Assembly (NCBI RefSeq): GCF_900182545.1
Contig: NZ_FXTJ01000004.1
Span: forward strand, 248,001 to 312,000
Reading direction: 5' to 3'
DNA length: 64,000 bases
Source: Geodermatophilus aquaeductus
GTDB taxonomy: Bacteria; Actinomycetota; Actinomycetes; Mycobacteriales; Geodermatophilaceae
How positions within the stretch are numbered: position 1 is the first letter of the stretch; each line of letters opens with the position of its first letter. This document shows, in pieces, positions 1 to 64,000 of the stretch. The translations under genes and the position numbers were made by a program. The notes under the pieces were generated by a model. It was given only the letters and a program-made list of their open reading frames with translations. It had not been told where the DNA came from and searched no databases.

Positions 1-51
1 GCAGAAGCGACTGCCCTCGGGGTTGTCGTGGCCACAACGAGTGCAGTGCAC
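1..51 (-). CDS. N-terminus of a zinc-ribbon FHA-type protein (GarA-like), partial
   Basis: Only the first 17 codons lie in the window; the gene runs off the left edge. They read M-H-C-T-R-C-G-H-D-N-P-E-G-S-R-F-C. This is the start of a zinc ribbon (CxxC, then a second Cys pair expected beyond the edge) of the kind that precedes the FHA domain in actinobacterial GarA/FhaA relatives. The start is GTG at 51, with a strong GGAGGAG Shine-Dalgarno a few bases upstream. The position directly downstream of gcvH matches Rv1826-Rv1827 in Mycobacterium, where GarA is a phosphorylation-controlled switch of glutamate metabolism. The FHA domain itself is not visible, so the function rests on the N-terminus and synteny. 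Confidence 0.6.
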   Translation of the reverse strand, partial: MHCTRCGHDNPEGSRFC

Positions 52-281
52 GTCTGTCTCCTCCGGTGCAGGGGGCACCGCCGCGGGCGAGGGGGTCTGC
101 CGCGGGCGGCCGGCGGACGACGGAACCGGACGGTGCCGTCGCGGGTCGGCCGCCGTGCGGGGCACGGCGGGCCGTTGGTCATGGAACCAGCGGTGGTCCC
201 GAGGGTCAACCGGACGCCGGGGTGGCGTCACAGCAGTCCCACGAGGCCGCTCGGGGGCCGGTCGGCGCCGGTCCCGAGGCG

Positions 282-287
282 AGCATA
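282..287 (-). promoter_or_regulatory. possible -10 element for the GarA-like gene
   Basis: TATGCT on the minus strand fits the actinobacterial TANNNT -10 pattern and stands out as one of the few AT-rich spots between gcvH and the GarA-like gene. It would give a leader of over 200 nt. No clear -35 is visible. The remaining spacer from 52 to 327 shows no convincing gene; it does contain repeated GGCCCGGGG-type runs near 293-321 that could form a terminator for gcvH. Confidence 0.25.
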
Positions 288-327
288 GTGATCGGCCCGG
301 GGTCCCCGACCGGCCCGGGGGGTGCGG

Positions 328-732
328 TCAGGACGCGTCGACCAGTGCCTCGTACGCGGCGGCGTCGAGCAGGTCGGCGGTGGGGTCCCCGCCGTCGCCG
401 GCCACGGTGACCTCCACCAGCCAGCCGTCGCCGTAGGGATCGGCGTTGATGGTCTCCGGGGCGTCGGAGAGCGCCTCGTTCACCGCCGAGACCGTGCCGG
501 CCACCGGCGAGTAGACGTCGGACACCGACTTGGTCGACTCGACCTCGCCGATCGCGTTGCCGGGGCCGACCTCCTCGCCGACCGCCGGCAGCTGCACGAA
601 CACGATGTCGCCGAGCGCGTCCTGCGCGTGGTCGGTGATGCCGATCCGCACGACCGTGCCCGACCCCCCGCTCCCCTGCACGAGCGCCCACTCGTGCTGG
701 TCGGTGTAGCGGCGGTCGTCCGGGGTGCTCAT
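328..732 (-). CDS. gcvH: glycine cleavage system H protein
   Basis: The 134-aa product is the lipoyl carrier of the glycine cleavage system, shuttling the aminomethyl intermediate between the P, T and L proteins in the cytoplasm. The lipoylation motif ESTKSVSDV is present, with the acceptor lysine at about residue 68. The N-terminal YTDQHEWA segment and full family length (about 125-135 aa) agree. An insertion of small residues (QGSGGSG) after the HEW segment is slightly longer than usual. It lies last but one in the conserved pgsA-DUF881-sbp-DUF881-gcvH-garA order, not with gcvT or gcvP, as in mycobacteria. The ATG start at 732 is the natural one. Confidence 0.95.
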   Translation of the reverse strand: MSTPDDRRYTDQHEWALVQGSGGSGTVVRIGITDHAQDALGDIVFVQLPAVGEEVGPGNAIGEVESTKSVSDVYSPVAGTVSAVNEALSDAPETINADPYGDGWLVEVTVAGDGGDPTADLLDAAAYEALVDAS

Positions 733-789
733 GCGGCGTCGTCTCCAGGGTCTCGGGGGGATGTCTCGGGCCGGCGCCGCGTCGGGCGG

Positions 790-1677
790 TCAGTCGCCGG
801 AGTCGGGCCGAGCGTATTGAGGCTCGTCGAGCGGCCGCAACGCGTCCACCACGACGCGGTCGCGCTGCTCGATCTCGACGCTGCCGCCCTGGCGTCCCAC
901 CCGGTCGACCACGCCGCCCGGGATGCTCATGGCCGTCTGCAGGTCCTGCGGGGAGCCGATGACGACGACCTCGTAGGGCGCCGTCACCGCCCGGCCGTCG
1001 ATCTGCAGGTCGCCCGGGGTGCCGGTGACGGCGGTGGAGACGCCGATGCGCACGCCGTCGATCTGCATCGTCTCCGCGCCCGCGCCGCGCAGCTCCTGGA
1101 TCGCGTCGAGCAGGTCGGCCACCCGCACCTGCCCGTCGGGGTCGCGGATGGTCATCACCAGGCCGGGGCCCTCGGCGGCGACGGTGCCGTTGAGGATGGC
1201 CAGGGCGTCGGCGCGCTCCCGGGCGTCCTCGAGCGCGGCGTCCGCGCGGCTGTCGGTGTCGGACAGCTCGCGCAGCGCGCCGCGCTGGTCGGCGATCTGG
1301 GCGCGCAGCCGCTCCTCCTCGAGGTCGAGGTCGTCGAGGATGGCGACGAGCTCCTCCTCGCGGGCGCCCTCGAGCGCCTGGCCGGTGTCGGTGCTGCGCA
1401 CCTGCACGGCGATGGCGAAGCCGAGCAGGACGGTGAGGACGGCGATCAGCGAGGCCGCCACGAGCCCCTGACGCCCCCGCGAGGCGGGCGCCGGGACGGG
1501 CGCGGGAGCGGGCTCCTCCGGCGGCGCCTCGGCGACCTCCTCGGCGGGCGGGTCCGGCGGCGCCACGTCGTCCCGGCGCGGCGGCTCGTCGTCCCGGCGC
1601 GGCGGCTCGTCGTCCCGGCGCGGCGGCTCGTCGTCCCGGCGCGGCGGCTCGTCGTCGGGACGCGGGGTGTCGCTCAT
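790..1677 (-). CDS. DUF881 family membrane-anchored protein with a 7-aa tandem repeat
   Basis: This 295-aa protein has a proline/acid-rich N-terminal tail and one membrane segment around residues 70-92. A coiled-coil stretch (EEELVAILDDLDLEEERLRAQ) follows, then the DUF881 domain (GLVMTIRDPDG, LLDAIQELRGAGAE, IDGRAV). It corresponds to Rv1825 by synteny. DUF881 proteins are thought to act in cell envelope or division, but the function is not established. The tail holds four copies of DDEPPRR encoded by a perfect 21-bp repeat. The ATG start overlaps the stop of sbp by 4 nt, so translation is probably coupled. Confidence 0.88.
   Translation of the reverse strand: MSDTPRPDDEPPRRDDEPPRRDDEPPRRDDEPPRRDDVAPPDPPAEEVAEAPPEEPAPAPVPAPASRGRQGLVAASLIAVLTVLLGFAIAVQVRSTDTGQALEGAREEELVAILDDLDLEEERLRAQIADQRGALRELSDTDSRADAALEDARERADALAILNGTVAAEGPGLVMTIRDPDGQVRVADLLDAIQELRGAGAETMQIDGVRIGVSTAVTGTPGDLQIDGRAVTAPYEVVVIGSPQDLQTAMSIPGGVVDRVGRQGGSVEIEQRDRVVVDALRPLDEPQYARPDSGD
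1567..1650 (-). repeat. four tandem 21-bp repeats inside the DUF881 gene
   Basis: Four consecutive 21-bp units appear identical by eye and encode DDEPPRR in the cytoplasmic tail. The unit length is a multiple of three, so copy-number change would lengthen or shorten the charged tail without a frameshift. Confidence 0.9.
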
Positions 1678-2006
1678 GCCCGGAACAGGTGCCGGCGGAT
1701 GGCCGCGGCGTTGCCGAAGATGCGGATGCCGAGGACGACGACGACCGCCGTGGACAGCTGCGCGCCGACGCCGAGCTGGTCGCCGAGGAACACGATCAGC
1801 GCGGCGACGACGACGTTCGACACGAACGAGATGACGAACACCTTGGCGTCGAAGATCCCGTCGAGGCGCGCGCGGGCACCCCCGAACACCGCGTCGAGGG
1901 CGGCCACCACGGCGATCGGCAGGTAGGGCTGCAGCCACAGCGGGACGGTGGGGTCGAGGAACAGGCCGAGGGCGATGCCCACGGCCAGGCCGATGACGGG
2001 GATCAC
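1674..2006 (-). CDS. sbp: small basic protein, DUF1290 family
   Basis: This 110-aa integral membrane protein has about three hydrophobic helices (IPVIGLAVGIALGLFL, LPIAVVAALDAVFGG, VFVISFVSNVVVAALIVFLG) and a basic C-terminus (RRHLFRA). It matches the Sbp/DUF1290 family in length and in the typical LDAVFGGARA-LDGIFDAKVF core. Sbp was first named in Bacillus near divIB/ftsZ; its role is unclear. It sits between two DUF881 genes exactly as Rv1824 does. Overlap with the downstream DUF881 is ATGA, and the gap from the upstream DUF881 stop is only a few bases, so the genes form one operon. Confidence 0.92.
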   Translation of the reverse strand: MIPVIGLAVGIALGLFLDPTVPLWLQPYLPIAVVAALDAVFGGARARLDGIFDAKVFVISFVSNVVVAALIVFLGDQLGVGAQLSTAVVVVLGIRIFGNAAAIRRHLFRA

Positions 2007-2009
2007 CGC

Positions 2010-2936
2010 TCAGTCCCCCGCCCCGCCGGCGGCGGCCTCGGCCGGCTGGCCGGTGAAGGGGACGGCGGATCGCAGCTCGGGGACTCCCCCGGCGGGAACG
2101 GACAGCTCGTCCTCCTGGGCGAACTCGAAACGCAGGCCGTAGGACTCCGAGATGACGGCCAGGGCGTTGACCTCGGGGCTGGCCAGGAACCGCGACCGGA
2201 GCTCGTCCGGGTCGCCGATGGCGCTGATCAGGTACGGGTTGGTGACCGGGCGGAAGTCCACGAGGACCGCCTCCCCGGCGAAGCGGATCGCGGTGGTGGG
2301 GCCCAGCCGCTGGTCGTTGATCGAGACCGCCTCCGCGCCGGCGGCCCACAGCGCGTTGACCACCAGCTGCAGGTCGCCGTCGCGGACGTCGCCGCTGCCG
2401 TCGTCGCCGGTGCCGCCCACCGGGTCGGCGTCGGCGTCGGGCTCGGCGTCGGCCAGGGTGACCAGCAGGCCGGGGCCGGTGACGGTGTCCAGGCCGGCGG
2501 CGAGCTCCGCGGCCTCGAGGTCCTCGATCGCCCGCTGGCCGACGGCGCTGGCGGCCAGGGCGCCGTCGCGGGCCTCGGCGACCTGCCCGCGCAGGTCCTC
2601 GAGCTCGGCGGAGAGGTCGTCGGTGGTGGCCGACTGGGCGCCGATGTCCTCGACCAGCGCGCCGCGCACCGCCTCGCGCCCGGCCTCGCCGGAGGCGGCC
2701 TGCGCGTAGGTGACGGCGAACAGCAGCCCGGCGAGGGCCATCGTCAGCGCGACCGCCAGCGCGCCCGGGCGGCGCCGGCCGGCCGCGGGCGGGTCGCCGG
2801 CGGCGCGGGCCTTCTCCTCGGCGGCGCGGGCGTAGGCGGGGTCGAGGGTCTCGGCGAGCACCTGGTCGAGCAGGGACGCGCCCATGGAGCGCACCCCGCC
2901 GCCGCGCGGGGGTGCGGCCGGCCCGGTGGCCGTCAC
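2010..2936 (-). CDS. DUF881 family membrane-anchored protein (second copy)
   Basis: This 308-aa protein has a short cytoplasmic N-terminus, one transmembrane helix (ALAVALTMALAGLLFAVTYA), a coiled coil (TTDDLSAELEDLRGQVAEAR) and a DUF881 domain (GLLVTLADAEPDADAD, VVNALWAAGAEAVSIND, NPYLISAIGDPD). It is the Rv1823 equivalent. I chose the GTG at 2936 because it overlaps the pgsA stop by 4 nt (GTGA). An ATG at 2885, giving MGASLLDQVLAETLDP, is a reasonable alternative that resembles family N-termini. It is paralogous to the DUF881 gene two places downstream. Confidence 0.85.
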   Translation of the reverse strand: MTATGPAAPPRGGGVRSMGASLLDQVLAETLDPAYARAAEEKARAAGDPPAAGRRRPGALAVALTMALAGLLFAVTYAQAASGEAGREAVRGALVEDIGAQSATTDDLSAELEDLRGQVAEARDGALAASAVGQRAIEDLEAAELAAGLDTVTGPGLLVTLADAEPDADADPVGGTGDDGSGDVRDGDLQLVVNALWAAGAEAVSINDQRLGPTTAIRFAGEAVLVDFRPVTNPYLISAIGDPDELRSRFLASPEVNALAVISESYGLRFEFAQEDELSVPAGGVPELRSAVPFTGQPAEAAAGGAGD

Positions 2937-3634
2937 GGCGCCGGGCGGGCCTCCGCACCCGCCCCGGGCCGGGTCCCTCCCGGCGTCCCGGTCCGCTCGG
3001 CGCGCACGATCCCGGCGACCTGGACGACGTAGAACAGGCCCGACAGCACGTAGAGCGCGCCGCCCCAGATGGTGAACGCCCAGGCCGCCGGCTGGACCCA
3101 CGCCAGCCAGGCGCCGGTCGCGTCGTCGGCCAGGAGCAGCAGCGGGAAGGCGTAGAGCAGGTTGAACGTGGCCGCCTTGCCCAGGTAGTGCACCTGCAGG
3201 GGCTCGTAGCGGTAGTGGCGCAGGACGAGCAGCATCACCCCGAGCACGACCTCGCGGCCCACGAGCACGACCACCACCCACAGCGGGACGACGTCGCGCA
3301 GCACGAAGGCGATCAGCGTCGCGATGATGTAGAGGCGGTCGGCGGCGGGGTCGAGCAGCGCGCCGAGCCGGCTGGACTGGCCGAGGACCCGGGCGAGCTT
3401 GCCGTCGGCCCAGTCGGTGACGCCGGAGACCATGAGCACGGCGACGGCCCAGCCGTCCTCGTGCGGCCCCAGCAGCAGCCACAGGAACAGCGGCACGCCG
3501 AGCAGCCGCAGCACCGACAGCGCGTTGGGCACCGTCCACACCCGGTCGGGCAGCTCGTTGCGGTCGGTGACCCGGGGCTCCCCCACCACCGGGGACACCG
3601 GAACCGCGGCCGACGGCCCCTGCGACGACGTCAC
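2933..3634 (-). CDS. pgsA: CDP-alcohol phosphatidyltransferase (PgsA-like)
   Basis: This membrane enzyme transfers a phosphatidyl group from CDP-diacylglycerol to an alcohol, probably glycerol-3-phosphate or a related acceptor. The full catalytic signature D-x2-D-G-x2-A-R-x8-G-x3-D-x3-D is present in DWADGKLARVLGQS through LDPAAD. Five or six hydrophobic helices follow the usual pattern. It is the Rv1822 (pgsA2) equivalent and heads the DUF881-sbp-DUF881-gcvH operon. GTG 3634 has a GGAGGAG Shine-Dalgarno; GTG 3655 and GTG 3571 are alternatives. Family and active site are clear; the exact acceptor alcohol is not. Confidence 0.88.
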   Translation of the reverse strand: MTSSQGPSAAVPVSPVVGEPRVTDRNELPDRVWTVPNALSVLRLLGVPLFLWLLLGPHEDGWAVAVLMVSGVTDWADGKLARVLGQSSRLGALLDPAADRLYIIATLIAFVLRDVVPLWVVVVLVGREVVLGVMLLVLRHYRYEPLQVHYLGKAATFNLLYAFPLLLLADDATGAWLAWVQPAAWAFTIWGGALYVLSGLFYVVQVAGIVRAERTGTPGGTRPGAGAEARPAP

Positions 3635-3691
3635 TGCTCCTCCACCCCGCTGCACACCGTGCCCGAGGCTAGTCGACGGACCCCGTCGCTC

Positions 3692-3717
3692 CCCGCCACT
3701 CGGAGGCCCGTGGCGGG
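3692..3717 (-). terminator. hairpin downstream of the EF-G-like gene
   Basis: CCCGCCAC and GTGGCGGG pair as an 8-bp stem around a 10-nt loop, 20 bp after the EF-G-like stop codon and before the pgsA operon. There is no T-run, as is common for actinobacterial terminators. Confidence 0.5.
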
Positions 3718-3737
3718 CCCCTCACCGGGGGCCGCCG

Positions 3738-5804
3738 TCAGGCGGGGACGAGCAGTGACGGCGGGGCCGGCTCGTGGCCGAGCGGGCGCCGGCTGAACGA
3801 CCCGGTGCCGTGGCTGACCGAGCGCAGCGCGCCGGCGTAGCCGAGCAGCTCCATCTCGGGGACCTCGGCGCGCACGGTGGTGCGGTCCCGGTCGGGGTCG
3901 GCGTCGCTGCCGGTGACCCGGGCACGGCGGGAGGACAGGTCGCTCATGACCGCGCCCACGTGCTCGGCGGGCACGACCACCTCCACCTCGCACCACGGCT
4001 CGAGCACGCGGGTGCCCGCGGCCGCGGCCAGCTCGCGGACGGCCAGCGCCCCGGCGGACTGGAAGGCGGCGTCGGAGGAGTCCACCGAGTGCGCCTTGCC
4101 GTCGACGAGGACGAAGGCGACGTCGACCAGCGGCCGGTCGTCGTGGACGCCCTTGGCGCACTGGGCGCGGACGCCCTTCTCCACGCTGCCGTGGTAGTTC
4201 GTGGGCACCGCCCCGCCGACGACGCGCTGGGCGAAGGTGACGCCGGACCCGGGCGGCCCGGGCTCGGCCTCGACCACGACGACGGCGTACTGCCCGTGGC
4301 CGCCGGACTGCTTGACCAGCCGGCCGGTGGCGCGCGCGGGCCCGGCGAGCGTCTCCACCATGGGCACCCGCACCGGCACCGTCGTCACCGCGACGCCGTG
4401 GCGGGTGCGCAGCCGCTCGAGCAGCACCTCGCCGTGGGCCTCCCCGACGCACCACAGCAGCAGCTGCCCGGTGTCGCGGGAGCGCTCGACGCGGACGGTG
4501 GGGTCCTCGGCGGCCAGCCGGGTCAGCGCCGGGCCGAGCCGGTCCTCGTCGGCGCGGGAGGCGGCCTCCACCGCCACCGGGTGCTGGGGCACCGGCAGGT
4601 CCCAGGGCGGCACCAGCCGCGGGTCGCCGGGCGAGGAGAGGGTGTCGCCGGTCTCGGCGGAGGTCAGCCGGGCGACCGCGCAGACGTCCCCGGCCGGGCA
4701 GGCCGCGACCGGCCGCAGCGCCGACCCCAGCGGGGAGGAGACCGCGCCGATGCGCTCGTCGGCGTCGTGGTCGGGGTGGCCGCGCTCGGCGCCGCCGTGC
4801 CCGGAGACGTGCACCGGGGTGTCCGGGCGCAGGGTGCCGGAGAACACCCGCAGCAGGGAGACCCGGCCGAGGTAGGGGTCGGTCGTCGTCTTGACCACCT
4901 CGGCGACCAGCGGGCCGTCGGGGTCGCAGGCCAGCGGCGGCGCCGGGGCGCCGTCGGGGCGGGTGACCGGCGGGCAGCCGTGCTCCTGCGGGGACGGGAA
5001 GCCGTTGACCAGCAGGTAGAGCAGCGAGTCCAGGCCGACGCCCAGCAGCGGGGCGGCGCACAGGACGGGGTGGAAGTGCCCGCGGGCGACGGCGGTCCCG
5101 AGGTCGCTCATGAGGTCGCCCTGCACGAGCTCGTCGCCGGCGAGGTAGCGCTCCATCAGCGCCTCGTCCTCGCTCTCGCCGATGATCCCCTCGATCAGCT
5201 CGCTGCGGAGCCGGTCGGCGTCCTCGGCCGCCGCACCCGGCTCGAGCAGGTTGACCACCCCGCGCACGGTGCCGTCGGGGGCGCGGTCGACCAGGTGCAC
5301 GGGGTAGACGCCCGCGCCCAGCGCCGTCCGGCACAGCCGGACGGTCTCCTCGACGTCGGCCCGGGCGCGGTCGAGCTGGGTGACGACGACGGCGCGCGGC
5401 ATGCCGACCGCGGCGCACTCCTCCCACAGCTGCACGGTGGAGGCGTCGACGCCGCTGACGGCGGAGACGACGAACAGCGCGGCGTCGGCGGCGCGCAGCC
5501 CGGCGCGCAGCTCGCCGACGAAGTCGGGGCTGCCGGGGGTGTCGAGCAGCGTGATCCGGGTGCCCTCGTGCTCGACGGTGGCCACGCCGAGGGTCACCGA
5601 CCGCTGCTGGCGCGCCTCGACGTCGTCGCTGTCGAGGCAGGTGGTGCCGTCCTCGACGCGGCCGGCGCGCGGGAGGGCGCCGGTGGCCACGAGCAGCGCC
5701 TCGGCGAGGGTCGTCTTGCCGGCGCCGGCGTGGCCGACCAGCGCCACGTTGCGCACCCGGGCCGGCTCCCGCGGCTCCGGTGCCGGGACGACGTCCCTAC
5801 CCAC
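3738..5804 (-). CDS. elongation factor G-like GTPase (FusA2 type)
   Basis: This 688-aa protein has the domain order of EF-G: a GTPase domain with P-loop GHAGAGKTT at about residues 24-32, DTPG, and a G4 motif reading TQLD instead of NKxD. A beta-barrel follows, then domains III-V with the typical KQSGGHGQYAVV and VPTNYHGSVEKGV segments. It resembles mycobacterial FusA2 (Rv0120c), an EF-G-like protein of uncertain role, more than the canonical translocase. The altered G4 is typical of this paralogue group. There is no str operon context. The GTG start at 5804 lacks a good ribosome-binding site, so the exact N-terminus is uncertain. Confidence 0.88.
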   Translation of the reverse strand: MGRDVVPAPEPREPARVRNVALVGHAGAGKTTLAEALLVATGALPRAGRVEDGTTCLDSDDVEARQQRSVTLGVATVEHEGTRITLLDTPGSPDFVGELRAGLRAADAALFVVSAVSGVDASTVQLWEECAAVGMPRAVVVTQLDRARADVEETVRLCRTALGAGVYPVHLVDRAPDGTVRGVVNLLEPGAAAEDADRLRSELIEGIIGESEDEALMERYLAGDELVQGDLMSDLGTAVARGHFHPVLCAAPLLGVGLDSLLYLLVNGFPSPQEHGCPPVTRPDGAPAPPLACDPDGPLVAEVVKTTTDPYLGRVSLLRVFSGTLRPDTPVHVSGHGGAERGHPDHDADERIGAVSSPLGSALRPVAACPAGDVCAVARLTSAETGDTLSSPGDPRLVPPWDLPVPQHPVAVEAASRADEDRLGPALTRLAAEDPTVRVERSRDTGQLLLWCVGEAHGEVLLERLRTRHGVAVTTVPVRVPMVETLAGPARATGRLVKQSGGHGQYAVVVVEAEPGPPGSGVTFAQRVVGGAVPTNYHGSVEKGVRAQCAKGVHDDRPLVDVAFVLVDGKAHSVDSSDAAFQSAGALAVRELAAAAGTRVLEPWCEVEVVVPAEHVGAVMSDLSSRRARVTGSDADPDRDRTTVRAEVPEMELLGYAGALRSVSHGTGSFSRRPLGHEPAPPSLLVPA

Positions 5805-5927
5805 GGCGGCCGCCGGGCCGGTCGCTGGCCTGGCTGGGGATGCGCACGGGGACCTCCCGGGCCGAACGGGATGTGGTGTGCCTCACACCCTGCCCCTGGA
5901 CGCGCGGGCTGGGCAAGCCCCCGGGAC

Positions 5928-6821
5928 TCAGTCGTCCGGGATGTCGGCGGCCGAGCCCACGAGGACCTCCCCCGGGCTGCCCGACCACCCCGCCGGGGCG
6001 ACGTCGGCGACCACCACGGTGACGTCGTCGCGGGTGCCGGCGGCCAGGGCGGCCATGACCAGCCGGGCGGCCGCGGCCGCGGGACGGCGCTCGGCGCCCA
6101 GGACCCGCTGCAGCGTCCCGGCCGGCACCACGCCGGACAGGCCGTCGGAGCACAGCAGCAGGCGGTCGCCGGGCTCGGCGGCCACGGCGATCAGGTCGGC
6201 CGGGCCGGGGTCGGCCGAGCCGCCGAGGGCGCGCAGCAGCACCGAGCGCATGGGCGAGACGGCGGCCTCCTCGGGGGTGAGGTCCCCGGAGGCGACGAGG
6301 GCCTGCACCAGCGAGTGGTCGGTGGTCAGCCGGGTGAGGACGCCGGCGCGCAGCAGCAGGGCGCGGCTGTCGCCGACGTGGGCGACGACGACCCGTCCGT
6401 CGCGGGCGAGCACGGCGGCGGTGCAGGTGGTGGCCATGCCGGCCAGCGCGGGGTCTGCGGCTGCCGCGCGGACGGCGGCGTCGGCGGCGGCCAGTGCCCC
6501 GGCGAGGCCGGCGTCGGGGCCGGCCTCGGTGCCGTCGGCGCGGGCGGCGGCCGCGCGGCGGGTGACCTCGGCGACGGCGAGGCGGGCCGCGGTGGCCCCG
6601 CCCCGGTTGCCGCCCACGCCGTCGGCGACCACGAGCAGCCCGGGGCCGGCGTACCCGGCGTCCTGGTCCTGCCCGCGGGGGCCGGCGAGGGAGACCGCAG
6701 CGGGGTCGAGGACCAGCCGGTCGAGCCCGCCCCCGGCACGGGCGCGGGCCGGCCGGCCGCCGGGTGCCTCGGCCGCGGGGAACCACGGCAGCGGCGTCGA
6801 CGGGGCGGTCACGGGCGACAT
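5928..6821 (-). CDS. PP2C-family serine/threonine phosphatase
   Basis: This 297-aa protein contains the PP2C metal-binding motifs in order: QDQDAGY, VVADGVGGNRGG, VVVAHVGDSRALLLR, LLCSDGLSG and GTRDDVTVVV. It should be a soluble Mn/Mg-dependent phosphoprotein phosphatase. The 40-residue N-terminus is proline and alanine rich and not conserved. No kinase gene is adjacent, so its partner is unknown; the GarA-like protein 6 kb away is a classic STPK substrate but no link is shown. The ATG start is supported by overall family length. Confidence 0.9.
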   Translation of the reverse strand: MSPVTAPSTPLPWFPAAEAPGGRPARARAGGGLDRLVLDPAAVSLAGPRGQDQDAGYAGPGLLVVADGVGGNRGGATAARLAVAEVTRRAAAARADGTEAGPDAGLAGALAAADAAVRAAAADPALAGMATTCTAAVLARDGRVVVAHVGDSRALLLRAGVLTRLTTDHSLVQALVASGDLTPEEAAVSPMRSVLLRALGGSADPGPADLIAVAAEPGDRLLLCSDGLSGVVPAGTLQRVLGAERRPAAAAARLVMAALAAGTRDDVTVVVADVAPAGWSGSPGEVLVGSAADIPDD

Positions 6822-6870
6822 CCTGGCCCGCGCCGGGCCGGGCGGGAACGCACCGGGGCGCGGGCCGGAC

Positions 6871-7758
6871 TCAGCCGACCGTCGTCCCGGCGTCGGCGGC
6901 GGCGGTGTGCGCGGTGACCGCCGCGGCGAGCTGTCCGTGCACCACCGGCGGCAGCGCGTGCCCCATGCCCGGCACGGTCACCAGGCGGGCGCCGCCGATG
7001 GTCGCCGCGAGGTGCTCGGCGTGCGGCGGCGGGTTGACCGGGTCCTCGGGCGCCTCGACGACCAGGGTGGGCACCCGCACCCCGGCCAGCTCGGCGCCCC
7101 GGTCGAGGCCCGACTGGTCGGCGAGGGCGTGCGCGACCGGGCTCGCGACGGTGCCGGCGTGCGCCATCGCCCGTTCCTCCTGGGCGCGGTACCAGGCGGC
7201 GTCGAAGGGCAGCGCGCTCCCCGACAGCAGCCGCCAGTGCTCGACGCGCCAGTCCAGCTCCGCCTCGCGGTCGCGGTCGGCCCCCATCGTCTGCCAGTAG
7301 GCCAGCAGCTCGGGCGCGGGGCCGGGCAGCGCGCCGGTGCCCGCGACGTCGGCCAGGCCGGCGCCGAGCGCGGAGGTGGCCAGGACCGTGGCGCTGCGCA
7401 GCCGGTACGGCGCGTCGAGGAGCAGCAGCTGCACCAGCGTGCCGCCCATCGACATCCCGACGACGTGCGCGCGGTCGATCCCCAGGCCGTCGAGCACCGC
7501 GACGGCGTCGGCGGCGAGGTCGCGGATCGCGTAGGGCGCCCGGTCGTACGCCGCCGTGCTGCGCCCGGTGTCGCGGTGGTCGTAGCGGATCACCCGGTGC
7601 CGGGCGGCGAGCAGGTCGACGAGCTCCTCCGGCCAGCCCAGCGCGCCGGCGTTGGCGCCCATCACCAGCAGCAGCGGGGGCGCGGCGGGGTTCCCGCGCT
7701 CCTCCACCCACAGGTCGATCCCCTCGGCCACGCTCACCCGGTGCTCCGTCGTCCTCAC
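6871..7758 (-). CDS. alpha/beta-fold hydrolase
   Basis: This 295-aa cytosolic protein has the alpha/beta hydrolase signature: an oxyanion region LLLVMGANAG, nucleophile elbow GMSMGG, an acid in EDPVNPP, and the catalytic His in GMGHALPP. The RYDHRDTGRS segment is typical of the RdmC/epoxide hydrolase-like subgroup, but the substrate cannot be read from sequence. I start at GTG 7758 (VRTTEHRVSVAEG) because upstream residues look like translated intergenic DNA. It is divergent from a small Cys-containing gene 75 bp away. Confidence 0.85.
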   Translation of the reverse strand: MRTTEHRVSVAEGIDLWVEERGNPAAPPLLLVMGANAGALGWPEELVDLLAARHRVIRYDHRDTGRSTAAYDRAPYAIRDLAADAVAVLDGLGIDRAHVVGMSMGGTLVQLLLLDAPYRLRSATVLATSALGAGLADVAGTGALPGPAPELLAYWQTMGADRDREAELDWRVEHWRLLSGSALPFDAAWYRAQEERAMAHAGTVASPVAHALADQSGLDRGAELAGVRVPTLVVEAPEDPVNPPPHAEHLAATIGGARLVTVPGMGHALPPVVHGQLAAAVTAHTAAADAGTTVG

Positions 7759-7833
7759 GCGGCGCAGCCTGCCGGTCTCCGCCGCGGGCCGTCGAGCCGG
7801 GTGCGGGGAGACTGGCGCGGGGAGACTGGTGCG

Positions 7834-8043
7834 GTGACGAGCACAGGGAACGGGCACGCGGCCGGCCGCGACCAGGAGACCAGCCGGGCGCACGCCGTCC
7901 CCCGCGAGGCCGCCGACGGGCCGCCGCCGTGGGTGGCCGCGTGCGGCACGCCGGTCGCCGTCGTCCAGGGGGCGTGGAACGGCCGCCGCGGACTGGGCGC
8001 CGACGACGTCTGCCCGGAGTGCCGCCGCCTGGTGCCGGCGTAG
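7834..8043 (+). CDS. small putative zinc-binding protein
   Basis: This 69-aa protein is unrecognised by name. Its C-terminal half looks real: WVAACGTPVAVVQGAW followed by DDVCPECRRLV, giving one Cys and then a CxxC pair that could bind zinc with another ligand. The GTG start at 7834 has a GGGGAG Shine-Dalgarno 9 nt upstream. The first 35 residues are low in conservation signals. It ends 16 bp before the convergent kinase gene. No function is proposed. Confidence 0.6.
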   Translation: MTSTGNGHAAGRDQETSRAHAVPREAADGPPPWVAACGTPVAVVQGAWNGRRGLGADDVCPECRRLVPA

Positions 8044-8050
8044 CCGCGCC

Positions 8051-8131
8051 CGTCCTGGCTCACCGTGGAGCGTCCTGGCTTCCCGTCGACGCCGAGCCAG
8101 GACGCAGCACGATCAGGTCACCTGATCGTGC
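8051..8131. repeat. palindromic repeat cluster at the kinase 3' end
   Basis: The decamer CGTCCTGGCT occurs at 8051-8060 and 8071-8080, and its inverse AGCCAGGACG at 8095-8104, so a 10-bp stem can form with a 14-nt loop. Right after it, 8107-8131 is a perfect 12-1-12 palindrome with arms GCACGATCAGGT and ACCTGATCGTGC. The cluster separates two convergent genes but overlaps the last codons of the histidine kinase. It probably works as a bidirectional terminator and may be a dispersed palindromic element. Confidence 0.7.
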
Positions 8132-9703
8132 GCGGGGCACCGCGGGGGCCTCGGCGTCGTCGTCCTCGGTGTCGTCCTCGGTGTCGTCCTCGGTGTCGTC
8201 CTCGGTGTCGTCGTCGAGTTCGGCGACCGTGGCGCCGGGCAGCCGCACCGTGACCACCGTCCGCCCGGGCCGGCTGTCCACGCCCACCGTGCCGCCGTGG
8301 CCGGTGACGACGGCGGCCACGATCGCCAGGCCCAGGCCGGTGCTGCCGCTGGCCCGCGAGCGGGAGGCGTCGCCGCGGGCGAACCGCTCGAACACGCCGG
8401 GCTGCAGGTCGGCGGGGATGCCGGGGCCGTCGTCGGCGACCTCGAGGACCGCGGTGCCGTGCTCGGCGCGCAGCCGGGTGGTCGCGGTGGTGCCCGGCGG
8501 GGTGTGCGTGCGGACGTTGGCCAGCAGGTTGGCCAGCACCTGGTGCAGCCGGGCGGCGTCGCCGGGGACCACGACGGCGGCGGCGGGCAGGTCCACCCGC
8601 CAGCCGTGCTCCGGCCCGGCGGCGTGGGCGTCGCTGACGGCGTCCATGACCAGGCCGGTGAGGTCCACGGTGTCCACCGCCAGCTCGCGGCCGGCGTCGA
8701 GGCGGGCGAGCAGCAGCAGGTCGTCGACCAGGCCGGACATCCGCACCGCCTCGGCCTCCACCCGGCGCAGCGAGGCATCGGCGTCCTCGGGCAGCCCGCC
8801 GCGCCGGCGCACCAGCTCGGTGTAGCCGCGGATGGAGGTCACCGGGGTGCGCAGCTCGTGGCTGGCGTCGGCGACGAAGCGGCGCAGCCGGGTCTCCGAG
8901 GCCTGGCGGGCGGCGATGCCGGACTCCACGGAGTCCAGCAGCCGGTTGAGCGCGGCGCCGACCCGGCCGACCTCGGTCCGCGGGTCGGTGTCGGCGGCCG
9001 GCACCCGCTCGGCCAGCCGCACCTCGCCGCTGGACAGCGGCAGCTCGGCGACCCGCCCGGCGGTGGCCGCCACCCGGTGCAGCGGGCGCAGCGTGCGGCC
9101 CACGACCAGCGACCCGACGGCGCCGGCCGCCAGCAGCCCGAGCAGGCCGGCGACCGCCTCGACGGCGACCAGCCGCGCCAGCGCCGACTCGGCCGAGGCC
9201 AGCGGGAGGCCGGTCACGATCCGCCCGCCGTCGCCGGCCGCCGTCGCGACCACCCGGTAGTCGCCGAGCGGCCCGAGGTCGACGGTCCGGGCACCGCCGT
9301 CGGCGGGGACGTCGGCCAGCGCGGCGGCCTGCTGCCCGCTGAGCGCCTCGCCGTCGCCCCCGGTCCCGATGACGGCGGCCTCCACGACGGCGCCGTCGAC
9401 CACCCGGGCGCCCAGCGTCCCGTCGCCCTGGCCCGGGACCAGCAGGAAGTCCGGGCCATCGCCGAGATCGTCGCCGAGATCGCTGCCGGGATCGCCCTCG
9501 GGCCCGCCGTCGGCGTGCGCCGACCGGTCCACGGCGCCGGCCAGCCGCTCGTCGACCTGGCCGAGCAGCTCCCCGCGGACCGCGGCGGTGGCGGCGGTCC
9601 CCACGACGGCGAGGACGACGGCCAGCGGCACCAGGAAGACCCACAGCAGCCGTCCCCGCAGCGAGCGGGGTCCGCCTCGCCCCGCCCGGGCCCGCGTGCT
9701 CAT
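8060..9703 (-). CDS. two-component sensor histidine kinase (orphan)
   Basis: This 547-aa membrane kinase has TM1 (LWVFLVPLAVVLAVVGTAA), an extracytoplasmic sensor region of about 140 residues rich in Asp/Gly, TM2, a HAMP domain, the H-box ASHELRTPVTSIRGY, and an HATPase domain with N, G1 (DDGPGIP) and G2 (GSTGLGLAIV) boxes. It should autophosphorylate on the H-box histidine and pass phosphate to a response regulator. No regulator gene is adjacent, which is unusual for this class. The C-terminus carries four TEDD repeats from a 12-bp unit and ends inside a palindromic DNA cluster. ATG 9703 is chosen because the membrane segment follows closely. Confidence 0.9.
   Translation of the reverse strand: MSTRARAGRGGPRSLRGRLLWVFLVPLAVVLAVVGTAATAAVRGELLGQVDERLAGAVDRSAHADGGPEGDPGSDLGDDLGDGPDFLLVPGQGDGTLGARVVDGAVVEAAVIGTGGDGEALSGQQAAALADVPADGGARTVDLGPLGDYRVVATAAGDGGRIVTGLPLASAESALARLVAVEAVAGLLGLLAAGAVGSLVVGRTLRPLHRVAATAGRVAELPLSSGEVRLAERVPAADTDPRTEVGRVGAALNRLLDSVESGIAARQASETRLRRFVADASHELRTPVTSIRGYTELVRRRGGLPEDADASLRRVEAEAVRMSGLVDDLLLLARLDAGRELAVDTVDLTGLVMDAVSDAHAAGPEHGWRVDLPAAAVVVPGDAARLHQVLANLLANVRTHTPPGTTATTRLRAEHGTAVLEVADDGPGIPADLQPGVFERFARGDASRSRASGSTGLGLAIVAAVVTGHGGTVGVDSRPGRTVVTVRLPGATVAELDDDTEDDTEDDTEDDTEDDDAEAPAVPRARSGDLIVLRPGSASTGSQDAPR
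8159..8206 (-). repeat. four tandem 12-bp repeats in the kinase gene
   Basis: Four apparently perfect 12-bp units encode a run of D-D-T-E in the acidic tail of the histidine kinase. Copy-number variation would keep the frame. Confidence 0.9.
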
Positions 9704-9815
9704 GCCGTCACGGTGGGCGGCGAGGCTGGCCGTTGCCTGGACGCCGGGCGGGAGTCGGCTGGGGAACGCGCGGCGCGCGCTGCTGGACGCCGCCGCGCCT
9801 GTCATCGTCGTGCCG

Positions 9816-12377
9816 GTGAAGACGCAGTCCCCTCCTCCCGCGCCCCGCACGGCGGACGCCGGCGGCCTGACCGCGGCCGAGGCGCGGGCGCGGCACCGCC
9901 GCGGGGAGGGCAACGTCGCGGTCAGCGCCGGCTCGCGCAGCTACGGCGTCATCCTGCGCACCAACGTCTTCTCCTTCTTCAACGTCATCCTGTTCACCAT
10001 CGGCGCCGCGCTGCTGGCGCTGGGCCGCTACAGCGACGCGTTCACCAGCGTGGGGCTGGGCCTGGTGAACGCCGCCATCAGCGCGGTGCAGGAGATCCGC
10101 GCGAAACGCAAGCTCGACCGGCTGCAGCTGCTGGCGCGCGGCACGGTGACGGTGGTGCGCGACGGCGCCGACACCGAGGTGCCGCCGGAGGAGGTGGTGC
10201 GCGGCGACGTGCTGCGGCTGGCCCCCGGAGCGCAGGTCGTCGTCGACGGGCCGGTGCTCGACGGGCGGGTCGAGGTCGACGAGTCCCTGCTCACCGGCGA
10301 GTCCGAGGCGCTGCCGAAGGCGCCCGGCGACGACCTGCTGTCGGGCTCGTTCGTCGTCGGCGGCCGGGGCACCCAGCTGGCCCGCGACGTGGGCGCGGCG
10401 TCCTACGCGGGGCGGCTGACCGCCGAGGCGCGGCGGGTCACCACCGACAGGACGCCGCTGCAGCGGCGGATCGACTTCGTCGTCCGGCTGGTCATGCTGC
10501 TGGTCCTGCTGATGAGCGTGACGATCCTGGCGCAGGCCGCGCTCGAGGGGTTCACGCTCGTGCGGACGGTGCAGACCACCGCGGTGCTCTCGGGTCTGGT
10601 GCCCTACGGGCTGTTCTTCCTCGTCGCTGTCGCCTACACGGTGGGCGCGGCCAAGAGCGCCGGGCGCGGGGCGCTGGTGCAGCAGGTGAACGCGGTGGAG
10701 TCGGTGATCAACGTCGACGCCGTCTGCACCGACAAGACCGGCACGCTGACCACCGGGCGGCTGTCGCTGGCCGAGGTGCGCCCGGCCGGGGACCTCCCGG
10801 CCGGGGTGGTGGAGCGGCTGCTCGGGTCGATGGCCCGCAGCACCGCCGCGGGCAACCTGACGACGGCGGCGCTGGCGCAGGCGCTGCCCGGGGAGGCGGT
10901 GCCGGTGGCCGAGGAGGTGCCGTTCTCCTCCGCGCTGCGCTGGAGCGCGCTGCGCACCCCCGACGCCGTGCTGGTCCTCGGCGCCCCCGACACGCTCGCG
11001 CCGCGCCTGGCCGGCCCGCCGCTGGGCGCCCCGGTCCGCGAGCTGACCGCGCGGGGGCTGCGGGTGCTCGTCCTCGCCCGCGCCGACCGCGACGCGCCGC
11101 TGCGCGACGGCGCCGGCCGCGCCCGGCTGCCCGCGCTGGAGCCGCTCGCCGTCGTGGCGCTGGCCGACGAGCTGCGCCCCGACGTCGTGGAGACCCTCGC
11201 CCGGCTCACCGCCGACGGGATCGCGGTCAAGGTCGTCTCCGGCGACGACCCGGCCACCGTGGCCGCGCTGGCCCGCCAGGCCGGGCTCGAGCCCGGCGAT
11301 CCGGTGGCCGGCCCGGCGCTGGAGGGGCTGCCGGAGCCGGAGCTCGACGCCCTGGTGGACCGGACGACGGTCTTCGGGCGCATCGCCCCGGAGCAGAAGG
11401 AGCGCCTGGTCGACGCGCTGCGCCGGCAGGGCCGCTACGTCGCCATGGTCGGCGACGGCGTCAACGACGCCCGGGCGCTCAAGCGGGCGCACGTCGGCGT
11501 GGCGATGGCCAGCGGCAGCGCGGTCACCCGCGACGTCGCCGACATCGTGCTGACCGGCGACTCCCTGGGCGCGCTGCTGCCCGCCGCGCACGAGGGCCGC
11601 CGGATCATCACCGGCATCAGCACCTCGATGCAGGTGTTCCTGGCGCGGGTGGGCACGCAGGGGCTGGTCATCCTCGCCGTCACCATGCTGGGGCTGGGCT
11701 TCCCCTACTCGCCGGCGCAGGTCGGGCTCACGCTGCTCACCGTCGGCGTCCCGACGCTGTTCCTCACCGCCTGGGCCCGCCCGCAGGCACCCGACCCGCA
11801 CCTGCTCACCACGCTGTGGCGGTTCGTCGTCCCGGCGATGCTGGTCACCGCGGCCGCCGGCGTCGCGGTCTACACCCGGCTCTACACCGGCCTGCTGGAG
11901 GGCCTGAGCGACGCGGACCTCCCCCCGTTCGTGCGCACCGAGTTCGAGGACTACACCGGCCTGTCCTCCGACGACGTCGGGTTCGCCGAGGCGGCGGCCA
12001 CCATCGGCGCGCAGACCGGCCTGTCGACGTTCGTGTCCTACGCGGCGTTCCTGCTGATCCTCTTCCTCAAGCCGCCCAACCGGTGGTTCGCGGCGTGGAC
12101 CCGGCCCGACGGCGACCGCCGCCCCGCGCTCCTGGTGGTCGCGCTCGTCGTGGTGTTCTCCGCCGGGCTGATGTGGCCGACGTTCACCGACTACTTCGGC
12201 CTCACCGAGGCCGCCGAGCCGGTGTTCGCCACCGTGCTGCCGGCGCTCGTGCTGTGGTTCGCCGTGCTGACGGCGGTCTACCGGCTGCGGCTGCTGGAGC
12301 GGGCGCTCGGCCTGACCGGCGCCCTCAGCCCGCCGCCGACCCCGGCGGAGCGGACCCCAGCAGCTCCGCGAGGGTGA
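9816..12377 (+). CDS. cation-translocating P-type ATPase (CtpE-like)
   Basis: This membrane pump of about 853 aa carries the phosphorylation motif CTDKTGTLTTG, the TGES-type loop (LLTGESEALPK), the hinge VAMVGDGVNDARALK and about eight to ten membrane helices. The sequence resembles mycobacterial CtpE, which is reported to act in calcium uptake: EIRAKRKLDRLQLL and QQVNAVESVINVDAVCTDKTG are family-like. No heavy-metal CPx motif is present. The start is uncertain: GTG 9816 or GTG 9810 suits the family, and an in-frame ATG at 9702 sits on the opposite-strand kinase start and would add a non-conserved tail. Its last 53 bp overlap the convergent kinase-like gene. Confidence 0.87.
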   Translation: MKTQSPPPAPRTADAGGLTAAEARARHRRGEGNVAVSAGSRSYGVILRTNVFSFFNVILFTIGAALLALGRYSDAFTSVGLGLVNAAISAVQEIRAKRKLDRLQLLARGTVTVVRDGADTEVPPEEVVRGDVLRLAPGAQVVVDGPVLDGRVEVDESLLTGESEALPKAPGDDLLSGSFVVGGRGTQLARDVGAASYAGRLTAEARRVTTDRTPLQRRIDFVVRLVMLLVLLMSVTILAQAALEGFTLVRTVQTTAVLSGLVPYGLFFLVAVAYTVGAAKSAGRGALVQQVNAVESVINVDAVCTDKTGTLTTGRLSLAEVRPAGDLPAGVVERLLGSMARSTAAGNLTTAALAQALPGEAVPVAEEVPFSSALRWSALRTPDAVLVLGAPDTLAPRLAGPPLGAPVRELTARGLRVLVLARADRDAPLRDGAGRARLPALEPLAVVALADELRPDVVETLARLTADGIAVKVVSGDDPATVAALARQAGLEPGDPVAGPALEGLPEPELDALVDRTTVFGRIAPEQKERLVDALRRQGRYVAMVGDGVNDARALKRAHVGVAMASGSAVTRDVADIVLTGDSLGALLPAAHEGRRIITGISTSMQVFLARVGTQGLVILAVTMLGLGFPYSPAQVGLTLLTVGVPTLFLTAWARPQAPDPHLLTTLWRFVVPAMLVTAAAGVAVYTRLYTGLLEGLSDADLPPFVRTEFEDYTGLSSDDVGFAEAAATIGAQTGLSTFVSYAAFLLILFLKPPNRWFAAWTRPDGDRRPALLVVALVVVFSAGLMWPTFTDYFGLTEAAEPVFATVLPALVLWFAVLTAVYRLRLLERALGLTGALSPPPTPAERTPAAPRG

Positions 12378-12909
12378 GCCGGGCGGCGGCCGGGCGGTCC
12401 AGGACGAGCGCGGCGTCCGGCGGCGGCCCGGCGGCCAGGTAGCGGTCCCAGCGGCCGGCGTGGCGGCGCATGCGGTTCTCGGGGATGCGGCGGCCGCGGA
12501 TCCGCTGGCCCTCGGCGGCGTCGCCGGCGCTCACGTCGATGAGCACGACGCGGACGGCGCGGCCGGCCAGGCGGGCGGTGCCGAGCACCACGGGGCGCCA
12601 CCAGCGGCTGGTCCACGGGTCGGCGAGCACGACCACCGGCGCCGTGCCGGCGGTCGCCCGCAGCACCCGGAACCGGTGCCGGGCGTGCACGAACGGGCGC
12701 ACGAACCGGTAGGGCACGGAGGCGGAGGTGCGCCAGCGGGCGGCGACGTCCTCGGAGTCGACGGCGGTCACGCCCGGGACGCCGTCGCCGAGCAGCCGGC
12801 GCACCATCGTGGTCTTGCCGCTGCCCGGGAGCCCGCCGACGACGACCAGCGAGCGCGCCGGGACGGCACCCCGCCCGTCGGGCGCGGTCGTCGGCAGCGT
12901 GCTGGTCAC
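12325..12909 (-). CDS. small P-loop ATP-binding protein (AAA/zeta-toxin-like kinase fold)
   Basis: This 194-aa soluble protein has a Walker A motif GLPGSGKTTMVRRLL near residue 25. A region RVVLIDVSAGDAAEGQRIRGR could be the lid and sugar- or nucleotide-binding part of a small kinase. I cannot name the substrate. GTG 12909 is favoured by an ideal AGGAGG placed 5 nt upstream. The 3' end overlaps the convergent P-type ATPase by 53 bp, and convergent transcripts would be antisense there. Confidence 0.75.
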   Translation of the reverse strand: MTSTLPTTAPDGRGAVPARSLVVVGGLPGSGKTTMVRRLLGDGVPGVTAVDSEDVAARWRTSASVPYRFVRPFVHARHRFRVLRATAGTAPVVVLADPWTSRWWRPVVLGTARLAGRAVRVVLIDVSAGDAAEGQRIRGRRIPENRMRRHAGRWDRYLAAGPPPDAALVLDRPAAARLTLAELLGSAPPGSAAG

Positions 12910-12990
12910 GGGGTCCTCCTGTCGGGGCGGGGCGGCGGACGCTACCCGCACGGTTCCCCGCCTGGCCGGTCCGCGGGCGCGGGCCGGGAT

Positions 12991-13037
12991 GCACTGCGGC
13001 GCCGCCCTCCCCAACGGAGGACGGCGCCGCGGAGTGC
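12991..13037 (-). terminator. strong hairpin downstream of the secreted repeat protein
   Basis: The arms 12991-13010 and 13016-13037 pair almost completely (GGCGCCG with CGGCGCC, CCTCC with GGAGG, GCACT with AGTGC) around the loop CCAAC. It lies 9 bp after the stop codon of the minus-strand gene, as expected for an intrinsic terminator. Confidence 0.8.
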
Positions 13038-13045
13038 CGGGACGG

Positions 13046-13615
13046 TCAGTCCCCGTCGGGACCGCCGCGGCCGCCGCGGGGGCCGTCGAGGTCGACGTCG
13101 GTGCTCTCGACCAGGTCGGTCAGCCGGGTCTCAAGGTCGGCGGCGCGCTCGTCGGCCTCCTCCTGGGTGAGCCGGCCGTCGGCGACGGCGTCGTCGAGGC
13201 GCTCCTGGGCGGCCTGCAGCAGCGCGGCGACGAGGTCGTCGACGGCCACCCCCCGGTCCCCGGCCACCGTGGCGAGGCTGGCGTCGTCGGCCTCGAGCGC
13301 GGTGCGCAGGTCGTCCTCGGACAGACCGAGGGTGTCGGCGGCGACGGAGAGGTCCAGGCCCCGGCCGGGGCCGCCGTGCCCGTGGCCGCCGCCGAGGCCG
13401 GCGTCGCCGAGCGTGGTGGCCACCTCGTCGGCCTGCTCGGAGGTGAGCGAGCCGTCGTCGACCAGGCCGGCGAGGGCGTCGCGGATGCGCTCCTCGGCCG
13501 AGGGGGCCGAGGTCGCGGTGGTCGTGTCGTCGTCGGCCACGGCCGGGACGGCGAACGCCAGGCCGCCGACGGCCAGGACGCCGGCCGTGGTGGCGAGCAC
13601 GATCTTCTTGCGCAC
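13046..13615 (-). CDS. secreted protein with duplicated helical motif
   Basis: The 189-aa product begins with a clear Sec signal peptide (basic MRKKIV, hydrophobic core, AVPAVADDD cleavage region). The mature part holds two similar helical segments, RIRDALAGLVDDGSLTSEQ and RLDDAVADGRLTQEEADE, and a central LGLSEDDLRTALE motif. These resemble repeats in uncharacterised exported actinobacterial proteins. The protein is very acidic, with a Gly/His patch (GGGHGHGG) that might bind metal. It has its own terminator and no evident operon partners. Function unknown. Confidence 0.8.
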   Translation of the reverse strand: MRKKIVLATTAGVLAVGGLAFAVPAVADDDTTTATSAPSAEERIRDALAGLVDDGSLTSEQADEVATTLGDAGLGGGHGHGGPGRGLDLSVAADTLGLSEDDLRTALEADDASLATVAGDRGVAVDDLVAALLQAAQERLDDAVADGRLTQEEADERAADLETRLTDLVESTDVDLDGPRGGRGGPDGD

Positions 13616-13773
13616 GGGAGTTCTCCTCGTTCGGGCGGCCGGCAGGTCCGGCCGTCGTCTGCGACCCTCGGACCGCTTCCTGTGGCGGGCCTGGCAGGCG
13701 GCCGTGGCGGGACTGTGGACTGCGGAAACACGCTGTTCACCGCCTCGGCCGGAAAGTGGTCCACGCTGGGGGC

Positions 13774-14772
13774 GTGAGCGTCGTCCGACCGCCGTCCCCG
13801 CGTCCGCGCCGGGGTCCGCTGCGCCGCCTCGTGGCCGCCGCGCTCACCGTCGTGCTCGCCTCGGTGCTGGTGGTGACCACGACCGGCCTGGTGGTCGTGC
13901 TCCTGGTCCGGGGAGGGTCGGAGGGGTCCGTGCCGGGGGGATCGATGGGCGGGACCGTCGACACCGTGCCGGTCCCCGGCCTGCAGCCGTTGGGCCGGTC
14001 CGAGGCGCCTCCGCCCCCGGTCCGCCCGTCCCCGACCGCGCCCCCGCCCCCGCCGGTGGACGCCGCCGCGGTGCTCGCCGCCGTGGACGCAGCGGCCGCC
14101 GGGGCGCGCGGCACGGTGGACGTCGTCGTCCTGGACGCCGCCGGGCGGCCGCTGGTGACCGGCGCCTCCGCCGGCGAGGTCCGCTACACCGCCTCGCTGG
14201 TGAAGCTGCTCGTGGTCGGCCGGCTGCTCGCCCTCGAGGCTGCCGGCGCGCTCGACCTGGGCGAGGGCGACCTCGCGCTCATGGAGCGCGCGATCGTGCG
14301 GTCCGACGACGGCGCGATGAGCACCCTCTGGGACCGGTGGGGCGGCGCCGCGCTGGTCACCGCCGCCGCGGCCGAGGCGGGGCTGACCGCGACCGCACCG
14401 CCGGACGTGGCCGGCCAGTGGGGCGAGGCGACGACGAGCGCGTCCGACGTCGCCGTGGTGCTGGCCGGGCTGGCCGCCGCTCCCGGGCGGCAGCCGGCCG
14501 CGACGCTGCTCGGCTGGCTGCGGGCCACCTCGGCGAGCGCGGCCGACGGCTTCGACCAGACCTTCGGCCTGCTCCAGGGGACGGCGGGCGTGGCGGCCAA
14601 GCAGGGCTGGATGTGCTGCGTGGACGGCCGCCGGCAGGTGCACTCGGCCGGCGTGCTCCCCGACGGGCGGGTGGTCGTGCTGCTCGGGGACTTCCCCGCC
14701 GCGACGTCGTGGGGACGCGCGCGCGGCGCCCTCGACGCGGCCGCCGCGGCGGTGCTCGGCGCCCTGGGCTGA
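13774..14772 (+). CDS. secreted or anchored serine hydrolase of the class A beta-lactamase fold
   Basis: This 332-aa protein has a basic N-terminus, one membrane helix (LVAAALTVVLASVLVVTTTGLVV, which could be an uncleaved anchor), a Pro-rich linker, and a beta-lactamase/transpeptidase-like domain. SLVK fits the SxxK motif; SDD stands where SDN is usual; AKQGW replaces KTG. The SDN and KTG changes suggest it is not a classical beta-lactamase and may bind or cleave other cell-wall substrates. GTG 13774 follows a weak G-rich ribosome-binding site. Similar proteins occur widely in actinobacteria as hypothetical serine hydrolases. Confidence 0.75.
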   Translation: MSVVRPPSPRPRRGPLRRLVAAALTVVLASVLVVTTTGLVVVLLVRGGSEGSVPGGSMGGTVDTVPVPGLQPLGRSEAPPPPVRPSPTAPPPPPVDAAAVLAAVDAAAAGARGTVDVVVLDAAGRPLVTGASAGEVRYTASLVKLLVVGRLLALEAAGALDLGEGDLALMERAIVRSDDGAMSTLWDRWGGAALVTAAAAEAGLTATAPPDVAGQWGEATTSASDVAVVLAGLAAAPGRQPAATLLGWLRATSASAADGFDQTFGLLQGTAGVAAKQGWMCCVDGRRQVHSAGVLPDGRVVVLLGDFPAATSWGRARGALDAAAAAVLGALG

Positions 14773-14850
14773 GTCCGCCCTTCCGAGGCTGCCAGCTCCC
14801 TGCCAGGTCGCGCTCAGGTCGCGCCGAGGCGGGGCGACGAGCGTGCCGCC

Positions 14851-15321
14851 ATGGACGCCGATCCTGGCCCGTGGTTGTTCGACCCCTCCACCACCCGCGC
14901 CCTCGTGCTCGCGCAGCGCCCCCCCGGCGGCCGGCCGGTCGAGGACGTCGTCTCCGACGTCGTCTGGGGCGACGTGGTCCGGCTGCTGCGCTGGGCGGCC
15001 GCGGGTGCCTCCGGGCCGCCGGGCCTGCGCGCGGGCACCTGGTGGCGGCTCGCCGCCGGCTGCGCCGCCCTCCTGCGGCGGCTGCCGGCCCTCAGTGCCG
15101 AGATCGCCCAGCCCTGGTCGGTCCTGCCGCCGGAACCCGCGGCGGCCGACGTCCCTCCGGCGCAGCGGATCGACCGGGTCGCCGCCCGCCTCACCGTCCT
15201 GCTCCGCTCGGGGCGGCCGGTCGCGCTCCGCGTCCTGGCGCGGGAGGTGGACGCGCTCGGCGAGGCGGCGGTCCTGGCGATCGCCGCGTCCTCCCTCGAC
15301 TCCTTGCGCTCCGACATGTAG
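14851..15321 (+). CDS. hypothetical protein upstream of padR
   Basis: This 156-aa soluble protein is not recognised. It is rich in Ala, Arg and Leu and predicted largely helical (RLLRWAAAGASG, WWRLAAGCAALLRRLPALSAEIA, RIDRVAARLTVLLRSGR). The ATG start at 14851 gives the sequence MDADPGPWLFDPSTTRALV. Its last codons run into the candidate operator of the PadR gene, so the two may be co-regulated or partly co-transcribed. No function is proposed. Confidence 0.6.
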   Translation: MDADPGPWLFDPSTTRALVLAQRPPGGRPVEDVVSDVVWGDVVRLLRWAAAGASGPPGLRAGTWWRLAAGCAALLRRLPALSAEIAQPWSVLPPEPAAADVPPAQRIDRVAARLTVLLRSGRPVALRVLAREVDALGEAAVLAIAASSLDSLRSDM

Positions 15322-15322
15322 C

Positions 15323-15351
15323 GACATATCGTTACTGTCATCCGATACGTC
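15323..15351 (+). promoter_or_regulatory. candidate PadR operator
   Basis: GACATATCG (15323-15331) and CGATACGTC (15343-15351) form an inverted repeat with one mismatch and an 11-bp spacer. A related CGACAT repeat lies at 15313-15318 and 15322-15327. The site is directly upstream of the padR ribosome-binding site (AGGAGG) and is locally AT-rich, which suits an autoregulated PadR promoter. Confidence 0.6.
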
Positions 15352-15363
15352 AGGAGGACGGTC

Positions 15364-16125
15364 ATGGAGTTCTATCCACGCTCCGAGGGCTGGCGGCCCG
15401 GCCGCCGTCCCCACCACGGCCCCTGGGGCCAGCAGGGCGGGCACGGTCAGCACGGCGGGCACGGCCACGGCCGGCGTCCGCACGGCTTCGGCTTCGGCGG
15501 CCCCGGTGGGCCCGCCGAGGCCGGGGGTCCCGGGGGCTTCGGCTTCGGCGGCCCCGGCTTCGGTCCGGGCTTCGGGCCGGGGTTCGGCCCCGGGTTCGAC
15601 CCCGCGGCGGGCTTCCGTCGCCGGGGCCGCGGGCGGGCGCCACGCGGTGACGTGCGCGCCGCGGTCCTGCTGCTGCTCGCCGAGCAGCCCATGCACGGCT
15701 ACCAGCTCATGCAGGCGATCGCCGAGCGCAGCGGCGGTCGCTGGACGCCCAGCCCGGGGGCCATCTACCCGACGCTGAGCCAGCTCGAGGACGAGGGCCT
15801 GGTCACGGTCACCGCCGAGGCCGGCCGCAAGCTCGCCACGCTCACCGACACCGGCCGCAGCGCCGCCGACGGCCTGCGCGGCACCGGGAACGACCCGTTC
15901 GCTGGCGCCGCCGACGGCGCTCCCCCCGCCGACCTCCGCGGCCTGCTCGAGCAGCTGCACGGCGCGGTGCGCCAGGTGGCGCGCACCGGCACCGAGGCAC
16001 AGTTCGCCGCCGCGGTCGGGGTCCTCGCCGAGGCCCGCCGCGCGCTGTACCTGCTCCTCGCCGACGGCCCCGAGGGCACCGCGGGCCCGGCCGGCCAGGA
16101 TCCGCCGGAGGACCCGCAGGCCTGA
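15364..16125 (+). CDS. PadR family transcriptional regulator with Gly/Phe-rich N-terminus
   Basis: Residues from about 95 onward form a PadR winged helix: RAAVLLLLAEQPMHGYQLMQAI, then WTPSPGAIYPTLSQLEDEGL and the wing TDTGRSAADGL. A C-terminal helical dimerisation part follows. The first 90 residues are an unusual low-complexity tail rich in Gly, Phe, Pro and His (GHGQHGGHGHG, GFGPGFGPGF). PadR proteins usually repress a neighbouring efflux or stress gene, but none is evident downstream, so autoregulation is likely. ATG 15364 has an AGGAGG Shine-Dalgarno. It is followed by a strong terminator. Confidence 0.88.
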   Translation: MEFYPRSEGWRPGRRPHHGPWGQQGGHGQHGGHGHGRRPHGFGFGGPGGPAEAGGPGGFGFGGPGFGPGFGPGFGPGFDPAAGFRRRGRGRAPRGDVRAAVLLLLAEQPMHGYQLMQAIAERSGGRWTPSPGAIYPTLSQLEDEGLVTVTAEAGRKLATLTDTGRSAADGLRGTGNDPFAGAADGAPPADLRGLLEQLHGAVRQVARTGTEAQFAAAVGVLAEARRALYLLLADGPEGTAGPAGQDPPEDPQA

Positions 16126-16128
16126 GCC

Positions 16129-16175
16129 GACGACGACGCCCCCGCCGCATCCGACGCGGCGGGGGCGTTGTCGTC
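16129..16175. terminator. 20-bp-stem terminator after padR
   Basis: GCCCCCGCCGC (16138-16148) pairs with GCGGCGGGGGC (16156-16166). The stem extends outward with GACGACGAC against GTTGTCGTC (one G-T pair). The loop is 7 nt. It begins 4 bp after the padR stop codon. Confidence 0.85.
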
Positions 16176-16299
16176 CCCGGCTCCCGGACCGGGCGACAGA
16201 GATGGCCATTTCTGCCGTTCAGCGGGCGGGTCGGCCGGCCAGGCTGGCGGTTAAGTTGGGGATAACGGTTCGAGGCGCGCCGTCGTTCGGGACGTCGCG

Positions 16300-16350
16300 G
16301 TGTGCACGCAGCGCGGTGGGGAGGCGCTCCCCGGCGCGCTGCGGGCACAC
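16300..16350 (-). terminator. two-tier hairpin downstream of the DUF1918 gene
   Basis: Outer arms at 16300-16315 and 16335-16350 pair in 15 of 16 positions (GTGTGC..CGCAGCGCG with CGCGCTGCG..GCACAC). Inside, GGGGAG and CTCCCC form a second 6-bp stem with a GCG loop. It starts 23 bp after the DUF1918 stop codon on the minus strand. Confidence 0.75.
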
Positions 16351-16372
16351 CGCGCCCTCAGGATCGGGTGCG

Positions 16373-16570
16373 TCAGGCCCCGGCGGGCTCGTGTTCGACG
16401 GTGCAGGAGCCGGCCGGGAAGAAGACGCCGGTGTGCCCGTCGGCGTCCCAGCGGACGACGTAGGGCGGGCCGCCGGCCTCCCCCCGGACCTCCGTCACCC
16501 GCCCCGTGCGGTCCGGCTCCCCCTGGTGGGTCGAGCGGACGACGATCCTGTCCCCCACGCGTGCTTCCAC
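16373..16570 (-). CDS. DUF1918 domain protein
   Basis: The 65-aa product matches the DUF1918 small beta-barrel: ARVGDRIVV at the start, RTGRVTEVRG, PPYVVRWDADGHTGVFFPG-type core and a closing VEHE. These one-domain proteins are common in actinobacteria, often near stress genes; their role is unknown. The GTG start has a GGGAGG Shine-Dalgarno 5 nt upstream. It stands alone between terminators. Confidence 0.88.
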   Translation of the reverse strand: MEARVGDRIVVRSTHQGEPDRTGRVTEVRGEAGGPPYVVRWDADGHTGVFFPAGSCTVEHEPAGA

Positions 16571-16645
16571 GGCGACCTCCCGGCGTTGACGGCGCTGTCC
16601 TGCCGGGACCAGCCTCCCGCCGCGGCGCGCGGCCGGGCAAGGGCC

Positions 16646-17524
16646 TCAGGCCGTGCCGTCGAGGACCGAGCGCAGCCGGGCGGCGAAGGCCTCCGGCTCC
16701 CCCGCCTGGCCGAACTCGCCGCCCATGAACCCGCCGTGGTCACCGGGGAAGAGCACCGGCGTCGTTCCGAGCGCGGCGGCCACGCCCTCACCGCCGCGGC
16801 GGGCCAGCTGCCCCTCCGAGGCCTCCCCCACGGCGATGACGACCCGGGTGGGCGCCGCCCGCAGCGCCGCGACGTCGAACTCCGCGTGCGTGCTGGAGAG
16901 CATGTTCTGGGCGAGCAGCGCGTCGTCGCGCGCGCCGTCGTCCTCGGTGGGGAGGCCGAACACCGCCGGGTCGGGCGCCGGGCCGGCGAGCTCGGCGGTC
17001 ACCGGGCCGCGGTGGCCGACCAGCCGGATGAAGGCGGCCATCCCGGGGCCCCGGCCGCCCTGCCGGTAGGCCTCGGCGACGGCGTGCGTGGCGGCCGAGG
17101 CCTCCTCGGCGTCGGGCAGGTACCGCAGCGACGGCGGCTCGTGCGCCACCAGCGTGCGCACCTGCCCGGGCCGGCGCACCACGAGCGTCAGGGCGTTGAT
17201 GGCCCCGCCGCTGGTGGCGAACAGGTCCACCGGCCCGCCGCCGACCGCGTCGATGACGGCGGACAGGTCGCCGGCGTGCTCCTCGGGCGTGTTCGTGGGC
17301 GCGCCGTCGGTGCGGCGGCTGCGCCCGGCGCCGCGCACGTCGTAGGTGACCACCGTGCGGTCGGGGAAGTACCCGGCCAGCGTGCCGAAGCCCTCGGCGC
17401 CCATGGGCGAGCCGACCAGCAGCAGGACCGGCGCGCCGTCCGGGCCGGGGCGGACGTCGTAGGTGAGGACGGCGCCGGCCACCTCGAGGGTGCGGGTGTC
17501 GAGCTCGGTCGGCGTGCTGGTCAT
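16646..17524 (-). CDS. alpha/beta hydrolase with altered nucleophile elbow
   Basis: This 292-aa soluble protein follows the alpha/beta hydrolase fold (PVLLLVGSPMGAEGF, TYDVRGAGRS, DLFATSGGAINALTL, and a His in PGDHGGF). The usual GxSxG elbow reads A-T-S-G-G, so the Ser is kept but the first Gly is lost. It is divergent from the acetyltransferase-TetR unit; the shared 117-bp gap carries a tandem operator-like repeat, so it may be controlled by the same TetR protein. The substrate is unknown. Confidence 0.85.
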   Translation of the reverse strand: MTSTPTELDTRTLEVAGAVLTYDVRPGPDGAPVLLLVGSPMGAEGFGTLAGYFPDRTVVTYDVRGAGRSRRTDGAPTNTPEEHAGDLSAVIDAVGGGPVDLFATSGGAINALTLVVRRPGQVRTLVAHEPPSLRYLPDAEEASAATHAVAEAYRQGGRGPGMAAFIRLVGHRGPVTAELAGPAPDPAVFGLPTEDDGARDDALLAQNMLSSTHAEFDVAALRAAPTRVVIAVGEASEGQLARRGGEGVAAALGTTPVLFPGDHGGFMGGEFGQAGEPEAFAARLRSVLDGTA

Positions 17525-17600
17525 CGGGGCCTCCGGGGATGGGTGGTCTGCGGAGTAGACACCCGGGTGCCGACGGACTCATCGGTCCCCGCACCGCGCC

Positions 17601-17643
17601 GTTGCGTACGGACGTCCGCATCGTTGTGTACGGTCGTCCGCAT
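17601..17643 (+). promoter_or_regulatory. tandem TetR-type operator over the acetyltransferase start
   Basis: Two 21-bp copies at 17601-17621 and 17623-17643 differ at only two positions and share the core TACGG(A/T)CGTCCGCAT. The period is 22 bp, about two DNA turns. The first copy contains the perfect palindrome CGGACGTCCG. The second copy runs into the ATG of the acetyltransferase gene, so bound protein would block both transcription and translation initiation. The TetR gene lies in the same operon. Confidence 0.7.
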
Positions 17644-18232
17644 GACCGCGCTGCCCGCCGCCGACGACGACCGGACCATGCGCGAGCGGATGCTCGCCGG
17701 TGACCCCTACATCGCCGACGACCCGGAGATCGGCGAGGCGAGCGCCGCGGCGCTCGACCTGGTGGCGGCCTACAACGCCACCTCGGTGCGCCAGCGCCCG
17801 CTGCGCCGGCACCTGCTCGAGCAGCTGCTGGGCGCCGTCGGCGAGGACACCGAGATCCGCCCGCCGCTGTACGTCGACTACGGCAGCAACCTGCGCATCG
17901 GCGCCCGCTCCTTCGCCAACTTCGGCCTGGTCGCCCTCGACGTCGCGGCCATCACCATCGGCGACGACGTCCAGATCGGGCCGAACGTTCAACTGCTGAC
18001 CCCGACGCACCCGGTGGAGCCGGAGCCACGGCGGCAGAAGTGGGAGGCCGCCCAGCCGATCACCATCGGCGACAACGTGTGGCTCGGCGGCGGCGTGATC
18101 GTGCTGCCCGGCGTGACCATCGGCGCGGACACCGTCGTCGGCGCGGGGTCGGTGGTCACCCGGGACCTGCCGGCCGGCGTGGTCGCCGTCGGCAACCCGG
18201 CCCGGGTGGTCCGGACGCTGGAGCGGGGATGA
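17642..18232 (+). CDS. sugar O-acetyltransferase, maltose/NodL type
   Basis: This 196-aa enzyme belongs to the left-handed beta-helix (hexapeptide repeat) acetyltransferases of the maltose/galactoside acetyltransferase group. It has the N-terminal MLAGDPYIADDPE motif, DYGSNLRIGARSFANFGL, then hexapeptide repeats (ITIGDDVQIGPN, ITIGDNVWLGGGVIVLPGVTIG) and ends in VGNPARVVR. It transfers acetyl from acetyl-CoA to a sugar hydroxyl. ATG 17642 is embedded in an operator repeat. Its stop overlaps the tetR start (ATGA), so the two are co-expressed. Confidence 0.92.
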   Translation: MTALPAADDDRTMRERMLAGDPYIADDPEIGEASAAALDLVAAYNATSVRQRPLRRHLLEQLLGAVGEDTEIRPPLYVDYGSNLRIGARSFANFGLVALDVAAITIGDDVQIGPNVQLLTPTHPVEPEPRRQKWEAAQPITIGDNVWLGGGVIVLPGVTIGADTVVGAGSVVTRDLPAGVVAVGNPARVVRTLERG

Positions 18233-18789
18233 CCGCCGCACCGGCCCACAGGCGCCCGCGGCGGCACGACCCCGGACGGCGCGACCGGCTGGTGGTCACC
18301 GCGCTCGACGTCATCGCCGACGTCGGGGTCGGCGGCGCCACGCACCGGGCGATCGCCCGCGCCGCCGACGTCCCCCTGGGGTCGACGACGTACCACTTCG
18401 CCTCCCTCGACGAGCTGCACGCCGCGGCGTTCACCCTGCTGGTCGAGGACGTCGCCGGCCGCTTCGACGAGCGCATGCGCACCGCACCGGACCGCGCGTC
18501 GGCGTTGGCCGCCCTGGTCGAGCACCTCACCGGCGACCTGCTCGTCTCCGGCCGCGACCTGGTGCTCACCGTCGAGCTCTACGCGGCCGCCGCCCGCCGG
18601 CCGGCGCTGCGCGCGGTCACCCAGGACTGGATGCAGCGCAGCCGGCGCAGCCTGGAACGCCACCTCGACCCGGTCACCGCCGCCGAGCTCGACGCCCTGG
18701 TCACCGGCCTGGTGCTGCACAGCGCGCTGTCGACCGACCCGATGGACCCCGACCGGATCCGCACGGCCCTGCTCCGCCTCGCCGGCTGA
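18229..18789 (+). CDS. TetR family transcriptional regulator
   Basis: The 186-aa product has an N-terminal TetR DNA-binding domain (LVVTALDVIADVGVGGATHRAIARAADVPLGSTTYHF pattern, helix-turn-helix at about residues 40-60) and a variable ligand-binding C-terminal domain. It overlaps the acetyltransferase stop by 4 nt and precedes an MFS transporter, a common arrangement for ligand-responsive efflux control. I infer that it binds the tandem 22-bp-spaced repeat at 17601-17643. The ligand is unknown. Confidence 0.9.
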   Translation: MTAAPAHRRPRRHDPGRRDRLVVTALDVIADVGVGGATHRAIARAADVPLGSTTYHFASLDELHAAAFTLLVEDVAGRFDERMRTAPDRASALAALVEHLTGDLLVSGRDLVLTVELYAAAARRPALRAVTQDWMQRSRRSLERHLDPVTAAELDALVTGLVLHSALSTDPMDPDRIRTALLRLAG

Positions 18790-18834
18790 CCCGCCGGCCG
18801 ACCCCCCGCACACCCCACACAGGACAGGACCTCC

Positions 18835-20031
18835 GTGTCGGACACCCTCCCGGCTGCCGCACCGCCCCGGCTGCGCGCCGCCCGCACCGCCGTCGCCGCG
18901 TGCTTCTTCATCAACGCCGTCCTCTACGCCGACCTGGTGCCGCGGCTGCCGGAGATCAAGGACCGCCTCGACCTCACCAACGCCTCCCTCGGCGCGGCGC
19001 TGGCCGCCCTGCCGCTCGGCGCGCTGGTCTCCGCGCTGGCCTCGGCCGCGCTCATGCGCCGGTTCGGCTCGGCGCGGGTGGCCTCCTTCGGCCTGGTGGC
19101 GCTCGCCGCGGCCGTCTGGGGCGCGGCGGTCGCGCCGTCGTGGTGGCTGCTGGCGGGGGCGCTGTTCGTGGCCGGGGCGCTCGACGCCGTCGTCGACGTC
19201 GCGCAGAACGCCCACGGCCTGCGCGTGCAGCGGGCCTACGACCGGTCGATCCTCAACGGCTTCCACGGCATCTGGAGCATCGGCGCGGTCACCGGCGGGC
19301 TGATCGGCTCCGCCGCGGCCGGGCTGGGCGTCCCGCTGGGCCTGCACCTCGGCGTGGTCGCGGGCGTGTTCGCCGTCCTCGCCCTGGTCACGTACCGCTC
19401 GATGCTGCCGGGGCCCGACCAGGACGAGCCCGCCGCCGACGCGGTGCCCCTCGGGGGCAGCGGCGCGCTGCGGGCCGTCCTCCCCGCGCTGGCCGCCCTC
19501 GGCGTGCTCGCCGTCTGCGGGGCGTTCGTCGAGGACGCCGGGTCCTCGTGGAGCGCGCTGTACCTGCGCGGCGAGATCGGCACCGGCGCCGCGACCGCCG
19601 GGCTGGGCTTCGTGGCGCTGTCGGTGGCCATGACCGTCGGGCGGCTGACCGGCGACCGCGTCGTCGACCGCTTCGGCCAGCGCCGGGTGGCCCGCGTGGG
19701 GGGTGCCGTCGTCGCCGCCGGCATGGGGCTGGCCCTCGCCGTCCCCTCGCTGCCGACGACGCTGGTCGGGTTCGGGCTCGCCGGGCTCGGCGTGGCCACC
19801 CTCGTCCCCGCCGTCTACGCCGCGGCCGACGACCTGCCCGGGCTGCGGCACGGCGTCGGGCTGACGCTGGTCAACTGGCTGCTGCGGATCGGCTTCCTCG
19901 CCTCCCCGCCGCTGGTCGGCGCGATCGCCGACGCCTCGAGCCTGCGGGTCGGCCTGCTCCTCGTCGTCGCCGCCGGGCTGGCCACCGTGGTGTTCGGGCG
20001 GGTGCTGCGGGCGACGGTGAGCCGGAACTGA
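18835..20031 (+). CDS. MFS transporter
   Basis: The 398-aa membrane protein has about 12 hydrophobic helices and the MFS family loops (MRRFGSARV after TM2, GDRVVDRFGQRRVARVGG between the halves). The N-terminal RTAVAACFFINAVLYADLVPRLPEIK pattern is typical of the group annotated as FucP/YfkF-like or inner membrane protein YbjJ. Transport substrate is unknown. It follows the TetR gene by 45 bp and is likely part of its regulon. The GTG start is preceded by AGGACAGGACC, a moderate ribosome-binding site. Confidence 0.88.
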   Translation: MSDTLPAAAPPRLRAARTAVAACFFINAVLYADLVPRLPEIKDRLDLTNASLGAALAALPLGALVSALASAALMRRFGSARVASFGLVALAAAVWGAAVAPSWWLLAGALFVAGALDAVVDVAQNAHGLRVQRAYDRSILNGFHGIWSIGAVTGGLIGSAAAGLGVPLGLHLGVVAGVFAVLALVTYRSMLPGPDQDEPAADAVPLGGSGALRAVLPALAALGVLAVCGAFVEDAGSSWSALYLRGEIGTGAATAGLGFVALSVAMTVGRLTGDRVVDRFGQRRVARVGGAVVAAGMGLALAVPSLPTTLVGFGLAGLGVATLVPAVYAAADDLPGLRHGVGLTLVNWLLRIGFLASPPLVGAIADASSLRVGLLLVVAAGLATVVFGRVLRATVSRN

Positions 20032-20080
20032 CCGGACCCGAGGCGCGGCACCCCGTCGTGCACGACCGGCCTCGGCGGAG

Positions 20081-20116
20081 CCGGGCCAGGGAGCGGGAGC
20101 TCGGAACCTGGCCCGG
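20081..20116 (+). terminator. hairpin after the MFS gene
   Basis: CCGGGCCAGG (20081-20090) and CCTGGCCCGG (20107-20116) form a perfect 10-bp stem with a 16-nt loop, 49 bp after the MFS stop. A further CCGGCGAG/CTCGCCGG pair follows near 20121-20148. Confidence 0.6.
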
Positions 20117-20231
20117 TGCGCCGGCGAGGAGTTCCCCCTCTACTCGCCGGAGCGGAGCACATCCCCAGGGTGCACGCCCGCGGCCCGGTCCGCATCCCGA
20201 GGACGTCGGTGGCCGAGGGGAGGATCGGCGC

Positions 20232-20615
20232 GTGGCTGCCTTCTTCCTCCCGCGCGCGAGCGACGACGACCAGGCCGAGCGGCTCTACGAGGCCCTCGCC
20301 GAGTTCGCCGGCTGCGAGCCCGCTCCCCCGGGCCGGCGGGTGCAGGCCATCGTCTTCCGCCAGGACGGCGCGGAGTGGGTGGCCGAGGTGGGCCGCGAGC
20401 TGCACGGGCAGCGGACGACGACCACGCTGCGCCGCGGCGAGCTGCTCGAGCACACCGAGGAGCTCACCTCGACCGCCCGGGTGCTCGCCGTCTACCCGGG
20501 CACGCCCTACCTCGTGGTCACCGACGCCCAGCCGATCACCGGCACGCCCTCGGAGTGGGCCAACCCGTTCACCGTGGCCGGGCCCGACCGGGTCACCCTC
20601 TTCGACGCGCCCTGA
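20232..20615 (+). CDS. conserved hypothetical protein
   Basis: This 127-aa soluble protein is not assigned to a named family. It reads as a compact alpha/beta protein: FFLPRASDDDQAERLYEAL, QAIVFRQDGAEWVAEVGREL, a charged TTTTLRRGELLEHTEEL stretch and a C-terminal VLAVYPGTPYLVVTDAQPI. The GTG start follows GGGGAGG at about 10 nt. It is monocistronic and convergent with the MEDS/ATPase gene. No function is proposed. Confidence 0.7.
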   Translation: MAAFFLPRASDDDQAERLYEALAEFAGCEPAPPGRRVQAIVFRQDGAEWVAEVGRELHGQRTTTTLRRGELLEHTEELTSTARVLAVYPGTPYLVVTDAQPITGTPSEWANPFTVAGPDRVTLFDAP

Positions 20616-20643
20616 CGTCGACGCGCGCTGACCCGGCCTCCGG

Positions 20644-21591
20644 TCAGGGCCGGAACGGGGCGCCGAAGTACAGCCGCACGGCCGTGCCCGCCGGGCCGCT
20701 GCGGACGGCGGCGTCGTCGGCCAGGCTCCACGCCAGCCACATCCCGCCGGACCCGCGCTCGGGGTCGGGCGGCACGTAGCCGAGCGTCTCGTCCGGCAGG
20801 CCGGGCCCGCCGTCGGACACCTCGACGACGAAGGTGTCCCCGTCCATCCAGGTCGCGAGCTCGGCGAAGGCCGCGACGCGCAGCGCGTTGGCCAGCAGCT
20901 CGTGCGTGGCCAGGACGACGTCGCCGAGCCGGGCCCGCCGGTCGGCGGGCACCGCGGCACTGATGGCGCGCCGTCCCTGCACCGGTGCGGTCACGGTGGC
21001 GACGCCGGCGTGCGCGGGACGCGCGGTCCAGGCCGGCTGCACCGAGCGCAGGAAGGCGGCCGGGTCCTCGTAGGCCGGGCCGGGCGCCGGCGCGGTGCCG
21101 CTCCAGGTGAGCGGGTGCGACCGGTCCACGGCCGCGAGGACGTCGGCCGGGAGCCGGCGGGCGTCGTGCAGGCACAGGCTGTAGTAGGGCATCGCGTCGT
21201 AGCAGCGGTTGGCGACCGCCTCGAACCGGCTCCACTCCCGGCCGTCCTCGCGCGCCAGCCAGGTCGGCTCGGCGGCCAGCCGCCAGCTGGGGGTGGTGGC
21301 CCGCAGGGCGCGCAGGTCGCGGTCGTAGGCCTGCAGGGTGCCGTGCCCACCGCGCCACCAGGTCTCCGCGGCGGCGAAGACGGTCAGCCGCCCGAGGTCG
21401 GTCCCCAGGTGCTCGGCCAGCAGCCACCGCACGCGCTCCCCGGCGACGACGAGCACCGGCTCGTCCCGGCGGAACCCCTCGAGCACGAAGGGCACCACCC
21501 GCTCGACGACCTGGGCGTCGGCGGAGAAGACGAAGCCCTCGTGCGCGAGGCGGGTGCCGTCCCAGTCGCCGGTCGGGCGCATCCGGGTCAT
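20644..21591 (-). CDS. MEDS-domain protein with C-terminal anti-sigma-type ATPase
   Basis: The 315-aa product joins an N-terminal MEDS sensory domain (HEGFVFSADAQVVERVVPFVLEGFRRDEPVLVV) to a C-terminal HATPase_c domain of the RsbW/SpoIIAB kind (VVLATHELLANALRVAA, VSDGGPGLPD, GSGGMWLAWSLAD). Such proteins sense a ligand and act as serine kinases or anti-sigma factors. The gene overlaps the upstream MEDS-STAS gene by ATGA. The pair therefore looks like a partner-switch module in which this protein and the STAS protein bind each other. No sigma factor gene is adjacent. Confidence 0.85.
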   Translation of the reverse strand: MTRMRPTGDWDGTRLAHEGFVFSADAQVVERVVPFVLEGFRRDEPVLVVAGERVRWLLAEHLGTDLGRLTVFAAAETWWRGGHGTLQAYDRDLRALRATTPSWRLAAEPTWLAREDGREWSRFEAVANRCYDAMPYYSLCLHDARRLPADVLAAVDRSHPLTWSGTAPAPGPAYEDPAAFLRSVQPAWTARPAHAGVATVTAPVQGRRAISAAVPADRRARLGDVVLATHELLANALRVAAFAELATWMDGDTFVVEVSDGGPGLPDETLGYVPPDPERGSGGMWLAWSLADDAAVRSGPAGTAVRLYFGAPFRP

Positions 21592-22439
21592 GCCCGCTCC
21601 CCACCCGGGCCGGAGGGGTCGAGTCCGAAGAGGTCCAGGCACCGGCGCACGCCGTGGGACGCGCCCGTCAGCCGCAGGGACGTCCCCCGGCCGGCCAGCT
21701 CGCGTGCCGCACCGGCGAGGGCACGGGCGCCCGCGACGTCGAGGAAGGCGAGGTCGGACAGGTCGAGGACGACCTCGCCGGGCACCTCTCCGGCGACGTC
21801 GACGAGGGCGGTGGCCACGTACGCGGCCTCGGTGAGGTCCACCTCCCCGTGCAGCGACAGCACCGGTCCCCGCCCGGACAGGTGGGCCAGCGCCGGCCGG
21901 TCCCCGAGGGACTGCAGCGGGTGGAGGACGGCCACCGGCCCGAGGGCGTCCGGGCCCACCGAGGCGTCGTAGAGGCACAGCGCGGTCAGGGGGAGGGTTC
22001 CCATCAGCTCGTCGGCGAGCTGCTCGTAGGCGTGCAGCAGGCGGCGGCCGGATCGGCCGCCGCGGAGCAGCTCGGTGACGTCCGCGGCGACCCGCAGGCC
22101 GGTGCGGCCGCCGTCGAGCGCCGCCTGCGTGGCGCGGCGGTAGCGCTCCACCTGCTCGTGGGGGGCGAGCACGCCGCCGGCCGAGTAGCTGTCCCCGGTC
22201 ACCTGCAGGTCCAGCCGGCCGTCGGCGAGCAGCTCGTCGCGGTGCGGCAGGGCCGCCAGGGCGGTGAGCAGGGCCGACCGCGCGGGCCCGACGAGCAGCA
22301 GCTGCTCGTCGCGGCGGCGCCCCTGGTCGAGGAAGGGCACGACCGCGGCGGCGAGGTCGGCGGCGCCGGTGAAGGACCGGCACGCGTGGTCGCCCGGCCC
22401 GAGCTGGTCGACCGCGTCCAGACCCTGCGGGACGGTCAC
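21588..22439 (-). CDS. MEDS-domain protein with C-terminal STAS domain
   Basis: The 283-aa product has an N-terminal MEDS sensory domain (GPGDHACRSFTGAADLAAAVVPFLDQG) and a C-terminal STAS domain (LSLHGEVDLTEAAYVATAL, VVLDLSDLAFLDVAGARAL). The usual phosphorylatable Ser/Thr of anti-anti-sigma factors, in the position after the FLD motif, is Val here, so phospho-switching by a kinase partner may be lost. It lies upstream of, and overlaps, the MEDS-HATPase gene. The GTG start has no visible Shine-Dalgarno and may be leaderless. Confidence 0.85.
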   Translation of the reverse strand: MTVPQGLDAVDQLGPGDHACRSFTGAADLAAAVVPFLDQGRRRDEQLLLVGPARSALLTALAALPHRDELLADGRLDLQVTGDSYSAGGVLAPHEQVERYRRATQAALDGGRTGLRVAADVTELLRGGRSGRRLLHAYEQLADELMGTLPLTALCLYDASVGPDALGPVAVLHPLQSLGDRPALAHLSGRGPVLSLHGEVDLTEAAYVATALVDVAGEVPGEVVLDLSDLAFLDVAGARALAGAARELAGRGTSLRLTGASHGVRRCLDLFGLDPSGPGGERA

Positions 22440-22490
22440 ACCCGCGAACCTACTCGCCCGGGACCCCGGCGTCAGGAGCCCGCCGGAGGC

Positions 22491-22952
22491 TCAGGCGACC
22501 TGCACGACCGCCTCGATCTCCACGGCGATGTCGAAGGGCAGCTCGGCCATGCCGACCGCAGAGCGGGCGGCGCGGCCGCGCTCGCCGAGGACCTCGACGA
22601 ACAGGTCCGAGCACCCGTCGACGACGGCGGGGGTGCGGGTGAACCCGGGGGCGCAGTTGACCATCCCGAACAGCTTGACCACGGCGCGGACCCGGTCGAG
22701 GTCGCCGAGCTCCTGCCGCAGGGTCCCCAGCAGCTGCAGCCCGGTCAGCCGCGCCGCCTCCCGGGCGGTCCCGAGGTCCAGCCCGCCGTCCCCGACCTTG
22801 CCGGTGACCAGGCTCCCGTCGGGCCGGACCGGCCCCGCCCCGGAGAGGTACAGCACGTCCCCCGCCCGGCGGGCGGCCACGTAGTTCCCGGCGGGGCTCC
22901 TCGGCACCGGCAGCTCGATGCCCAGGTCGGTCAGTCGCGCGTCGAGGTCCAT
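22491..22952 (-). CDS. RidA family protein
   Basis: This 153-aa cytosolic protein belongs to the RidA/YjgF/Rid family. It shows the characteristic core GDVLYLSGAGPV, LGDLDRVRAVVKLFGMVNCAPGF and the C-terminal ARSAVGMAELPFDIAVEIEAVV, with the Arg that binds the imine substrate carboxylate. Family members deaminate reactive enamines/imines released by PLP enzymes. Length is a little above the classic 130 aa. It stands 51 bp upstream of the MEDS-STAS gene on the same strand, without evidence for a functional link. Confidence 0.9.
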   Translation of the reverse strand: MDLDARLTDLGIELPVPRSPAGNYVAARRAGDVLYLSGAGPVRPDGSLVTGKVGDGGLDLGTAREAARLTGLQLLGTLRQELGDLDRVRAVVKLFGMVNCAPGFTRTPAVVDGCSDLFVEVLGERGRAARSAVGMAELPFDIAVEIEAVVQVA

Positions 22953-23078
22953 CCGCCGATGGTGGCCCTCCCCCGGCGGCCGCGGGAACCCCGCGCACGC
23001 CTGGCGGCGCGCCGCCGGCGGCACCACGATGACCCGGACCGCGGGCAGGGTGCCGCAGCGGAGTCGGGAGGACCAGAC

Positions 23079-24743
23079 GTGCCGGTGCTGACCAGGCTGG
23101 GCGGGCTGCTCGCGGACGCGGCGCTGGGGCTGCCGCTGCGCGCGCGGCCCTACACCGTGGAGCGGGACGTCGCCGTCCCCATGCCCGACGGCGTCACACT
23201 GCTCGGCGACCACTACCGCCCGTCCGGCGCCGGCGGCCCGCAGCCGGTCGTGCTCATCCGCCTGCCCTACGGCCGGGCCGGGCTGTTCGCGCACGCCTTC
23301 GCCGCCCCCTATGCCCGCCGGGGCCTGCAGGTGTTCGTCCAGTCCACCCGCGGCACCTTCGGCTCCGGGGGGCACTTCCGGCCGTTCACCACCGAGCACG
23401 AGGACGGCCTGGCCACCCTCGCCTGGGTGCGGGCGCAGCCGTGGTGCGACGGCCGGGTGGCGATGACCGGCGGCAGCTACTTCGGGCACACCCAGTGGGC
23501 CGTCGCCCCCTACGCCGACCCGCCGCTGGTCGCCGTCTCGCCGCACATCACCGGCGCCCGGATCACCACCGCCTTCTACGACCACGGCACCCCGGGGCTG
23601 GAGAACGCGCTGCGCTGGTCGGTGGCCATCGGCCGCCAGGAGGCCGGCGGGCTGCCGGCACCCCTGTCGCCCCCGGGCCTGCGGGCGCGGGTCCACCGGG
23701 CGCTGCGGATGCTGCCGCTGCAGGCCGCCGACACCGCCGCCGTCGGCGCACCGGTGCCCTTCTGGCGCGACTTCACCGGCCACGCCGGGCCCGGCGACCC
23801 GTTCTGGAACGCCACCGACCACGACGACGCCGACCTGGCCCGCTTCCCGCCGGCCAGCATGGTCACCGGCTGGTGGGACCTGTTCGCCGCCGCCCAGCTC
23901 ACCGACTACGCGCGCCTGCGCGCCGCCGGGGTCCCCGCCCGGATCACCGTCGGCCCGTGGCTGCACGGCGACCCCGGGGAGCTCCGGGAGATCGTCCGCA
24001 GCGACGTGCGCTGGCTGCGCCACCACCTGCAGGGCGGCCCAGCGCCCACCGGCGCGCCGGTGCGGCTGTACCTGCAGCAGGCCGGCACGTGGCTGGAGTC
24101 GCCGGCCTGGCCGCCGCCGGGCAGCTCCCCCGTCGCCCACCACCTGCGCGCCGACGGCACGCTCACCGAGCAGGCGGAGGACGGCGACGCCGCGCCCAGC
24201 CGGTTCACCTACGACCCCGCCGACCCCACGCCCACCGTCGGCGGCCCGCTGCTCGAGCGCCCCGGCAAGCAGGCCGACAACGCCGCGGTGGAGGCCCGCG
24301 ACGACGTCCTCGTCTTCACCGGCCCGGCGCTCCCCCGCGACCTCGACGTCGTGGGGCACGTCCGCGCCCGCGTGCACGTGCGCACCGAGCGGGACCACGC
24401 CGACCTGTTCGTCCGGCTCTGCGACGTCGACGCCGCGGGGGTGTCGCGCAACGTCGTCGACGGCATCCGGCGGCTGGACCCGCGCACCGTGCCGGCCGAC
24501 GACGTCACCGTGGGTCCCGACGGCGTCCTCGCCGTCGACGTCGAGCTGTTCCCCACCGCCTACCGCTTCCGAGCCGGGCACCGGCTGCGCGTGCAGGTGT
24601 CCGGCGGGGCCTTCCCGCGCTTCGCCCGCAACCTGGGCACCGGCGAGCCGTTCGCCTCGGCGGCCACCGGCCGGCCGTGCCGGTTCGAGGTCCACCACGA
24701 CGCGGCGCACCCGTCCCGTCTGGAGCTGCCGGTCCTGCGCTGA
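23079..24743 (+). CDS. CocE/NonD family hydrolase (X-Pro dipeptidyl-peptidase fold)
   Basis: The 554-aa enzyme shows the CocE/NonD pattern: an alpha/beta hydrolase core with RGTFGSGG, nucleophile elbow GGSYFGHTQW (G-x-S-x-x-G), the acid in TGWWDLF and the His in GPWLHGD. A C-terminal jelly-roll domain follows (VTVGPDGVLAVDVELFPTAYRF, GHRLRVQVSGGAFPRFARN). Known relatives hydrolyse esters or amides, including cocaine esterase, but the natural substrate is not given by sequence. GTG 23079 has an excellent GGGAGGACC ribosome-binding site. It shares a terminator with the convergent ABC operon. Confidence 0.92.
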   Translation: MPVLTRLGGLLADAALGLPLRARPYTVERDVAVPMPDGVTLLGDHYRPSGAGGPQPVVLIRLPYGRAGLFAHAFAAPYARRGLQVFVQSTRGTFGSGGHFRPFTTEHEDGLATLAWVRAQPWCDGRVAMTGGSYFGHTQWAVAPYADPPLVAVSPHITGARITTAFYDHGTPGLENALRWSVAIGRQEAGGLPAPLSPPGLRARVHRALRMLPLQAADTAAVGAPVPFWRDFTGHAGPGDPFWNATDHDDADLARFPPASMVTGWWDLFAAAQLTDYARLRAAGVPARITVGPWLHGDPGELREIVRSDVRWLRHHLQGGPAPTGAPVRLYLQQAGTWLESPAWPPPGSSPVAHHLRADGTLTEQAEDGDAAPSRFTYDPADPTPTVGGPLLERPGKQADNAAVEARDDVLVFTGPALPRDLDVVGHVRARVHVRTERDHADLFVRLCDVDAAGVSRNVVDGIRRLDPRTVPADDVTVGPDGVLAVDVELFPTAYRFRAGHRLRVQVSGGAFPRFARNLGTGEPFASAATGRPCRFEVHHDAAHPSRLELPVLR

Positions 24744-24749
24744 GCACGC

Positions 24750-24785
24750 CACCGGCGCCCCCTCCCGCGGGAGAGGGCGCCGGTG
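24750..24785. terminator. bidirectional hairpin between CocE-type gene and ABC operon
   Basis: CACCGGCGCCC (24750-24760) pairs with GGGCGCCGGTG (24775-24785), and an inner CTCCC/GGGAG pair extends the stem. It lies between the stop codons of two convergent genes. Confidence 0.8.
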
Positions 24786-24802
24786 ATGGGTGCTGGTGTG
24801 CG

Positions 24803-26047
24803 CTACCCCGCGAGGTCGGCGGCCAGCTCGCCCTCGAAGGCCTCCTGGACGACCTCGGCACCGCCGGGCACGTCGGCCGGGCGGACGATGAAGCTCTGCG
24901 TGCTCGGCGACACGCCGGTCTCGAACGCGTCGATCGGCACGATCAGCCCGCCGGTGTCGACGTCGGTCAGCTCGTTGAACGCGGTGATGACGCCCTCACG
25001 GGTCAGGTCACCGCTCTCGCACGCCGCGTCGAGCACCTGGTTCATCACCTCACCCATCGCGTACCCGAAGATGCCGCCGGGGCTGGGCGTGGTGCCCGGG
25101 TAGGCCGCCTGGTACTGCTCGAGCAGCTCGGGCTGGGCGGCCCAGCTGCTGAACGGGGCGGCCACGTACAGGTGGTCCTTGAGCCACTGCGCCGAGGGGC
25201 CGTCGAGCAGGCCGGGCGCGAACACGGGGTTGCTGCCCAGGATCGGCACGTCCAGGCCGGCCGACTGCGCCACCGCGGCCACCGAGGCGGTCTGCCCCGG
25301 CGCGACGGTCAGCACGATCGCCTCCACGCCCTCCGCGGCGAACTGGGTGACCTGCGCGGACATGTCCTGGTCGGTGGACTTGATCTGCGCCTCGACGAGG
25401 TTCAGGCCCCGGGCCTCGGCGACGGCGCGGGAGCCGGCCAGGCCGTTCTCGCCGTACTCGCCCTCGAAGTAGATGTGCCCGACGGTCGCGCCGTCCTGCA
25501 GCAGGCCCTGGTCGAACAGGTACTGGTAGCCGTTGGCGATCTCGACGTCGTAGGTGGCGCCGAGGACGCCGGTGCCCGGGATCTCGGTGAGGGTCCGCGC
25601 CCAGGCCGACGGGAAGTTGACGATCGAGTCGCTCTCGTAGTCGCCGGCCAGGGCGGTGTTGATCGGCGAGCCGATCGTCTGCTGCATCGCCAGGACGTTG
25701 GGCTCCATCGCGCTGTAGAGCTGCACGCCCGTCTGCGGCACGTAGCCGGTGTCCTGGACCTCCAGCTCGACGTCGTAGGTGTCGCAGACCTGGTTGTCCT
25801 CCCAGTACAGCGTGTTGCCGTTGGTGATGTCGGTGCCCAGGGCGGCGAAGACGCCGGTGAAGTCGGTGAGCACGCCGAGCCGGATCGTGGTGCCCTCGAC
25901 GCCGACGTCGGTGGTGACGTCGCCGCCCTCGCTCCCGCCGCCGCCACCGCCGCTGCTCTCCGGCGCCTTCGTGCTGCAGCCGCTCACCGCCACGACGGCG
26001 GCGGCGGCCAGGACGGTGGCCCCCCGTAGACGCGTTCCAGCTCTCAT
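24803..26047 (-). CDS. ABC transporter substrate-binding lipoprotein (branched-chain amino-acid type)
   Basis: This 414-aa lipoprotein has a signal peptide ending in the lipobox VSGC, a Ser/Gly-rich linker, and a type I periplasmic-binding fold of the LivJ/amide family (TTIRLGVLTDFTGVFAALGTDI, TVGHIYFEGEYGENGL, VEAIVLTVAPGQTASVAAVAQ). It should capture a branched-chain amino acid, amide or related ligand outside the cell and hand it to the LivHM permease. It is the last gene of the livF-G-H-M operon, overlapping livM by ATGA. Confidence 0.92.
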   Translation of the reverse strand: MRAGTRLRGATVLAAAAVVAVSGCSTKAPESSGGGGGGSEGGDVTTDVGVEGTTIRLGVLTDFTGVFAALGTDITNGNTLYWEDNQVCDTYDVELEVQDTGYVPQTGVQLYSAMEPNVLAMQQTIGSPINTALAGDYESDSIVNFPSAWARTLTEIPGTGVLGATYDVEIANGYQYLFDQGLLQDGATVGHIYFEGEYGENGLAGSRAVAEARGLNLVEAQIKSTDQDMSAQVTQFAAEGVEAIVLTVAPGQTASVAAVAQSAGLDVPILGSNPVFAPGLLDGPSAQWLKDHLYVAAPFSSWAAQPELLEQYQAAYPGTTPSPGGIFGYAMGEVMNQVLDAACESGDLTREGVITAFNELTDVDTGGLIVPIDAFETGVSPSTQSFIVRPADVPGGAEVVQEAFEGELAADLAG

Positions 26048-27318
26048 CTGCTGCTGCTCCCTCGTGACGGTGGATCGGATGGTGGATCGGACGGTGCACC
26101 GGGCGGTGCGGGGTCGGTGGTGCCGGACGCCGGGTCCGCGGGGGCGCCCGGGGCTCCACGGGCGGGACTGCGGGCGGACCTGCGGCCCCGATGGCGGAAG
26201 CGGTTGGCGATCCCGGCCAGGCCTCCGGGCTCGAAGAGGACGACGAGGATGATCGCCAGGCCGAACAGGTAGCGGGCGGCGATGCCGGCCGCGACGCCGC
26301 CCTCGCCGGGCGCGCTGACCAGCGGCAGCACGTCGGCGAACTGCTGGAACACCAGCGGCAGCGCGGTGACGAACGCCGCGCCCCACGCCGCGCCGGCCAC
26401 CGACCCGAGGCCGCCCAGCACGATCATCGCCAGGAAGAGGATCGACACGGTCAGGCCGAAGGACTCCGGCGCGATGCTGCCGATCGACAGCGCGTACATC
26501 ACCCCGGACAGCCCGGCGTACATCGAGCTGACCAGGAAGACCCGCGCCTTGTAGGCCTGCACGTTGACGCCCATGACCGAGGCGGCGACCTCGCTGTCGC
26601 GCAGCGTCTGCAGCGCCCGGCCGGGGCGGCTGCGCAGCAGGTTGCGGGCGAACAGGTAGGCGGCCAGCGCCAGGACGATGCCCAGGTACCAGAGCCGCTC
26701 GGCCTCCCGGAAGGGGACGCCGAGGACGAACAGCTGCGGGTCGTCGTTGCCGAAGGAGAACCCGAACAAGGAGAACTCCGGCACCGAGCGGCCGTTGAAC
26801 CCGCCGGTCACCGGCGTCCAGGTGTTGAGCACGTGGACGCCGATGAACACTAGCCCGAGCGAGGCGACGCCGAGGTAGATCCCGCGCAGCCGGGCGGCGA
26901 TCGGGCTGAAGACCAACCCGGCCAGGCCGGCGAGCAGGACGCCGACGACCAGACCCACGATCGGCGGGAGTTCCAGGCCGCGCAGCGCCGCCCGGGTGCC
27001 CAGGCCCCCGGACTCGCCGGAGACGAACGTGTAGCTGACCGCGCCGACCGCGAGGAAGAACGCGTGCGCCAGCGACAGCTGCCCGGTGGTGCCGACCAGC
27101 AGGTTCAGGCCGATGGCGCCCACGATCGCGCCGGCGACGGCGAAGCCCGTGCGCAGCCAGAACTCCTCCACGTACAGCGGGAGGACCAGCAGCACGACGA
27201 GCAGGGCGAGCAGCACCAGCGGCTTGAGGAAGCGGGCCGGGGACCGCCGGGCAGCCGTCCCGTTCGCCGCCGGGGTGCGGCGGGTGGCGCCGGCCGGCGC
27301 GGACAGGGTGTCAGACAC
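26044..27318 (-). CDS. livM: branched-chain amino-acid ABC transporter permease LivM type
   Basis: The 424-aa membrane protein has about ten helices and the LivM family segments (NLLVGTTGQLSLAHAFFLAVGA, LRGIYLGVASLGLVFIGVHVLNTW, ALQTLRDSEVAASVMGVNVQAYKARVFLVSS with the EAA-like loop). It forms the channel with LivH. The C-terminus is extended by a cytoplasmic Pro/Ser/Asp tail of about 50 residues (DPPSDPPS-type repeats), longer than usual. Its start lies 8 nt inside the livH 3' end. Confidence 0.92.
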   Translation of the reverse strand: MSDTLSAPAGATRRTPAANGTAARRSPARFLKPLVLLALLVVLLVLPLYVEEFWLRTGFAVAGAIVGAIGLNLLVGTTGQLSLAHAFFLAVGAVSYTFVSGESGGLGTRAALRGLELPPIVGLVVGVLLAGLAGLVFSPIAARLRGIYLGVASLGLVFIGVHVLNTWTPVTGGFNGRSVPEFSLFGFSFGNDDPQLFVLGVPFREAERLWYLGIVLALAAYLFARNLLRSRPGRALQTLRDSEVAASVMGVNVQAYKARVFLVSSMYAGLSGVMYALSIGSIAPESFGLTVSILFLAMIVLGGLGSVAGAAWGAAFVTALPLVFQQFADVLPLVSAPGEGGVAAGIAARYLFGLAIILVVLFEPGGLAGIANRFRHRGRRSARSPARGAPGAPADPASGTTDPAPPGAPSDPPSDPPSRGSSSR

Positions 27319-28201
27319 GTGTCAGCTCCTTGGTCCCGAACAGGCCGGAGGGCCGGACCAGCAGCACGATGATCATCACGACGTAGGGCGCGACCTCGCC
27401 GAAGCCACGGCCCAGGAACGACAGCTGGTCCTGGTAGCCGGCGGCGAGCGCCTCGGTGATGCCGATGAGCAGCCCGCCGACCAGCGCGCCGCCGGTGGAG
27501 TCCAGCCCGCCGAGGATCGCCGCCGGGAACGCCCGCAGCGCGACGGTGTAGGCGGCCGCGCTGACCCCCGGCGTGGGGGCGCCGACGAGGAACAACGCCG
27601 CGACCGCGGCCAGCACGCCGGCGACGATCCAGGCCAGCGCCGACACCCGGCCCTGCCGGATGCCCATGAGCGCCGCGGCCTCGCCGTCCTCGGCCGAGGC
27701 GCGCATCGCCACGCCCCAGCTGGAGTACTTGAAGGCCGCGAAGAACGCGATGATCAGCACGCCGGCGACGCCCATGGCGATCAGCCGGTTCTCGCTGATG
27801 CCGACGCTGCCGATGCGGACGGAGTCGCCGCCCCACGGGTGCGGGACGTTGAGGATGTCCGGGCCGATCTGCCGGATCAGCTCGGTGAGGATGATGATGT
27901 CGACGCCGATCGTGACGATCGCCAGGCTGATCACCGGGGCCCCGCGCAGCTGGTTGATGATCAGCCGCTCGACGAGGAACGCCGCCAGGGCGGTGAACGC
28001 GAGGCCGATGAGCACCGCGGGCAGGAAGCCGAGCGGGTCCGACAGCCGGGCGACGGTGTAGGCGCCGAGCAGCAGCAGCGAGCCGTGGGTGAAGCTGACG
28101 ACCTCGCTGGCCTTGAAGATGATCACGAAGCCCAGGGCGATGAGCGCGTAGATCGCGCCCAGCGAGATCCCGTTGAGCAGCAGGGACAGGAACTGGGTCA
28201 C
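27311..28201 (-). CDS. livH: branched-chain amino-acid ABC transporter permease LivH type
   Basis: This 296-aa permease has eight or so helices and LivH features (LNGISLGAIYALIALGFVIIFK, SFTHGSLLLLGAY, VAMRASAEDGEAAALMGI as the ATPase-contacting loop). It should pair with LivM. GTG 28201 overlaps the livG stop by GTGA, and the stop overlaps livM by 8 nt. All five genes are therefore tightly coupled. Confidence 0.93.
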   Translation of the reverse strand: MTQFLSLLLNGISLGAIYALIALGFVIIFKASEVVSFTHGSLLLLGAYTVARLSDPLGFLPAVLIGLAFTALAAFLVERLIINQLRGAPVISLAIVTIGVDIIILTELIRQIGPDILNVPHPWGGDSVRIGSVGISENRLIAMGVAGVLIIAFFAAFKYSSWGVAMRASAEDGEAAALMGIRQGRVSALAWIVAGVLAAVAALFLVGAPTPGVSAAAYTVALRAFPAAILGGLDSTGGALVGGLLIGITEALAAGYQDQLSFLGRGFGEVAPYVVMIIVLLVRPSGLFGTKELTRV

Positions 28202-29067
28202 GACCGGCTCCCCGGGGTCTCGGTGTGGTGAGCGGCGGCGACGGCGTCGGCGGGGTTGTCCTCGGTGCCCGAGCCCAGGTAGGCGCGGATGACCTCGGGG
28301 TCGGACTGCACCTCGGCCGGGGTGCCGTCGGCGATCCGGCGGCCGAAGTCCAGGACGGTCACCCGGTCGGCCAGCGACATGACCATCCCCATGTCGTGCT
28401 CGACGAGGATCACGGTGATCCCCAGGGCCGAGCGGATCTCCCGGATGGCGTCGGCCATGCGGGCGGTCTCCTGGGCGTTCATGCCGGCCACCGGCTCGTC
28501 GAGCAGCAGCAGCCGCGGCTCGATGCACAGCGCCCGGGCCACCTCGACCCGCTTCTGGTCGCCGTAGGACAGCACGCCCACCGGGGTGTGCAGCTTGTCC
28601 CCGAGGTCGAGGAACTCGGCGATCTCCCGGATCCGCTCGCCGTGCCGCTTCCCCTCGCGGGTGGCCCGCGGCAGGCGCAGCCCGGAGGAGAGGAACCCGG
28701 CCTTCGTCAGGTGGTGGCGGCCGAGCATGAGGTTCTCGGCGACGGTCTGCGTGCCCGACAGCGCGATGTTCTGGAAGGCACGGGCCACGCCGACGCCGGC
28801 GATCTGGAACGGCCGCATGGCGCTGAGCACGGCGTCGCCGAAGCGGACCCGGCCCTCGGTGGCCTGGTAGACGCCGGAGAGGACGTTGAACAGCGTCGAC
28901 TTGCCGGCGCCGTTGGGCCCGATGACGGCGTGGATCGAGCCCGGCGCGACGGTGAAGGAGACGTCGTTGAGCGCCTTGATCGCACCGAAGGCGACGCTCA
29001 CAGACTCGACCTCGACCGGCGGGACGTCGTCGCGGATGGCCGCCGCGGCGGCCGGCGCGGCGCTCAC
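28198..29067 (-). CDS. livG: ABC transporter ATPase LivG type
   Basis: The 289-aa cytoplasmic ATPase contains Walker A GPNGAGKST, the LivG-type insertion after the Q-loop (VARAFQNIALSGTQTVAENLMLGRHH), signature LSYGDQKRVEVARAL, Walker B RLLLLDEP and VEHDMGMVMSLADRVTVLDFG. GTG 29067 is chosen because it overlaps the livF stop by GTGA; an in-frame GTG three codons upstream is possible. It energises LivHM together with LivF. Confidence 0.92.
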   Translation of the reverse strand: MSAAPAAAAAIRDDVPPVEVESVSVAFGAIKALNDVSFTVAPGSIHAVIGPNGAGKSTLFNVLSGVYQATEGRVRFGDAVLSAMRPFQIAGVGVARAFQNIALSGTQTVAENLMLGRHHLTKAGFLSSGLRLPRATREGKRHGERIREIAEFLDLGDKLHTPVGVLSYGDQKRVEVARALCIEPRLLLLDEPVAGMNAQETARMADAIREIRSALGITVILVEHDMGMVMSLADRVTVLDFGRRIADGTPAEVQSDPEVIRAYLGSGTEDNPADAVAAAHHTETPGSRS

Positions 29068-29885
29068 GCCGTCCACCGCGACAGGGTGCGGCGGGGCGCG
29101 CGCTCGGTGCGCTGCTCCGGCGAGGCGCCGGTGTGGCCGAGGTAGAGCCGCTGCACCTCGTCGGACTGCGCCAGCTCGCGGGCGTCACCGGACAGGGACA
29201 CCCGGCCGACGTCGAGGACGTAGGCGGCGCTGGCCACCCCCAGCGCCATGGTCGCGTTCTGCTCGACCAGCAGCACCGAGGTGCCCTGCCGGTTGATCTC
29301 GGCGATCACCTCGCCGATCTGGCCGATGACCCGCGGTGCCAGGCCCAGGGACGGCTCGTCGAGCAGCAGCAGCCTCGGGCTGGCCATGAGGGCGCGGCCG
29401 ATGGCCAGCATCTGCTGCTCACCGCCCGACAGCAGGCCCGCCCGCTGGCCGCTGCGCTCCTGCAGCACGGGGAACAGGTCGTGCACCCGGGTGAGGGCGG
29501 TGGCCTTGGCGGCGCGGTCGCGGTTGCCCATGCCGCCGGCGCGCAGGTTCTCCTCCACGGTGAGCCGGCCGAAGATCCGCCGTCCCTCCGGCACCTGGAC
29601 CACGCCGGCGCGGACGATCTGGCCGGGGTCGCGGCGGGTCAGGTCGAGGTCGCCGAAGCGGACCGTGCCGGCGTCGACCCGGCCGCGGTGCAGCCGCAGG
29701 GTGCCCGAGATGGTGCGCAGCAGCGTGCTCTTGCCCGCCCCGTTGCTGCCGAGGACCGCCACCACGGCGCCGTCGGGCACCTCCATCGAGACGCCGCGGA
29801 CGGCCTCGACGGCGCCGCCGTAGGTCACCTGCAGCGAGTCGACGCTCAGCACGGCGCCGTCGCGGTCGGTGGTGATGTTGCCCAC
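29064..29885 (-). CDS. livF: ABC transporter ATPase LivF type
   Basis: This cytoplasmic ATPase (273 aa from GTG 29885) has Walker A GSNGAGKST, signature LLSGGEQQMLAIGRAL, Walker B RLLLLDEPSLGLAPR and H-loop VEQNATMALGVA, typical of LivF. It is the first gene of the operon. GTG 29885 and GTG 29852 are both possible starts; neither has a Shine-Dalgarno. TATCGT at 29901-29896 on the minus strand could be a -10 element, which would make the message almost leaderless. The C-terminus is about 20 residues longer than usual. Confidence 0.9.
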   Translation of the reverse strand: MGNITTDRDGAVLSVDSLQVTYGGAVEAVRGVSMEVPDGAVVAVLGSNGAGKSTLLRTISGTLRLHRGRVDAGTVRFGDLDLTRRDPGQIVRAGVVQVPEGRRIFGRLTVEENLRAGGMGNRDRAAKATALTRVHDLFPVLQERSGQRAGLLSGGEQQMLAIGRALMASPRLLLLDEPSLGLAPRVIGQIGEVIAEINRQGTSVLLVEQNATMALGVASAAYVLDVGRVSLSGDARELAQSDEVQRLYLGHTGASPEQRTERAPRRTLSRWTA

Positions 29886-30069
29886 ATGCGGCGGAACGAT
29901 AGGGGCGCCGTCAAGGAAAGCCCTGCAGGCCGGGCAAGCCGTGACCTCGCGGTGATACGGCTCCGGCCGGTCTCGCCACAGGGTCGTCGGCGGGCTGTGG
30001 GATGCGCGCACCTGGCGCGCCACGGCGCTCTCTGCTAGGCCGCGCGCCGCTCCCCGGCCTCCCGGGCCG

Positions 30070-30103
30070 CCGCCACACCCCGCCGGCCTGCGGGGTGTGG
30101 CGG
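30070..30103 (-). terminator. perfect 14-bp hairpin after the quinone oxidoreductase gene
   Basis: CCGCCACACCCCGC (30070-30083) pairs without mismatch with GCGGGGTGTGGCGG (30090-30103) around the loop CGGCCT, 17 bp after the minus-strand stop codon. Confidence 0.85.
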
Positions 30104-30120
30104 GGACCCGTGCCCGCCGG

Positions 30121-31089
30121 TCAGCCGCGCACGCGCAGGAGCACCTTGCCGGTGGCCCGGCGCTCGTCGAGCTCGGTCACCGCGGCGGCGGCGTCGGCCA
30201 GGTCGTGCACCGTGCCGAGCACCGGCTGCAGGCGGCCCTGCTCGAGCAGCGGCAGCAGGTCGGTCCACTGCTCCTGGACGAAGGTGGGCTCCCCCGACCA
30301 GAACGCGCCCCAGCCGACGCCGACCACCGAGACGTTGTTGAGCAGCAGCCGGTTGACCTTCACGGTCGGGATCTCGCCGCCGGTGAAGCCGAGGACGAGC
30401 AGCCGGCCCTCGCGGCCGAGGCTGCGCAGGGAGTCGGTGAAGCGGTCCCCGCCGACGGGGTCGGCGACGACGTCGACGCCGCGGCCGCCGGTGAGCTCCG
30501 TGACCCGCTCGCGGAACCCGTCGGCGAGGACGACCTCGTCGGCGCCGGCGGCGCGTGCCGCCTCGCCCTTGGCCTCGCTGGAGACGACGGCGAACACCCG
30601 CGCGCCGTAGGCCTTGGCCAGCTGCACGCCCGCCGTCCCGAGACCGCCGGCGGCGCCGTGCACGAGCACCGTCTCGCCCTCGCGCAGCTGCCCGCGCCGG
30701 CGCAGCGCGAAGTGCATCGTCAGGTAGTTCATGGGCAACGCGGCGCCCTGCTCGAAGGAGACGGAGTCGGGCAGCGGGAAGACGAAGCCCGGGTCGGCCA
30801 CGGCGACCTCCGCGAACCCGCCGAAGCCGGGGAAGGCGGCCACCCGCTGGCCGGCGGTGAGGCCGCTGCGCTCGGGGGCGCTGCGGACCACGCCGGCCAC
30901 CTCGCTGCCGGGCACGAACGGCGGCTGCGGCTTGAGCTGGTACTCGCCGCGGCTGAGCAGCACCTCGGGGAAGGTGACGCCGGCGACGTGCACGTCGACG
31001 ACCACCTTGCCGGCGCCGTCGGGCTCGGGGACGTCGACGACGGAGATGGCCGAGGGGCCGTCGAGGCGGGTGATCTGGGCGGCGCGCAC
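30121..31089 (-). CDS. NADPH:quinone oxidoreductase family protein (zinc-free MDR)
   Basis: The 322-aa enzyme belongs to the medium-chain dehydrogenase superfamily, quinone oxidoreductase branch. It has the GroES-like N-terminal half (VHVAGVTFPEVLLSRGEYQ, FVPGSEVAGVV) and a Rossmann half with VLVHGAAGGLGTAGVQLAKA and a basic-free SSEAKGEAARAAGAD region. Zinc ligands are absent. It probably reduces quinones or enones with NAD(P)H. The GTG start follows an AGGAGG Shine-Dalgarno by 4 nt. It is monocistronic. Confidence 0.9.
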   Translation of the reverse strand: MRAAQITRLDGPSAISVVDVPEPDGAGKVVVDVHVAGVTFPEVLLSRGEYQLKPQPPFVPGSEVAGVVRSAPERSGLTAGQRVAAFPGFGGFAEVAVADPGFVFPLPDSVSFEQGAALPMNYLTMHFALRRRGQLREGETVLVHGAAGGLGTAGVQLAKAYGARVFAVVSSEAKGEAARAAGADEVVLADGFRERVTELTGGRGVDVVADPVGGDRFTDSLRSLGREGRLLVLGFTGGEIPTVKVNRLLLNNVSVVGVGWGAFWSGEPTFVQEQWTDLLPLLEQGRLQPVLGTVHDLADAAAAVTELDERRATGKVLLRVRG

Positions 31090-31152
31090 GGGTCCTCCTG
31101 GAAACGGGGAGACGACACTGGGAGACGGTGCGGCGAGTCTCGCAGGGCCGGC

Positions 31153-31404
31153 TCAGGCGCCCGGCGTCGCCTGCAGGTCCTGCCGCCGCCGCACCCGCAC
31201 CGCCCGGAACGGCCGGCCGTGCTCCTGCGTCTCGGTCCACTCGACGGAGACCACCTGCCCGGCGCGCAGCGTGCCCTCGGCGGTGTCGACGGCGGTGGCG
31301 TCGGCCCAGACGTCGCCGGACAGGTCCGGCACCTCGATCACCGCGCCGTGCGCCTGCTCGTCCCAGCGCACGACCGTGCCCACCGACGTCCCGCTACGGC
31401 TCAT
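31153..31404 (-). CDS. cold-shock-like (CSD) small protein
   Basis: This 83-aa protein has the outline of a cold-shock domain: GTVVRWDEQAHGAVIEV, a central VWADATAV and VVSVEWTE. The classical RNP aromatic residues (FGFI, VFVH) are mostly replaced (GAVIEV, DVWAD), so nucleic-acid binding may be weakened or altered. ATG 31404 is the natural start. It is divergent from the GNAT gene. Similar small CSD relatives occur in many actinobacteria. Confidence 0.75.
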   Translation of the reverse strand: MSRSGTSVGTVVRWDEQAHGAVIEVPDLSGDVWADATAVDTAEGTLRAGQVVSVEWTETQEHGRPFRAVRVRRRQDLQATPGA

Positions 31405-31507
31405 GCGACCAGGCTGCGCGCCGCCGGGCCCGGGGGCAACGAGGGCGCGCACCGTGCGATCGGGCACATCCCGGAGGCATCCGCCGCGCGCGGGCGTTGC
31501 ACCGATC

Positions 31508-32080
31508 GTGGAGACCATCGGCACGACCGCCCGGCGCGCGCCCGCCCCGGCCGGGCCGCTCACGGAGGCCGTCCTCGCCGACGGGACGCCGGCCATGATC
31601 TGGCCGCTGCTCGACACCGACGGCGAGGCCCTGCGGCTGGCCTACGCCGAGCTGTCCCCGGAGTCGCGGCGCCTGCGCTTCCTCACCGAACTGCCGGAGC
31701 TGTCGGACTCGATGCTGCGGCTGCTCGTCGACGGGGTGGACGGCGTCGACCACGTCGCCGTCCTCCTCACCGTGTTCCCCGACGAGGGGGGTGCCCGGCA
31801 GGTCGGCGTCGCCCGCCTGGTGCGCTACCCGGACGACCCGGAGGCGGCCGACGTCGCGGTCACCGTCGCGGACGCCTGGCAGGGCCGCGGGGTGGGCCGG
31901 GCGCTGATGGACGCGCTGCTCGCCCGCCGTCCCCGCGGCGTCGTCCGGCTGCGCACCGTCGTCGCGGCGGAGAACCGCGCCTCGCTGCGGATGCTGGGCC
32001 GGGTGGGCCGGATGACCGCCCGCCACGAGGGCGGTGGCGAGCTCACCGTCGAGGTCACCGACCTCCCGCCCGCCGGCTGA
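31508..32080 (+). CDS. GNAT family N-acetyltransferase
   Basis: The 190-aa protein shows a GNAT fold: a first half LSPESRRLRFLTELPEL, then VGVARLVRYPDDPEAADVAVTVADAWQGRGVGRALMDALL, which contains the acetyl-CoA-binding R/Q-x-x-G-x-G/A loop (QGRGVG). The C-terminal VVAAENRASLRMLGRVG also fits. The LRFLTEL region is like that of protein acetyltransferases found near USP or stress genes in actinobacteria. The GTG start has no clear ribosome-binding site. The acceptor substrate is unknown. Confidence 0.85.
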   Translation: METIGTTARRAPAPAGPLTEAVLADGTPAMIWPLLDTDGEALRLAYAELSPESRRLRFLTELPELSDSMLRLLVDGVDGVDHVAVLLTVFPDEGGARQVGVARLVRYPDDPEAADVAVTVADAWQGRGVGRALMDALLARRPRGVVRLRTVVAAENRASLRMLGRVGRMTARHEGGGELTVEVTDLPPAG

Positions 32081-32118
32081 GCCCGGCGACCCGCCGCACC
32101 CTCCTCCCGGCGGCGGCC

Positions 32119-32164
32119 TCACCTCGGGCGGATGAGGCCCCCGGACGCCCGTCCGGCCGACGAT
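32119..32164 (+). promoter_or_regulatory. MalT-box-like inverted repeat and -10, MFS gene
   Basis: TCACCT-CGGGC-GGATGA at 32119-32135; the right half matches GGA(T/G)GA exactly and the left half is degraded. A 23-nt gap leads to GACGAT at 32159-32164, with ATG 7 nt after its last base. There is no Shine-Dalgarno, so the message is probably leaderless. Confidence 0.5.
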
Positions 32165-32170
32165 GGCCGG

Positions 32171-33772
32171 ATGGCGACCGACCGCGCGGACCCGCCGACT
32201 CCCCCGGCCGCGACGGGGAACACCCTGCTCGCCCTGCTGCTGGCGATGGCGATGTTCGTGCTCGTCGTCGACACCTCGCTGATGAACGTGTCGATCTCGG
32301 CGGTCGTGGAGGACCTCGGCACGACGGTCTCCGGCGTGCAGTCCGCGATCGCGCTCGAGGCGCTGGTGTCCGCGGCGTTCATCCTCATCGGCGGCAAGGT
32401 CGGCGACCTGTTCGGCCGCAGGCGGGCCTACGTGCTGGGCCTGCTGGGCTACGCCGTCGGCGCGGTGGCCATGACGATGGCCCAGAGCCTGGTCGCGATC
32501 ATCGTGTTCTGGGCGGTGGTCGGCGGTCTGGGCGCGTCCCTGCTGCTCCCGGCCATGCAGTCCCTCGTGCACGGCAACTTCGAGGGGCCGGCCCGGACGC
32601 GGGTCTACGCCCTCGTGGGTGCCGCGGCGGCCATCGCCGCGGCGGTCGGCCCGCTGCTCGGCGGCGTCATCACCACGTTCCTGTCCTGGCGGGTCGGCTT
32701 CGCGCTCGAGGCCGTCGTCATCGCCGTCGTGCTCTCGGGCATCCGGCTGGTCCACGACGTGCCCTACACCGGGCCGCGGCAGGTCGACGCCGTCGGTGCC
32801 GTGCTGTCGGTCCTCGCCATGGGCGGCACCGTGCTGAGCATCCTGGTCTGGCAGGAGGGCGGGGAGTCCGTCGCGGCGCTGATGGCGATCGGCCTGGTGG
32901 CGATGGGCGCCCTGGTCTGGTGGCTGCGGCGCCGCAAGCGCTCCGGAGCGTCGACGCTGCTCGACCCCGGGCTGTTCGCGTCCCGGTACTTCCGGCTGGG
33001 CGTCTCCTCCCAGCTGCTCCAGCAGATCGCCCTGGGCGGCACCATGATCGTGCTGCCGCTCTACCTGCAGATGGTGCTGGAGTACGACGCGCTGCAGGCC
33101 GGCCTGTCCATCGCCCCGCTGTCGCTGAGCATGTTCGCCGTCGCGCTGCTGGCCGGCCGGCGAGCGGGCCGGCACCGCCCGTCGACGATCGTCCGCTGGG
33201 GGTTCGGGCTGTTCACCGCCGGGCTGGTGGTCCTGGTCCCGCTCGTGCCGCGGGCCGACTCCGGCTGGTGGCTCCTGCCGCCCCTGCTCGTCGCGGGCTC
33301 GGGACTCGGGCTGCTGGTGTCGCAGCTGAACAACTACACGCTCAGCCCGGTCTCCGACGAGCGGGTCAGCGAGGCCGCCGGGGTGAACTCCGCGGCCGGG
33401 TCCTTCGGGCTGTCCTTCGGGCTGGCCTTCGCCGGCGCGATCATGCTCGCCGCGCTCGCCGTCACCTTCACCACCCGCGCCGACGACAGCGACGTCCTGT
33501 CGCCCGCCGAGCAGCAGCAGGTGGCCGACGTCCTGGAGGACGACGCCCAGCTGCTGAGCACCACCGGACTCGAGGAGCTGCTCGCCGACCAGCCTGCGGC
33601 CACCCGCGAGGAGATCGTCCGCATCAACACCGAGAGCCGGCCGGTGGCGCTGCAGGTGGCCCTGGTGATCCCGATCCTCGCGGGCCTCCTCGGCCTGGCC
33701 ACCTCCTCCCGGATGGCGCGGCTGCCCGATCCCGTCCCGGCGAACACGGCCGAGGGCCTGGCAGCCGGCTGA
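32171..33772 (+). CDS. MFS drug transporter, EmrB/QacA (DHA2) type
   Basis: This 533-aa protein has about 14 helices with the DHA2 motifs: VVDTSLMNVSISAV in TM1, GGKVGDLFGRRRAY after TM2 and GPLLGGVITTFLSWRVGF (motif C region) in TM5. The loop near residues 430-480 is enlarged and faces outward. It should export hydrophobic compounds with proton antiport; the substrate is unknown. It is preceded by a MalT-box-like site at 32119 and seems leaderless, linking it to the neighbouring stress island. Confidence 0.9.
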   Translation: MATDRADPPTPPAATGNTLLALLLAMAMFVLVVDTSLMNVSISAVVEDLGTTVSGVQSAIALEALVSAAFILIGGKVGDLFGRRRAYVLGLLGYAVGAVAMTMAQSLVAIIVFWAVVGGLGASLLLPAMQSLVHGNFEGPARTRVYALVGAAAAIAAAVGPLLGGVITTFLSWRVGFALEAVVIAVVLSGIRLVHDVPYTGPRQVDAVGAVLSVLAMGGTVLSILVWQEGGESVAALMAIGLVAMGALVWWLRRRKRSGASTLLDPGLFASRYFRLGVSSQLLQQIALGGTMIVLPLYLQMVLEYDALQAGLSIAPLSLSMFAVALLAGRRAGRHRPSTIVRWGFGLFTAGLVVLVPLVPRADSGWWLLPPLLVAGSGLGLLVSQLNNYTLSPVSDERVSEAAGVNSAAGSFGLSFGLAFAGAIMLAALAVTFTTRADDSDVLSPAEQQQVADVLEDDAQLLSTTGLEELLADQPAATREEIVRINTESRPVALQVALVIPILAGLLGLATSSRMARLPDPVPANTAEGLAAG

Positions 33773-33783
33773 ACCGCGGCCGG

Positions 33784-33800
33784 GCCGGAGCGGCTCCGGC
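33784..33800. terminator. short palindrome between convergent MFS and HdeD genes
   Basis: GCCGGAGC and GCTCCGGC flank a single G (8-1-8) between two convergent stop codons. It is short for a terminator but the only structure in this 37-bp gap. Confidence 0.4.
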
Positions 33801-33809
33801 GGGCGCGGA

Positions 33810-34397
33810 TCAGCCGGCGCCCGGTCCGGCCGGGCGGGCGCCGGCGGGGTGCCAGAACGCGGCGACCAGCAGCAGCACGCCGAAGGCGGCGATCTGCGCG
33901 CCGAGCACGAGGGAGAGGACGAGCACGGTGGCCTGGGGCCAGACGATCGCGATCACGCCGATGAGCACGTTCACCGCGCCGGCGAGCGCCAGCCACCCCC
34001 AGCCGGGGACCTCGTCGCGGGCGACCACGGCGACGCCGACCCGGGTGGCGCCGTGGGTGATCAGCGTCAGGCCGGTGATCACGGCCAGCGCCACCAGGGT
34101 GATGCCGGGCCACGCGATGGCGAGGACGCCCCCGACGGCCAGGACGGCACCGAGGAGCACCGAGGCCCAGCGCCGGTGCCCGGCGCCGGCCCACCCGAGG
34201 GAGAGCTCCAGCAGCCCGCCGACGACGAAGGAGAGCCCGACCAGCAGGGCCAGGGTGCGCGCCGCGGCGACCGGCGAGAAGAGCAGGACGACGCCCAGCA
34301 CGACGGCGGACAGGCCGAGCAGACCGACGACGACGCGCACGCCGGTGTGCCGGTCCGGGGTGGCCCGCACGTGCTGGCCCGAGACGTTCGCGGTCAT
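33810..34397 (-). CDS. HdeD family acid-resistance-type membrane protein
   Basis: The 195-aa product is an integral membrane protein with six helices in three pairs, the HdeD/DUF308 pattern (GLLGLSAVVLGVVLLFSPVAA, SVLLGAVLAVGGVLAIAWPGIT, AGAVNVLIGVIAIVWPQAT). E. coli HdeD aids acid resistance at high cell density; here the role is likely general stress. ATG 34397 has a GGGAGGAG ribosome-binding site. It is divergent from a small lipoprotein gene and shares with it the inverted-repeat operator at 34460-34476. Confidence 0.9.
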   Translation of the reverse strand: MTANVSGQHVRATPDRHTGVRVVVGLLGLSAVVLGVVLLFSPVAAARTLALLVGLSFVVGGLLELSLGWAGAGHRRWASVLLGAVLAVGGVLAIAWPGITLVALAVITGLTLITHGATRVGVAVVARDEVPGWGWLALAGAVNVLIGVIAIVWPQATVLVLSLVLGAQIAAFGVLLLVAAFWHPAGARPAGPGAG

Positions 34398-34431
34398 GCC
34401 GGCTCCTCCCCGGTCGGGTCCGTGCCGAACG

Positions 34432-34505
34432 ACCCTGTCGCCGTCGGTGCCGGCCGACCTCATCCCCCGGGGATGACGCCCCGACCCGCCGGCGCGCGGC
34501 ACCGT
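34432..34505. promoter_or_regulatory. bidirectional MalT-box-like operator, HdeD and lipoprotein genes
   Basis: The box TCATCC-CCCGG-GGATGA occupies 34460-34476 with both half-sites perfect. To the left, after 22 nt, is CAGGGT (minus strand, 34437-34432) for the HdeD gene. To the right, after 23 nt, is CACCGT (34500-34505), 7 nt before the lipoprotein ATG. One site thus appears to drive both divergent genes. Confidence 0.65.
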
Positions 34506-34511
34506 TCGGGC

Positions 34512-34976
34512 ATGTCGAAGCGCGTGGCCGCGGTGCTGACCCTCGCCGTCGGGGTGGGACTCGCCGCCTGCTCCTCGGGATCGGACTCCGGGACCCCCGC
34601 GGCGAGCACCGCGGCATCGTCCGCCGCATCGTCCGCGGCATCGTCCGGCGGCGCCGAGGTGTGCGACGCCGCCGGCGACCTCCGCACGTCGCTGGCGGCA
34701 CTGGGGGACGTCCCGGTGGTCCAGGAGGGCACCGCCGCGCTCGGGACGGCGTGGACGACGGTCCAGGACGACTGGGGACAGTTCGCCGACGCCGCCCGCG
34801 CCGAGTACGGCGACCAGGTCGAGGGCGTCCAGGCCCAGGCCGACGCCGTCGGGCAGGCCCTCGACGCCGCCCAGGCCGACCCGTCCGCCGGCACGCTGGC
34901 GACCACGGCCACCGCCGTCAGCGCCTTCGTGCAGTCGGCCGGCGGCCTCGTCGACGAGGCCGGCTCCGGCTGCTGA
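34512..34976 (+). CDS. small secreted lipoprotein
   Basis: This 154-aa protein has a signal peptide with lipobox LAAC at about residues 17-20, a Ser/Ala linker with three near-identical ASS-A-ASSAAS units, and a mature helical domain (DLRTSLAALGDVPVVQEGTAALGTAW, TVQDDWGQFADAARAEYGDQVEGVQ). Two cysteines flank the mature domain (GAEVCDAAG and the C-terminal SGC). It should be anchored to the outer leaflet of the membrane. Family unknown. It appears leaderless and under the shared operator at 34460. Confidence 0.8.
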   Translation: MSKRVAAVLTLAVGVGLAACSSGSDSGTPAASTAASSAASSAASSGGAEVCDAAGDLRTSLAALGDVPVVQEGTAALGTAWTTVQDDWGQFADAARAEYGDQVEGVQAQADAVGQALDAAQADPSAGTLATTATAVSAFVQSAGGLVDEAGSGC

Positions 34977-34992
34977 GGAACGCGCGCGTTCT

Positions 34993-35037
34993 TCGTCCGC
35001 ATCGGATGAGGACCGCAGGCGCTCCCTTCCCGAGGGT
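34993..35037 (+). promoter_or_regulatory. MalT-box-like inverted repeat and -10, CMD gene
   Basis: TCGTCC-GCATC-GGATGA at 34993-35009, a 22-nt gap, then GAGGGT at 35032-35037. The predicted start of transcription is about 24 nt before ATG 35069, which has its own AGGAGG. Confidence 0.6.
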
Positions 35038-35068
35038 GGACGCGCAGTCCCCGTCCTCAGGAGGAGCC

Positions 35069-35431
35069 ATGACCCAGACCGCCCCGGACAACGCCCTCGG
35101 CCGCATCGCCCAGGGAGACGCCCCGGTCCTCGAGACCCTGCTGTCGATGAACCTCGACGCGCTGGAGCGTTCGGGCCTCGACGACGAGACCTACCTGCTC
35201 GTCCGGCTGGCCGCCCTGGTGGCGATGGACGCGCCACCGATGTCCTACCTGATCACCCTCGGGGCCGCCGCGGAGACCGGCATGACCGTCGAGCAGGCGC
35301 AGGCGGTCCTGGTCGCGATCGCCCCCGTCGTCGGCAGCGCCCGGGTGACCGCGGCGGCCGGCAACATCCTGCGCGGGGTGATGGGTGCGGCTGCGATCGC
35401 CGACTCGATCCCCGAGCAGCGCTCGCGGTAG
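35069..35431 (+). CDS. carboxymuconolactone decarboxylase (CMD) fold protein
   Basis: The 120-aa product resembles small CMD-family proteins (LSMNLDALERSGLDDETYLLVRLAALVAMDAPPMSY, then TGMTVEQAQAVLVAIAPVVGSARVTAAAGNILRG). The redox CxxC pair of AhpD-type members is absent, so a peroxidase role is unlikely. These cysteine-free forms are common near stress genes in actinobacteria; function unknown. The AGGAGGAG ribosome-binding site is ideal. A very strong terminator follows. Confidence 0.82.
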   Translation: MTQTAPDNALGRIAQGDAPVLETLLSMNLDALERSGLDDETYLLVRLAALVAMDAPPMSYLITLGAAAETGMTVEQAQAVLVAIAPVVGSARVTAAAGNILRGVMGAAAIADSIPEQRSR

Positions 35432-35439
35432 GCCCGGCC

Positions 35440-35491
35440 GCACGGCACCGGTCCTGCTCCGGGGAGTCCCGGGGCAGGACCGGTGCCGTGC
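35440..35491. terminator. perfect 18-bp-stem bidirectional terminator
   Basis: The arms 35440-35457 and 35474-35491 are exact inverse complements (GCACGGCACCGG.. with ..CCGGTGCCGTGC). The 16-nt loop is itself partly paired (CCGGG/CCCGG). It lies between the CMD gene and the convergent PLDc_N/SHOCT gene. Confidence 0.9.
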
Positions 35492-35538
35492 GCTGACGAT
35501 CACGGGGACGACTCCCCCCGGGGACGGAGGGGCCGGGG

Positions 35539-35913
35539 TCAGCTGCGCGCGGACGGGACCAGCTGCTCGTACTCGGCGGGCGTGATGGTCCCCTTCTGCA
35601 GCAGCTCGCGGGCCTTGGCGCCCTGCTGGGCGTCCGCGGCGGCCGCCACCGACCGGATGTGGTCGTCGGTCGCCAGCCGCCGCCGCTCGAGCGCGGCGGC
35701 GGACCGCTCGGCCATCCCGTGGCCCTGCCCCACGAGGTAGGCGAACACCCCGAGCATGGGCAGCACCAGGGTGACGACGACCCAGGCCGTCTTCGCCCAG
35801 CCGCCGATGTCGCGCCGCGAGAACAGGTCCCCGTACACGCGGAACAGCAGCAGGAACCACAGGATCCAGCCGAAGAGGATCAGCGTGGTCCAGAACAGGT
35901 CGAGCAGGGGCAT
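35539..35913 (-). CDS. PLDc_N and SHOCT domain membrane protein
   Basis: This 124-aa protein has two N-terminal helices of the PLDc_N type (FWTTLILFGWILWFLLLFRVY, TAWVVVTLVLPMLGVFAYLV) and a C-terminal SHOCT motif (KARELLQKGTITPAEYEQL). Such proteins are frequent, uncharacterised members of actinobacterial stress islands and may oligomerise through SHOCT. ATG 35913 has a GAGGAGG ribosome-binding site. The operator at 35973 lies 60 bp upstream. Confidence 0.87.
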   Translation of the reverse strand: MPLLDLFWTTLILFGWILWFLLLFRVYGDLFSRRDIGGWAKTAWVVVTLVLPMLGVFAYLVGQGHGMAERSAAALERRRLATDDHIRSVAAAADAQQGAKARELLQKGTITPAEYEQLVPSARS

Positions 35914-35944
35914 GGGTCCTCCTCGGGAGCGGTGGGCTGGCCCG

Positions 35945-35989
35945 ATCGTGGGCGGGACGCCGCCGGGGAGGCTCATCCCGGCGGGATGA
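35945..35989 (-). promoter_or_regulatory. MalT-box-like inverted repeat and -10, PLDc_N/SHOCT gene
   Basis: TCATCC-CGGCG-GGATGA at 35973-35989 with perfect half-sites, a 22-nt gap, then CACGAT on the minus strand at 35950-35945. The spacing to the start codon (60 bp) equals that at the CMD gene. Confidence 0.65.
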
Positions 35990-36025
35990 GGTCGGCGCGA
36001 GCGTGTCCCCCGGGGACCCCGCCGC

Positions 36026-36256
36026 TCAGGGGGCGCCGGGGTCGAGCGGGTCGGGCCCGGCCACGCGGACCTCCAGCAGGTCCAGGCCCAGGCTGCGCAG
36101 TCGTTGCAGCACGCCGTGCAGCCCCGACTGGTCGGTCGCCGCCGTCCGCAGGACGGTCAGGGCCGGTTCCTCGCCGAGGTCCTCGGCGCCGATCTCCTCG
36201 AGCAGGTCGGCCGGGACCGGGCCGCGCACCCGGAGCTCGTACACCTGACGTCCCAT
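36026..36256 (-). CDS. small soluble protein, paralogue of the 37.0-kb gene
   Basis: The 76-aa product is unrecognised. It reads like a small alpha/beta domain: VYELRVRGPVPADLLEEIGAE, a central PALTVLRTAATDQSGLHGVLQRL, and a final strand LDLLEVRVAG. It shares the pattern YELRV...L..VL.RL....(L/V).(L/V)LE(V/I)R with the protein encoded at 37052-37429, so the two are probably paralogues. The ATG has an AGGAGG ribosome-binding site. Function unknown. Confidence 0.7.
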   Translation of the reverse strand: MGRQVYELRVRGPVPADLLEEIGAEDLGEEPALTVLRTAATDQSGLHGVLQRLRSLGLDLLEVRVAGPDPLDPGAP

Positions 36257-36310
36257 CGTGCGCCCTCCTGGTGATCGGTCCGGACCGGCGTTCCGCGGGC
36301 ACCCTCCCCC

Positions 36311-36338
36311 GGGTCGGCTCCGGCCGGAGCCGACCCGG
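36311..36338. terminator. 28-bp perfect palindrome downstream of the DUF7144 gene
   Basis: The arm CGGGTCGGCTCCGG (36311-36324) is followed directly by its exact inverse complement (36325-36338). As RNA it gives a 12-bp stem with a 4-nt loop. It lies 104 bp downstream of the DUF7144 stop and 55 bp upstream of the next minus-strand gene. Confidence 0.6.
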
Positions 36339-36442
36339 CCGGCCAGCGGTCCGCCGACCCTCGCGGGACGACAGGCGTGCTCCGGAGGGTGACCACGAGC
36401 CCCGATGCCGGGGCCGCCGACGGCGGCACCCGGGGGTGGCGC

Positions 36443-36886
36443 TCAGCGGTAGCTCTTGACCTCCCGGCCGTGGACGATGATCGCGAAGATCACGATGACG
36501 TCGATGGTGATCATGATGACCGACCACAGCGGGTAGGCGGAGATGAACACCAGGTTCGCCAGCGCGCTGACCAGGGCGATCCCGACGCCGACGACGCGGG
36601 CGACCATGTTGCCGGCGAGCAGTCCCAGGCCGGCGAGGACGCCGATGACGCCGATCGCGAGGTGGATCCAGCCCCAGGTGTTGTAGTCCACGTCCACCAC
36701 GAGACCGCCCGAGGTGACCGCGTAGAAGCCGTCGTCGAAGAGGGCCACCAGCCCCTCGACGATCTGGAAGGCGCCCAGCGTGATGAGCATGACGCCGGCG
36801 AAGACGACCCAGCCCGCCCAGCCCGACATGGGCTCGCGGTTCGGGACGCCGGTCTCCGTGGGATCGCGGTGCGAGGTGTCCGTCAT
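36443..36886 (-). CDS. DUF7144-type four-helix membrane protein
   Basis: This 147-aa integral membrane protein has four helices (WVVFAGVMLITLGAFQIVEGLVALF, GWIHLAIGVIGVLAGLGLLAG, VVGVGIALVSALANLVFISAYP, VIMITIDVIVIFAIIVHG). The GWIHLAIGV and FISAYPLWSV motifs are typical of the actinobacterial family often annotated DUF7144. Function unknown, commonly found in stress clusters. ATG 36886 is preceded by GGAGG at 8 nt. Confidence 0.85.
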   Translation of the reverse strand: MTDTSHRDPTETGVPNREPMSGWAGWVVFAGVMLITLGAFQIVEGLVALFDDGFYAVTSGGLVVDVDYNTWGWIHLAIGVIGVLAGLGLLAGNMVARVVGVGIALVSALANLVFISAYPLWSVIMITIDVIVIFAIIVHGREVKSYR

Positions 36887-36968
36887 CTGGCTGTCCTCCG
36901 AGGTCCGCCCCCGGCTCCGGCCGTCCCGGGAGGGCGGTCGGGCGGGGGTTCCGATGGCGTGCGACGAC

Positions 36969-37013
36969 AGCGTGGGACCCGGGCCGCGGCGGGGCATCGT
37001 CCGCCCTGCATGA
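36969..37013 (-). promoter_or_regulatory. MalT-box-like inverted repeat and -10, DUF7144 gene
   Basis: TCGTCC-GCCCT-GCATGA at 36997-37013 (one mismatch in one half-site), a 22-nt gap, then CACGCT on the minus strand at 36974-36969. The predicted leader is about 76 nt. Confidence 0.5.
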
Positions 37014-37051
37014 GACGCGGCAGCGGGAGACCGCCGGTGTCGTGCCCGGGC

Positions 37052-37429
37052 TCACCGGGTCCAGGGGCGGGCCGCGCGGGGTCCCCGCGGTGCCGCCCGG
37101 AACGGAACGACGACGCCGTCCCCGCCCGGCGGCGGGTCCCCGGACGTCCCGGGGGACGCGTCCGGTCCCGCGGGCGGGGAGCCGCCGTCCCGGTGCCGTC
37201 CGTCCGGGCACCGGCGGATCTCCAGCACCTGCACGTCGCGCTCGGTCAGCCGGACGAGCACCTCGGCGAGGTCGCGGTCGGCGGGGACCCGCAACCGGTA
37301 CACCGCCCGGCGCGGCACGACGGTGGGCCTGACGGGAACGCGGAAGGTGGACAGCGCCGCGGCGCCCACGTGGGTCCCCACGCGGAGCTCGTACCGGATG
37401 CGCGCCGCTGCCACGTCCTCCGATGCCAC
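37052..37429 (-). CDS. small soluble protein, paralogue of the 36.0-kb gene
   Basis: The 125-aa product has an N-terminal domain RIRYELRVGTHVGAAAL, AVYRLRVPADRDLAEVLVRLTERDVQVLEIRR, similar in pattern to the 76-aa protein at 36026-36256. A disordered Pro/Gly/Asp-rich tail of about 45 residues follows. The alternating strands and one helix suggest an ACT-like fold, but this is a guess. GTG 37429 has GGGAGG 9 nt upstream; GTG 37414 is an alternative. The operator at 37520 lies upstream. Confidence 0.65.
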   Translation of the reverse strand: MASEDVAAARIRYELRVGTHVGAAALSTFRVPVRPTVVPRRAVYRLRVPADRDLAEVLVRLTERDVQVLEIRRCPDGRHRDGGSPPAGPDASPGTSGDPPPGGDGVVVPFRAAPRGPRAARPWTR

Positions 37430-37490
37430 GTCCTCGGACCTCCCTGCCCACGGGCCGGCGGGCGGGGTCCTCCCCGCCAGCTGCGCCCCG

Positions 37491-37536
37491 AGCCTGGAGG
37501 GGAGGACGGGGAGCGCGCCTCCTCCTGCGGGGAGGA
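37491..37536 (-). promoter_or_regulatory. MalT-box-like inverted repeat and -10, 37.4-kb gene
   Basis: TCCTCC-TGCGG-GGAGGA at 37520-37536 with perfect symmetrical half-sites (GGAGGA version), a 23-nt gap, then CAGGCT on the minus strand at 37496-37491. It lies just after the LAL regulator gene, so a contribution to termination cannot be excluded. Confidence 0.5.
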
Positions 37537-37548
37537 GAGCCCGCGGAC

Positions 37549-40221
37549 TCAGAGCAGCCCGCGCTCGCGTGCCCTCCGGACCGCCTGGTGGCGGCGGCTC
37601 ACGGCGAGCTTGCGCAGGATGCTCCGGATGTGCGTGCGCACCGTGTTCACCGAGATGGACATGGCCGCCGCGATCTCGCCGGTGGAGAGCACCTCCGCCA
37701 GGTGGCTCAGCACCTCCGTCTCGCGGTCGCTCAGCTGCTGCACCACCTCGGCCGCCGACGCCGCGGTCCGCTCACCCGGGACCGCCGGCACGGCACCGCT
37801 CGACGGGTCGACCCACGCCCCGGGGCCCCGCAGCCGGGGGTGGGTGCGCAGGAGCCGCCGCACCTCCGGCGGGGTGTCGACGAACGGCCAGCGCAGCAGC
37901 TCCGGGCGCGCGCGGTCCAGCGCTCCGGCGAGCTGCTCCGCCGCCGCGGGCACGTCACCGCGCCCCAGGAGCTGCCAGGCCCGCACGACCGCCGACTCGA
38001 CCACCTCCGACAGCGACCCCGCTGACCGCCCGCCGACCTCCACCGGCCCGCCGGGCGGACCGAGGAACGCCTGCAGGCTCCGGCTCCAGGGCTCGTCGCG
38101 GCCCCGGTCCCGGAGGATCGCGAGTCCGTCCTCCACGTGCCCGCGGGCGACTGCCAGCCGCACCACCTCGGTGACGACCTGCTCGGCCGTCCACCGCGGC
38201 AGGAGGTCGCCCTCCAGGTGGGGGCGCAGGGCCTGCTCGGCGCGCTCGAACTCGTGTCGCAGACGGTGGTGCTGGGCCTGCAGCACGGCCTGCAGCGGGT
38301 CCGGGCCCGCCGCTCCCGGTGCGGCCGCGCGCGTCCGCGCCCGGGCCCGGCCCAGCCAGTCCCGCGACTCGGCCGGCGCGTAGCGGCGGAGGTGGACCCA
38401 GGCCTGCGCGGTCGCGGCGTCGGGGTCGCGCGCCGTCTCCTCGGCGCCGTCCTCGGTGGCCAGCGCCTCGGCGGTCCGGACGAGCTGGGTGGCCCGGGTC
38501 AGGTGTCCCTCGAGCGCCTCGAGCAGGGCGAGGGTGCCGAGTGCGCGCCTCCGCAGGCGGCGGGAGCCCGCGGTGTGCGCCGTCGCGGCCGCCGCCCGCA
38601 GCACGGGGAGCAGCTGCCGCGTGGGCGCGTCGGTCCGGAGGACGGCGGCCGAGCGCACGTGGGCCAGCACCGCGGTGCTCTCGCTGCGCGCCCGGTGCTC
38701 CTCCTCGGGCAGCCCGGCGACCAGGGCGGTGGCGTCCTCGGCCCGGTCGCGCAGCGTGGCCGGCGGGACCCCGGTCCGCGCGTCGGCGACCAGGCAGGCG
38801 AGGCCGGCCGACAGGCGCAGGGGCAGCCGGCCGCCCTCTGCGGCGGCCCTCCCCGCCGCCGCGAGGTCGGCCGGGTCCGGGCCGTCGCCCGCGGCGAGGG
38901 CCACGACCGTCCGGACCACCGCGGCCTCGGGACCGTGCACGCCGGGCGGCAGGGACCGCAGCCCGTGCAGCGCGGCGTCGGTCCCGTGCACGAGCAGGCG
39001 CGGGACGAGCAGGTCGTCGACGAGCAGCCGGCTGACGGACCCCCAGTCCTCCGCGGCGACCGCGTGCGCCACCGCCGTCCGGGGCCGCCCCTCCGCGGCG
39101 TACCAGGCGGCGCACGTCCGGTGCAGGGCGGCCAGGTCCGCCGGGTGCTCGTAGGCGAGCTGCGCCTGCAGCATCTCGCGGAAGAGCGGGTGGACGCGCA
39201 GACCGCCGGGCGCGCCCGGCGACAGCTCGACGAACGCGTTGGCGTGCGCCAGGCCCGTCAGGACGCGCCGGGTGTTGCGGCGGCCGCTCAGCCGGTCCAC
39301 GAGGTCGGGCCACAGCTCTGGGGTCACGCTCGTGCGCAGCAGGACCCGCCGGACACCGGCCGGCTGACCCTCGAGGACCTCCGCGAACAGGTACTGGGCG
39401 ACGCTGCCGTCGTCGTGCGCCAGCGACGTGACCAGCCGCTCGGGCGGCGTGCCCTGCTTCAGGCGCGCGGCGGCGAGCCGCAGGCCGACCGCCCAGCCCT
39501 CGGCCTCCGCGCACAGGGCCCGCGCGGCCTCGTCGGTCACCGGGACGCCCGTCGCGGCGAACAGGTCCCGGGTCTCCTCGGCGGTGAAGGCCAGCTGGTC
39601 GCCGCGGATCTCGGACATCGTGCCGTCGAGCCGGTAGCGGTGCAGGGGCAGCGGCGGGTCGGCCCGGCCGCACACCACCAGCCGCAGCCGGCTGCCCGCG
39701 TGCCGGAGGAGCAGGTCGAGGCCCGCCGCGATGGACCGGTCGGTGAGGTGGTCGGCGTCGTCGAGGACCAGGACGACGGGGCGGGCGCACGCGGCGACGT
39801 CGGCCACCAGGCGCGGCACCAGCGAGGCGCCCGGCGGCTCGCCCGGGACCGGGGCGGGGACGTCCGACACGGGCACGCCGACGCGGGCCAGTGCCTCGAC
39901 GACGTAGCTCCAGAACACGGCGGGGTCGTCGTCGTAGCCGTCCAGGGTCAGCCAGGCGACCGGCCGTCCCGGGCCCTGGTCCTGCCGCCAGGAGGAGGCC
40001 AGCACGGTCTTGCCCGAACCCGCGGGACCACTGAGCAGGGTGAGCGGGGAACGCTGCACCTCCGCCGTCAGCAGGTCCGTCGGGCGCCGCCGCAGGACGG
40101 TGGCCGCCGCCCGCACGGGTGGCGCGAGCTTGGTCTCCAGCAGGGGCGGTCCCCCGCGCCCGGCCGTCCCCGCCGGCCGGACCGGCGCGGGAGGCCGTCC
40201 TGGCGCCGGGGACCTCATCAT
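37549..40221 (-). CDS. MalT-like LuxR family regulator (LAL, STAND ATPase)
   Basis: The 890-aa protein has the MalT architecture: an N-terminal segment LLETKLAPPVRAAATVLRR, a STAND/AAA NTPase with Walker A GPAGSGKT at about residues 65-72 and Walker B VVLVLDDADHL, a winged-helix part, a long helical-repeat (TPR-like) region, and a C-terminal LuxR helix-turn-helix (LSDRETEVLSHLA, then VNTVRTHIRSILRKLAV). The last segment resembles MalT (THIRNLYQKLGV). Such proteins bind an inducer and ATP, oligomerise and activate promoters. I infer that it controls the surrounding inverted repeats, whose half-site GGA(T/G)GA equals the MalT-box core. Inducer unknown. The ATG start is supported by GGGAG upstream. 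Confidence 0.92.
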   Translation of the reverse strand: MMRSPAPGRPPAPVRPAGTAGRGGPPLLETKLAPPVRAAATVLRRRPTDLLTAEVQRSPLTLLSGPAGSGKTVLASSWRQDQGPGRPVAWLTLDGYDDDPAVFWSYVVEALARVGVPVSDVPAPVPGEPPGASLVPRLVADVAACARPVVLVLDDADHLTDRSIAAGLDLLLRHAGSRLRLVVCGRADPPLPLHRYRLDGTMSEIRGDQLAFTAEETRDLFAATGVPVTDEAARALCAEAEGWAVGLRLAAARLKQGTPPERLVTSLAHDDGSVAQYLFAEVLEGQPAGVRRVLLRTSVTPELWPDLVDRLSGRRNTRRVLTGLAHANAFVELSPGAPGGLRVHPLFREMLQAQLAYEHPADLAALHRTCAAWYAAEGRPRTAVAHAVAAEDWGSVSRLLVDDLLVPRLLVHGTDAALHGLRSLPPGVHGPEAAVVRTVVALAAGDGPDPADLAAAGRAAAEGGRLPLRLSAGLACLVADARTGVPPATLRDRAEDATALVAGLPEEEHRARSESTAVLAHVRSAAVLRTDAPTRQLLPVLRAAAATAHTAGSRRLRRRALGTLALLEALEGHLTRATQLVRTAEALATEDGAEETARDPDAATAQAWVHLRRYAPAESRDWLGRARARTRAAAPGAAGPDPLQAVLQAQHHRLRHEFERAEQALRPHLEGDLLPRWTAEQVVTEVVRLAVARGHVEDGLAILRDRGRDEPWSRSLQAFLGPPGGPVEVGGRSAGSLSEVVESAVVRAWQLLGRGDVPAAAEQLAGALDRARPELLRWPFVDTPPEVRRLLRTHPRLRGPGAWVDPSSGAVPAVPGERTAASAAEVVQQLSDRETEVLSHLAEVLSTGEIAAAMSISVNTVRTHIRSILRKLAVSRRHQAVRRARERGLL

Positions 40222-40312
40222 CGGTCACTCCCTGCTGTCGACGGCGCGGACCGGTACCGCTCCCGCCGGCCGCCGGCCGCCGGGACACGCTCCCGCCCGG
40301 AGGCCGCTGACG

Positions 40313-40357
40313 AGCGTCCTCCCGGGAGGACGGCGGCACCCCACCCGTACCGGGTGA
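40313..40357 (-). promoter_or_regulatory. degenerate MalT-box-like site upstream of the LAL gene
   Basis: CCACCC-GTACC-GGGTGA at 40341-40357 keeps the 17-bp length and symmetry but deviates from GGA(T/G)GA. After 22 nt comes GACGCT on the minus strand (40318-40313). It could provide autoregulation. A separate 18-bp palindrome, CGTCCTCCC/GGGAGGACG, overlaps at 40315-40332. Confidence 0.35.
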
Positions 40358-40498
40358 GGGAGGTCCGCAGCCGGCTCCCGCTCGTCCGCCCGGGACGATC
40401 CCGCAGCCGCCGGTGGGCGTCACCCTCGTGGGTCCGGTGCCCCCGGCCGCGGTCCTCGCGGACGGGCTGGAACCGTCCGTCCCCGAGGAGCAGAGACC

Positions 40499-41140
40499 AT
40501 GTCCCGGTCCATCCGCGATGACATCCCGGCGACGCCGGTGCCCGATGAGATGCCCGTCCTGGCTCGCGGCAGGCACCGGACCCCGGCTCAGGGTGCCTGC
40601 TTCATGGAGTACACGGCCCTCCTGGCCGGTGAGCGGTTCACCGACGCGCCGCGCTGCGTCGACGAGGAGCTGGCCGCCGTCCTCCGCGGCGCCAACGACC
40701 GGCTGTCCGACGCCGACCGTCCCCTCCTGGTGCCGCTGCTCGGGCGCGCGATCGGCCTCGGGATCGGGCGGCCGCCGCCGGGCCCGAGGGGCCTGGGACG
40801 CGCCGCGGCCCGCTACCGCCGCGAGGTGGCCGCCCCCTACCAGCGCGCCGCGGCCCGCCTGTGCCGGGACGTGACGCACCGCTTCGTGGCGTCGCTGGGC
40901 GGCCCGCCCCCACGGGCCCCGCGGGCCTGGTCCGGGCGGCGCGGGGAACTCGCGCAGGTGTTCTGGGACTCGATGGGCGAGCCCGCCGCACCGGCGACGT
41001 CCCGGGAGTTCGTCCTGCGGCTGCTCGAGCGGCTGTCGGTCCTGCACGAGTGCTACGAACGGGCCGTGGACGACCTCCGGGCCACCCGCACGGAGGCGGC
41101 CGGTCCCGTGCCGGCCGCCGGGGGCGGGCACGGGACCTGA
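40499..41140 (+). CDS. conserved hypothetical protein divergent from the LAL gene
   Basis: The 213-aa soluble protein belongs to an uncharacterised actinobacterial type with the motif GACFMEYTALLAGERFTDAPRC and ANDRLSDADRPLLVPLLGRAIGL. These are helical and include a conserved Cys pair. The C-terminal half (EFVLRLLERLSVLHECYERAVDDL) is also helical. ATG 40499 has a GAGGAG ribosome-binding site. It starts 277 bp from the LAL gene in the opposite direction and may belong to the same regulatory unit, though I found no good box at the expected distance. Function unknown. Confidence 0.75.
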   Translation: MSRSIRDDIPATPVPDEMPVLARGRHRTPAQGACFMEYTALLAGERFTDAPRCVDEELAAVLRGANDRLSDADRPLLVPLLGRAIGLGIGRPPPGPRGLGRAAARYRREVAAPYQRAAARLCRDVTHRFVASLGGPPPRAPRAWSGRRGELAQVFWDSMGEPAAPATSREFVLRLLERLSVLHECYERAVDDLRATRTEAAGPVPAAGGGHGT

Positions 41141-41165
41141 CGCCGGGCACGGGAGGGGGCACCGC

Positions 41166-41675
41166 TCAGCCGGGGTCGGGCGGCGCGCTCCCCTCCTGCA
41201 GCAGGTGGCGGTCCAGGCGCAGCCGGACGAGCACGCGCCGGAGCGGGGGCGAGGCCCCGTGCAGGGTGATCCGGCGGCCGTGGCGCAGCGTCCGGTGGTA
41301 GGCGGCGAGCAGGCCGCGCAGCCCCGCCTCGTCGATGCCGGTCAGCCCGCTGACGTCGACGGTCCAGCTCGGGTGGGGGGCGCGCAGGATCGCCGAGACG
41401 GCGTCGTGGAGCGCGGAGGTGGCGCGGGCGTCCAGCGGCCCGGTCAGGGTCAGCCGGCCGGTGACCAGGTCGAGGTGCACCACGGACTCCACCGCCCCGG
41501 CGGCGGCTCCGGTCACCGGACGAGGGCGGCCCCGGGACGGGCGCGCGCTCTCCCCCGCTCCCCTGCGGCGGGCCGCCGGGAGGCGGCGCGGTCGGTCCGG
41601 TCCCGGGACGGGGCCCGGCCCGGGACGGACGACGGACGGCCCGGCGGACGTCGTCTCCGCGGGATCGGCTGCCAC
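41166..41675 (-). CDS. STAS domain protein
   Basis: This 169-aa protein has a disordered, Arg/Pro-rich N-terminal 75 residues and a C-terminal STAS domain (VVHLDLVTGRLTLTGPLDARATSALHDAV, TVDVSGLTGIDEAGLRGLLAAYHRTL). In anti-anti-sigma factors the residue after ID is a phosphorylatable Ser/Thr; here it is Glu (IDEAG), which mimics phosphorylation. GTG 41675 follows AGGAGG. It lies next to the SulP transporter gene on the same strand, so it may instead be a free STAS partner of SulP. Confidence 0.82.
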   Translation of the reverse strand: MAADPAETTSAGPSVVRPGPGPVPGPDRPRRLPAARRRGAGESARPSRGRPRPVTGAAAGAVESVVHLDLVTGRLTLTGPLDARATSALHDAVSAILRAPHPSWTVDVSGLTGIDEAGLRGLLAAYHRTLRHGRRITLHGASPPLRRVLVRLRLDRHLLQEGSAPPDPG

Positions 41676-41730
41676 GGTCGTCCCTCCTGCGCTCCGGCGA
41701 GGACGGCCCGGCAGGGCGGGCGCTCGGGGC

Positions 41731-41776
41731 AGCATGGCGCCGACCGCGGCCTGCGCACCTCACCCGTGGTGGGCGA
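41731..41776 (-). promoter_or_regulatory. degenerate MalT-box-like site upstream of the STAS gene
   Basis: TCACCC-GTGGT-GGGCGA at 41760-41776, a 23-nt gap, then CATGCT on the minus strand at 41736-41731. The half-sites are weaker than the best members. Confidence 0.35.
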
Positions 41777-41816
41777 GCGGGCGCAGGGTGCCGCCGGCGG
41801 ACCCGGGCGCCGCGGC

Positions 41817-43589
41817 TCACCCGGGGGGCCGGGGCGGCGGGACCCCCGGAGGAGCGGGACCCTGCGGCGCCGTGGCGGGGACCCGCTCGGTCCACTCCGC
41901 GCCGGTCCGCGCGCGGAAGGTCTCGACGGCGGCCTCGACGGTCGGGAAGAAGTGCCGCGGCTCGATCACGCGGGTCAGCCCGTAGCGCTCGAGCTTGCGC
42001 CGCACCGGGTCCTTGAGCTCGGCGAACACCAGCGCCTGCCCGTGCTCGTCGAGCAGCCGGTCGAGGTCGAGGAGCATGTCGGCCGCCGTGGTGTCGACGT
42101 CGGTGACGGGCTCGGCGGCGACCACGATCCAGTGCGGAGCCGGCTCGCTGCGGGCCAGCGTCCTGATCTCGTCCCGGAACGTCTTGGCGTTGGCGAACAG
42201 CAGCGGCGCGTCGAAGCGGTAGATGACCAGCCCCGGCAGCCGGCGCGCCGCGGGGTAGGAGCGGACGTCGTGGTACCCGGCCACGCCGTCGACCAGCCCG
42301 AGCGTCGTCTGGTACGGCAACCACGCGTGGCGGAAGACGTTGAGGATCGACAGGCCGACCGCGATCGCGATCCCGGGCAGCACGCCGAGCAGCGCGACCC
42401 CGGCCAGCGCGGCGACCGACAGCGCGAACTCGACCTTGCGCTGGCGCCACAGGCGGGCCATCGCCGGCAGGTCGGCCAGTGAGAGCGCGGCGGTGACGAC
42501 CACCGCGGCCAGCGCCGCGTCGGGCAGGTTCCGGAACAGCCCGGGCAGCAGCAGGATCATCAGCAGGATGAGCACCGCACCGGTGACCCCGGTGAGCTGC
42601 GAGCGGGCCCCGGCGCGTTCGGCCACCGCCGTCCGGGACGCGCTGGTGCTGACCGGGAACCCCTGGAAGAGGCCCGCGGCGATGTTGGCCGCACCGATCC
42701 CCGACATCTCCTGGTTGCCCCTGACCTCCTGCCCGGTGCGCTCGGCGAAGGCCGACGCGGTCGAGATGGTGTCCGCCAGGGCGACCAGCGCGATCGCCAG
42801 TGCCCCGCCCACCAGCAGGCCGAGGTCGGACCAGGCGACGCCCGGGAAGGTCAGCGGCGGGAAGCCCTGCGGCAGCTCCCCCACCAGGCCCACCCCGCGG
42901 GAGCCGAGGTCGAACAGCGTCGTGGCGGCGATCGCGAGCACCACCATGACCAGGACGGCGGGCACCTTGGGCAGCCAGCGCTGCAGCACGAGGACCAGCA
43001 CGACGCCGCCGATCCCGACCGTCGCCGCGGCGGGCACGACCTCCCCGTCGGCGACGCCCCGCACGAAGCCGGCGACCTCCTGCAGCAGGCCGTCGGCGTC
43101 GACGGAGAAGCCGAGGAGCTTGGGCAGCTGGCCGATCAGGATGGTGAGCGCGAGCCCGTTGATGTAGCCGACCATCGTGGGCTTGGACAGCAGGTCCGCC
43201 ACGAAGCCGAGCCCGGCCCACGCGGCCACCACCATCACCACGCCCACCAGCAGCGCGAGCATGGAGGCGAGCGCGACCGCCCGCTCGGGGTCGCCGCCGG
43301 CCGCCACCAGGGGCAGCACGGTCGCGGCGATCATCGGCCCGAGCGAGGAGTCCGGCCCCAGCACGAGGATCCTCGAGGGGCCGAACACCGCGTAGGCGAG
43401 CAGGCAGGTGATCGAGGTGTACAGGCCGGTGATCGCCGGCAGGCCGGCCAGCTCCGCGTAGGCCATCCCCTGCGGCACCAGCAGCGCGGTCAGCACCGCA
43501 CCGGCCGCCAGGTCCCTGCCGAGCCAGGACCGGCGGTAGCCGCGCAGCTCCCGGACCCCGGGCGGCAGCACGCGCACGGACCCGCTCAC
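41817..43589 (-). CDS. SulP family anion transporter with STAS domain
   Basis: The 590-aa protein is a SulP/SLC26-type transporter: an N-terminal membrane part of 10-14 helices starting with GRDLAAGAVLTALLVPQGMAYAELAGLPAITGLYTS (sulfate-transporter signature) and a C-terminal STAS domain (GLVIYRFDAPLLFANAKTFRDEI, VTDVDTTAADMLLDL). Transported anion could be sulfate, bicarbonate or another; there is no carbonic anhydrase gene nearby. GTG 43589 has no ribosome-binding site; it overlaps by GTGA the stop of an upstream 15-codon ORF with an excellent one. Its expression is thus probably translationally coupled. Confidence 0.9.
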   Translation of the reverse strand: MSGSVRVLPPGVRELRGYRRSWLGRDLAAGAVLTALLVPQGMAYAELAGLPAITGLYTSITCLLAYAVFGPSRILVLGPDSSLGPMIAATVLPLVAAGGDPERAVALASMLALLVGVVMVVAAWAGLGFVADLLSKPTMVGYINGLALTILIGQLPKLLGFSVDADGLLQEVAGFVRGVADGEVVPAAATVGIGGVVLVLVLQRWLPKVPAVLVMVVLAIAATTLFDLGSRGVGLVGELPQGFPPLTFPGVAWSDLGLLVGGALAIALVALADTISTASAFAERTGQEVRGNQEMSGIGAANIAAGLFQGFPVSTSASRTAVAERAGARSQLTGVTGAVLILLMILLLPGLFRNLPDAALAAVVVTAALSLADLPAMARLWRQRKVEFALSVAALAGVALLGVLPGIAIAVGLSILNVFRHAWLPYQTTLGLVDGVAGYHDVRSYPAARRLPGLVIYRFDAPLLFANAKTFRDEIRTLARSEPAPHWIVVAAEPVTDVDTTAADMLLDLDRLLDEHGQALVFAELKDPVRRKLERYGLTRVIEPRHFFPTVEAAVETFRARTGAEWTERVPATAPQGPAPPGVPPPRPPG

Positions 43590-43633
43590 CGGGGACGGCG
43601 CCGGGCGGGGACCACCGTGGCGGTCGCGGTCAT
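43586..43633 (-). CDS. 15-aa leader ORF coupled to the SulP gene
   Basis: ATG 43633, preceded by GGGAGGAG at a proper distance, opens a 15-codon frame (MTATATVVPARRRPR) that stops with TGA at 43588-43586. This stop overlaps the SulP GTG by the GTGA arrangement. The peptide is rich in Thr/Ala and then Arg/Pro, including Arg-Arg-Arg-Pro-Arg, a run that could slow ribosomes. Alternatively the SulP N-terminus was broken by a frameshift in this strain or in the sequence. Confidence 0.55.
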   Translation of the reverse strand: MTATATVVPARRRPR

Positions 43634-43680
43634 CTCGCGTCTCCTCCCGCCGTCGCCCTCCGGCGCCCTCCGGGCCGCCG

Positions 43681-43725
43681 AGTGTGGCGGCATCCCGGGC
43701 GGGGGTCCTCATCCGCGCCGGATGA
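43681..43725 (-). promoter_or_regulatory. MalT-box-like inverted repeat and -10, SulP gene
   Basis: TCATCC-GCGCC-GGATGA at 43709-43725 with perfect half-sites, a 22-nt gap, then CACACT on the minus strand at 43686-43681. Predicted transcription starts about 41 nt before the leader ATG. Confidence 0.65.
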
Positions 43726-43792
43726 CGGTCCCGGGCGGCCCCGCCGGGGACGCCGTCGGCGGGACCGGCCCGGCCGTCGGGCCGCCGCCGGG

Positions 43793-45499
43793 TCAGCCCG
43801 CGCCGATCAGCTCCCGCAGCCGGACGGTGTCGGCGCCGGTCCAGCCCGGCGGCTGCGCGACCTCCGCCCAGCCGTCCACGTAGTCGGCCCGGTACCGGTG
43901 CCCGTGCCCGTCGGGGACGCCGGTCGAGAACACCATGTCCGCGGTCACCTGCCAGAAGGTGACGAACGGCAGCCACACCGTGCTGCCGGAGACGTCGGGT
44001 CCCCGGTCGCCCTCCAGCCAGTCCGGGCGGCCCAGGAGCAGCCGCGGCGACCACCACACGATCGGGTCGGAGGCGTTCTGCAGGTAGACGACCCGCGGAT
44101 CGTCCCAGGGACCCGGCGGGGCGCCGAGGTCCGGGGCCTCGTCGGCGAAGCGCACCGTCCGGCCGTCCTCGTACACCGGCAGCCACTCCGGCGAGCCGGG
44201 CTCCCGGTCGGCGACCAGCCCCCTCCACAGCTCGTTGACGTTGGGCGGCCCCGCCCAGAGCACGCCGTCCGTGCGGTTCTCCACGTCCGCCAGCCCGCTG
44301 AAGGCGGCCTCCCCGCCGAAGGTGCCGAGGCTCTCGCCGAAGACGTGGAGCTGTGGCCGACTGCGCTCGGGCAGCTGCGCCCAGGCGCCGTAGACCGCGT
44401 CGAAGAGGGCGCGGCCGGCATCGCGCGCCTTCACCTGGTCGACCAGGAAGGACAGCCAGCTCGGCAGGTAGGAGTACTGCATCGCCACCATCGCGGTGTC
44501 GCCGCCGAACTCGTACTCCAGGGAGTCGCTGGCCGCCGGGTCGACCCAGCCGGTGCCGGTCGTCGTCACCACCACGAGGACGGCGCGGTCGAAGCCGCCG
44601 GCCCGCTGCAGCTCGAGGACGGCGAGGGCGGCGCGGTCCCGCACGTCGTCGGCCGAAGCCAGCCCGACGTAGGCGCGGACGGGCTCCCGGGCCGGCCGGC
44701 CCGAGAAGGCGGCGAGCTCCCGCGGCGTCGGCCCGGTGCCGGTGAAGTTGCGGCCCTGCAGGCCGAGGTCCGCCCAGGGCACGAGGGAGTCCGGGCTCCC
44801 CGACCGCTCGGGTGCGGTGGGCTGCGTCGCCCCCTCCTCGGTTCCGTCGTCCTTGACGCTGAACGCGGAGTTCATCGCCTCGACCAGGCCCTGGAACAGC
44901 ACGCCGTTGAGCAGGAAGACCACGAGCACGGTCACGGCGGCGACCCCGAGCGGGCGGGCGACGCGCCGCGGCAGGAGCCGGCCCAGGGCCCGCACGAGCC
45001 AGCGTGCGAGCACCCGGATCCCGCGGCCGACGGCGACCAGCGCCACGAGGACCGGGACCGCCACGACGACGACGCCGATCGACGACCAGCCCTCCGGCGG
45101 GTCCAGGCCCATGAGCTCGTGGACCTCCCGCTGCCAGCCCGCGCCCAGCCACAGCGCGGCCAGGCAGAGCAGGGGGCCCGCCACGGCGAGCACCTGCCAG
45201 GCCCGTCGGCGGACCCCGGCCCGGACACGGCCCTCGGTGGCCTCGGCGACGAACCAGGCGACGGTGACGCCGAGGCCGTAGCCGATGGCCGCGGTGATGC
45301 CGGTGATCAGGCCCTGCAGCACCCAGCCCCGCGGCAGCAGGGAGGGGGTGAGCGCGCTGCAGCCCAGCAGCAGGGCACCCACCGTGCCGCTCCAGGTGTA
45401 GCGGGGCAGCCACCGGCGCCACCGGCCGGAGCGCGCCGGTCGCGTCCGCTCCGGCTCCGGCGCGGCCGGTGCGGGCCTCGCCGTCGGTTCCGCCGTCAT
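43793..45499 (-). CDS. membrane-bound alpha/beta-hydrolase (Abhydrolase_9 type)
   Basis: The 568-aa protein has an N-terminal membrane part of about five helices (GTVGALLLGCSALTPSLLPRGWVLQGLITG, GYGLGVTVAWFVAEATEGR, GVVVVAVPVLVALVAVGRG) matching Abhydrolase_9_N, and a C-terminal catalytic part (VRAYVGLASADDVRDRAALAV, QLHVFGESLGTFGGEAAFSG with GESLG as nucleophile elbow, YLQNASDPIVWW with the acid). The substrate is unknown; a lipid or envelope ester is plausible. It is divergent from a paralogue at 45604, with which it shares an operator. Confidence 0.87.
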   Translation of the reverse strand: MTAEPTARPAPAAPEPERTRPARSGRWRRWLPRYTWSGTVGALLLGCSALTPSLLPRGWVLQGLITGITAAIGYGLGVTVAWFVAEATEGRVRAGVRRRAWQVLAVAGPLLCLAALWLGAGWQREVHELMGLDPPEGWSSIGVVVVAVPVLVALVAVGRGIRVLARWLVRALGRLLPRRVARPLGVAAVTVLVVFLLNGVLFQGLVEAMNSAFSVKDDGTEEGATQPTAPERSGSPDSLVPWADLGLQGRNFTGTGPTPRELAAFSGRPAREPVRAYVGLASADDVRDRAALAVLELQRAGGFDRAVLVVVTTTGTGWVDPAASDSLEYEFGGDTAMVAMQYSYLPSWLSFLVDQVKARDAGRALFDAVYGAWAQLPERSRPQLHVFGESLGTFGGEAAFSGLADVENRTDGVLWAGPPNVNELWRGLVADREPGSPEWLPVYEDGRTVRFADEAPDLGAPPGPWDDPRVVYLQNASDPIVWWSPRLLLGRPDWLEGDRGPDVSGSTVWLPFVTFWQVTADMVFSTGVPDGHGHRYRADYVDGWAEVAQPPGWTGADTVRLRELIGAG

Positions 45500-45524
45500 G
45501 TCGTGCTCCGCTCGTCGGGGCCGG

Positions 45525-45597
45525 ACGCTAGGAGCCGTCCGGGGCACCCGACTCGTACCGGGAGGATGAACCGCGGCCGCCGGGAGCGGCCCACCAT
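45525..45597. promoter_or_regulatory. bidirectional MalT-box-like operator between the two Abhydrolase_9 genes
   Basis: TCGTAC-CGGGA-GGATGA at 45553-45569. On the minus strand, after 22 nt, lies TAGCGT (45530-45525), a true TANNNT. On the plus strand, after 22 nt, lies CACCAT (45592-45597), 7 nt before ATG 45604. Confidence 0.6.
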
Positions 45598-45603
45598 GCG
45601 GGC

Positions 45604-47589
45604 ATGCGACGCACAGGACCCCGTCCGGGACGGTCGAGCGAGCGACGGCCGCACGGCGCCGGTACCGCGCCCGACGTCGGGCTGGTCGTGGCCGCCGCGA
45701 TGGCACCCGGCACGTTCGCCCCGTCGCTGTCCCCCCGCAGCGCGGTGGACCAGGGCGTGGTGACCGGCCTGGCCACGGGCCTGCACTACCTGCTCTCCGC
45801 CGGGACGCAGGACGTGCTGGAGTCCACCGCGCGGTTGCTCGCGGGGAGGACGTCGACGGCGTCGACGCGGCGCACCGCCACGATCGCGGTCGACTGCGCG
45901 GCCGTCCCGATCGGGCTGGCGCTGCTCCGGGCCTTCCCGCCCCGGGCCGAGGACCCGCTCCGCGGAGCCGTGCGGCAGGCGGCCTGGCGGCTCGGCGGCA
46001 CGGGCCTCGGCAGCGCGCTGCTCGGCGGGGCCGGCACCGGTGCGCGGCTGCTCGACGACCGGCTGGGGCTGCAGGGGCGCCTCGCCGCCGTCCCGCTGGC
46101 GGTGCCCGTCGGCCTGGGGACCGCCTACGTCCTGGACCGGCTGCGCGCCGGGGAGCAGGCGGAGGACACCGGCGGGGCCGGGGCTCCGCCGCCGCTGACG
46201 TCGATGGGCGTCGCGGCCGGCGTCGTCGGCTGCCTGAGCGGCGTCGCCTACGGGGAGCACGCCCTGACCGGGCTCGCCGCCCGCCGGCTGGCCGCCGCGC
46301 TGCCCGGGCCGGCCGGCCTCTGGCGACTGGCCGGGCACGCGGGTGTCCTCGCGGCGCTGGGGGCCGGCGTGTCGGCGGTCTGGCACCGGGCGATGCGGCG
46401 GATCGAGGCGCGGACGTCGGCCGACGTCCCCGTGATCGAGCCCGACGAGGCCGAGCGGTGGGTGCCGGCGACGGTGAGTGGCGGCCCCGGCAGCCTCGTG
46501 TCCTGGGCGGGGATGGGCCGGGACGGGCGGCTGCACGCCCTGGCCACGGTCCGCCCGCGCCCGCTCCCGTCCCTCCCGGCCGGCGTGCCGGACCTGTCGG
46601 TCGAGACCGTGATGGGCACGCCCGCGCGCGCCACGCCCGTGCAGGTGTACGTCGGGCTGGACAACGCGCCCACCGCCCGCGCGCGGGTGGACCTGGCGAT
46701 GGCCGAGCTGGAGCGGACCGGTGCCCTCGACCGGTCGCTGCTGGTCCTGGTCTCGCCCACCGGGACCGGCTACGTCAACTACGTCGCCGTCGCCGCGCTG
46801 CAGTACCTCGCGCTCGGCGACGTCGCCACGGTGACCCTGCAGTACTCGCGGCGCCCCTCGCCCCTGTCGCTCGGCATGGTCGCCGGGGCCCGCGAGCAGA
46901 ACCGGCTGCTGTGGCTGCGGATCCTGCAGCGCCTCCGCGACCGCTCGGGCCCCCGGCCGCGCGTCGTGCTCTTCGGAGAGAGCCTCGGGGCGCACACCAG
47001 CCAGGACGTGTTCCTGCACTGGGGGACGCTCGGTCCCGACGCGATGGGCATCGACCGCGCGCTGTGGATCGGGACGCCCTACGGCAGCGGGTGGATGCGC
47101 CAGGTCACCCGCGGGGAGCGGCCCGACGTCGACCCCGACGCCGTCGCCCTGGTGAACGACCACGCCCAGTACGCCGCCCTCGCCGCGGAGCGCGCCCGTC
47201 CGCCGCGCTTCGTCCTGGTCAGCCACGACAACGACGGCGTGACCAAGTTCGGCCAGGACCTGCTGTGGTACCGCCCCGACTGGCTGGGCCCGTCCCGGCC
47301 CCGCCACGAGCCGGACCCCGCCGGGAGCCCGCGCGGCATCCCCCCGGCGATGCGGTGGCGCCCGCTGACGACGTTCTTCCAGAGCCTCGTCGACATGAAG
47401 AACGCCCAGACGTCCGGACCGTTCGGCGCCTACCAGCACGACTACCGCGCGGACCTGCCCCGCTTCCTCTCCGACGTCTTCGAGCTGCCCGCGTCCGAGG
47501 AACAGCTCGTCCGGATCGAGGAGGTCCTGCAGGTCCGCGAGAGCGTGCGCGAGCGGCTGTTCGCCGTCGTCCCGGGGGCGGTCGCCTGA
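45604..47589 (+). CDS. membrane-bound alpha/beta-hydrolase (Abhydrolase_9 type, paralogue)
   Basis: The 661-aa protein repeats the layout of its divergent neighbour: a hydrophobic N-terminal half (VVAAAMAPGTFAPSLSPRS, AVPLAVPVGLGTAYVLDRL, GVAAGVVGCLSGVAYGEHAL) and a catalytic half with VYVGLDNAPTARARVDLAMAEL, VVLFGESLGAHTSQD (elbow GESLG) and SHDNDGVTKFGQDLLWYRPDWL. The pattern YVGL-x-(A/N)...TGTG.V is shared by both paralogues. Apparently leaderless under the shared operator at 45553. Substrate unknown. Confidence 0.87.
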   Translation: MRRTGPRPGRSSERRPHGAGTAPDVGLVVAAAMAPGTFAPSLSPRSAVDQGVVTGLATGLHYLLSAGTQDVLESTARLLAGRTSTASTRRTATIAVDCAAVPIGLALLRAFPPRAEDPLRGAVRQAAWRLGGTGLGSALLGGAGTGARLLDDRLGLQGRLAAVPLAVPVGLGTAYVLDRLRAGEQAEDTGGAGAPPPLTSMGVAAGVVGCLSGVAYGEHALTGLAARRLAAALPGPAGLWRLAGHAGVLAALGAGVSAVWHRAMRRIEARTSADVPVIEPDEAERWVPATVSGGPGSLVSWAGMGRDGRLHALATVRPRPLPSLPAGVPDLSVETVMGTPARATPVQVYVGLDNAPTARARVDLAMAELERTGALDRSLLVLVSPTGTGYVNYVAVAALQYLALGDVATVTLQYSRRPSPLSLGMVAGAREQNRLLWLRILQRLRDRSGPRPRVVLFGESLGAHTSQDVFLHWGTLGPDAMGIDRALWIGTPYGSGWMRQVTRGERPDVDPDAVALVNDHAQYAALAAERARPPRFVLVSHDNDGVTKFGQDLLWYRPDWLGPSRPRHEPDPAGSPRGIPPAMRWRPLTTFFQSLVDMKNAQTSGPFGAYQHDYRADLPRFLSDVFELPASEEQLVRIEEVLQVRESVRERLFAVVPGAVA

Positions 47590-47600
47590 CCGGTCGCACC

Positions 47601-47645
47601 TCCTCCTCCCCGGAGGGTGTCCCGCGGGGCCCGCCCGGGGAGGCT
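47601..47645 (+). promoter_or_regulatory. MalT-box-like inverted repeat and -10, 47.6-kb membrane gene
   Basis: TCCTCC-TCCCC-GGAGGG at 47601-47617, a 22-nt gap, then GAGGCT at 47640-47645, 8 nt before ATG 47653. The start codon lacks a ribosome-binding site in the usual place, so a leaderless message is likely. Confidence 0.5.
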
Positions 47646-47652
47646 CGCGCGC

Positions 47653-48144
47653 ATGCGGACGGGTCTGGAAGCGCACCTCGGGTCGCGGCAGGTCGGCAGG
47701 GTGGTCTACGGCTCGATCATCGGGCTGGCGCTGGTCGTGGCGATCGAGAGCCATCCTCCGCGGCCGGGCGTCATGGCCGTGTGGCTGGCCGGGACGGCGC
47801 TGGCGGTGGCCCTGGCCGAGGTGTACAGCGAGGTCGTGGGGGTCGAGACGAGGACGCGGCACCAGGTCACCCGTGCCCAGGTCGGGCACATGGCGGAGGA
47901 CGCCGTGGCGGTGGGGGTCGGCGTCGCCTTCCCCGCCGTGTTCTTCCTGCTCTCCGCGCTCGGGGTGCTCGAGGTGGACACCGCGTTCACCGTCGCGAAG
48001 TGGTCGGGGTTGGGCCTGATCGGCTTCTACGGGTACTGGGCGGCCCGCTTCTCCGGCGCGACGCCCCTCGGCTCGCTGGTCAAGGGCGCGCTCGTCGCGC
48101 TCATCGGCGCCGGGCTCATCCTCCTGAAGTCGCTCGTGCACTGA
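47653..48144 (+). CDS. hypothetical four-helix membrane protein
   Basis: The 163-aa product has helices at VVYGSIIGLALVVAIES, GVMAVWLAGTALAVALAEV, AVAVGVGVAFPAVFFLLSAL, and LGLIGFYGYWAARF/GALVALIGAGLILLKSL. A conserved-looking EVYSEVVGVETRTRH stretch follows helix 2. I do not recognise the family with confidence; it resembles uncharacterised actinobacterial proteins that occur near stress genes. It follows the Abhydrolase_9 paralogue on the same strand but has its own operator-like site. Confidence 0.75.
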   Translation: MRTGLEAHLGSRQVGRVVYGSIIGLALVVAIESHPPRPGVMAVWLAGTALAVALAEVYSEVVGVETRTRHQVTRAQVGHMAEDAVAVGVGVAFPAVFFLLSALGVLEVDTAFTVAKWSGLGLIGFYGYWAARFSGATPLGSLVKGALVALIGAGLILLKSLVH

Positions 48145-48277
48145 CCACGTGGGGCGCACCGAGAGCGGGTGCTCCGCGCACCGCCCCGGGACGCCCGCGC
48201 GCCGACCGGCCCCTGCCCGACGGAGGCGGTCCTACGGTGGCCGTGCCCGGAGCGCTCGCCACCCGGAGGTGGTCCCG

Positions 48278-48742
48278 ATGACCGGCCAGATGAGGACGTC
48301 CGTCGACATCGACGCCGACCCGGAGCTCGTGTGGGAGGTGTTGACCGACGTGCCCGCCTTCCCGGAGTGGAGCCCGCTCCTCACCCGTGCGGAGGGCACG
48401 TTCGCCCCGGGGGGTCGGGTGGTGCTCGGCTTCCGGCCCCTGAACGCCCTGCTCCGGACGACGGTGCCGGTGCGGGTGCTCGAGGTGACACCCCGCCGGC
48501 GGCTGCGGTACCAGTTGCGGTTCGGGAGGCTGGGCGTGCCCGGCCTCCTCGACACCGAGCACGGCATGACGATCACCGACCACGACGGCGGGGTGCGGCT
48601 GTGGCTGGAGATGCGGTTCCGGGGCCTGCTGTTCCGGCCGCTGATGCGCTCCCTGAACCGCGACCGGGCCCCGGCCCTGACCCCCATGCCCCGAGCACTC
48701 AAGGACCGCATCGAGGGCATGCGGGCGACGCGCGCCGAGTGA
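48278..48742 (+). CDS. SRPBCC/polyketide cyclase-type ligand-binding protein
   Basis: This 154-aa soluble protein has a START/SRPBCC fold outline: VDIDADPELVWEVLTDVPAFPEWSPLLTRAEG at the N-terminus, beta strands through VRLWLEMRFRG, and a terminal long helix (ALKDRIEGMRATRAE). Family members bind small hydrophobic ligands or act as simple cyclases; no substrate can be named. ATG 48278 follows CGGAGG. TACGGT at 48233-48238 could be a -10, but I see no MalT-type box before it. Confidence 0.87.
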   Translation: MTGQMRTSVDIDADPELVWEVLTDVPAFPEWSPLLTRAEGTFAPGGRVVLGFRPLNALLRTTVPVRVLEVTPRRRLRYQLRFGRLGVPGLLDTEHGMTITDHDGGVRLWLEMRFRGLLFRPLMRSLNRDRAPALTPMPRALKDRIEGMRATRAE

Positions 48743-48776
48743 CGTCGCTCGCCCCGCGGCCGGCGCCGTCAGCCGG

Positions 48777-50306
48777 TCACTCGTCGAAGACCAGCGCCGG
48801 GGTGTCCTGGCGCAGCGTCTCGCCGCGGAAGAACGCCGGGTGGCGGGCCCGCCAGGCGAGCATGAGCACCGCGCCGAGCAGCAGCAGGCCGATGCCGATG
48901 ACGAACACGCTGCCCACCCCGAACACCGACGAGCCGCTGCCGTAGGCGGGGTCGAGGGTGTCGACGGCCGTCTGGAGGAACACCGCGGTCAGCATCAGTG
49001 CGCCCAGCAGGGGCATGACGCCCTTGACCAGGAGGTCCTTGGCGCTGCGGCGAAGCTCGTGGCGGAAGTACCAGACGCAGGCGTAGGCGGTCAGCCCGTA
49101 GTAGAAGCAGATCATCAGGCCGAGCGCGTAGATGGTGTCGATCAGCACGTTCTCGCTGATCAGCGTCATCCCCACGTAGAACACCGCGGTGGCCCCGCCG
49201 GAGACCAGGGTGGCCGTCGACGGGCCCCGGAACCGCGGGTGCACGTCGGCCAGCCGCTGGGGCAGGGCGCCGTAGGTCGCCATGGCGAGCAGCGTGCGCG
49301 TCGGCGGGAGGAACGTCGTCTGCAGGGACGACGCCGAGCTCGCGACGACCGCGAGGAAGAGCAGGAAGGCCAGTCCCGGGCCCATCACCGGCCCGGCGAG
49401 GGCGGCGAACACGTTGTCCTCGGTCTCCGGGTTCCCCAGGCCCGTGCCCTCGGTGCCGACGCCGGCGTACATCTGCACCGCGATGGCCGCCGCCAGGTAC
49501 GTCAGCACGATGACGGCGATCGTCAGCAGCGCCGCCCGGCCGGGGGTTCGCGCGGAGCCGGTCGTCTCCTCGTTGACCGTCAGGCAGGTGTCCCAGCCCC
49601 AGTAGATGAACAGCGACAGGGACAGCCCCGCGGTGAAGGCGCTGAACGAGGTGATCGCCGTCGGGTCCAGCCAGGTGAGCTCGAAGGGGATGCCGCCGGG
49701 CGCCGATCCGGACTTGACCAGCGCGAGGACGACGAAGACCGCCAGCACGAGCATCTGGAAGCCCACGAGGGTGTACTGCAGCCGCTTGGTCGTCTCGACG
49801 CCGCGGTAGGTGACCCAGGTGGCCAGGGCGACGAAGACCACGCAGGTCAGCACGTTCACGACCCGGTCGTCCCCGAGCGCACCGACGTCCTCCGACCCGG
49901 TGATCTCGCCGAGCAGGAGGTAGAAGAAGGAGACGGCGACGCCGGCCAGGTTGGACAGCACGATGATCGTCGCCAGCAGCGCACCCCAGCCGCACAGCCA
50001 GCCGACGTAGGGGTTGAAGGCCTTGGTCGCCCAGGTGAACGAGGTGCCGCAGTCCGGCGCGACGCGGTTGAGCTCCCGGTAGCCGTAGGCCACCAGCAGC
50101 ATCGGCACGAAGCCCACGAGGAAGACGGCCGGCATCTGCAGCCCGACCTCGGTCACCGTCGGGCCGAGCGTCGCGGTCAGCGCGTAGACCGGCGCGATGC
50201 TGGAGATCCCGAGGACCACGCTGGCGAGCAGGCCCACCGAGTTGCTCGACAGGCCCTTCGCCCGCAGGTCGGCGCTCCCGACCGCCGATCGCTCGTCCAG
50301 GGTCAT
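48777..50306 (-). CDS. APC superfamily amino-acid/amine permease
   Basis: The 509-aa protein is a 12-14-helix APC transporter (GLLASVVLGISSIAPVYALTATLG, ELNRVAPDCGTSFTWATKAFNPYVGWLCGW, YWGWDTCLTVNEETTGSARTPGRAA). The NEET/EET motif and P-D-C-G-T-S/T-F segment are typical of the amine-type APC group found beside polyamine catabolism genes. It is divergent from the agmatinase gene (430 bp apart), so uptake of a guanidino or diamine substrate is likely. ATG 50306 has GAGGAGG. Confidence 0.9.
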   Translation of the reverse strand: MTLDERSAVGSADLRAKGLSSNSVGLLASVVLGISSIAPVYALTATLGPTVTEVGLQMPAVFLVGFVPMLLVAYGYRELNRVAPDCGTSFTWATKAFNPYVGWLCGWGALLATIIVLSNLAGVAVSFFYLLLGEITGSEDVGALGDDRVVNVLTCVVFVALATWVTYRGVETTKRLQYTLVGFQMLVLAVFVVLALVKSGSAPGGIPFELTWLDPTAITSFSAFTAGLSLSLFIYWGWDTCLTVNEETTGSARTPGRAALLTIAVIVLTYLAAAIAVQMYAGVGTEGTGLGNPETEDNVFAALAGPVMGPGLAFLLFLAVVASSASSLQTTFLPPTRTLLAMATYGALPQRLADVHPRFRGPSTATLVSGGATAVFYVGMTLISENVLIDTIYALGLMICFYYGLTAYACVWYFRHELRRSAKDLLVKGVMPLLGALMLTAVFLQTAVDTLDPAYGSGSSVFGVGSVFVIGIGLLLLGAVLMLAWRARHPAFFRGETLRQDTPALVFDE

Positions 50307-50735
50307 GCACGTCCTCCTCGTCGCGCCGCGTGGCGCAGCCGGGCCCGGCGAGTGCGCCGGGTCACAACGGAGACCATCGAGTGGCCGTTCGACCGGGGGA
50401 AGAGTCCGCCGCGTACACCCACGGCGTGCCGGGACGACGGTCCGGCACGGGCTGGTCGACGGATCCCGGCGCGCAGAGGATGCACGACGACTGTTTCGCG
50501 CACGTGACGGTCGGCACCACCCGCTTTCCGTGGCGGGCGGGGCGCGACGCCTGGCGGAGCGGCCGCGGACCGGAGGCGACGTCGGCAACCGGCTCCGCGC
50601 GCCGATCACGCGGGACAATCCCGGTTGACACGCGAAACCGTTGTCGACGCGCCGTGACACCACGGATCCCGTCGTGACGATGGGGCCGTACCCTGCGGCC
50701 ACCTGCACCGCACGACTGATCGGACCTCCGACGCG
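50307..50735. other. 429-bp divergent intergenic region of the permease and agmatinase genes
   Basis: No gene is evident on either strand. The stretch 50490-50735 is less GC-rich than its surroundings. It contains TTGACA at 50625-50630, the sequence CCGTTGTCGACG near 50638-50649, and a GTGACACCACGG region, any of which could belong to promoters or to an Lrp/AsnC site. I could not define a convincing -10/-35 pair. Confidence 0.5.
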
Positions 50736-51806
50736 ATGACGCGCTATGGCGCCCAGTACGGGCCCGACATCACCTTCCTCGGCATCGACCGCTGCGACCT
50801 CGGCGACCCGGCGTCCTTCGCCGGCGCGGACGTCGTGGTCCTCGGCGCCCCCTTCGACGGCGGCACCTCGCACCGCCCGGGCACCCGCTTCGGCCCGCAG
50901 GCCATCCGGATGACCGACTACCTCGCGCACGACGGGTCGCGGCCGAGCCTGGCGCTGCGGACCGACGGGCTGCGCGACCTGCGGGTGCTCGACGCCGGTG
51001 ACGTCGAGATGTACTCCGGCGACATCGAGACGGCCCTCCCGGCGCTCGAGGCCGCCGTCGAGACGGTGACCCGGTCCGGCGCCATCCCGGTCGTCCTCGG
51101 CGGTGACCACTCCATCGCCTTCGCCGACGCGAAGGGCGTGGCGAACGTGCTCGGCCACGGCCGGGTGTCGATGCTGCACTTCGACGCCCACGCCGACACC
51201 GGTGACATCGAGTTCGGCTCCCTGTGGGGCCACGGCCAGCCGATGCGCCGGCTGATCGAGTCCGGCGCGCTCCGCGGCGACCGGTTCCTGCAGATCGGCC
51301 TGCGTGGCTACTGGCCGCCGCCGGAGACGCTGGACTGGATGGCGGCGCAGCGGATGCGCTCCTACGAGATGACCGAGATCGGCTCCCGCGGGCTCGAGGC
51401 GTGCCTCACCGAGGCCTTCGGCATCGCCACCGACGAGTGCGAGGGCGTCTTCCTCTCCGTCGACATCGACGTCTGCGACCCCGGGCACGCCCCCGGCACC
51501 GGCACCCCCGAGCCGGGCGGGCTGACCGCGCGGCAGCTGCTGGACGCGGTGCGCCGCATCTGCCTGGAGCTCCCGGTCGTGGGGATCGACGTCGTCGAGG
51601 TAAGCCCGCCCTACGACCACGCCGACATCACCGCCGCACTGGCCAACCGGGTCGTGCTCGAGGCGCTGTCGGCCATCGCCCGGCGGCGCCGCGACGCCCG
51701 CGACGGCACCCGCTGGGACCCCGCGCTCCCCCTGCTCGCCCACCGTCCCGACACCACCCCGCCCGACACCACCCCGCCCGACACCACCCCGGAGGACCCG
51801 TCATGA
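50736..51806 (+). CDS. agmatinase-family ureohydrolase
   Basis: The 356-aa enzyme has all ureohydrolase (arginase/agmatinase) motifs with the binuclear Mn ligands: GGDHS, DAHADT and SVDIDVCDPGHAPGTGTPEPGG. It should release urea from agmatine, guanidinobutyrate or a related guanidino compound to give a diamine or amino acid. The C-terminus carries three PDTTP repeats that look non-catalytic. It overlaps the amine oxidase gene by ATGA, so one protein's product is likely the other's substrate. Agmatine to putrescine to aminobutanal is the simplest scheme. Confidence 0.92.
   Translation: MTRYGAQYGPDITFLGIDRCDLGDPASFAGADVVVLGAPFDGGTSHRPGTRFGPQAIRMTDYLAHDGSRPSLALRTDGLRDLRVLDAGDVEMYSGDIETALPALEAAVETVTRSGAIPVVLGGDHSIAFADAKGVANVLGHGRVSMLHFDAHADTGDIEFGSLWGHGQPMRRLIESGALRGDRFLQIGLRGYWPPPETLDWMAAQRMRSYEMTEIGSRGLEACLTEAFGIATDECEGVFLSVDIDVCDPGHAPGTGTPEPGGLTARQLLDAVRRICLELPVVGIDVVEVSPPYDHADITAALANRVVLEALSAIARRRRDARDGTRWDPALPLLAHRPDTTPPDTTPPDTTPEDPS
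51747..51791 (+). repeat. three tandem 15-bp repeats at the agmatinase 3' end
   Basis: Three apparently identical 15-bp units (CCCGACACCACCCCG) encode PDTTP near the C-terminus. Confidence 0.9.
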
Positions 51807-53743
51807 CCGAGCCCGCGTCGTCGTGCCACAGCACCGGCACGGCTCCCCGGCCCGCGGCCGCCGGCGCCCCGCACCCCCTCGACCCGCTGACCGCCGACGA
51901 GTTCCGCGCCGCCGCGGCGATCCTGCGCCGGGACCGGGGCGTCGACGAGCGCTGGCGGTTCGCCTCCATCGAGCTGCGCGAGCCGGCCAAGGACGTCGTC
52001 CGCGCCTTCCGGCCCGGCGACCCGATCCGCCGCGAGGCCCGGGTCACCGCCTGGAGCCGGGACGAGGGGACGCCGTACAAGGCGGTCGTCTCGCTCACCG
52101 ACGACGCCGTCCTCTCCTGGGAGGCGGTGCCCGGCCAGCAGGCGAACATGACCCTCGACGAGTGGCACGAGGCCCACGAGGTGCTCATCCGGCACCCCGA
52201 CGTCGTCGCGGCGCTCGCGGGGCGCGGCATCACCGACCTCGACCTCGTGCTCATCGACACCTGGGCCTACGGCCACTCGCTGATCCCGCAGGGACTGCAG
52301 GACCGCCGGGTCGGCTGGACCGACGTCTGGCGCCGCTCGGCGCCGAACGGCAACCCCTACGCCAACCCGGTCATGGGCCTGCACTTCGTCGTCGACCTCA
52401 ACACGATGGAGCTGCTGCGGATCGAGGACACCCCGCCGCCGGCGCAGCCCGACGTCATGGGCGAGTACGTGCCGGCCCTGGTCCCCGGCCTGCAGCAGCG
52501 CACCGACGTGCGGGCGCTGGAGATCATCCAGCCCGAGGGCGTCTCCTTCGCCCTCGACGGCTCCGAGCTGCGCTGGCAGAAGTGGACGATGCGGCTGGGC
52601 TTCAACCACCGCGAGGGCCTGGTGATCCACCGGGTCGCCTACGACGGGCGGCCGGTCGCGCACCGGATGTCCTTCGCCGAGATGGTCGTCCCCTACCGCG
52701 ACCCGAGCCCCGACCACCACCGCCGCACCGCCTTCGACATCGGCGAGTGGGGCCTGGGCTTCATGACGACGTCGCTGGAGCTGGGCTGCGACTGCCTGGG
52801 CGACATCACCTACGTCGACGCCGTCCTGCACGACACCCGCGGCGAGCCCTACACGATCCCCAACGCCATCTGCCTGCACGAGGAGGACGACGGCGTGCTG
52901 TGGAAGCACGTCGACGAGAAGGCCGGCGCCGAGGTCCGGCGGTCACGGCGGATGGTCGTCTCGTTCCACGCCACGGTGGCCAACTACGAGTACCTCGTCT
53001 ACTGGCGCTTCTACCAGGACGGCACCATCCAGTGCGAGGTGCGGGCCACCGGGATCATGGTGACCAGCGCCTACGAGGACACCCCGCCGCCGTACGGCAC
53101 CGTCGTCGACGAGCGCACCTACGCGCCGATCCACCAGCACTTCATCGTCGCGCGCCTCGACATGGAGGTCGACGGCCCGGAGAACACCGTCGTCGTCACC
53201 GAGAGCGAGGCCCTGCCGGTGTCGGACGACAACCCGTACGGCCTGGCCGTGGTGACGCGCAGCCGGCCGGTGGAGAGCGAGTCCGGGGGGCGCCTGGACG
53301 TCGACTTCGCCACCCAGCGCTCCGTCAAGGTGGTCAACCGGACGAAGCCCACCCGGCTGGGGACCGCACCCGGCTACAAGCTCTACGTCAACGCGGCGCT
53401 GCCCTCCCTCGCGCACGCGGACGCGCCGTTCCGGCAGCGGGCCCAGGTCATCGACCACCCGGTGTGGGTCAGCCGGTTCGACGAGGAGGAGCGCTGGCCG
53501 TCGGGCGAGTTCTGCAACCAGAGCCGCCGCGACGCCGGGCTGCCGGTCTGGCAGGAGGCCGACCGGCCGCTCCTGGACACCGACCTCGTGCTGTGGCACG
53601 TCTTCGGCATCCACCACGTGCCGCGGCCCGAGGACTGGCCGGTCATGCCGGTCGACGTCGTGTCCTTCGAGCTCAAGCCGGCCGGCTTCTTCGACCGCAA
53701 TCCGGGGCTCGACGTCCCGCCGGCCCCCGGGAGGTGCCACTGA
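51803..53743 (+). CDS. copper-containing primary amine oxidase
   Basis: The 646-aa enzyme is a copper/TPQ amine oxidase that oxidises primary amines to aldehydes with release of ammonia and hydrogen peroxide. The cofactor motif reads N-Y-E-Y (VANYEYLVYW), whose first Tyr becomes topaquinone. Copper ligands are in HQHFIVARLDMEVDG and the late HHVPRPEDWPVMP, and the base Asp is in FDIGEWGLG. A tyramine oxidase or putrescine oxidase role is possible. No twin-arginine or Sec signal is seen, so it is cytoplasmic. ATG 51803 overlaps the agmatinase stop. Confidence 0.94.
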   Translation: MTEPASSCHSTGTAPRPAAAGAPHPLDPLTADEFRAAAAILRRDRGVDERWRFASIELREPAKDVVRAFRPGDPIRREARVTAWSRDEGTPYKAVVSLTDDAVLSWEAVPGQQANMTLDEWHEAHEVLIRHPDVVAALAGRGITDLDLVLIDTWAYGHSLIPQGLQDRRVGWTDVWRRSAPNGNPYANPVMGLHFVVDLNTMELLRIEDTPPPAQPDVMGEYVPALVPGLQQRTDVRALEIIQPEGVSFALDGSELRWQKWTMRLGFNHREGLVIHRVAYDGRPVAHRMSFAEMVVPYRDPSPDHHRRTAFDIGEWGLGFMTTSLELGCDCLGDITYVDAVLHDTRGEPYTIPNAICLHEEDDGVLWKHVDEKAGAEVRRSRRMVVSFHATVANYEYLVYWRFYQDGTIQCEVRATGIMVTSAYEDTPPPYGTVVDERTYAPIHQHFIVARLDMEVDGPENTVVVTESEALPVSDDNPYGLAVVTRSRPVESESGGRLDVDFATQRSVKVVNRTKPTRLGTAPGYKLYVNAALPSLAHADAPFRQRAQVIDHPVWVSRFDEEERWPSGEFCNQSRRDAGLPVWQEADRPLLDTDLVLWHVFGIHHVPRPEDWPVMPVDVVSFELKPAGFFDRNPGLDVPPAPGRCH

Positions 53744-54249
53744 GCCCGGCGGACGGCGGTCCGCGGCCGCTCGGCACGGCGGCCCTGCCGCGGTTCCTCG
53801 CGCACAGCGCGGCGGGGGCCGCGGCGGGGTGCGCCCTGGTCCACGGGCTCGCGCCGGCCGCCGTCCCGTCCGCCGGCACCGCGGCCCTCCTCGCGGCCTG
53901 CCTGCTGTGCTCGGCGCACCTGTGGCGCCGGCCCGGGCGGGCGGCCTGGGGCGCGCACGTCGTCCTGACCGCGGCGATGCTCACCGCCCACCTGCCGGCG
54001 CCCGGCGACCATGCCCACCACGTCCTGGCCCACCACGTGCCGGTGGGCCCGGCCGCGGGCGGCCTGGCCGCCTGGGCCGGGCCGGTCGCGGGACTGCTGG
54101 CGGTGGTGGCGCTGCTGCTGGCCGCGGTCCGGGGCATCGTGGCGGTCCGGGGCATCGTCGCGGTCCGGTCGGCCGCGACGGCGCCCGCGCCTCAGAGCCC
54201 GGCGTCGCCGGTCGACGGGCTCCGGGGGCCGCGGGTCCCCCACGCGTAG
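53734..54249 (+). CDS. hypothetical His-rich membrane protein
   Basis: The 171-aa product has about four hydrophobic helices (AAGAAAGCALVHGL, GTAALLAACLLCSAHLW, AWGAHVVLTAAMLTAHL, GPVAGLLAVVALLLAAV) and a His cluster in GDHAHHVLAHHVPVG. GTG 53734 overlaps the amine oxidase end by 10 nt. The location after a copper enzyme and the His-rich loop suggest possible copper handling, but this is a guess. The C-terminal part contains a short GIVAVR repeat. The 3' end overlaps the convergent AsnC gene by 58 bp. Confidence 0.6.
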   Translation: MPLSPADGGPRPLGTAALPRFLAHSAAGAAAGCALVHGLAPAAVPSAGTAALLAACLLCSAHLWRRPGRAAWGAHVVLTAAMLTAHLPAPGDHAHHVLAHHVPVGPAAGGLAAWAGPVAGLLAVVALLLAAVRGIVAVRGIVAVRSAATAPAPQSPASPVDGLRGPRVPHA

Positions 54250-54689
54250 GTCTGCTTGGCCAGGCCCAGGTAGAGGTGGGTCTCGGTGGACTCCACGCCC
54301 TCGACGGCGCGGATGCGGGCGACCACGTCGAGCAGCTGGTCGTCGTCCTCGCAGACCACCTCGACGAGCAGGTCCACCGACCCGGCCGTGATGACGACGT
54401 AGTCGACCTCGGCGAAGGCGGCGATGCGGTCGGCCGTGGTGCGGGGGTCGCCGCCGGTGCGCACGCCGACCATCGCCTGCCGCGAGAAGCCGACCTGCAG
54501 CGGGTCGGTGACGCCGACGATCTGCATGACGCCGGCGTCGAGCAGCCGCTGCACCCGCTGCCGGACGGCGGCCTCGGAGAGCCCCACCGCCGTGGCGATC
54601 CGGGCGTAGGGACGGCGGCCGTCCTCCTGCAGCTGCTCGATGATCGCCCGCGAGACGTCGTCGAGCACGAACTGCCGACGGATGGTCAT
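54192..54689 (-). CDS. Lrp/AsnC family transcriptional regulator
   Basis: The 165-aa protein has an N-terminal helix-turn-helix (LDDVSRAIIEQLQEDGRRPYARIATAVGLSEAAVRQRVQRLLDAGVMQIVGV) and a C-terminal RAM domain (VDYVVITAGSVDLLVEVVCEDDDQLLDVVARIRAVEGVESTETHLYL). It is divergent from the aminotransferase gene at 54832 and likely controls it and the amine genes in response to an amino acid or amine. GGGAGG precedes ATG 54689. Confidence 0.92.
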   Translation of the reverse strand: MTIRRQFVLDDVSRAIIEQLQEDGRRPYARIATAVGLSEAAVRQRVQRLLDAGVMQIVGVTDPLQVGFSRQAMVGVRTGGDPRTTADRIAAFAEVDYVVITAGSVDLLVEVVCEDDDQLLDVVARIRAVEGVESTETHLYLGLAKQTYAWGTRGPRSPSTGDAGL

Positions 54690-54831
54690 ACCGGCCCTCC
54701 CCCACGTCGTCCCGGCGGACCCGGGCCCCCGGATGGTAGCCAGCGCCGGCGTTGTCGGCCTGGCCCGTCGGGGTGACCCGCAACTACGATTCGGGTCGCC
54801 AGACACTCTGCTGACGACGGGATCCGAAGCG

Positions 54832-56223
54832 ATGACCACAACCGAGCAGGACGTCACAGCGACCGGCCGGCCCGTCGGCGCGGACGCCACCGCCAACCTC
54901 TGGCTGCACTTCTCCCGCATGGGCGCCTACCGCGACACCCCGCCGCCGGTCATCGTCCGCGGCGAGGGCGCGTCCATCTACGACGACCGCGGCCGCCGCT
55001 ACCTCGACGGGCTGGCCGGCCTGTTCGTCGTCCAGGCCGGGCACGGGCGCCGCGCGCTGGCCGAGGCCGCCGCGCGGCAGGCCGAGGAGCTCGCGTTCTT
55101 CCCCCTGTGGTCCTACGCCCACCCGGCCGCGATCGAGCTGTCCCAGCGGCTGGCGGCCGCCGCCCCCGGCGACCTCGACCGGGTGTTCTTCACGACCGGC
55201 GGCAGCGAGGCGGTCGAGACGGCGTGGAAGGTGGCCAAGCAGTACTTCAAGCTGACCGGCAGGCCGCAGAAGACCAAGGTGATCAGCCGGGCGGTCGCCT
55301 ACCACGGGACGACGCACGGGGCCCTGTCCATCACCGGCATCCCCGCGCTCAAGGAGGCCTTCGAGCCGCTGGTCCCGGGCAGCATCCGCGTGCCCAACAC
55401 CAACCTCTACCGGGCGCCGCTGTTCGGCGACGACCCCGAGGCGTTCGGCCGGTGGGCCGCCGACCAGATCGAGCAGGCGATCCTCTTCGAGGGCCCGGAC
55501 ACCGTCGCCGCGGTGTTCCTCGAGCCGGTGCAGAACGCCGGCGGCTGCTTCCCGCCACCGCCGGGCTACTTCGCGCGGGTCCGCGAGATCTGCGACCGGC
55601 ACGACGTGCTGCTGGTCAGCGACGAGGTGATCTGCGCCTTCGGCCGGCTCGGCACGACCTTCGCCTGCGAGAAGTTCGGGTACGTCCCCGACATGATCAC
55701 CTGCGCGAAGGGGATGACCTCGGGCTACTCCCCCATCGGCGCGATGATCGCCTCCGCGCGCGTCGTCGAGCCCTTCCTCCGCGGGACGGCGTCCTTCGCG
55801 CACGGCTACACGTTCGGCGGGCACCCGGTCAGCTGTGCGGTGGCCCTGGCCAACCTCGACGTCATCGACGAGGAGGGCCTGAACCGGCGGGTGCTCGAGA
55901 ACGAGGGCGCCTTCCGCGCCACCCTGGAGCGGCTGCTGGACCTGCCGATCGTCGGTGACGTGCGCGGCGACGGGTACTTCTACGGCATCGAGCTGGTCAA
56001 GGACCGGGCCACCCGGGAGACCTTCGACGCCGCCGAGTCCGAGCGGCTGCTGCGCGGGTTCCTCTCCGGCGCGCTCTTCGAGGCCGGCCTCTACTGCCGG
56101 GCCGACGACCGCGGGGACCCGGTCATCCAGCTCGCTCCCCCGCTGATCTGCGGCCAGGCGGAGTTCGACGAGATGGAGCAGATCCTCCGCAGCGTGCTGA
56201 CGGAGGCCTGGGCCCGGCTGTGA
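54832..56223 (+). CDS. class III PLP aminotransferase (putrescine/beta-alanine:pyruvate type)
   Basis: The 463-aa enzyme is an omega-aminotransferase: HFSRMGAYRDTPPPVIVRGEGASIYDDRGRRYLDGLAGLF, TGGSEAVETAWKVAKQYF, an AYHGTTHGALSITG segment, the SDEVICAFGRLG Asp that contacts the PLP nitrogen, and the Schiff-base Lys in CAKGMTSGYSPIG. It resembles SpuC-type putrescine:pyruvate or beta-alanine:pyruvate transaminases. It would convert a diamine to an aminoaldehyde, in parallel with the amine oxidase. It is divergent from the Lrp-type regulator, its probable controller. Confidence 0.92.
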   Translation: MTTTEQDVTATGRPVGADATANLWLHFSRMGAYRDTPPPVIVRGEGASIYDDRGRRYLDGLAGLFVVQAGHGRRALAEAAARQAEELAFFPLWSYAHPAAIELSQRLAAAAPGDLDRVFFTTGGSEAVETAWKVAKQYFKLTGRPQKTKVISRAVAYHGTTHGALSITGIPALKEAFEPLVPGSIRVPNTNLYRAPLFGDDPEAFGRWAADQIEQAILFEGPDTVAAVFLEPVQNAGGCFPPPPGYFARVREICDRHDVLLVSDEVICAFGRLGTTFACEKFGYVPDMITCAKGMTSGYSPIGAMIASARVVEPFLRGTASFAHGYTFGGHPVSCAVALANLDVIDEEGLNRRVLENEGAFRATLERLLDLPIVGDVRGDGYFYGIELVKDRATRETFDAAESERLLRGFLSGALFEAGLYCRADDRGDPVIQLAPPLICGQAEFDEMEQILRSVLTEAWARL

Positions 56224-56229
56224 CCCCGC

Positions 56230-56290
56230 AGGCATAGCAGGCGATCCCCACGTCCCGGACCCCAGGACGGGGGGAGAGCTTCCTATGCCT
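56230..56290. terminator. convergent terminator between aminotransferase and usp genes
   Basis: AGGCATAG (56230-56237) pairs with CTATGCCT (56283-56290). Inside, a GTCC/GGAC stem with flanking C and G runs (about 56246-56274) forms a second hairpin. It lies between convergent stop codons and slightly overlaps the USP stop. Confidence 0.6.
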
Positions 56291-56708
56291 CGTCCTCCCC
56301 GGCCGGCACGCAGAGCACCGGGCGGTCGGACAGGTGCAGCAGCTTGTGCGACACCGAGCCGAGGACGGCGCCCCGCAGCGGGCTCTCCCCGCGGGTGCCG
56401 ACGACGATCACCCGGCCGTCGTGCCGGTGCGCGGCCTCGATGAGCGCTTGGGCCGGCTTCTGCGACAGCACCTCGACCACCGTCGCGACGCCCGCCGCCT
56501 CGGCCGCGGCGACCGCGTGCGACACCGCCGTGCGGCCCATCTCGGTGAGCGCCCGCTGGTGGGCCTGGAACTCCTCCCCCAGCCCCCCGGGCGGCTCGAC
56601 GCCGTACACGAGGACGAGCGGCTCGTCGAACCGCGCGGCCAGCGAGATCGCCATGGCCAGCGCCGGGCGCGACCCCGGCGACTCGTCGTAGCCCAGCACG
56701 ATGCTCAT
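56283..56708 (-). CDS. universal stress protein (UspA family)
   Basis: The 141-aa product has the USP fold: VLGYDESPGSRPALAMAISLAARF at the start and the ATP-binding motif VGTRGESPLRGAVLGSVSHKLLHLSDRPVLCVP (G-x2-G-x9-G-S). It overlaps the upstream APC permease gene by ATGA. Fused or linked APC-USP pairs are known in actinobacteria; the USP may regulate the transporter. Its partner and signal are unknown. Confidence 0.92.
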   Translation of the reverse strand: MSIVLGYDESPGSRPALAMAISLAARFDEPLVLVYGVEPPGGLGEEFQAHQRALTEMGRTAVSHAVAAAEAAGVATVVEVLSQKPAQALIEAAHRHDGRVIVVGTRGESPLRGAVLGSVSHKLLHLSDRPVLCVPAGEDEA

Positions 56709-58213
56709 CGCAGGTCCTCGTCGACGTCGATGCGGTCGCCGGCGACCCCCGGCCGTTCCTGCCAGTACCTGCTGTCCCGGGCGCGCCACACGAACATCAG
56801 CACCAGCCCGAGCGCGAAGATCCCGACGCCGATCACCAGCGGCGGGCCGACCCCCAGCCACGCCTGGCCGGTGTAGGAGTTCTCGGGGTCGGCGAGGTCG
56901 CGGATCGAGAGCGCCAGCAGCCAGATGAGCAGCCCCGCCCCCACCAGCGGCCCGACCCCGATGAGCAGGAACGCCGACACGCTGTGGGTCAGCCGCCGCC
57001 GGTGGTAGACGGCGCAGGCGATGCCGGTCAGCGCGTAGTAGAAGGCGATGAGCAGCGACAGCGCGGTGATCGAGTCGAACAGCGCGTTCTCGCTGACCAG
57101 GCTCACCAGGACGAACCAGATGCTGGCGATGACGCCGACCCACCAGGTGGAGACGTCGGGGGTGCGGTGGCGCGGGGAGACGTGCCCGAACCGGCGGGGC
57201 AGCGCGTGCCGCCGGGCCATCGACAGGCCCGTCCGCGACGCGGGGAGGATCGTGGTCTGGGTCGACGCGATGGCCGCCGTCGCGACCGCCAGCAGGACCA
57301 CCCAGTCCCAGCCGCCCATCACCTCGGTCGACAGCAGCGCGAAGATCGCCTCCTCCTCGTCGGCGTTGTCGGCGAGGTAGTCGGTGCCGGCGAAGGCCAG
57401 GACGGCGACCGCCACCCCGACGTAGGTGACCAGCAGGACGATGGTCGAGACGATCGCGGCGCGGCCCGGCGTCTTCGTGGAGTCGCGGGTCTCCTCGGTG
57501 AGGTTGACCGCCGACTCCCAGCCCCAGTACGCGAACACGCCGAGCAGCAGCCCGCCGGAGAGCGCCGCCCCGCCGGCGCCGAACGGGTTGAGCCAGCTCC
57601 AGCTCGGGTCCAGGCCGCCGAGCGGGCTGTCCCCGGTGACCCCTCGGACGATCGCCACCGCGGCGAAGACCAACAGGGCGACGGTCTGGGCGATGATCAG
57701 CCCGTTCTGCAGGTGGGCCGACAGTTCCGTGCCGAGCACGCAGATCCAGGTCATCAGCAGGATCAGCCCGACGGTCAGCACGAGCACGAGCACGGTGTTC
57801 TCGGCCAGCGAGTCCAGGTTGAGCGTCCGCAGCGTGAAGACGACGCCGACGTTGGCCAGCGACCCGATGATGAGGACGCCGGTCATCGTGATCGCCCAGC
57901 CGCCGATCCAGCCGGCCCACGGCCCCATCGCCCGGGTGACCCACGAGAACGTCGTCCCGCAGTCGGGGTCGACCCGGTTGAGCGCGGCGAACGCCGAGGC
58001 GATGAGCAGCATCGGCACGAACGAGGCGAGCAGCACGCCGGGCGCGTTGACCCCGGTGAGCGCCACCAGTGCGCCGAGGATCGCGGCGAGCGAGTAGGCC
58101 GGCGAGGTGGAGGCCAGGCCGATCACGAGGGCGTCGAGGAACCCGATCGCCCCCGGACGCAGGGTGGCCTCGTCCCCGGGACGGACCGCGGCGTCGGGTG
58201 GGTCGGGCGTCAT
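56705..58213 (-). CDS. APC superfamily amino-acid/amine permease (second copy)
   Basis: The 502-aa protein has 12-14 helices and the same APC group features as the permease at 48777 (IGLASTSPAYSLAAILGALVAL, ALNRVDPDCGTTFSWVTRAMGPWAGWIGGW, YWGWESAVNLTEETRDSTKTPGRAA). It is clearly a paralogue. It is translationally coupled to a universal stress protein gene and divergent from the saccharopine-dehydrogenase-family gene. The substrate is likely an amine or amino acid. Confidence 0.92.
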   Translation of the reverse strand: MTPDPPDAAVRPGDEATLRPGAIGFLDALVIGLASTSPAYSLAAILGALVALTGVNAPGVLLASFVPMLLIASAFAALNRVDPDCGTTFSWVTRAMGPWAGWIGGWAITMTGVLIIGSLANVGVVFTLRTLNLDSLAENTVLVLVLTVGLILLMTWICVLGTELSAHLQNGLIIAQTVALLVFAAVAIVRGVTGDSPLGGLDPSWSWLNPFGAGGAALSGGLLLGVFAYWGWESAVNLTEETRDSTKTPGRAAIVSTIVLLVTYVGVAVAVLAFAGTDYLADNADEEEAIFALLSTEVMGGWDWVVLLAVATAAIASTQTTILPASRTGLSMARRHALPRRFGHVSPRHRTPDVSTWWVGVIASIWFVLVSLVSENALFDSITALSLLIAFYYALTGIACAVYHRRRLTHSVSAFLLIGVGPLVGAGLLIWLLALSIRDLADPENSYTGQAWLGVGPPLVIGVGIFALGLVLMFVWRARDSRYWQERPGVAGDRIDVDEDLR

Positions 58214-58321
58214 GCGACGGTTATGGCAGTAGATCGGCCGTTGGACAAGGGTTCTGTGTTCGCAGACCTGCCCTGACCACGGAAGTCGTCGCTAGGGTGG
58301 CCGCCTCCCGTGGAGGTGGAC

Positions 58322-59530
58322 ATGCGCATCCTGCTGGTGGGCGCCGGCGGTGTCGGCAGTGCCGTGACGGCCATCGCGGCGCGCCGCGACTTCGTCGAGC
58401 GACTCGTCGTCGCCGACTTCGACCCCGCCCGCGCCGAGAAGGCGGTCGCCGCGGCGGGCGACCCCCGGTTCCTCGCCGCGCAGGTCGACGCCTCCGACGA
58501 GGCCGGCGTCCGGGCCCTGCTCGGCGAGCACGGCTGCGACGTGCTGCTCAACGCGACCGACCCGCGCTTCGTCATGCCGCTGTTCCGGGCGTCCCTCGCG
58601 GCCGGCGTCGACTACCTGGACATGGCGATGTCGCTGTCGCGCCCGCATCCGGAACGCCCGTACGAGCAGACCGGGGTCAAGCTCGGTGACGAGCAGTTCG
58701 CGCTGGCCGCCGCGTGGGAGGCGGCGGGGCGGCTGGCCCTGGTCGGCATGGGCGTGGAGCCGGGCCTGTCCGACGTGTTCGCCCGCTACGCCGCCGACCA
58801 CCTGTTCTCCTCGATCGACGAGCTCGGCGTCCGGGACGGGGCCGACCTGACCGTGCGGGGCCACGCGTTCGCGCCGTCGTTCAACATCTGGACCACGATC
58901 GAGGAGTGCCTGAACCCGCCGGTCGTGTGGGAGCGGGACCGGGGCTGGTACACGACGGAGCCGTTCAGCGACCCCGAGGTCTTCGACTTCCCCGAGGGCA
59001 TCGGCCCGGTGGAGTGCGTCAACGTGGAGCACGAGGAGGTGCTCCTCATGCCGCGCTGGATCGACGCCCGCCGGGTCACCTTCAAGTACGGCCTCGGCTC
59101 GCACGTCATCGAGGTGCTCCGGGTGCTGCACGAGACGGGGCTGGACTCCACCGCACCCGTCCGGGTCGGCGAGATCGAGGTCGCGCCGCGGGACCTGGTC
59201 GCCGCGGCCCTCCCCGACCCCGCCTCGCTCGGTGAGCTGATGACCGGGAGGACCTGCGCGGGCCTGTGGGTGAGCGGCACGGGCACCGACGGCCGGCCGC
59301 GGCAGGTCTACCTGTACCACGTGGTGGACAACGCCTGGTCGATGGCCGAGTACGGGTCCCAGGCGGTGGTCTGGCAGACCGCGGTCAACCCGGTGGTGGC
59401 CCTGGAGCTCCTGGCCACCGGACGGTGGCAGGGCAGCGGGGTGCTCGGCCCCGAGGCCTTCGACGCCGTTCCGTTCCTCGACCTGCTGACCGACTACGGC
59501 ACGCCGTGGGGGATGCGCGAGGGGGGCTGA
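58322..59530 (+). CDS. saccharopine dehydrogenase family protein
   Basis: The 402-aa oxidoreductase has an N-terminal Rossmann domain (RILLVGAGGVGSAVTAIAARRDFVERLVVADFD) and the middle segment TDPRFVMPLFRASLAAGVDYLDMAMSLSRPHPE typical of saccharopine/carboxynorspermidine dehydrogenase relatives. It should oxidise or reduce an imine-type intermediate with NAD(P). In this amine context it may link an aldehyde and an amino acid, or form a carboxyalkyl-polyamine, but the reaction is not known. ATG 58322 follows GGAGG; the in-frame GTG/ATG four codons earlier lacks support. Confidence 0.87.
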   Translation: MRILLVGAGGVGSAVTAIAARRDFVERLVVADFDPARAEKAVAAAGDPRFLAAQVDASDEAGVRALLGEHGCDVLLNATDPRFVMPLFRASLAAGVDYLDMAMSLSRPHPERPYEQTGVKLGDEQFALAAAWEAAGRLALVGMGVEPGLSDVFARYAADHLFSSIDELGVRDGADLTVRGHAFAPSFNIWTTIEECLNPPVVWERDRGWYTTEPFSDPEVFDFPEGIGPVECVNVEHEEVLLMPRWIDARRVTFKYGLGSHVIEVLRVLHETGLDSTAPVRVGEIEVAPRDLVAAALPDPASLGELMTGRTCAGLWVSGTGTDGRPRQVYLYHVVDNAWSMAEYGSQAVVWQTAVNPVVALELLATGRWQGSGVLGPEAFDAVPFLDLLTDYGTPWGMREGG

Positions 59531-59553
59531 GGGAGGACCTCCTCAGCCGCCGC

Positions 59554-60912
59554 TCACCGGGCCGGCGCGTGGGCGTCGAAGGCGGCGTCGAGGACGTCGA
59601 GGGCCTCGGTGAGCAGGTCCTGCCCGATGACCAGCGGGGGCAGGAAGCGCAGGACGTTGCCGAACGTGCCGGCGGTGAGGGTGATGACCCCCTCGGCGTG
59701 ACAGGCCTTCGAGATGGCGTTGGTCAGCGCGGCGTCCGGCTCGTTCGTGCCCGGCCGGACCAGCTCGACGGCGAGCATCGCGCCGCGGCCGCGGACGTCG
59801 CCGACGACACCGGAGCGCTCCTGCAGCGCGCGCAGCCGCGGCAGCATGGTCGCCTCGATGCCGCGGGCCGCGCCGGCGAGGTCCATCTCCCGCATGGTGC
59901 GGATGCTGGCGATCGCGGCCGCGCAGGCCACCGGGTTGCCGCCGTAGGTGCCGCCCAGGCCGCCGGTGTGGACGGCGTCCATCAGCTCGGCGCGGCCGGT
60001 GAGCCCGGCCAGCGGCATCCCCCCGGCGATGCCCTTGGCGGTGGCGACCAGGTCGGGGACGACGCCCTCGTGCTCCGAGGCGAACCAGGCGCCGGTGCGG
60101 CAGAAGCCGGTCTGCACCTCGTCGGCGACGAACACCGCACCCGAGCGGCGGCACCAGTCGGCCAGGGCCGGGAGGAAGCCCGGCGCCGGGACGACGAAGC
60201 CGCCCTCGCCCTGGATCGGCTCGATGAGGACCGCGGCGACGTTGTCCGCGCCGATCTGGGACTCGACGAGCGCGAGCGCCCGCGCGGCGGCCTGCTCGCC
60301 GGTCATCCCCGGCTCGTCGCGGAACGGATAGGACATCGGCACCCGGTACACCTCGCCGGCGAAGGGCCCGAAGCCGTTCTTGTAGGGCATGTTCTTCGCC
60401 GTCAGCGCCATCGTGAGGTTGGTGCGGCCGTGGTAGGCGTGGTCGAACACGACGACGGCCGAGCGGCCGGTGGCCACCCGGGCCACCTTGACGGCGTTCT
60501 CCACGGCCTCGGCACCGGAGGTGAACAGCGCCGAGCGCTTCTCGTGGTTCCCCGGGGTGAGCCGGTCGAGCTCCTCGGCGACGGCGACGTAGCCCTCGTA
60601 GGGCCCGACCATGAAGCAGGTGTGGGTGAAGGCGGCGGCCTGCGCCGAGACGGCGGCCACGACCTCGGGCGCGGCGTGGCCGACGCTGGTCACCGCGATG
60701 CCCGAGCCCAGGTCGATGAACGAGTTGCCGTCGACGTCGACCACCACGGAGCCCGCGGCGCGCTCGACGTAGACCGGCAGGACGCTGCCGACGGCGGAGG
60801 TGACCGCGGCGGCCCGGCGGGCGGCCAGCTCGCGGGAGCGGGGACCGGGCACCTCGGTGACCAGGCGCCGCTCCTGGGCGACGGCGACGGGGCCGGGCAG
60901 CAGATCGGTCAT
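59554..60912 (-). CDS. gabT: 4-aminobutyrate aminotransferase (GabT-type)
   Basis: This 452-aa class III PLP enzyme matches GabT: PGPRSRELAARRAAAVTSAVGSVLPVYVERA, SGAEAVENAVKVARVATGR, YHGRTNLTMALTAKNMPYKNGFGPF, the PLP-contacting ADEVQTGFCRTG and the Lys in TAKGIAGGMPLAG. It transfers the amino group of GABA to 2-oxoglutarate, giving succinic semialdehyde. No gabD (succinate-semialdehyde dehydrogenase) lies in the window. It is divergent from the PucR regulator, its probable controller. Confidence 0.93.
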   Translation of the reverse strand: MTDLLPGPVAVAQERRLVTEVPGPRSRELAARRAAAVTSAVGSVLPVYVERAAGSVVVDVDGNSFIDLGSGIAVTSVGHAAPEVVAAVSAQAAAFTHTCFMVGPYEGYVAVAEELDRLTPGNHEKRSALFTSGAEAVENAVKVARVATGRSAVVVFDHAYHGRTNLTMALTAKNMPYKNGFGPFAGEVYRVPMSYPFRDEPGMTGEQAAARALALVESQIGADNVAAVLIEPIQGEGGFVVPAPGFLPALADWCRRSGAVFVADEVQTGFCRTGAWFASEHEGVVPDLVATAKGIAGGMPLAGLTGRAELMDAVHTGGLGGTYGGNPVACAAAIASIRTMREMDLAGAARGIEATMLPRLRALQERSGVVGDVRGRGAMLAVELVRPGTNEPDAALTNAISKACHAEGVITLTAGTFGNVLRFLPPLVIGQDLLTEALDVLDAAFDAHAPAR

Positions 60913-61050
60913 CACTGTCTCCTCGCAGGGCCGGCCTCCCCCGACGGAGGAGGTCCTCCCGCCCAGGGTCCGTGACGTGCGTCTCCGCCGGTACCGTCCG
61001 GATCGGCACCACCGTGACGTCGGGGTGTCCACTTCGTCGAGAGGTCAGCC

Positions 61051-62559
61051 GTGCCGGTCACCGTGGCGACCCTGCTGGGCACCACGTCGCTCGGGCTCAC
61101 GCTGCACACCCGCAGCGCGCCGGTGGACCGTGCCGTCTCCTGGGTGCACGTCAGCGAGCTGGCCGACCCCACGCCGTTCCTCGAGGGCGGCGAGCTGCTG
61201 CTCACCACCGGCCTGGCCCTGGCGCCCGGGGGGACCGCCGGGTACGTCCGCCGGCTGGCCGAGGCCGGCGTGGTCGGCCTCGGCCTGGGCACCGGCCTGA
61301 GCCACGCGGAGGTCCCCCCGGAGCTGGTGGCCGCCGCCGACGAGCACGGCCTGGCGGTCCTCGAGGTGCCGCGGCGGACGCCGTTCATCGCCCTGTCGCG
61401 GACGGTCTCCAGCGCGCTGGCGGCCGAGGAGTACGCGGCGGTCACCCGGACGTCGACGGTGCAGCGGGAGCTGACCCGTGCCGCGGTCGCGCCCGGCGCC
61501 CCGGGGACCGTCGTCGACCGCCTGGCCCGGCACCTCGACGGCTGGGCGCTGCTGGCCGACGCCGCGGGGACGGCGCTGGAGGTCGCGCCGGCGTCCGCGC
61601 GGGACCGCGCCGGTGACCTGACGGCGGCGGTCGACCGGCTGCGGACGACCCGCCCGCCGGCCGCGGCCTCGCTCACCCGGCCCGGCGAGACGGTGCTGCT
61701 GCAGTCGCTGGGCACCGGCTCGCGGGTCCGCGGCTTCCTCGCCGTCGGGCGGCCGGGGCCCTTCCCGGCGGGCGACCGGCACGTGGTCAACGCGGCCGCG
61801 CTGCTGCTCACGCTGCGGCTCGAGCAGTCCCGGGCGTTGACCAGCGGCACCGCGGCGCTGCGGGCGGCGATCCTGCGGCTGCTGCTCGCCGGGCAGACCG
61901 CCGCGGCCGGACCGGTGGTGGAGGCGCTGGGTGAGCGGTTGCCGGCCGAGCCGGTGCTGGCACTGGCCGTGCTCGGCAGCGCGGAGCAGCGGGCCGCCGC
62001 CGTCGACGTGGTCGCCGACGCGGCCGCCTCCGCCTCCGAGCCGGTGCTGTCGGCCGAGCTCGACGACGCCCTCGTCGTCCTGGTCACCGCCGGCGGTCCG
62101 CTGGCCCGGCGGCTGGACGTGCTCCCCGAGCGGGTGCCCGGCGCCGTGCTCGGGACCGCGTCGCCGGTGCCGTGGGACCGGCTCGCCGACGGTGTCCGGC
62201 AGGCGCGGCAGGCGGCCGGTTCCGGCCGGGCCGCCGGACGGCCGGTCACCGCCTTCCCCGACCTCGCGGGCCGGGGCCTGTCGGGCCTGCTCGACCCGGC
62301 GGCCACCGCCGCCTTCGCCGAGGCCGCGCTCGCCCCGCTCGTCGCCGCCGACCGGGCCGGCCCCGGGGACCTCGTCGAGTCGCTGCGCGTCTGGCTGGCC
62401 GCCCACGGGCAGTGGGAGCCGGCCGCGGCCCGCCTGGGCGTCCACCGGCACACGCTGCGCAAGCGGATCCGGCGGGCCGAGGAGCTGCTCGGCCGCGACC
62501 TCGACTCCCCCGGCGTCCGGGCCGAGCTCTGGCTGGCGCTGCACCCGCCTCCCGGGTGA
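61051..62559 (+). CDS. PucR family transcriptional regulator
   Basis: The 502-aa product has the PucR domain order: an N-terminal PucR domain (SWVHVSELADPTPFLEGGELLLTTGLAL), a GGDEF-like middle region, and a C-terminal HTH_30 (SLRVWLAAHGQWEPAAARLGVHRHTLRKRIRRAEELLGRDL). Such regulators often activate GABA, purine or amine catabolic genes on sensing a metabolite; the divergent gabT is the obvious target. The GTG start has GAGAGG. It ends at a perfect 20-bp hairpin shared with the F420-type oxidoreductase gene. Confidence 0.92.
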   Translation: MPVTVATLLGTTSLGLTLHTRSAPVDRAVSWVHVSELADPTPFLEGGELLLTTGLALAPGGTAGYVRRLAEAGVVGLGLGTGLSHAEVPPELVAAADEHGLAVLEVPRRTPFIALSRTVSSALAAEEYAAVTRTSTVQRELTRAAVAPGAPGTVVDRLARHLDGWALLADAAGTALEVAPASARDRAGDLTAAVDRLRTTRPPAAASLTRPGETVLLQSLGTGSRVRGFLAVGRPGPFPAGDRHVVNAAALLLTLRLEQSRALTSGTAALRAAILRLLLAGQTAAAGPVVEALGERLPAEPVLALAVLGSAEQRAAAVDVVADAAASASEPVLSAELDDALVVLVTAGGPLARRLDVLPERVPGAVLGTASPVPWDRLADGVRQARQAAGSGRAAGRPVTAFPDLAGRGLSGLLDPAATAAFAEAALAPLVAADRAGPGDLVESLRVWLAAHGQWEPAAARLGVHRHTLRKRIRRAEELLGRDLDSPGVRAELWLALHPPPG

Positions 62560-62566
62560 CGGCCCT

Positions 62567-62638
62567 CTGACGGCCCAGGTGCACTTCCGCGGACGTGCAC
62601 GGAGCACGTCCGCGGAAGTGCACGGGAGGTGCCGTCAG
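62567..62638. terminator. perfect 20-bp-stem hairpin with outer extension
   Basis: The arms 62579-62598 and 62604-62623 are exact inverse complements (GTGCACTTCCGCGG... with ...CCGCGGAAGTGCAC), with a 5-nt loop. CTGACGGC (62567-62574) and GCCGTCAG (62631-62638) add an outer stem that reaches the oxidoreductase stop codon. It separates two convergent genes. Confidence 0.9.
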
Positions 62639-63681
62639 GAGAAGGCGGGCATCACCTCGTCGTGCAGCAGCCGCAGCTGCTCCTCCACCGTGGCGACGCC
62701 CGAGAGCTCGCGGCCGGTGAACGCCTTGACCATCGACGCGTCGGTGATGGCGGCGATGAGGTGGTTGACCCCGGCCGGCTCGATCTCCTTGATCTTCGCC
62801 GTGACCTCCTCGGGTGTGCCCGCGAAGGAGAGCTTCTCCGCGATCTCCGGGGTCGTCAGCTCGATCCCCCTGGCCAGGTCCCCGCCGCCGATGGCGTCGA
62901 TGATCGGCTTGAGCTGGTCGGGGTCGACCCCGTTGCGCTCGAGCTGCTCGGCCGGCATCGAGGAGGCGTAGATGCCCACCATGCTGCGCGCGGCGTCCTT
63001 GGCGGCCGCGGAGTCCCGGCCGACGGCCACGACGACCCAGGCCCCGAAGTCCAGCGTCGTCCAGTCCTTCCCGGCCTTCTCGGCGCCCACCCGGAGGTGC
63101 TCGGCCGCGTACTCGTAGGCCTCCCGGGTGTAGCTCAGCGCGTGGTGGCAGCCGTCGGAGTGCTCGGCCGCGGCCTCGAACGAGCGGGGACCGCGCATCG
63201 CCCCCATCTTCACCGGCACCCGCTCCTGCACCGGCCGCGCGAAGGTGAACAGCCCGTCGTAGCGGAAGAACTCGCCGTCGAAGGTGATCGCGCCCTCGTC
63301 GAGGAGCGTCCGGACGACGTGCACCCCCTCGATGACGCGGGACAGCGGCTTGGTCTTGCTCCAGTCGATCTTGTACTCGGCGAGCAGGCCGAAGTTGCCG
63401 CTGGAGAGCACGACCTCGGCCCGGCCGCCGGTGAGCTCGTCGAGCGTGGCGGCGGCCTGCGCGATGAGCGTGGGCTCGCGCAGGGTCACCGACGACACGC
63501 TCGGCCCCATGCGCACCCGCGACGTCCGCGCCGCGGCCGCGGCGAAGAGCAGCCAGAGGTCCTTGTGCCAGGTCTCGTCGGCGGCGTAGACGGCGTGGAA
63601 GCCGAGCTCGTCGGCGAGCTCGATGGCCCGCAGCGACTCCTCCAGGGAGTAGTCGGGCAGCATCGCGTAGCTGAACTTCAT
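62635..63681 (-). CDS. LLM class F420-dependent oxidoreductase
   Basis: The 348-aa protein is a luciferase-like TIM barrel of the F420/flavin type: FSYAMLPDYSLEESLRAIELADELGFHAVYAADE, RVRMGPSVSSVTLREPTLIAQAAATLDELTGGRAEVVLSSGNF, and the VPVKMGAMRGPRSFEAAAEHSDGCHHA segment. It resembles methylenetetrahydromethanopterin-reductase-like enzymes. The substrate is unknown. It overlaps the upstream permease gene by ATGA, so it may process the imported compound. Confidence 0.9.
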   Translation of the reverse strand: MKFSYAMLPDYSLEESLRAIELADELGFHAVYAADETWHKDLWLLFAAAAARTSRVRMGPSVSSVTLREPTLIAQAAATLDELTGGRAEVVLSSGNFGLLAEYKIDWSKTKPLSRVIEGVHVVRTLLDEGAITFDGEFFRYDGLFTFARPVQERVPVKMGAMRGPRSFEAAAEHSDGCHHALSYTREAYEYAAEHLRVGAEKAGKDWTTLDFGAWVVVAVGRDSAAAKDAARSMVGIYASSMPAEQLERNGVDPDQLKPIIDAIGGGDLARGIELTTPEIAEKLSFAGTPEEVTAKIKEIEPAGVNHLIAAITDASMVKAFTGRELSGVATVEEQLRLLHDEVMPAFS

Positions 63682-64000
63682 CGGATCTCCTCACTCACCG
63701 GGACAGCGGCGTCCCGCCGGATCTGCTGGAGCTGTGCGGCCACCTCGCGGGCGTCGCCCTCGGGGATGTGGGCAGAGTGCCGGTCCGGCCGGGCCAGGAA
63801 CAGGTAGAGCAGCCCGGTGCCCGCGACGATCGCCAGGCCGATGGCGACGATCCAGCGGTCGAGGAAGGTCTCGGTGCCCGGCGCCGGCTTGATCAGCAGG
63901 ACGATCGCGAAGACGCCGTAGGCCAGGGCGAGGACGTTGACCACCAGCCCGGCCGAGCCGAGGTTCCACAGGCCCGCGGGCCGCCAGCCCCGCACCCGCT
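63678..64000 (-). CDS. C-terminal part of an APC-type permease, partial
   Basis: About 107 codons lie in the window; the gene continues past the right edge. The visible part has three hydrophobic segments (GLVVNVLALAYGVFAIVLLIK, WIVAIGLAIVAGTGLLYLFLA) and a charged C-terminal tail (GDAREVAAQLQQIRRDAAVPVSEEIR). The pattern R-P-A-G-L-W-N-L-G before a helix is typical for the last helices of APC amine permeases. It overlaps the F420-type oxidoreductase start. The upstream part is not visible, so the family call is tentative. Confidence 0.65.
   Translation of the reverse strand, partial: RVRGWRPAGLWNLGSAGLVVNVLALAYGVFAIVLLIKPAPGTETFLDRWIVAIGLAIVAGTGLLYLFLARPDRHSAHIPEGDAREVAAQLQQIRRDAAVPVSEEIR

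Follow-up and report, generated by a model that had tools for sequence, protein, structure and literature searches.

Actinobacteria encode many LAL regulators, and for a good part of them no targets are known. The closest described system is the MalT-activated large genomic region (MRLGR) of Actinoplanes sp. SE50/110. It comprises 51 genes, with the motif of the present boxes at 17 mapped transcription starts (34.4 ± 1.0 nt), and a MalT-like LAL (ACSP50_3915) whose deletion lowers 42 of the 51 genes and whose overexpression raises 39 (Droste et al. 2020, PMC7567727). No report of direct LAL-box binding in Actinoplanes was found in the literature searched. The sites of MalT itself are described as direct repeats (PMC6099782). 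The first-pass annotation of the present locus knew of no description of such a system and is superseded in this respect: the Geodermatophilus regulon is a further instance of the kind described in 2020 in Actinoplanes, in another family and with other cargo.

The window is the whole 64-kb stretch of Geodermatophilus DNA analysed. It probably carries a clustered, and probably self-regulating, regulon of a MalT-like LAL with boxes at a fixed distance from the promoter hexamer, and the LAL encoded in the window is the likely driver of the window boxes. Most likely, 14 tagged promoters are switched on together by one ATP-dependent activator encoded among them (Table 1). When the window was rechecked, all 11 boxes of the first-pass annotation were found in place and all 13 of its hexamers were recovered at a gap of 22 or 23 nt. 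One promoter was added (box 40382 on the plus strand, CACCCT at gap 22), giving 12 boxes and 14 directed predicted promoters in about 15 kb. Boxes 34460 and 45553 are each flanked by hexamers on both sides; the symmetry of the core allows a single box to serve a pair of divergent promoters.

Table 1. Predicted promoters, box-led genes and the LAL gene in the window (window coordinates)
Feature	Position	Strand	Details
Promoter	32119..32164	+	box 32119-32135 (TCACCTCGGGCGGATGA), hexamer GACGAT 32159-32164
MFS transporter gene (MFS_1) after box 32119	probable leaderless start 32171	+	
Promoter	34460..34505	+	box 34460-34476 (TCATCCCCCGGGGATGA), hexamer CACCGT 34500-34505
Small lipoprotein-like gene after box 34460	probable leaderless start 34512	+	
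Divergent promoter, same box	34432..34476	-	box 34460-34476, hexamer CAGGGT 34432-34437
DUF308 (HdeD-like) gene, led by 34460 minus-strand promoter	33813-34397	-	Pfam
Promoter	34993..35037	+	box 34993-35009, hexamer GAGGGT 35032-35037
CMD-family gene after box 34993	35069-35428	+	Pfam
Promoter	35945..35989	-	box 35973-35989, hexamer CACGAT 35945-35950
PLDc_N/SHOCT membrane protein gene after box 35973	35542-35913	-	Pfam
Promoter	36969..37013	-	box 36997-37013, hexamer CACGCT 36969-36974
DUF7144 membrane protein gene after box 36997	36446-36886	-	Pfam
Promoter	37491..37536	-	box 37520-37536, hexamer CAGGCT 37491-37496
Small protein gene after box 37520	37055-37429	-	no Pfam match
LAL regulator, 890 aa, proposed activator	37549..40221	-	Pfam AAA_16, GerE
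Promoter of the LAL gene	40313..40357	-	box 40341-40357, hexamer GACGCT 40313-40318
Promoter (added here)	40382..40426	+	box 40382-40398, hexamer CACCCT 40421-40426
Gene after box 40382	40499-41137	+	no Pfam match
Promoter	41731..41776	-	box 41760-41776, hexamer CATGCT 41731-41736
STAS-domain gene after box 41760	41169-41675	-	Pfam
Promoter	43681..43725	-	box 43709-43725, hexamer CACACT 43681-43686
SulP-STAS transporter gene after box 43709	start 43634 or 43589	-	
Promoter	45553..45597	+	box 45553-45569, hexamer CACCAT 45592-45597
Abhydrolase_9 gene after box 45553	probable leaderless start 45604	+	Pfam
Divergent promoter, same box	45525..45569	-	box 45553-45569, hexamer TAGCGT 45525-45530
Abhydrolase_9 gene, led by 45553 minus-strand promoter	43796-45499	-	Pfam
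Promoter	47601..47645	+	box 47601-47617, hexamer GAGGCT 47640-47645
Membrane protein gene after box 47601	start 47653	+	

The 17-bp dyad TCATCC-N5-GGATGA recurs in many promoters of this one region. The exact pattern TCNTCC-N5-GGANGA occurs six times in 64 kb, against a mean of 0.10 and a maximum of 1 in 100 dinucleotide shuffles, so the enrichment over shuffled sequence suggested as a check was found. The genome holds 12 exact copies, six of them inside a 9-kb stretch of the window, and all three genome copies of strict TCATCC-N5-GGATGA fall within the window. Boxes with up to two mismatches are not clearly enriched (46 versus 39.9 in shuffled sequence; 16 of 100 shuffles reach 46), and the weak members are therefore identified by their -10 spacing and a model built from relatives rather than by the box itself.

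Spacing was evaluated in ten LAL or box regions over gaps 0 to 69, with boxes chosen blind to the hexamers. NANNNT stands at gap 22 or 23 in 54 of 98 oriented exact boxes (the 68 other gaps total 61) and in 79 of 186 orientations of one-mismatch boxes; any other gap gives at most 4 and at most 7, respectively. Judged by this gap, the box appears to lie at a fixed distance from the promoter element, over the -35 position. The logo of 133 promoters contains the MalT-type half-site GGA(T/G)GA, followed by GG towards the -10. E. coli malP has GGATGAGG and then CAAACT after 22 nt (counted by eye), and the proposal of MalT-type half-sites near -35 in a local MalT-like LAL regulon is supported.

By analogy with MalT, the LAL, an ATPase with a LuxR-type helix-turn-helix (HTH), would be active when ATP bound, probably with a ligand, as a multimer. 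Two DNA-binding domains would occupy the 17-bp dyad TC(A/G)TCC-N5-GGA(T/G)GA, GGATGAGG, the longer form of the near half-site, would overlap the -35 position, and the LAL would recruit RNA polymerase to weak (C/G)ANNNT -10 hexamers at the fixed 22 or 23 bp. We infer direct binding, the ligand and the assignment of individual LALs to boxes. Of the 133 regulon promoters, 6% have a hexamer beginning with T; the leaderless offsets of 580 other genes yield 36 NANNNT, 12 with a first T versus 1.5 expected. We read the low-T hexamers as weak, activator-dependent -10 elements, and an alternative sigma factor may instead recognize them.

All 11 window promoters scoring at least 20 in the model have a correctly oriented downstream gene. 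Box 45553 (both directions) and box 47601 score below 20, and the gene starts near them, at 45604 (+), 45499 (-) and 47653 (+), were found by reading the sequence. Four genes appear to begin at or beside the predicted +1 (32171, 34512 and 45604, and 47653 one base further). A search for structured RNA between 30.0 and 49.0 kb yielded nothing in Rfam at gathering score. No maltose genes were seen among the box-led genes of the window. With small membrane proteins, SulP/STAS, DUF308, CMD and trehalase-like GH15, the cargo may point to a programme for stress or slow growth more than to sugar catabolism. Among 127 box-led proteins in relatives, six are GH15/trehalase-like.

The promoter model was trained on relatives only, not on the genome itself, and score cut-offs of 13 to 20 were chosen after a simulated null. 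Genome scans scored at most 52 candidates per genome for promoter counts per family genome, at most 8 for the LAL-identity search and at most 19 in one further scan. Within the window, the best 18 of 84 matches (E up to 1) all lie between 32.1 and 47.7 kb. The genome has 23 matches with E up to 0.0015, 10 in the window and 11 in a second cluster; a scan of the genome and its relatives had been proposed earlier, and it places these 21 of 23 own-genome matches at the two LAL clusters. C7:9732, the second of the outlying matches, precedes a gene that by eye resembles the window gene starting at 47653. Among 112 family genomes, 12 have 19-37 matches, one has 8 and 99 have 0-4 (at most 52 candidates per genome scored); four of the 12 rich genomes (G000, G087, G092 and G108) were not used in building the model. 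The nine genomes whose LAL, among the matches listed, is at least 50% identical to that of the window are all within the 12, and their box clusters surround that LAL gene. In 275 kb of control sequence (window flanks and surroundings of box-poor LALs), four directed matches reach cut-off 19. The nearest gene downstream of 183 single-direction boxes is on the same strand in 139, on the opposite strand in 19 and not called in 25. Called coding sequence, with over-extended starts, makes up 75% of the regions and contains 71 of 211 boxes.

The window LAL combines an AAA (STAND-type) module with a C-terminal LuxR-type HTH, and its N-terminal module matches the solved E. coli MalT structure 8bob (E 1.2e-38); a MalT-like LAL gene thus does lie amid the boxes, as first proposed. 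By the curated NCBIfam cut-off it is not a full-length MalT (244 bits versus 537). Boxes precede LAL genes themselves for 4 of the 127 downstream proteins in relatives and for the window LAL. The recognition residues had been called MalT-like, and 11 of 26 positions are indeed shared with MalT, but the likeness is non-specific and weak as evidence: two second-cluster LALs share 15 and 13, and a LAL with no box nearby shares 12. As proof, these residues were therefore rejected. Similar helices occur in at least three further LALs of the genome, any of which could be the box reader.

The second cluster lies about 145-200 kb from the window cluster and contains three further LAL genes. The one-LAL picture of the first-pass annotation therefore keeps its local MalT-like activator but is incomplete. 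The window boxes are mostly class A (GGATGA) and those of the second cluster mostly class B (GGGTGA), the latter most likely driven by the LALs encoded there; three of nine own-genome TCAYCC-N5-GGRTGA sites lie outside both clusters. Given these three LALs and a box different by one base, such boxes may have readers besides the window LAL. We consider it unlikely, nevertheless, that a second-cluster LAL, or all LALs of the genome alike, read the window boxes and that the window LAL is minor or redundant. In favour of that reading, the classes differ by a single half-site base, the box of the LAL gene itself (40341; GGGTGG, leader 85 nt) and the STAS box (41760; GGGTGA) are class B-like, and G087, G092 and G108 have 19-24 promoter matches without a class-A-type LAL. 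The Actinoplanes region also has two LALs, and deletion of the second is reported to have slight effects only (PMC7567727). Against this, class differs by cluster within the genome (position 13 A:G per box, 10:2 versus 2:19; Fisher 4e-5), and the nine genomes with a closely related LAL have their clusters around that gene.

For the comparison of classes, cluster sets were formed by resident LAL type (nine A, seven B), with 16 regions left out (G058C45, G033C150, G033C70, G107x, G109c, G108b, G108C10, G087a, G087c, G092C5, G089, G085, G023, G006, G054 and G078). LAL rows had an HTH similarity score of at least 100, which drops the third second-cluster LAL. On a LAL tree of 54 rows, omitting G117_14086 (ends with the contig stretch) and G107_67504 (poor match), "no box" needs 2 changes versus a shuffled mean of 8.6, class G needs 11 versus 18.2 (0 of 500 shuffles as low) and class A needs 11 versus 12.7 (66 of 500 as low). 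A strict LAL-to-box code is not supported, since class A on the tree is near shuffled and several LAL/box pairs are mismatched. In G006, G023 and G054, class-A boxes (3:0 each) accompany LALs with a class-B-like helix (HVRA-IY/LY), G108a is mixed (A:G 10:11), and the window-type LAL at 18068 in G028 has 1 A and 5 G boxes within 6 kb. Counting against the main reading, G026C7 and G053C10 have LALs that share the helix but lack a nearby box. The association of LAL type with box class thus appears to be a tendency only. In the literature searched, the occurrence of two box classes within a single genome appears new. Tentatively, and with somewhat less than even confidence, we suggest that paralogous actinobacterial LALs read near-identical dyads differing mainly by one base pair per half-site (GGATGA versus GGGTGA), so that a single genome could house two adjacent regulons distinguished by this base and possibly a cascade, since the window LAL promoter carries the half-site of the other class.

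An orphan BldM-type response regulator as box reader is very improbable. The class B half-site is identical to that of the TCACCC/GGGTGA dyads of Streptomyces BldM, whose group I consensus TCACcCgnncGgGTGA was footprinted (PMC4125116). The BldM spacer, however, is 4 bp versus 5 here, and the boxes are not 16-bp dyads with a 4-bp spacer. Among loci selected for LALs or boxes, 1.42 Mb from the family contains 94 copies of TCAYCC-Nk-GGRTGA with k=5, two with k=4 and 0-5 for each other k; 0.38 Mb from other families gives 56 and 0 for k=5 and k=4. The five N4 sites of the genome all lie outside both clusters, and box abundance tracks LAL genes. That G+C-rich palindromes arose by chance or composition and hexamers were picked by eye is practically inconceivable for the strong set, despite the loose NANNNT and the two-mismatch counts, given the shuffles, the gap of 22 or 23, the own-genome clustering, the split among family genomes and the control sequence.

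From sequence alone, a promoter model recovers the candidate targets of a group of LALs in genomes for which we know of no measurements. The presence of two classes in one genome leads to the testable hypothesis that a single base sets the specificity of paralogous activators.

The proposed regulon of a MalT-like LAL most resembles the Actinoplanes MRLGR. As the published account of that region describes it, both have the TCATCC-N5-GGATGA dyad, promoters clustered around MalT-like LAL gene(s) and no maltose catabolic genes noted, and the distance between box end and transcription start, 34.4 ± 1.0 nt there, compares with 22/23 + 6 + about 6-7 here. Actinoplanes belongs to the Micromonosporaceae and Geodermatophilus to the Geodermatophilaceae; the cargo there includes the arginine deiminase pathway and amino-acid genes, whereas here it is SHOCT, DUF7144, DUF308, CMD, STAS/SulP and Abhydrolase_9 genes, and the second cluster with GGGTGA boxes is unlike that description. 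BldM group I, as presented in PMC4125116, shares the TCACCC/GGGTGA half-site, the dyad and a LuxR/NarL-type HTH but differs in spacer (4 versus 5) and in being a response regulator, not a LAL. MalT of E. coli and Klebsiella has a similar N-terminal module and the GGA(T/G)GAGG half-site, although its regulon differs in its maltose genes. The malP boxes form no 5-bp-spaced dyad, the closest inverted half-site being at 17 bp, yet the NANNNT hexamer CAAACT follows GGATGA after 22 nt (counted by eye): half-site and hexamer distance look similar in malP and these promoters despite the different arrangement of half-sites.

The first-pass annotation had proposed, from raw sequence, that a MalT-like ATPase with a LuxR-type helix-turn-helix (LAL) activates a local regulon through 17-bp boxes of the type TCNTCC-N5-GGANGA; the set proves to be a true regulon, and the mechanism was well inferred. 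The window (C4:248001-312000) contains 6 exact boxes versus 0.10 expected. In the whole genome (5.43 Mb, 99.97% complete) there are 12 such boxes, six of them at 34.4 to 43.7 kb of the window, and all three copies of the strict form TCATCC-N5-GGATGA lie inside the window. Each of the 11 boxes originally listed has a NANNNT hexamer (-10) at a gap of 22 or 23 nt, as does a further box at 40382, giving 12 boxes and 14 directed predicted promoters. A gene in the correct direction lies downstream of all 11 promoters scoring at least 20, and the three scoring below 20 lead to genes with starts at 45499, 45604, and 47653.

Coordinates of the regulator, the divergent gene pair, and LAL-upstream boxes in relatives
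Feature	Location	Strand	Remarks
Window LAL	37549-40221	-	AAA + GerE domains
Abhydrolase_9 gene	43796-45499	-	Divergent pair; common box, hexamer either side
Abhydrolase_9 gene	45604-47586	+	Divergent pair; common box, hexamer either side
LAL-upstream box, G033	L033:18697		
LAL-upstream box, G107	L039:18169		
LAL-upstream box, G053	L043:15738		
LAL-upstream box, G109	L055:12740		

Spacing was analyzed in the window and in nine regions of eight relatives, ten in all, with boxes picked blind to hexamers; one region (G033C70) had been chosen for a box and the others for LAL genes. NANNNT occurred at a gap of 22 or 23 nt in 54 of 98 oriented exact boxes; the 68 remaining gaps within 0 to 69 nt held 61 hexamers in sum, at most 4 each. 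The corresponding figure for oriented one-mismatch boxes was 79/186, with at most 7 at any other gap. A hexamer was present on at least one side of 45/49 exact and 68/93 one-mismatch boxes, and on both sides of 9 and 11, respectively. The internal spacer of the dyad is 5: counts of TCAYCC-Nk-GGRTGA, made in loci that had been retrieved for their LALs or boxes, are 94 at k=5 and 0 to 5 at each other k (0 to 12) in 1.42 Mb from the family, and 56 versus 0 to 1 in 0.38 Mb from other families. Five TCAYCC-N4-GGRTGA sites in the genome (C1:871115, C2:187995, C2:425988, C3:474727, and C13:35709) all lie outside both LAL clusters; N4 is the spacer length described for BldM group I sites (PMC4125116).

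The hexamer-oriented consensus of 133 predicted promoters is TC(A/G)TCC-G-N4-GG(A/G)(T/G/C)GA-(G/T)-G, then (C/G)ANNNT, with T as the first hexamer base in 6%. Because the outer G is conserved on the -10 side only (second flanking position G 0.83), the near half-site is read as a full MalT-type GGA(T/G)GAGG. ATG follows 6 or 7 nt after the hexamer in 19/133 promoters, and ATG or GTG lies at or adjoining the predicted +1 in 28/148, positions from which part of the regulon looks leaderless. Among 183 single-direction boxes, the nearest downstream gene is on the same strand for 139 and on the opposite strand for 19, with none called for 25.

A sequence-only promoter model, trained on 121 promoters of relatives to which this genome contributed none, gave 23 matches reaching E 0.0015 in this genome. 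Of these, the window cluster (C4:280-292 kb) has 10, a stretch with three LAL genes at C4:90-134 kb has 11, and 2 lie elsewhere. The second cluster (C4:84000-143999; L077-L079) is larger than that of the window and has the same promoter type, mostly with GGGTGA boxes. One outlier (C7:9732; L080:9733) is a lone match; the gene downstream of it encodes a product similar, by eye, to that of window gene 47653, which places a related gene behind this promoter type at a distant site. Across 112 family genomes, 12 have 19 to 37 matches, one has 8, 25 have 1 to 4, and 74 have none. Training sequences came from 8 of the 12 match-rich genomes; those without training input have 23 (G000), 22 (G087), 24 (G092), and 19 (G108) matches. 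A LAL sharing 50% or more identity with that of the window occurs in nine genomes, every one of them among these 12; the remaining three carry second-cluster-type LALs. More widely in the class, 37/295 other genomes have a match at E 0.0005, and in one other family 14/20 have 2 to 13 at E 0.005.

The surroundings of 56 LAL rows were surveyed out to 6 kb, or less where the stretch ended sooner. No box was found there for the six with HT(K/R)-, HSK-, or YTR-type helices, nor for three of the others (G026C7, G053C10, and G111). At least one box accompanies 47 of the other 50, which is not an unbiased proportion, since box matches were the reason for fetching nine rows from other families and a number of further rows. 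In a smaller set picked by LAL match, G006, G023, G054, and G078 have 3 to 4 directed matches of at least 13 bits each, G086 has one (18.8 bits), and G042, G048, and G111 have none of at least 13 bits; G023, G048, G054, and G078 already had at least one match in the 112-genome scan.

The boxes fall into two classes, with GGATGA (class A) or GGGTGA (class B) half-sites. Counted once per box, position 13 is A:G 10:2 in the window and 2:19 in the second cluster (Fisher 4e-5), and 84:46 in nine clusters with window-type LALs versus 23:83 in seven of the second-cluster type. In G162, G208, G307, and G325 (another family; LAL helix NTVKTHLKAIYRKF), all boxes above the cutoff are TCACCC-N5-GGGTGA or one mismatch off, even though window-type clusters had supplied the training set of the model used to detect them. 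Paralogous LALs could distinguish near-identical dyads by one base, with a possible cascade between classes, but this reading is tentative, at somewhat under even chances, because several cases weigh against a strict code: G006, G023, and G054 are 3:0 for A and adjoin LALs of another helix, G108a is mixed (10:11), and class A is scattered across the LAL tree. The window LAL's own box at 40341 (-) is class B-like, with a GGGTGG half-site toward the LAL, and the four LAL-upstream boxes in relatives read GGGTGA in the direction of the LAL and GGATGA in the opposite direction. Such half-sites facing LAL genes might connect the other box class to these genes.

Among 127 proteins encoded behind boxes of both classes in clusters of nine genomes, the 25 of 38 families listed include SHOCT (17), DUF7144 (12), PLDc_N (11), CMD (9), STAS (7), DUF308 (6), DUF6325 (6), GH15/trehalase-like (6), SulP (4), LAL (4), ion channel (4), and DUF1269 (3). 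The six GH15/trehalase-like proteins may hint at a glucose oligosaccharide or trehalose as the ligand. The 19 box-led proteins scanned from the second cluster share DUF1269, DUF7144, DUF308, GH15, MFS, and ion channel members with this cargo and add a PiT-type phosphate transporter, a sulfatase, a MIP channel, and an Na/H exchanger.

The window LAL matches the solved MalT N-terminal module (E 1.2e-38) and is 28.8% identical to Escherichia coli MalT over 386 columns; its score of 244 is below the NCBIfam cutoff for MalT proper (537). Upstream of the control gene malP (E. coli K-12; L142), GGATGAGG is followed 22 nt on by CAAACT, the geometry of the window as counted by eye. The closest half-site in inverted orientation lies at a distance of 17 bp, so malP has no 5-bp-spaced dyad.

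A literature search covering few subscription journals found no report of such a regulon in Geodermatophilaceae or of a tie between the GGGTGA class and LALs. The first-pass annotation knew of no description of this system; a counterpart has, however, been published for Actinoplanes sp. SE50/110, where TCATCC-N5-GGATGA occurs at 17 mapped starts of a 51-gene region, 34.4 ± 1.0 nt upstream, and in four other Micromonosporaceae (Droste et al. 2020, PMC7567727). There, 42/51 genes are lowered when the MalT-like gene ACSP50_3915 is deleted and 39 are raised when it is overexpressed; the main text of that paper contains none of the terms EMSA, electrophoretic mobility, footprint, or DNA affinity. 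The window regulon is an Actinoplanes-type system in another family, and what it adds to the Actinoplanes case is a genome-wide and family-wide map, the one-sided half-site extension, a second box class, and boxes with a hexamer on either side.
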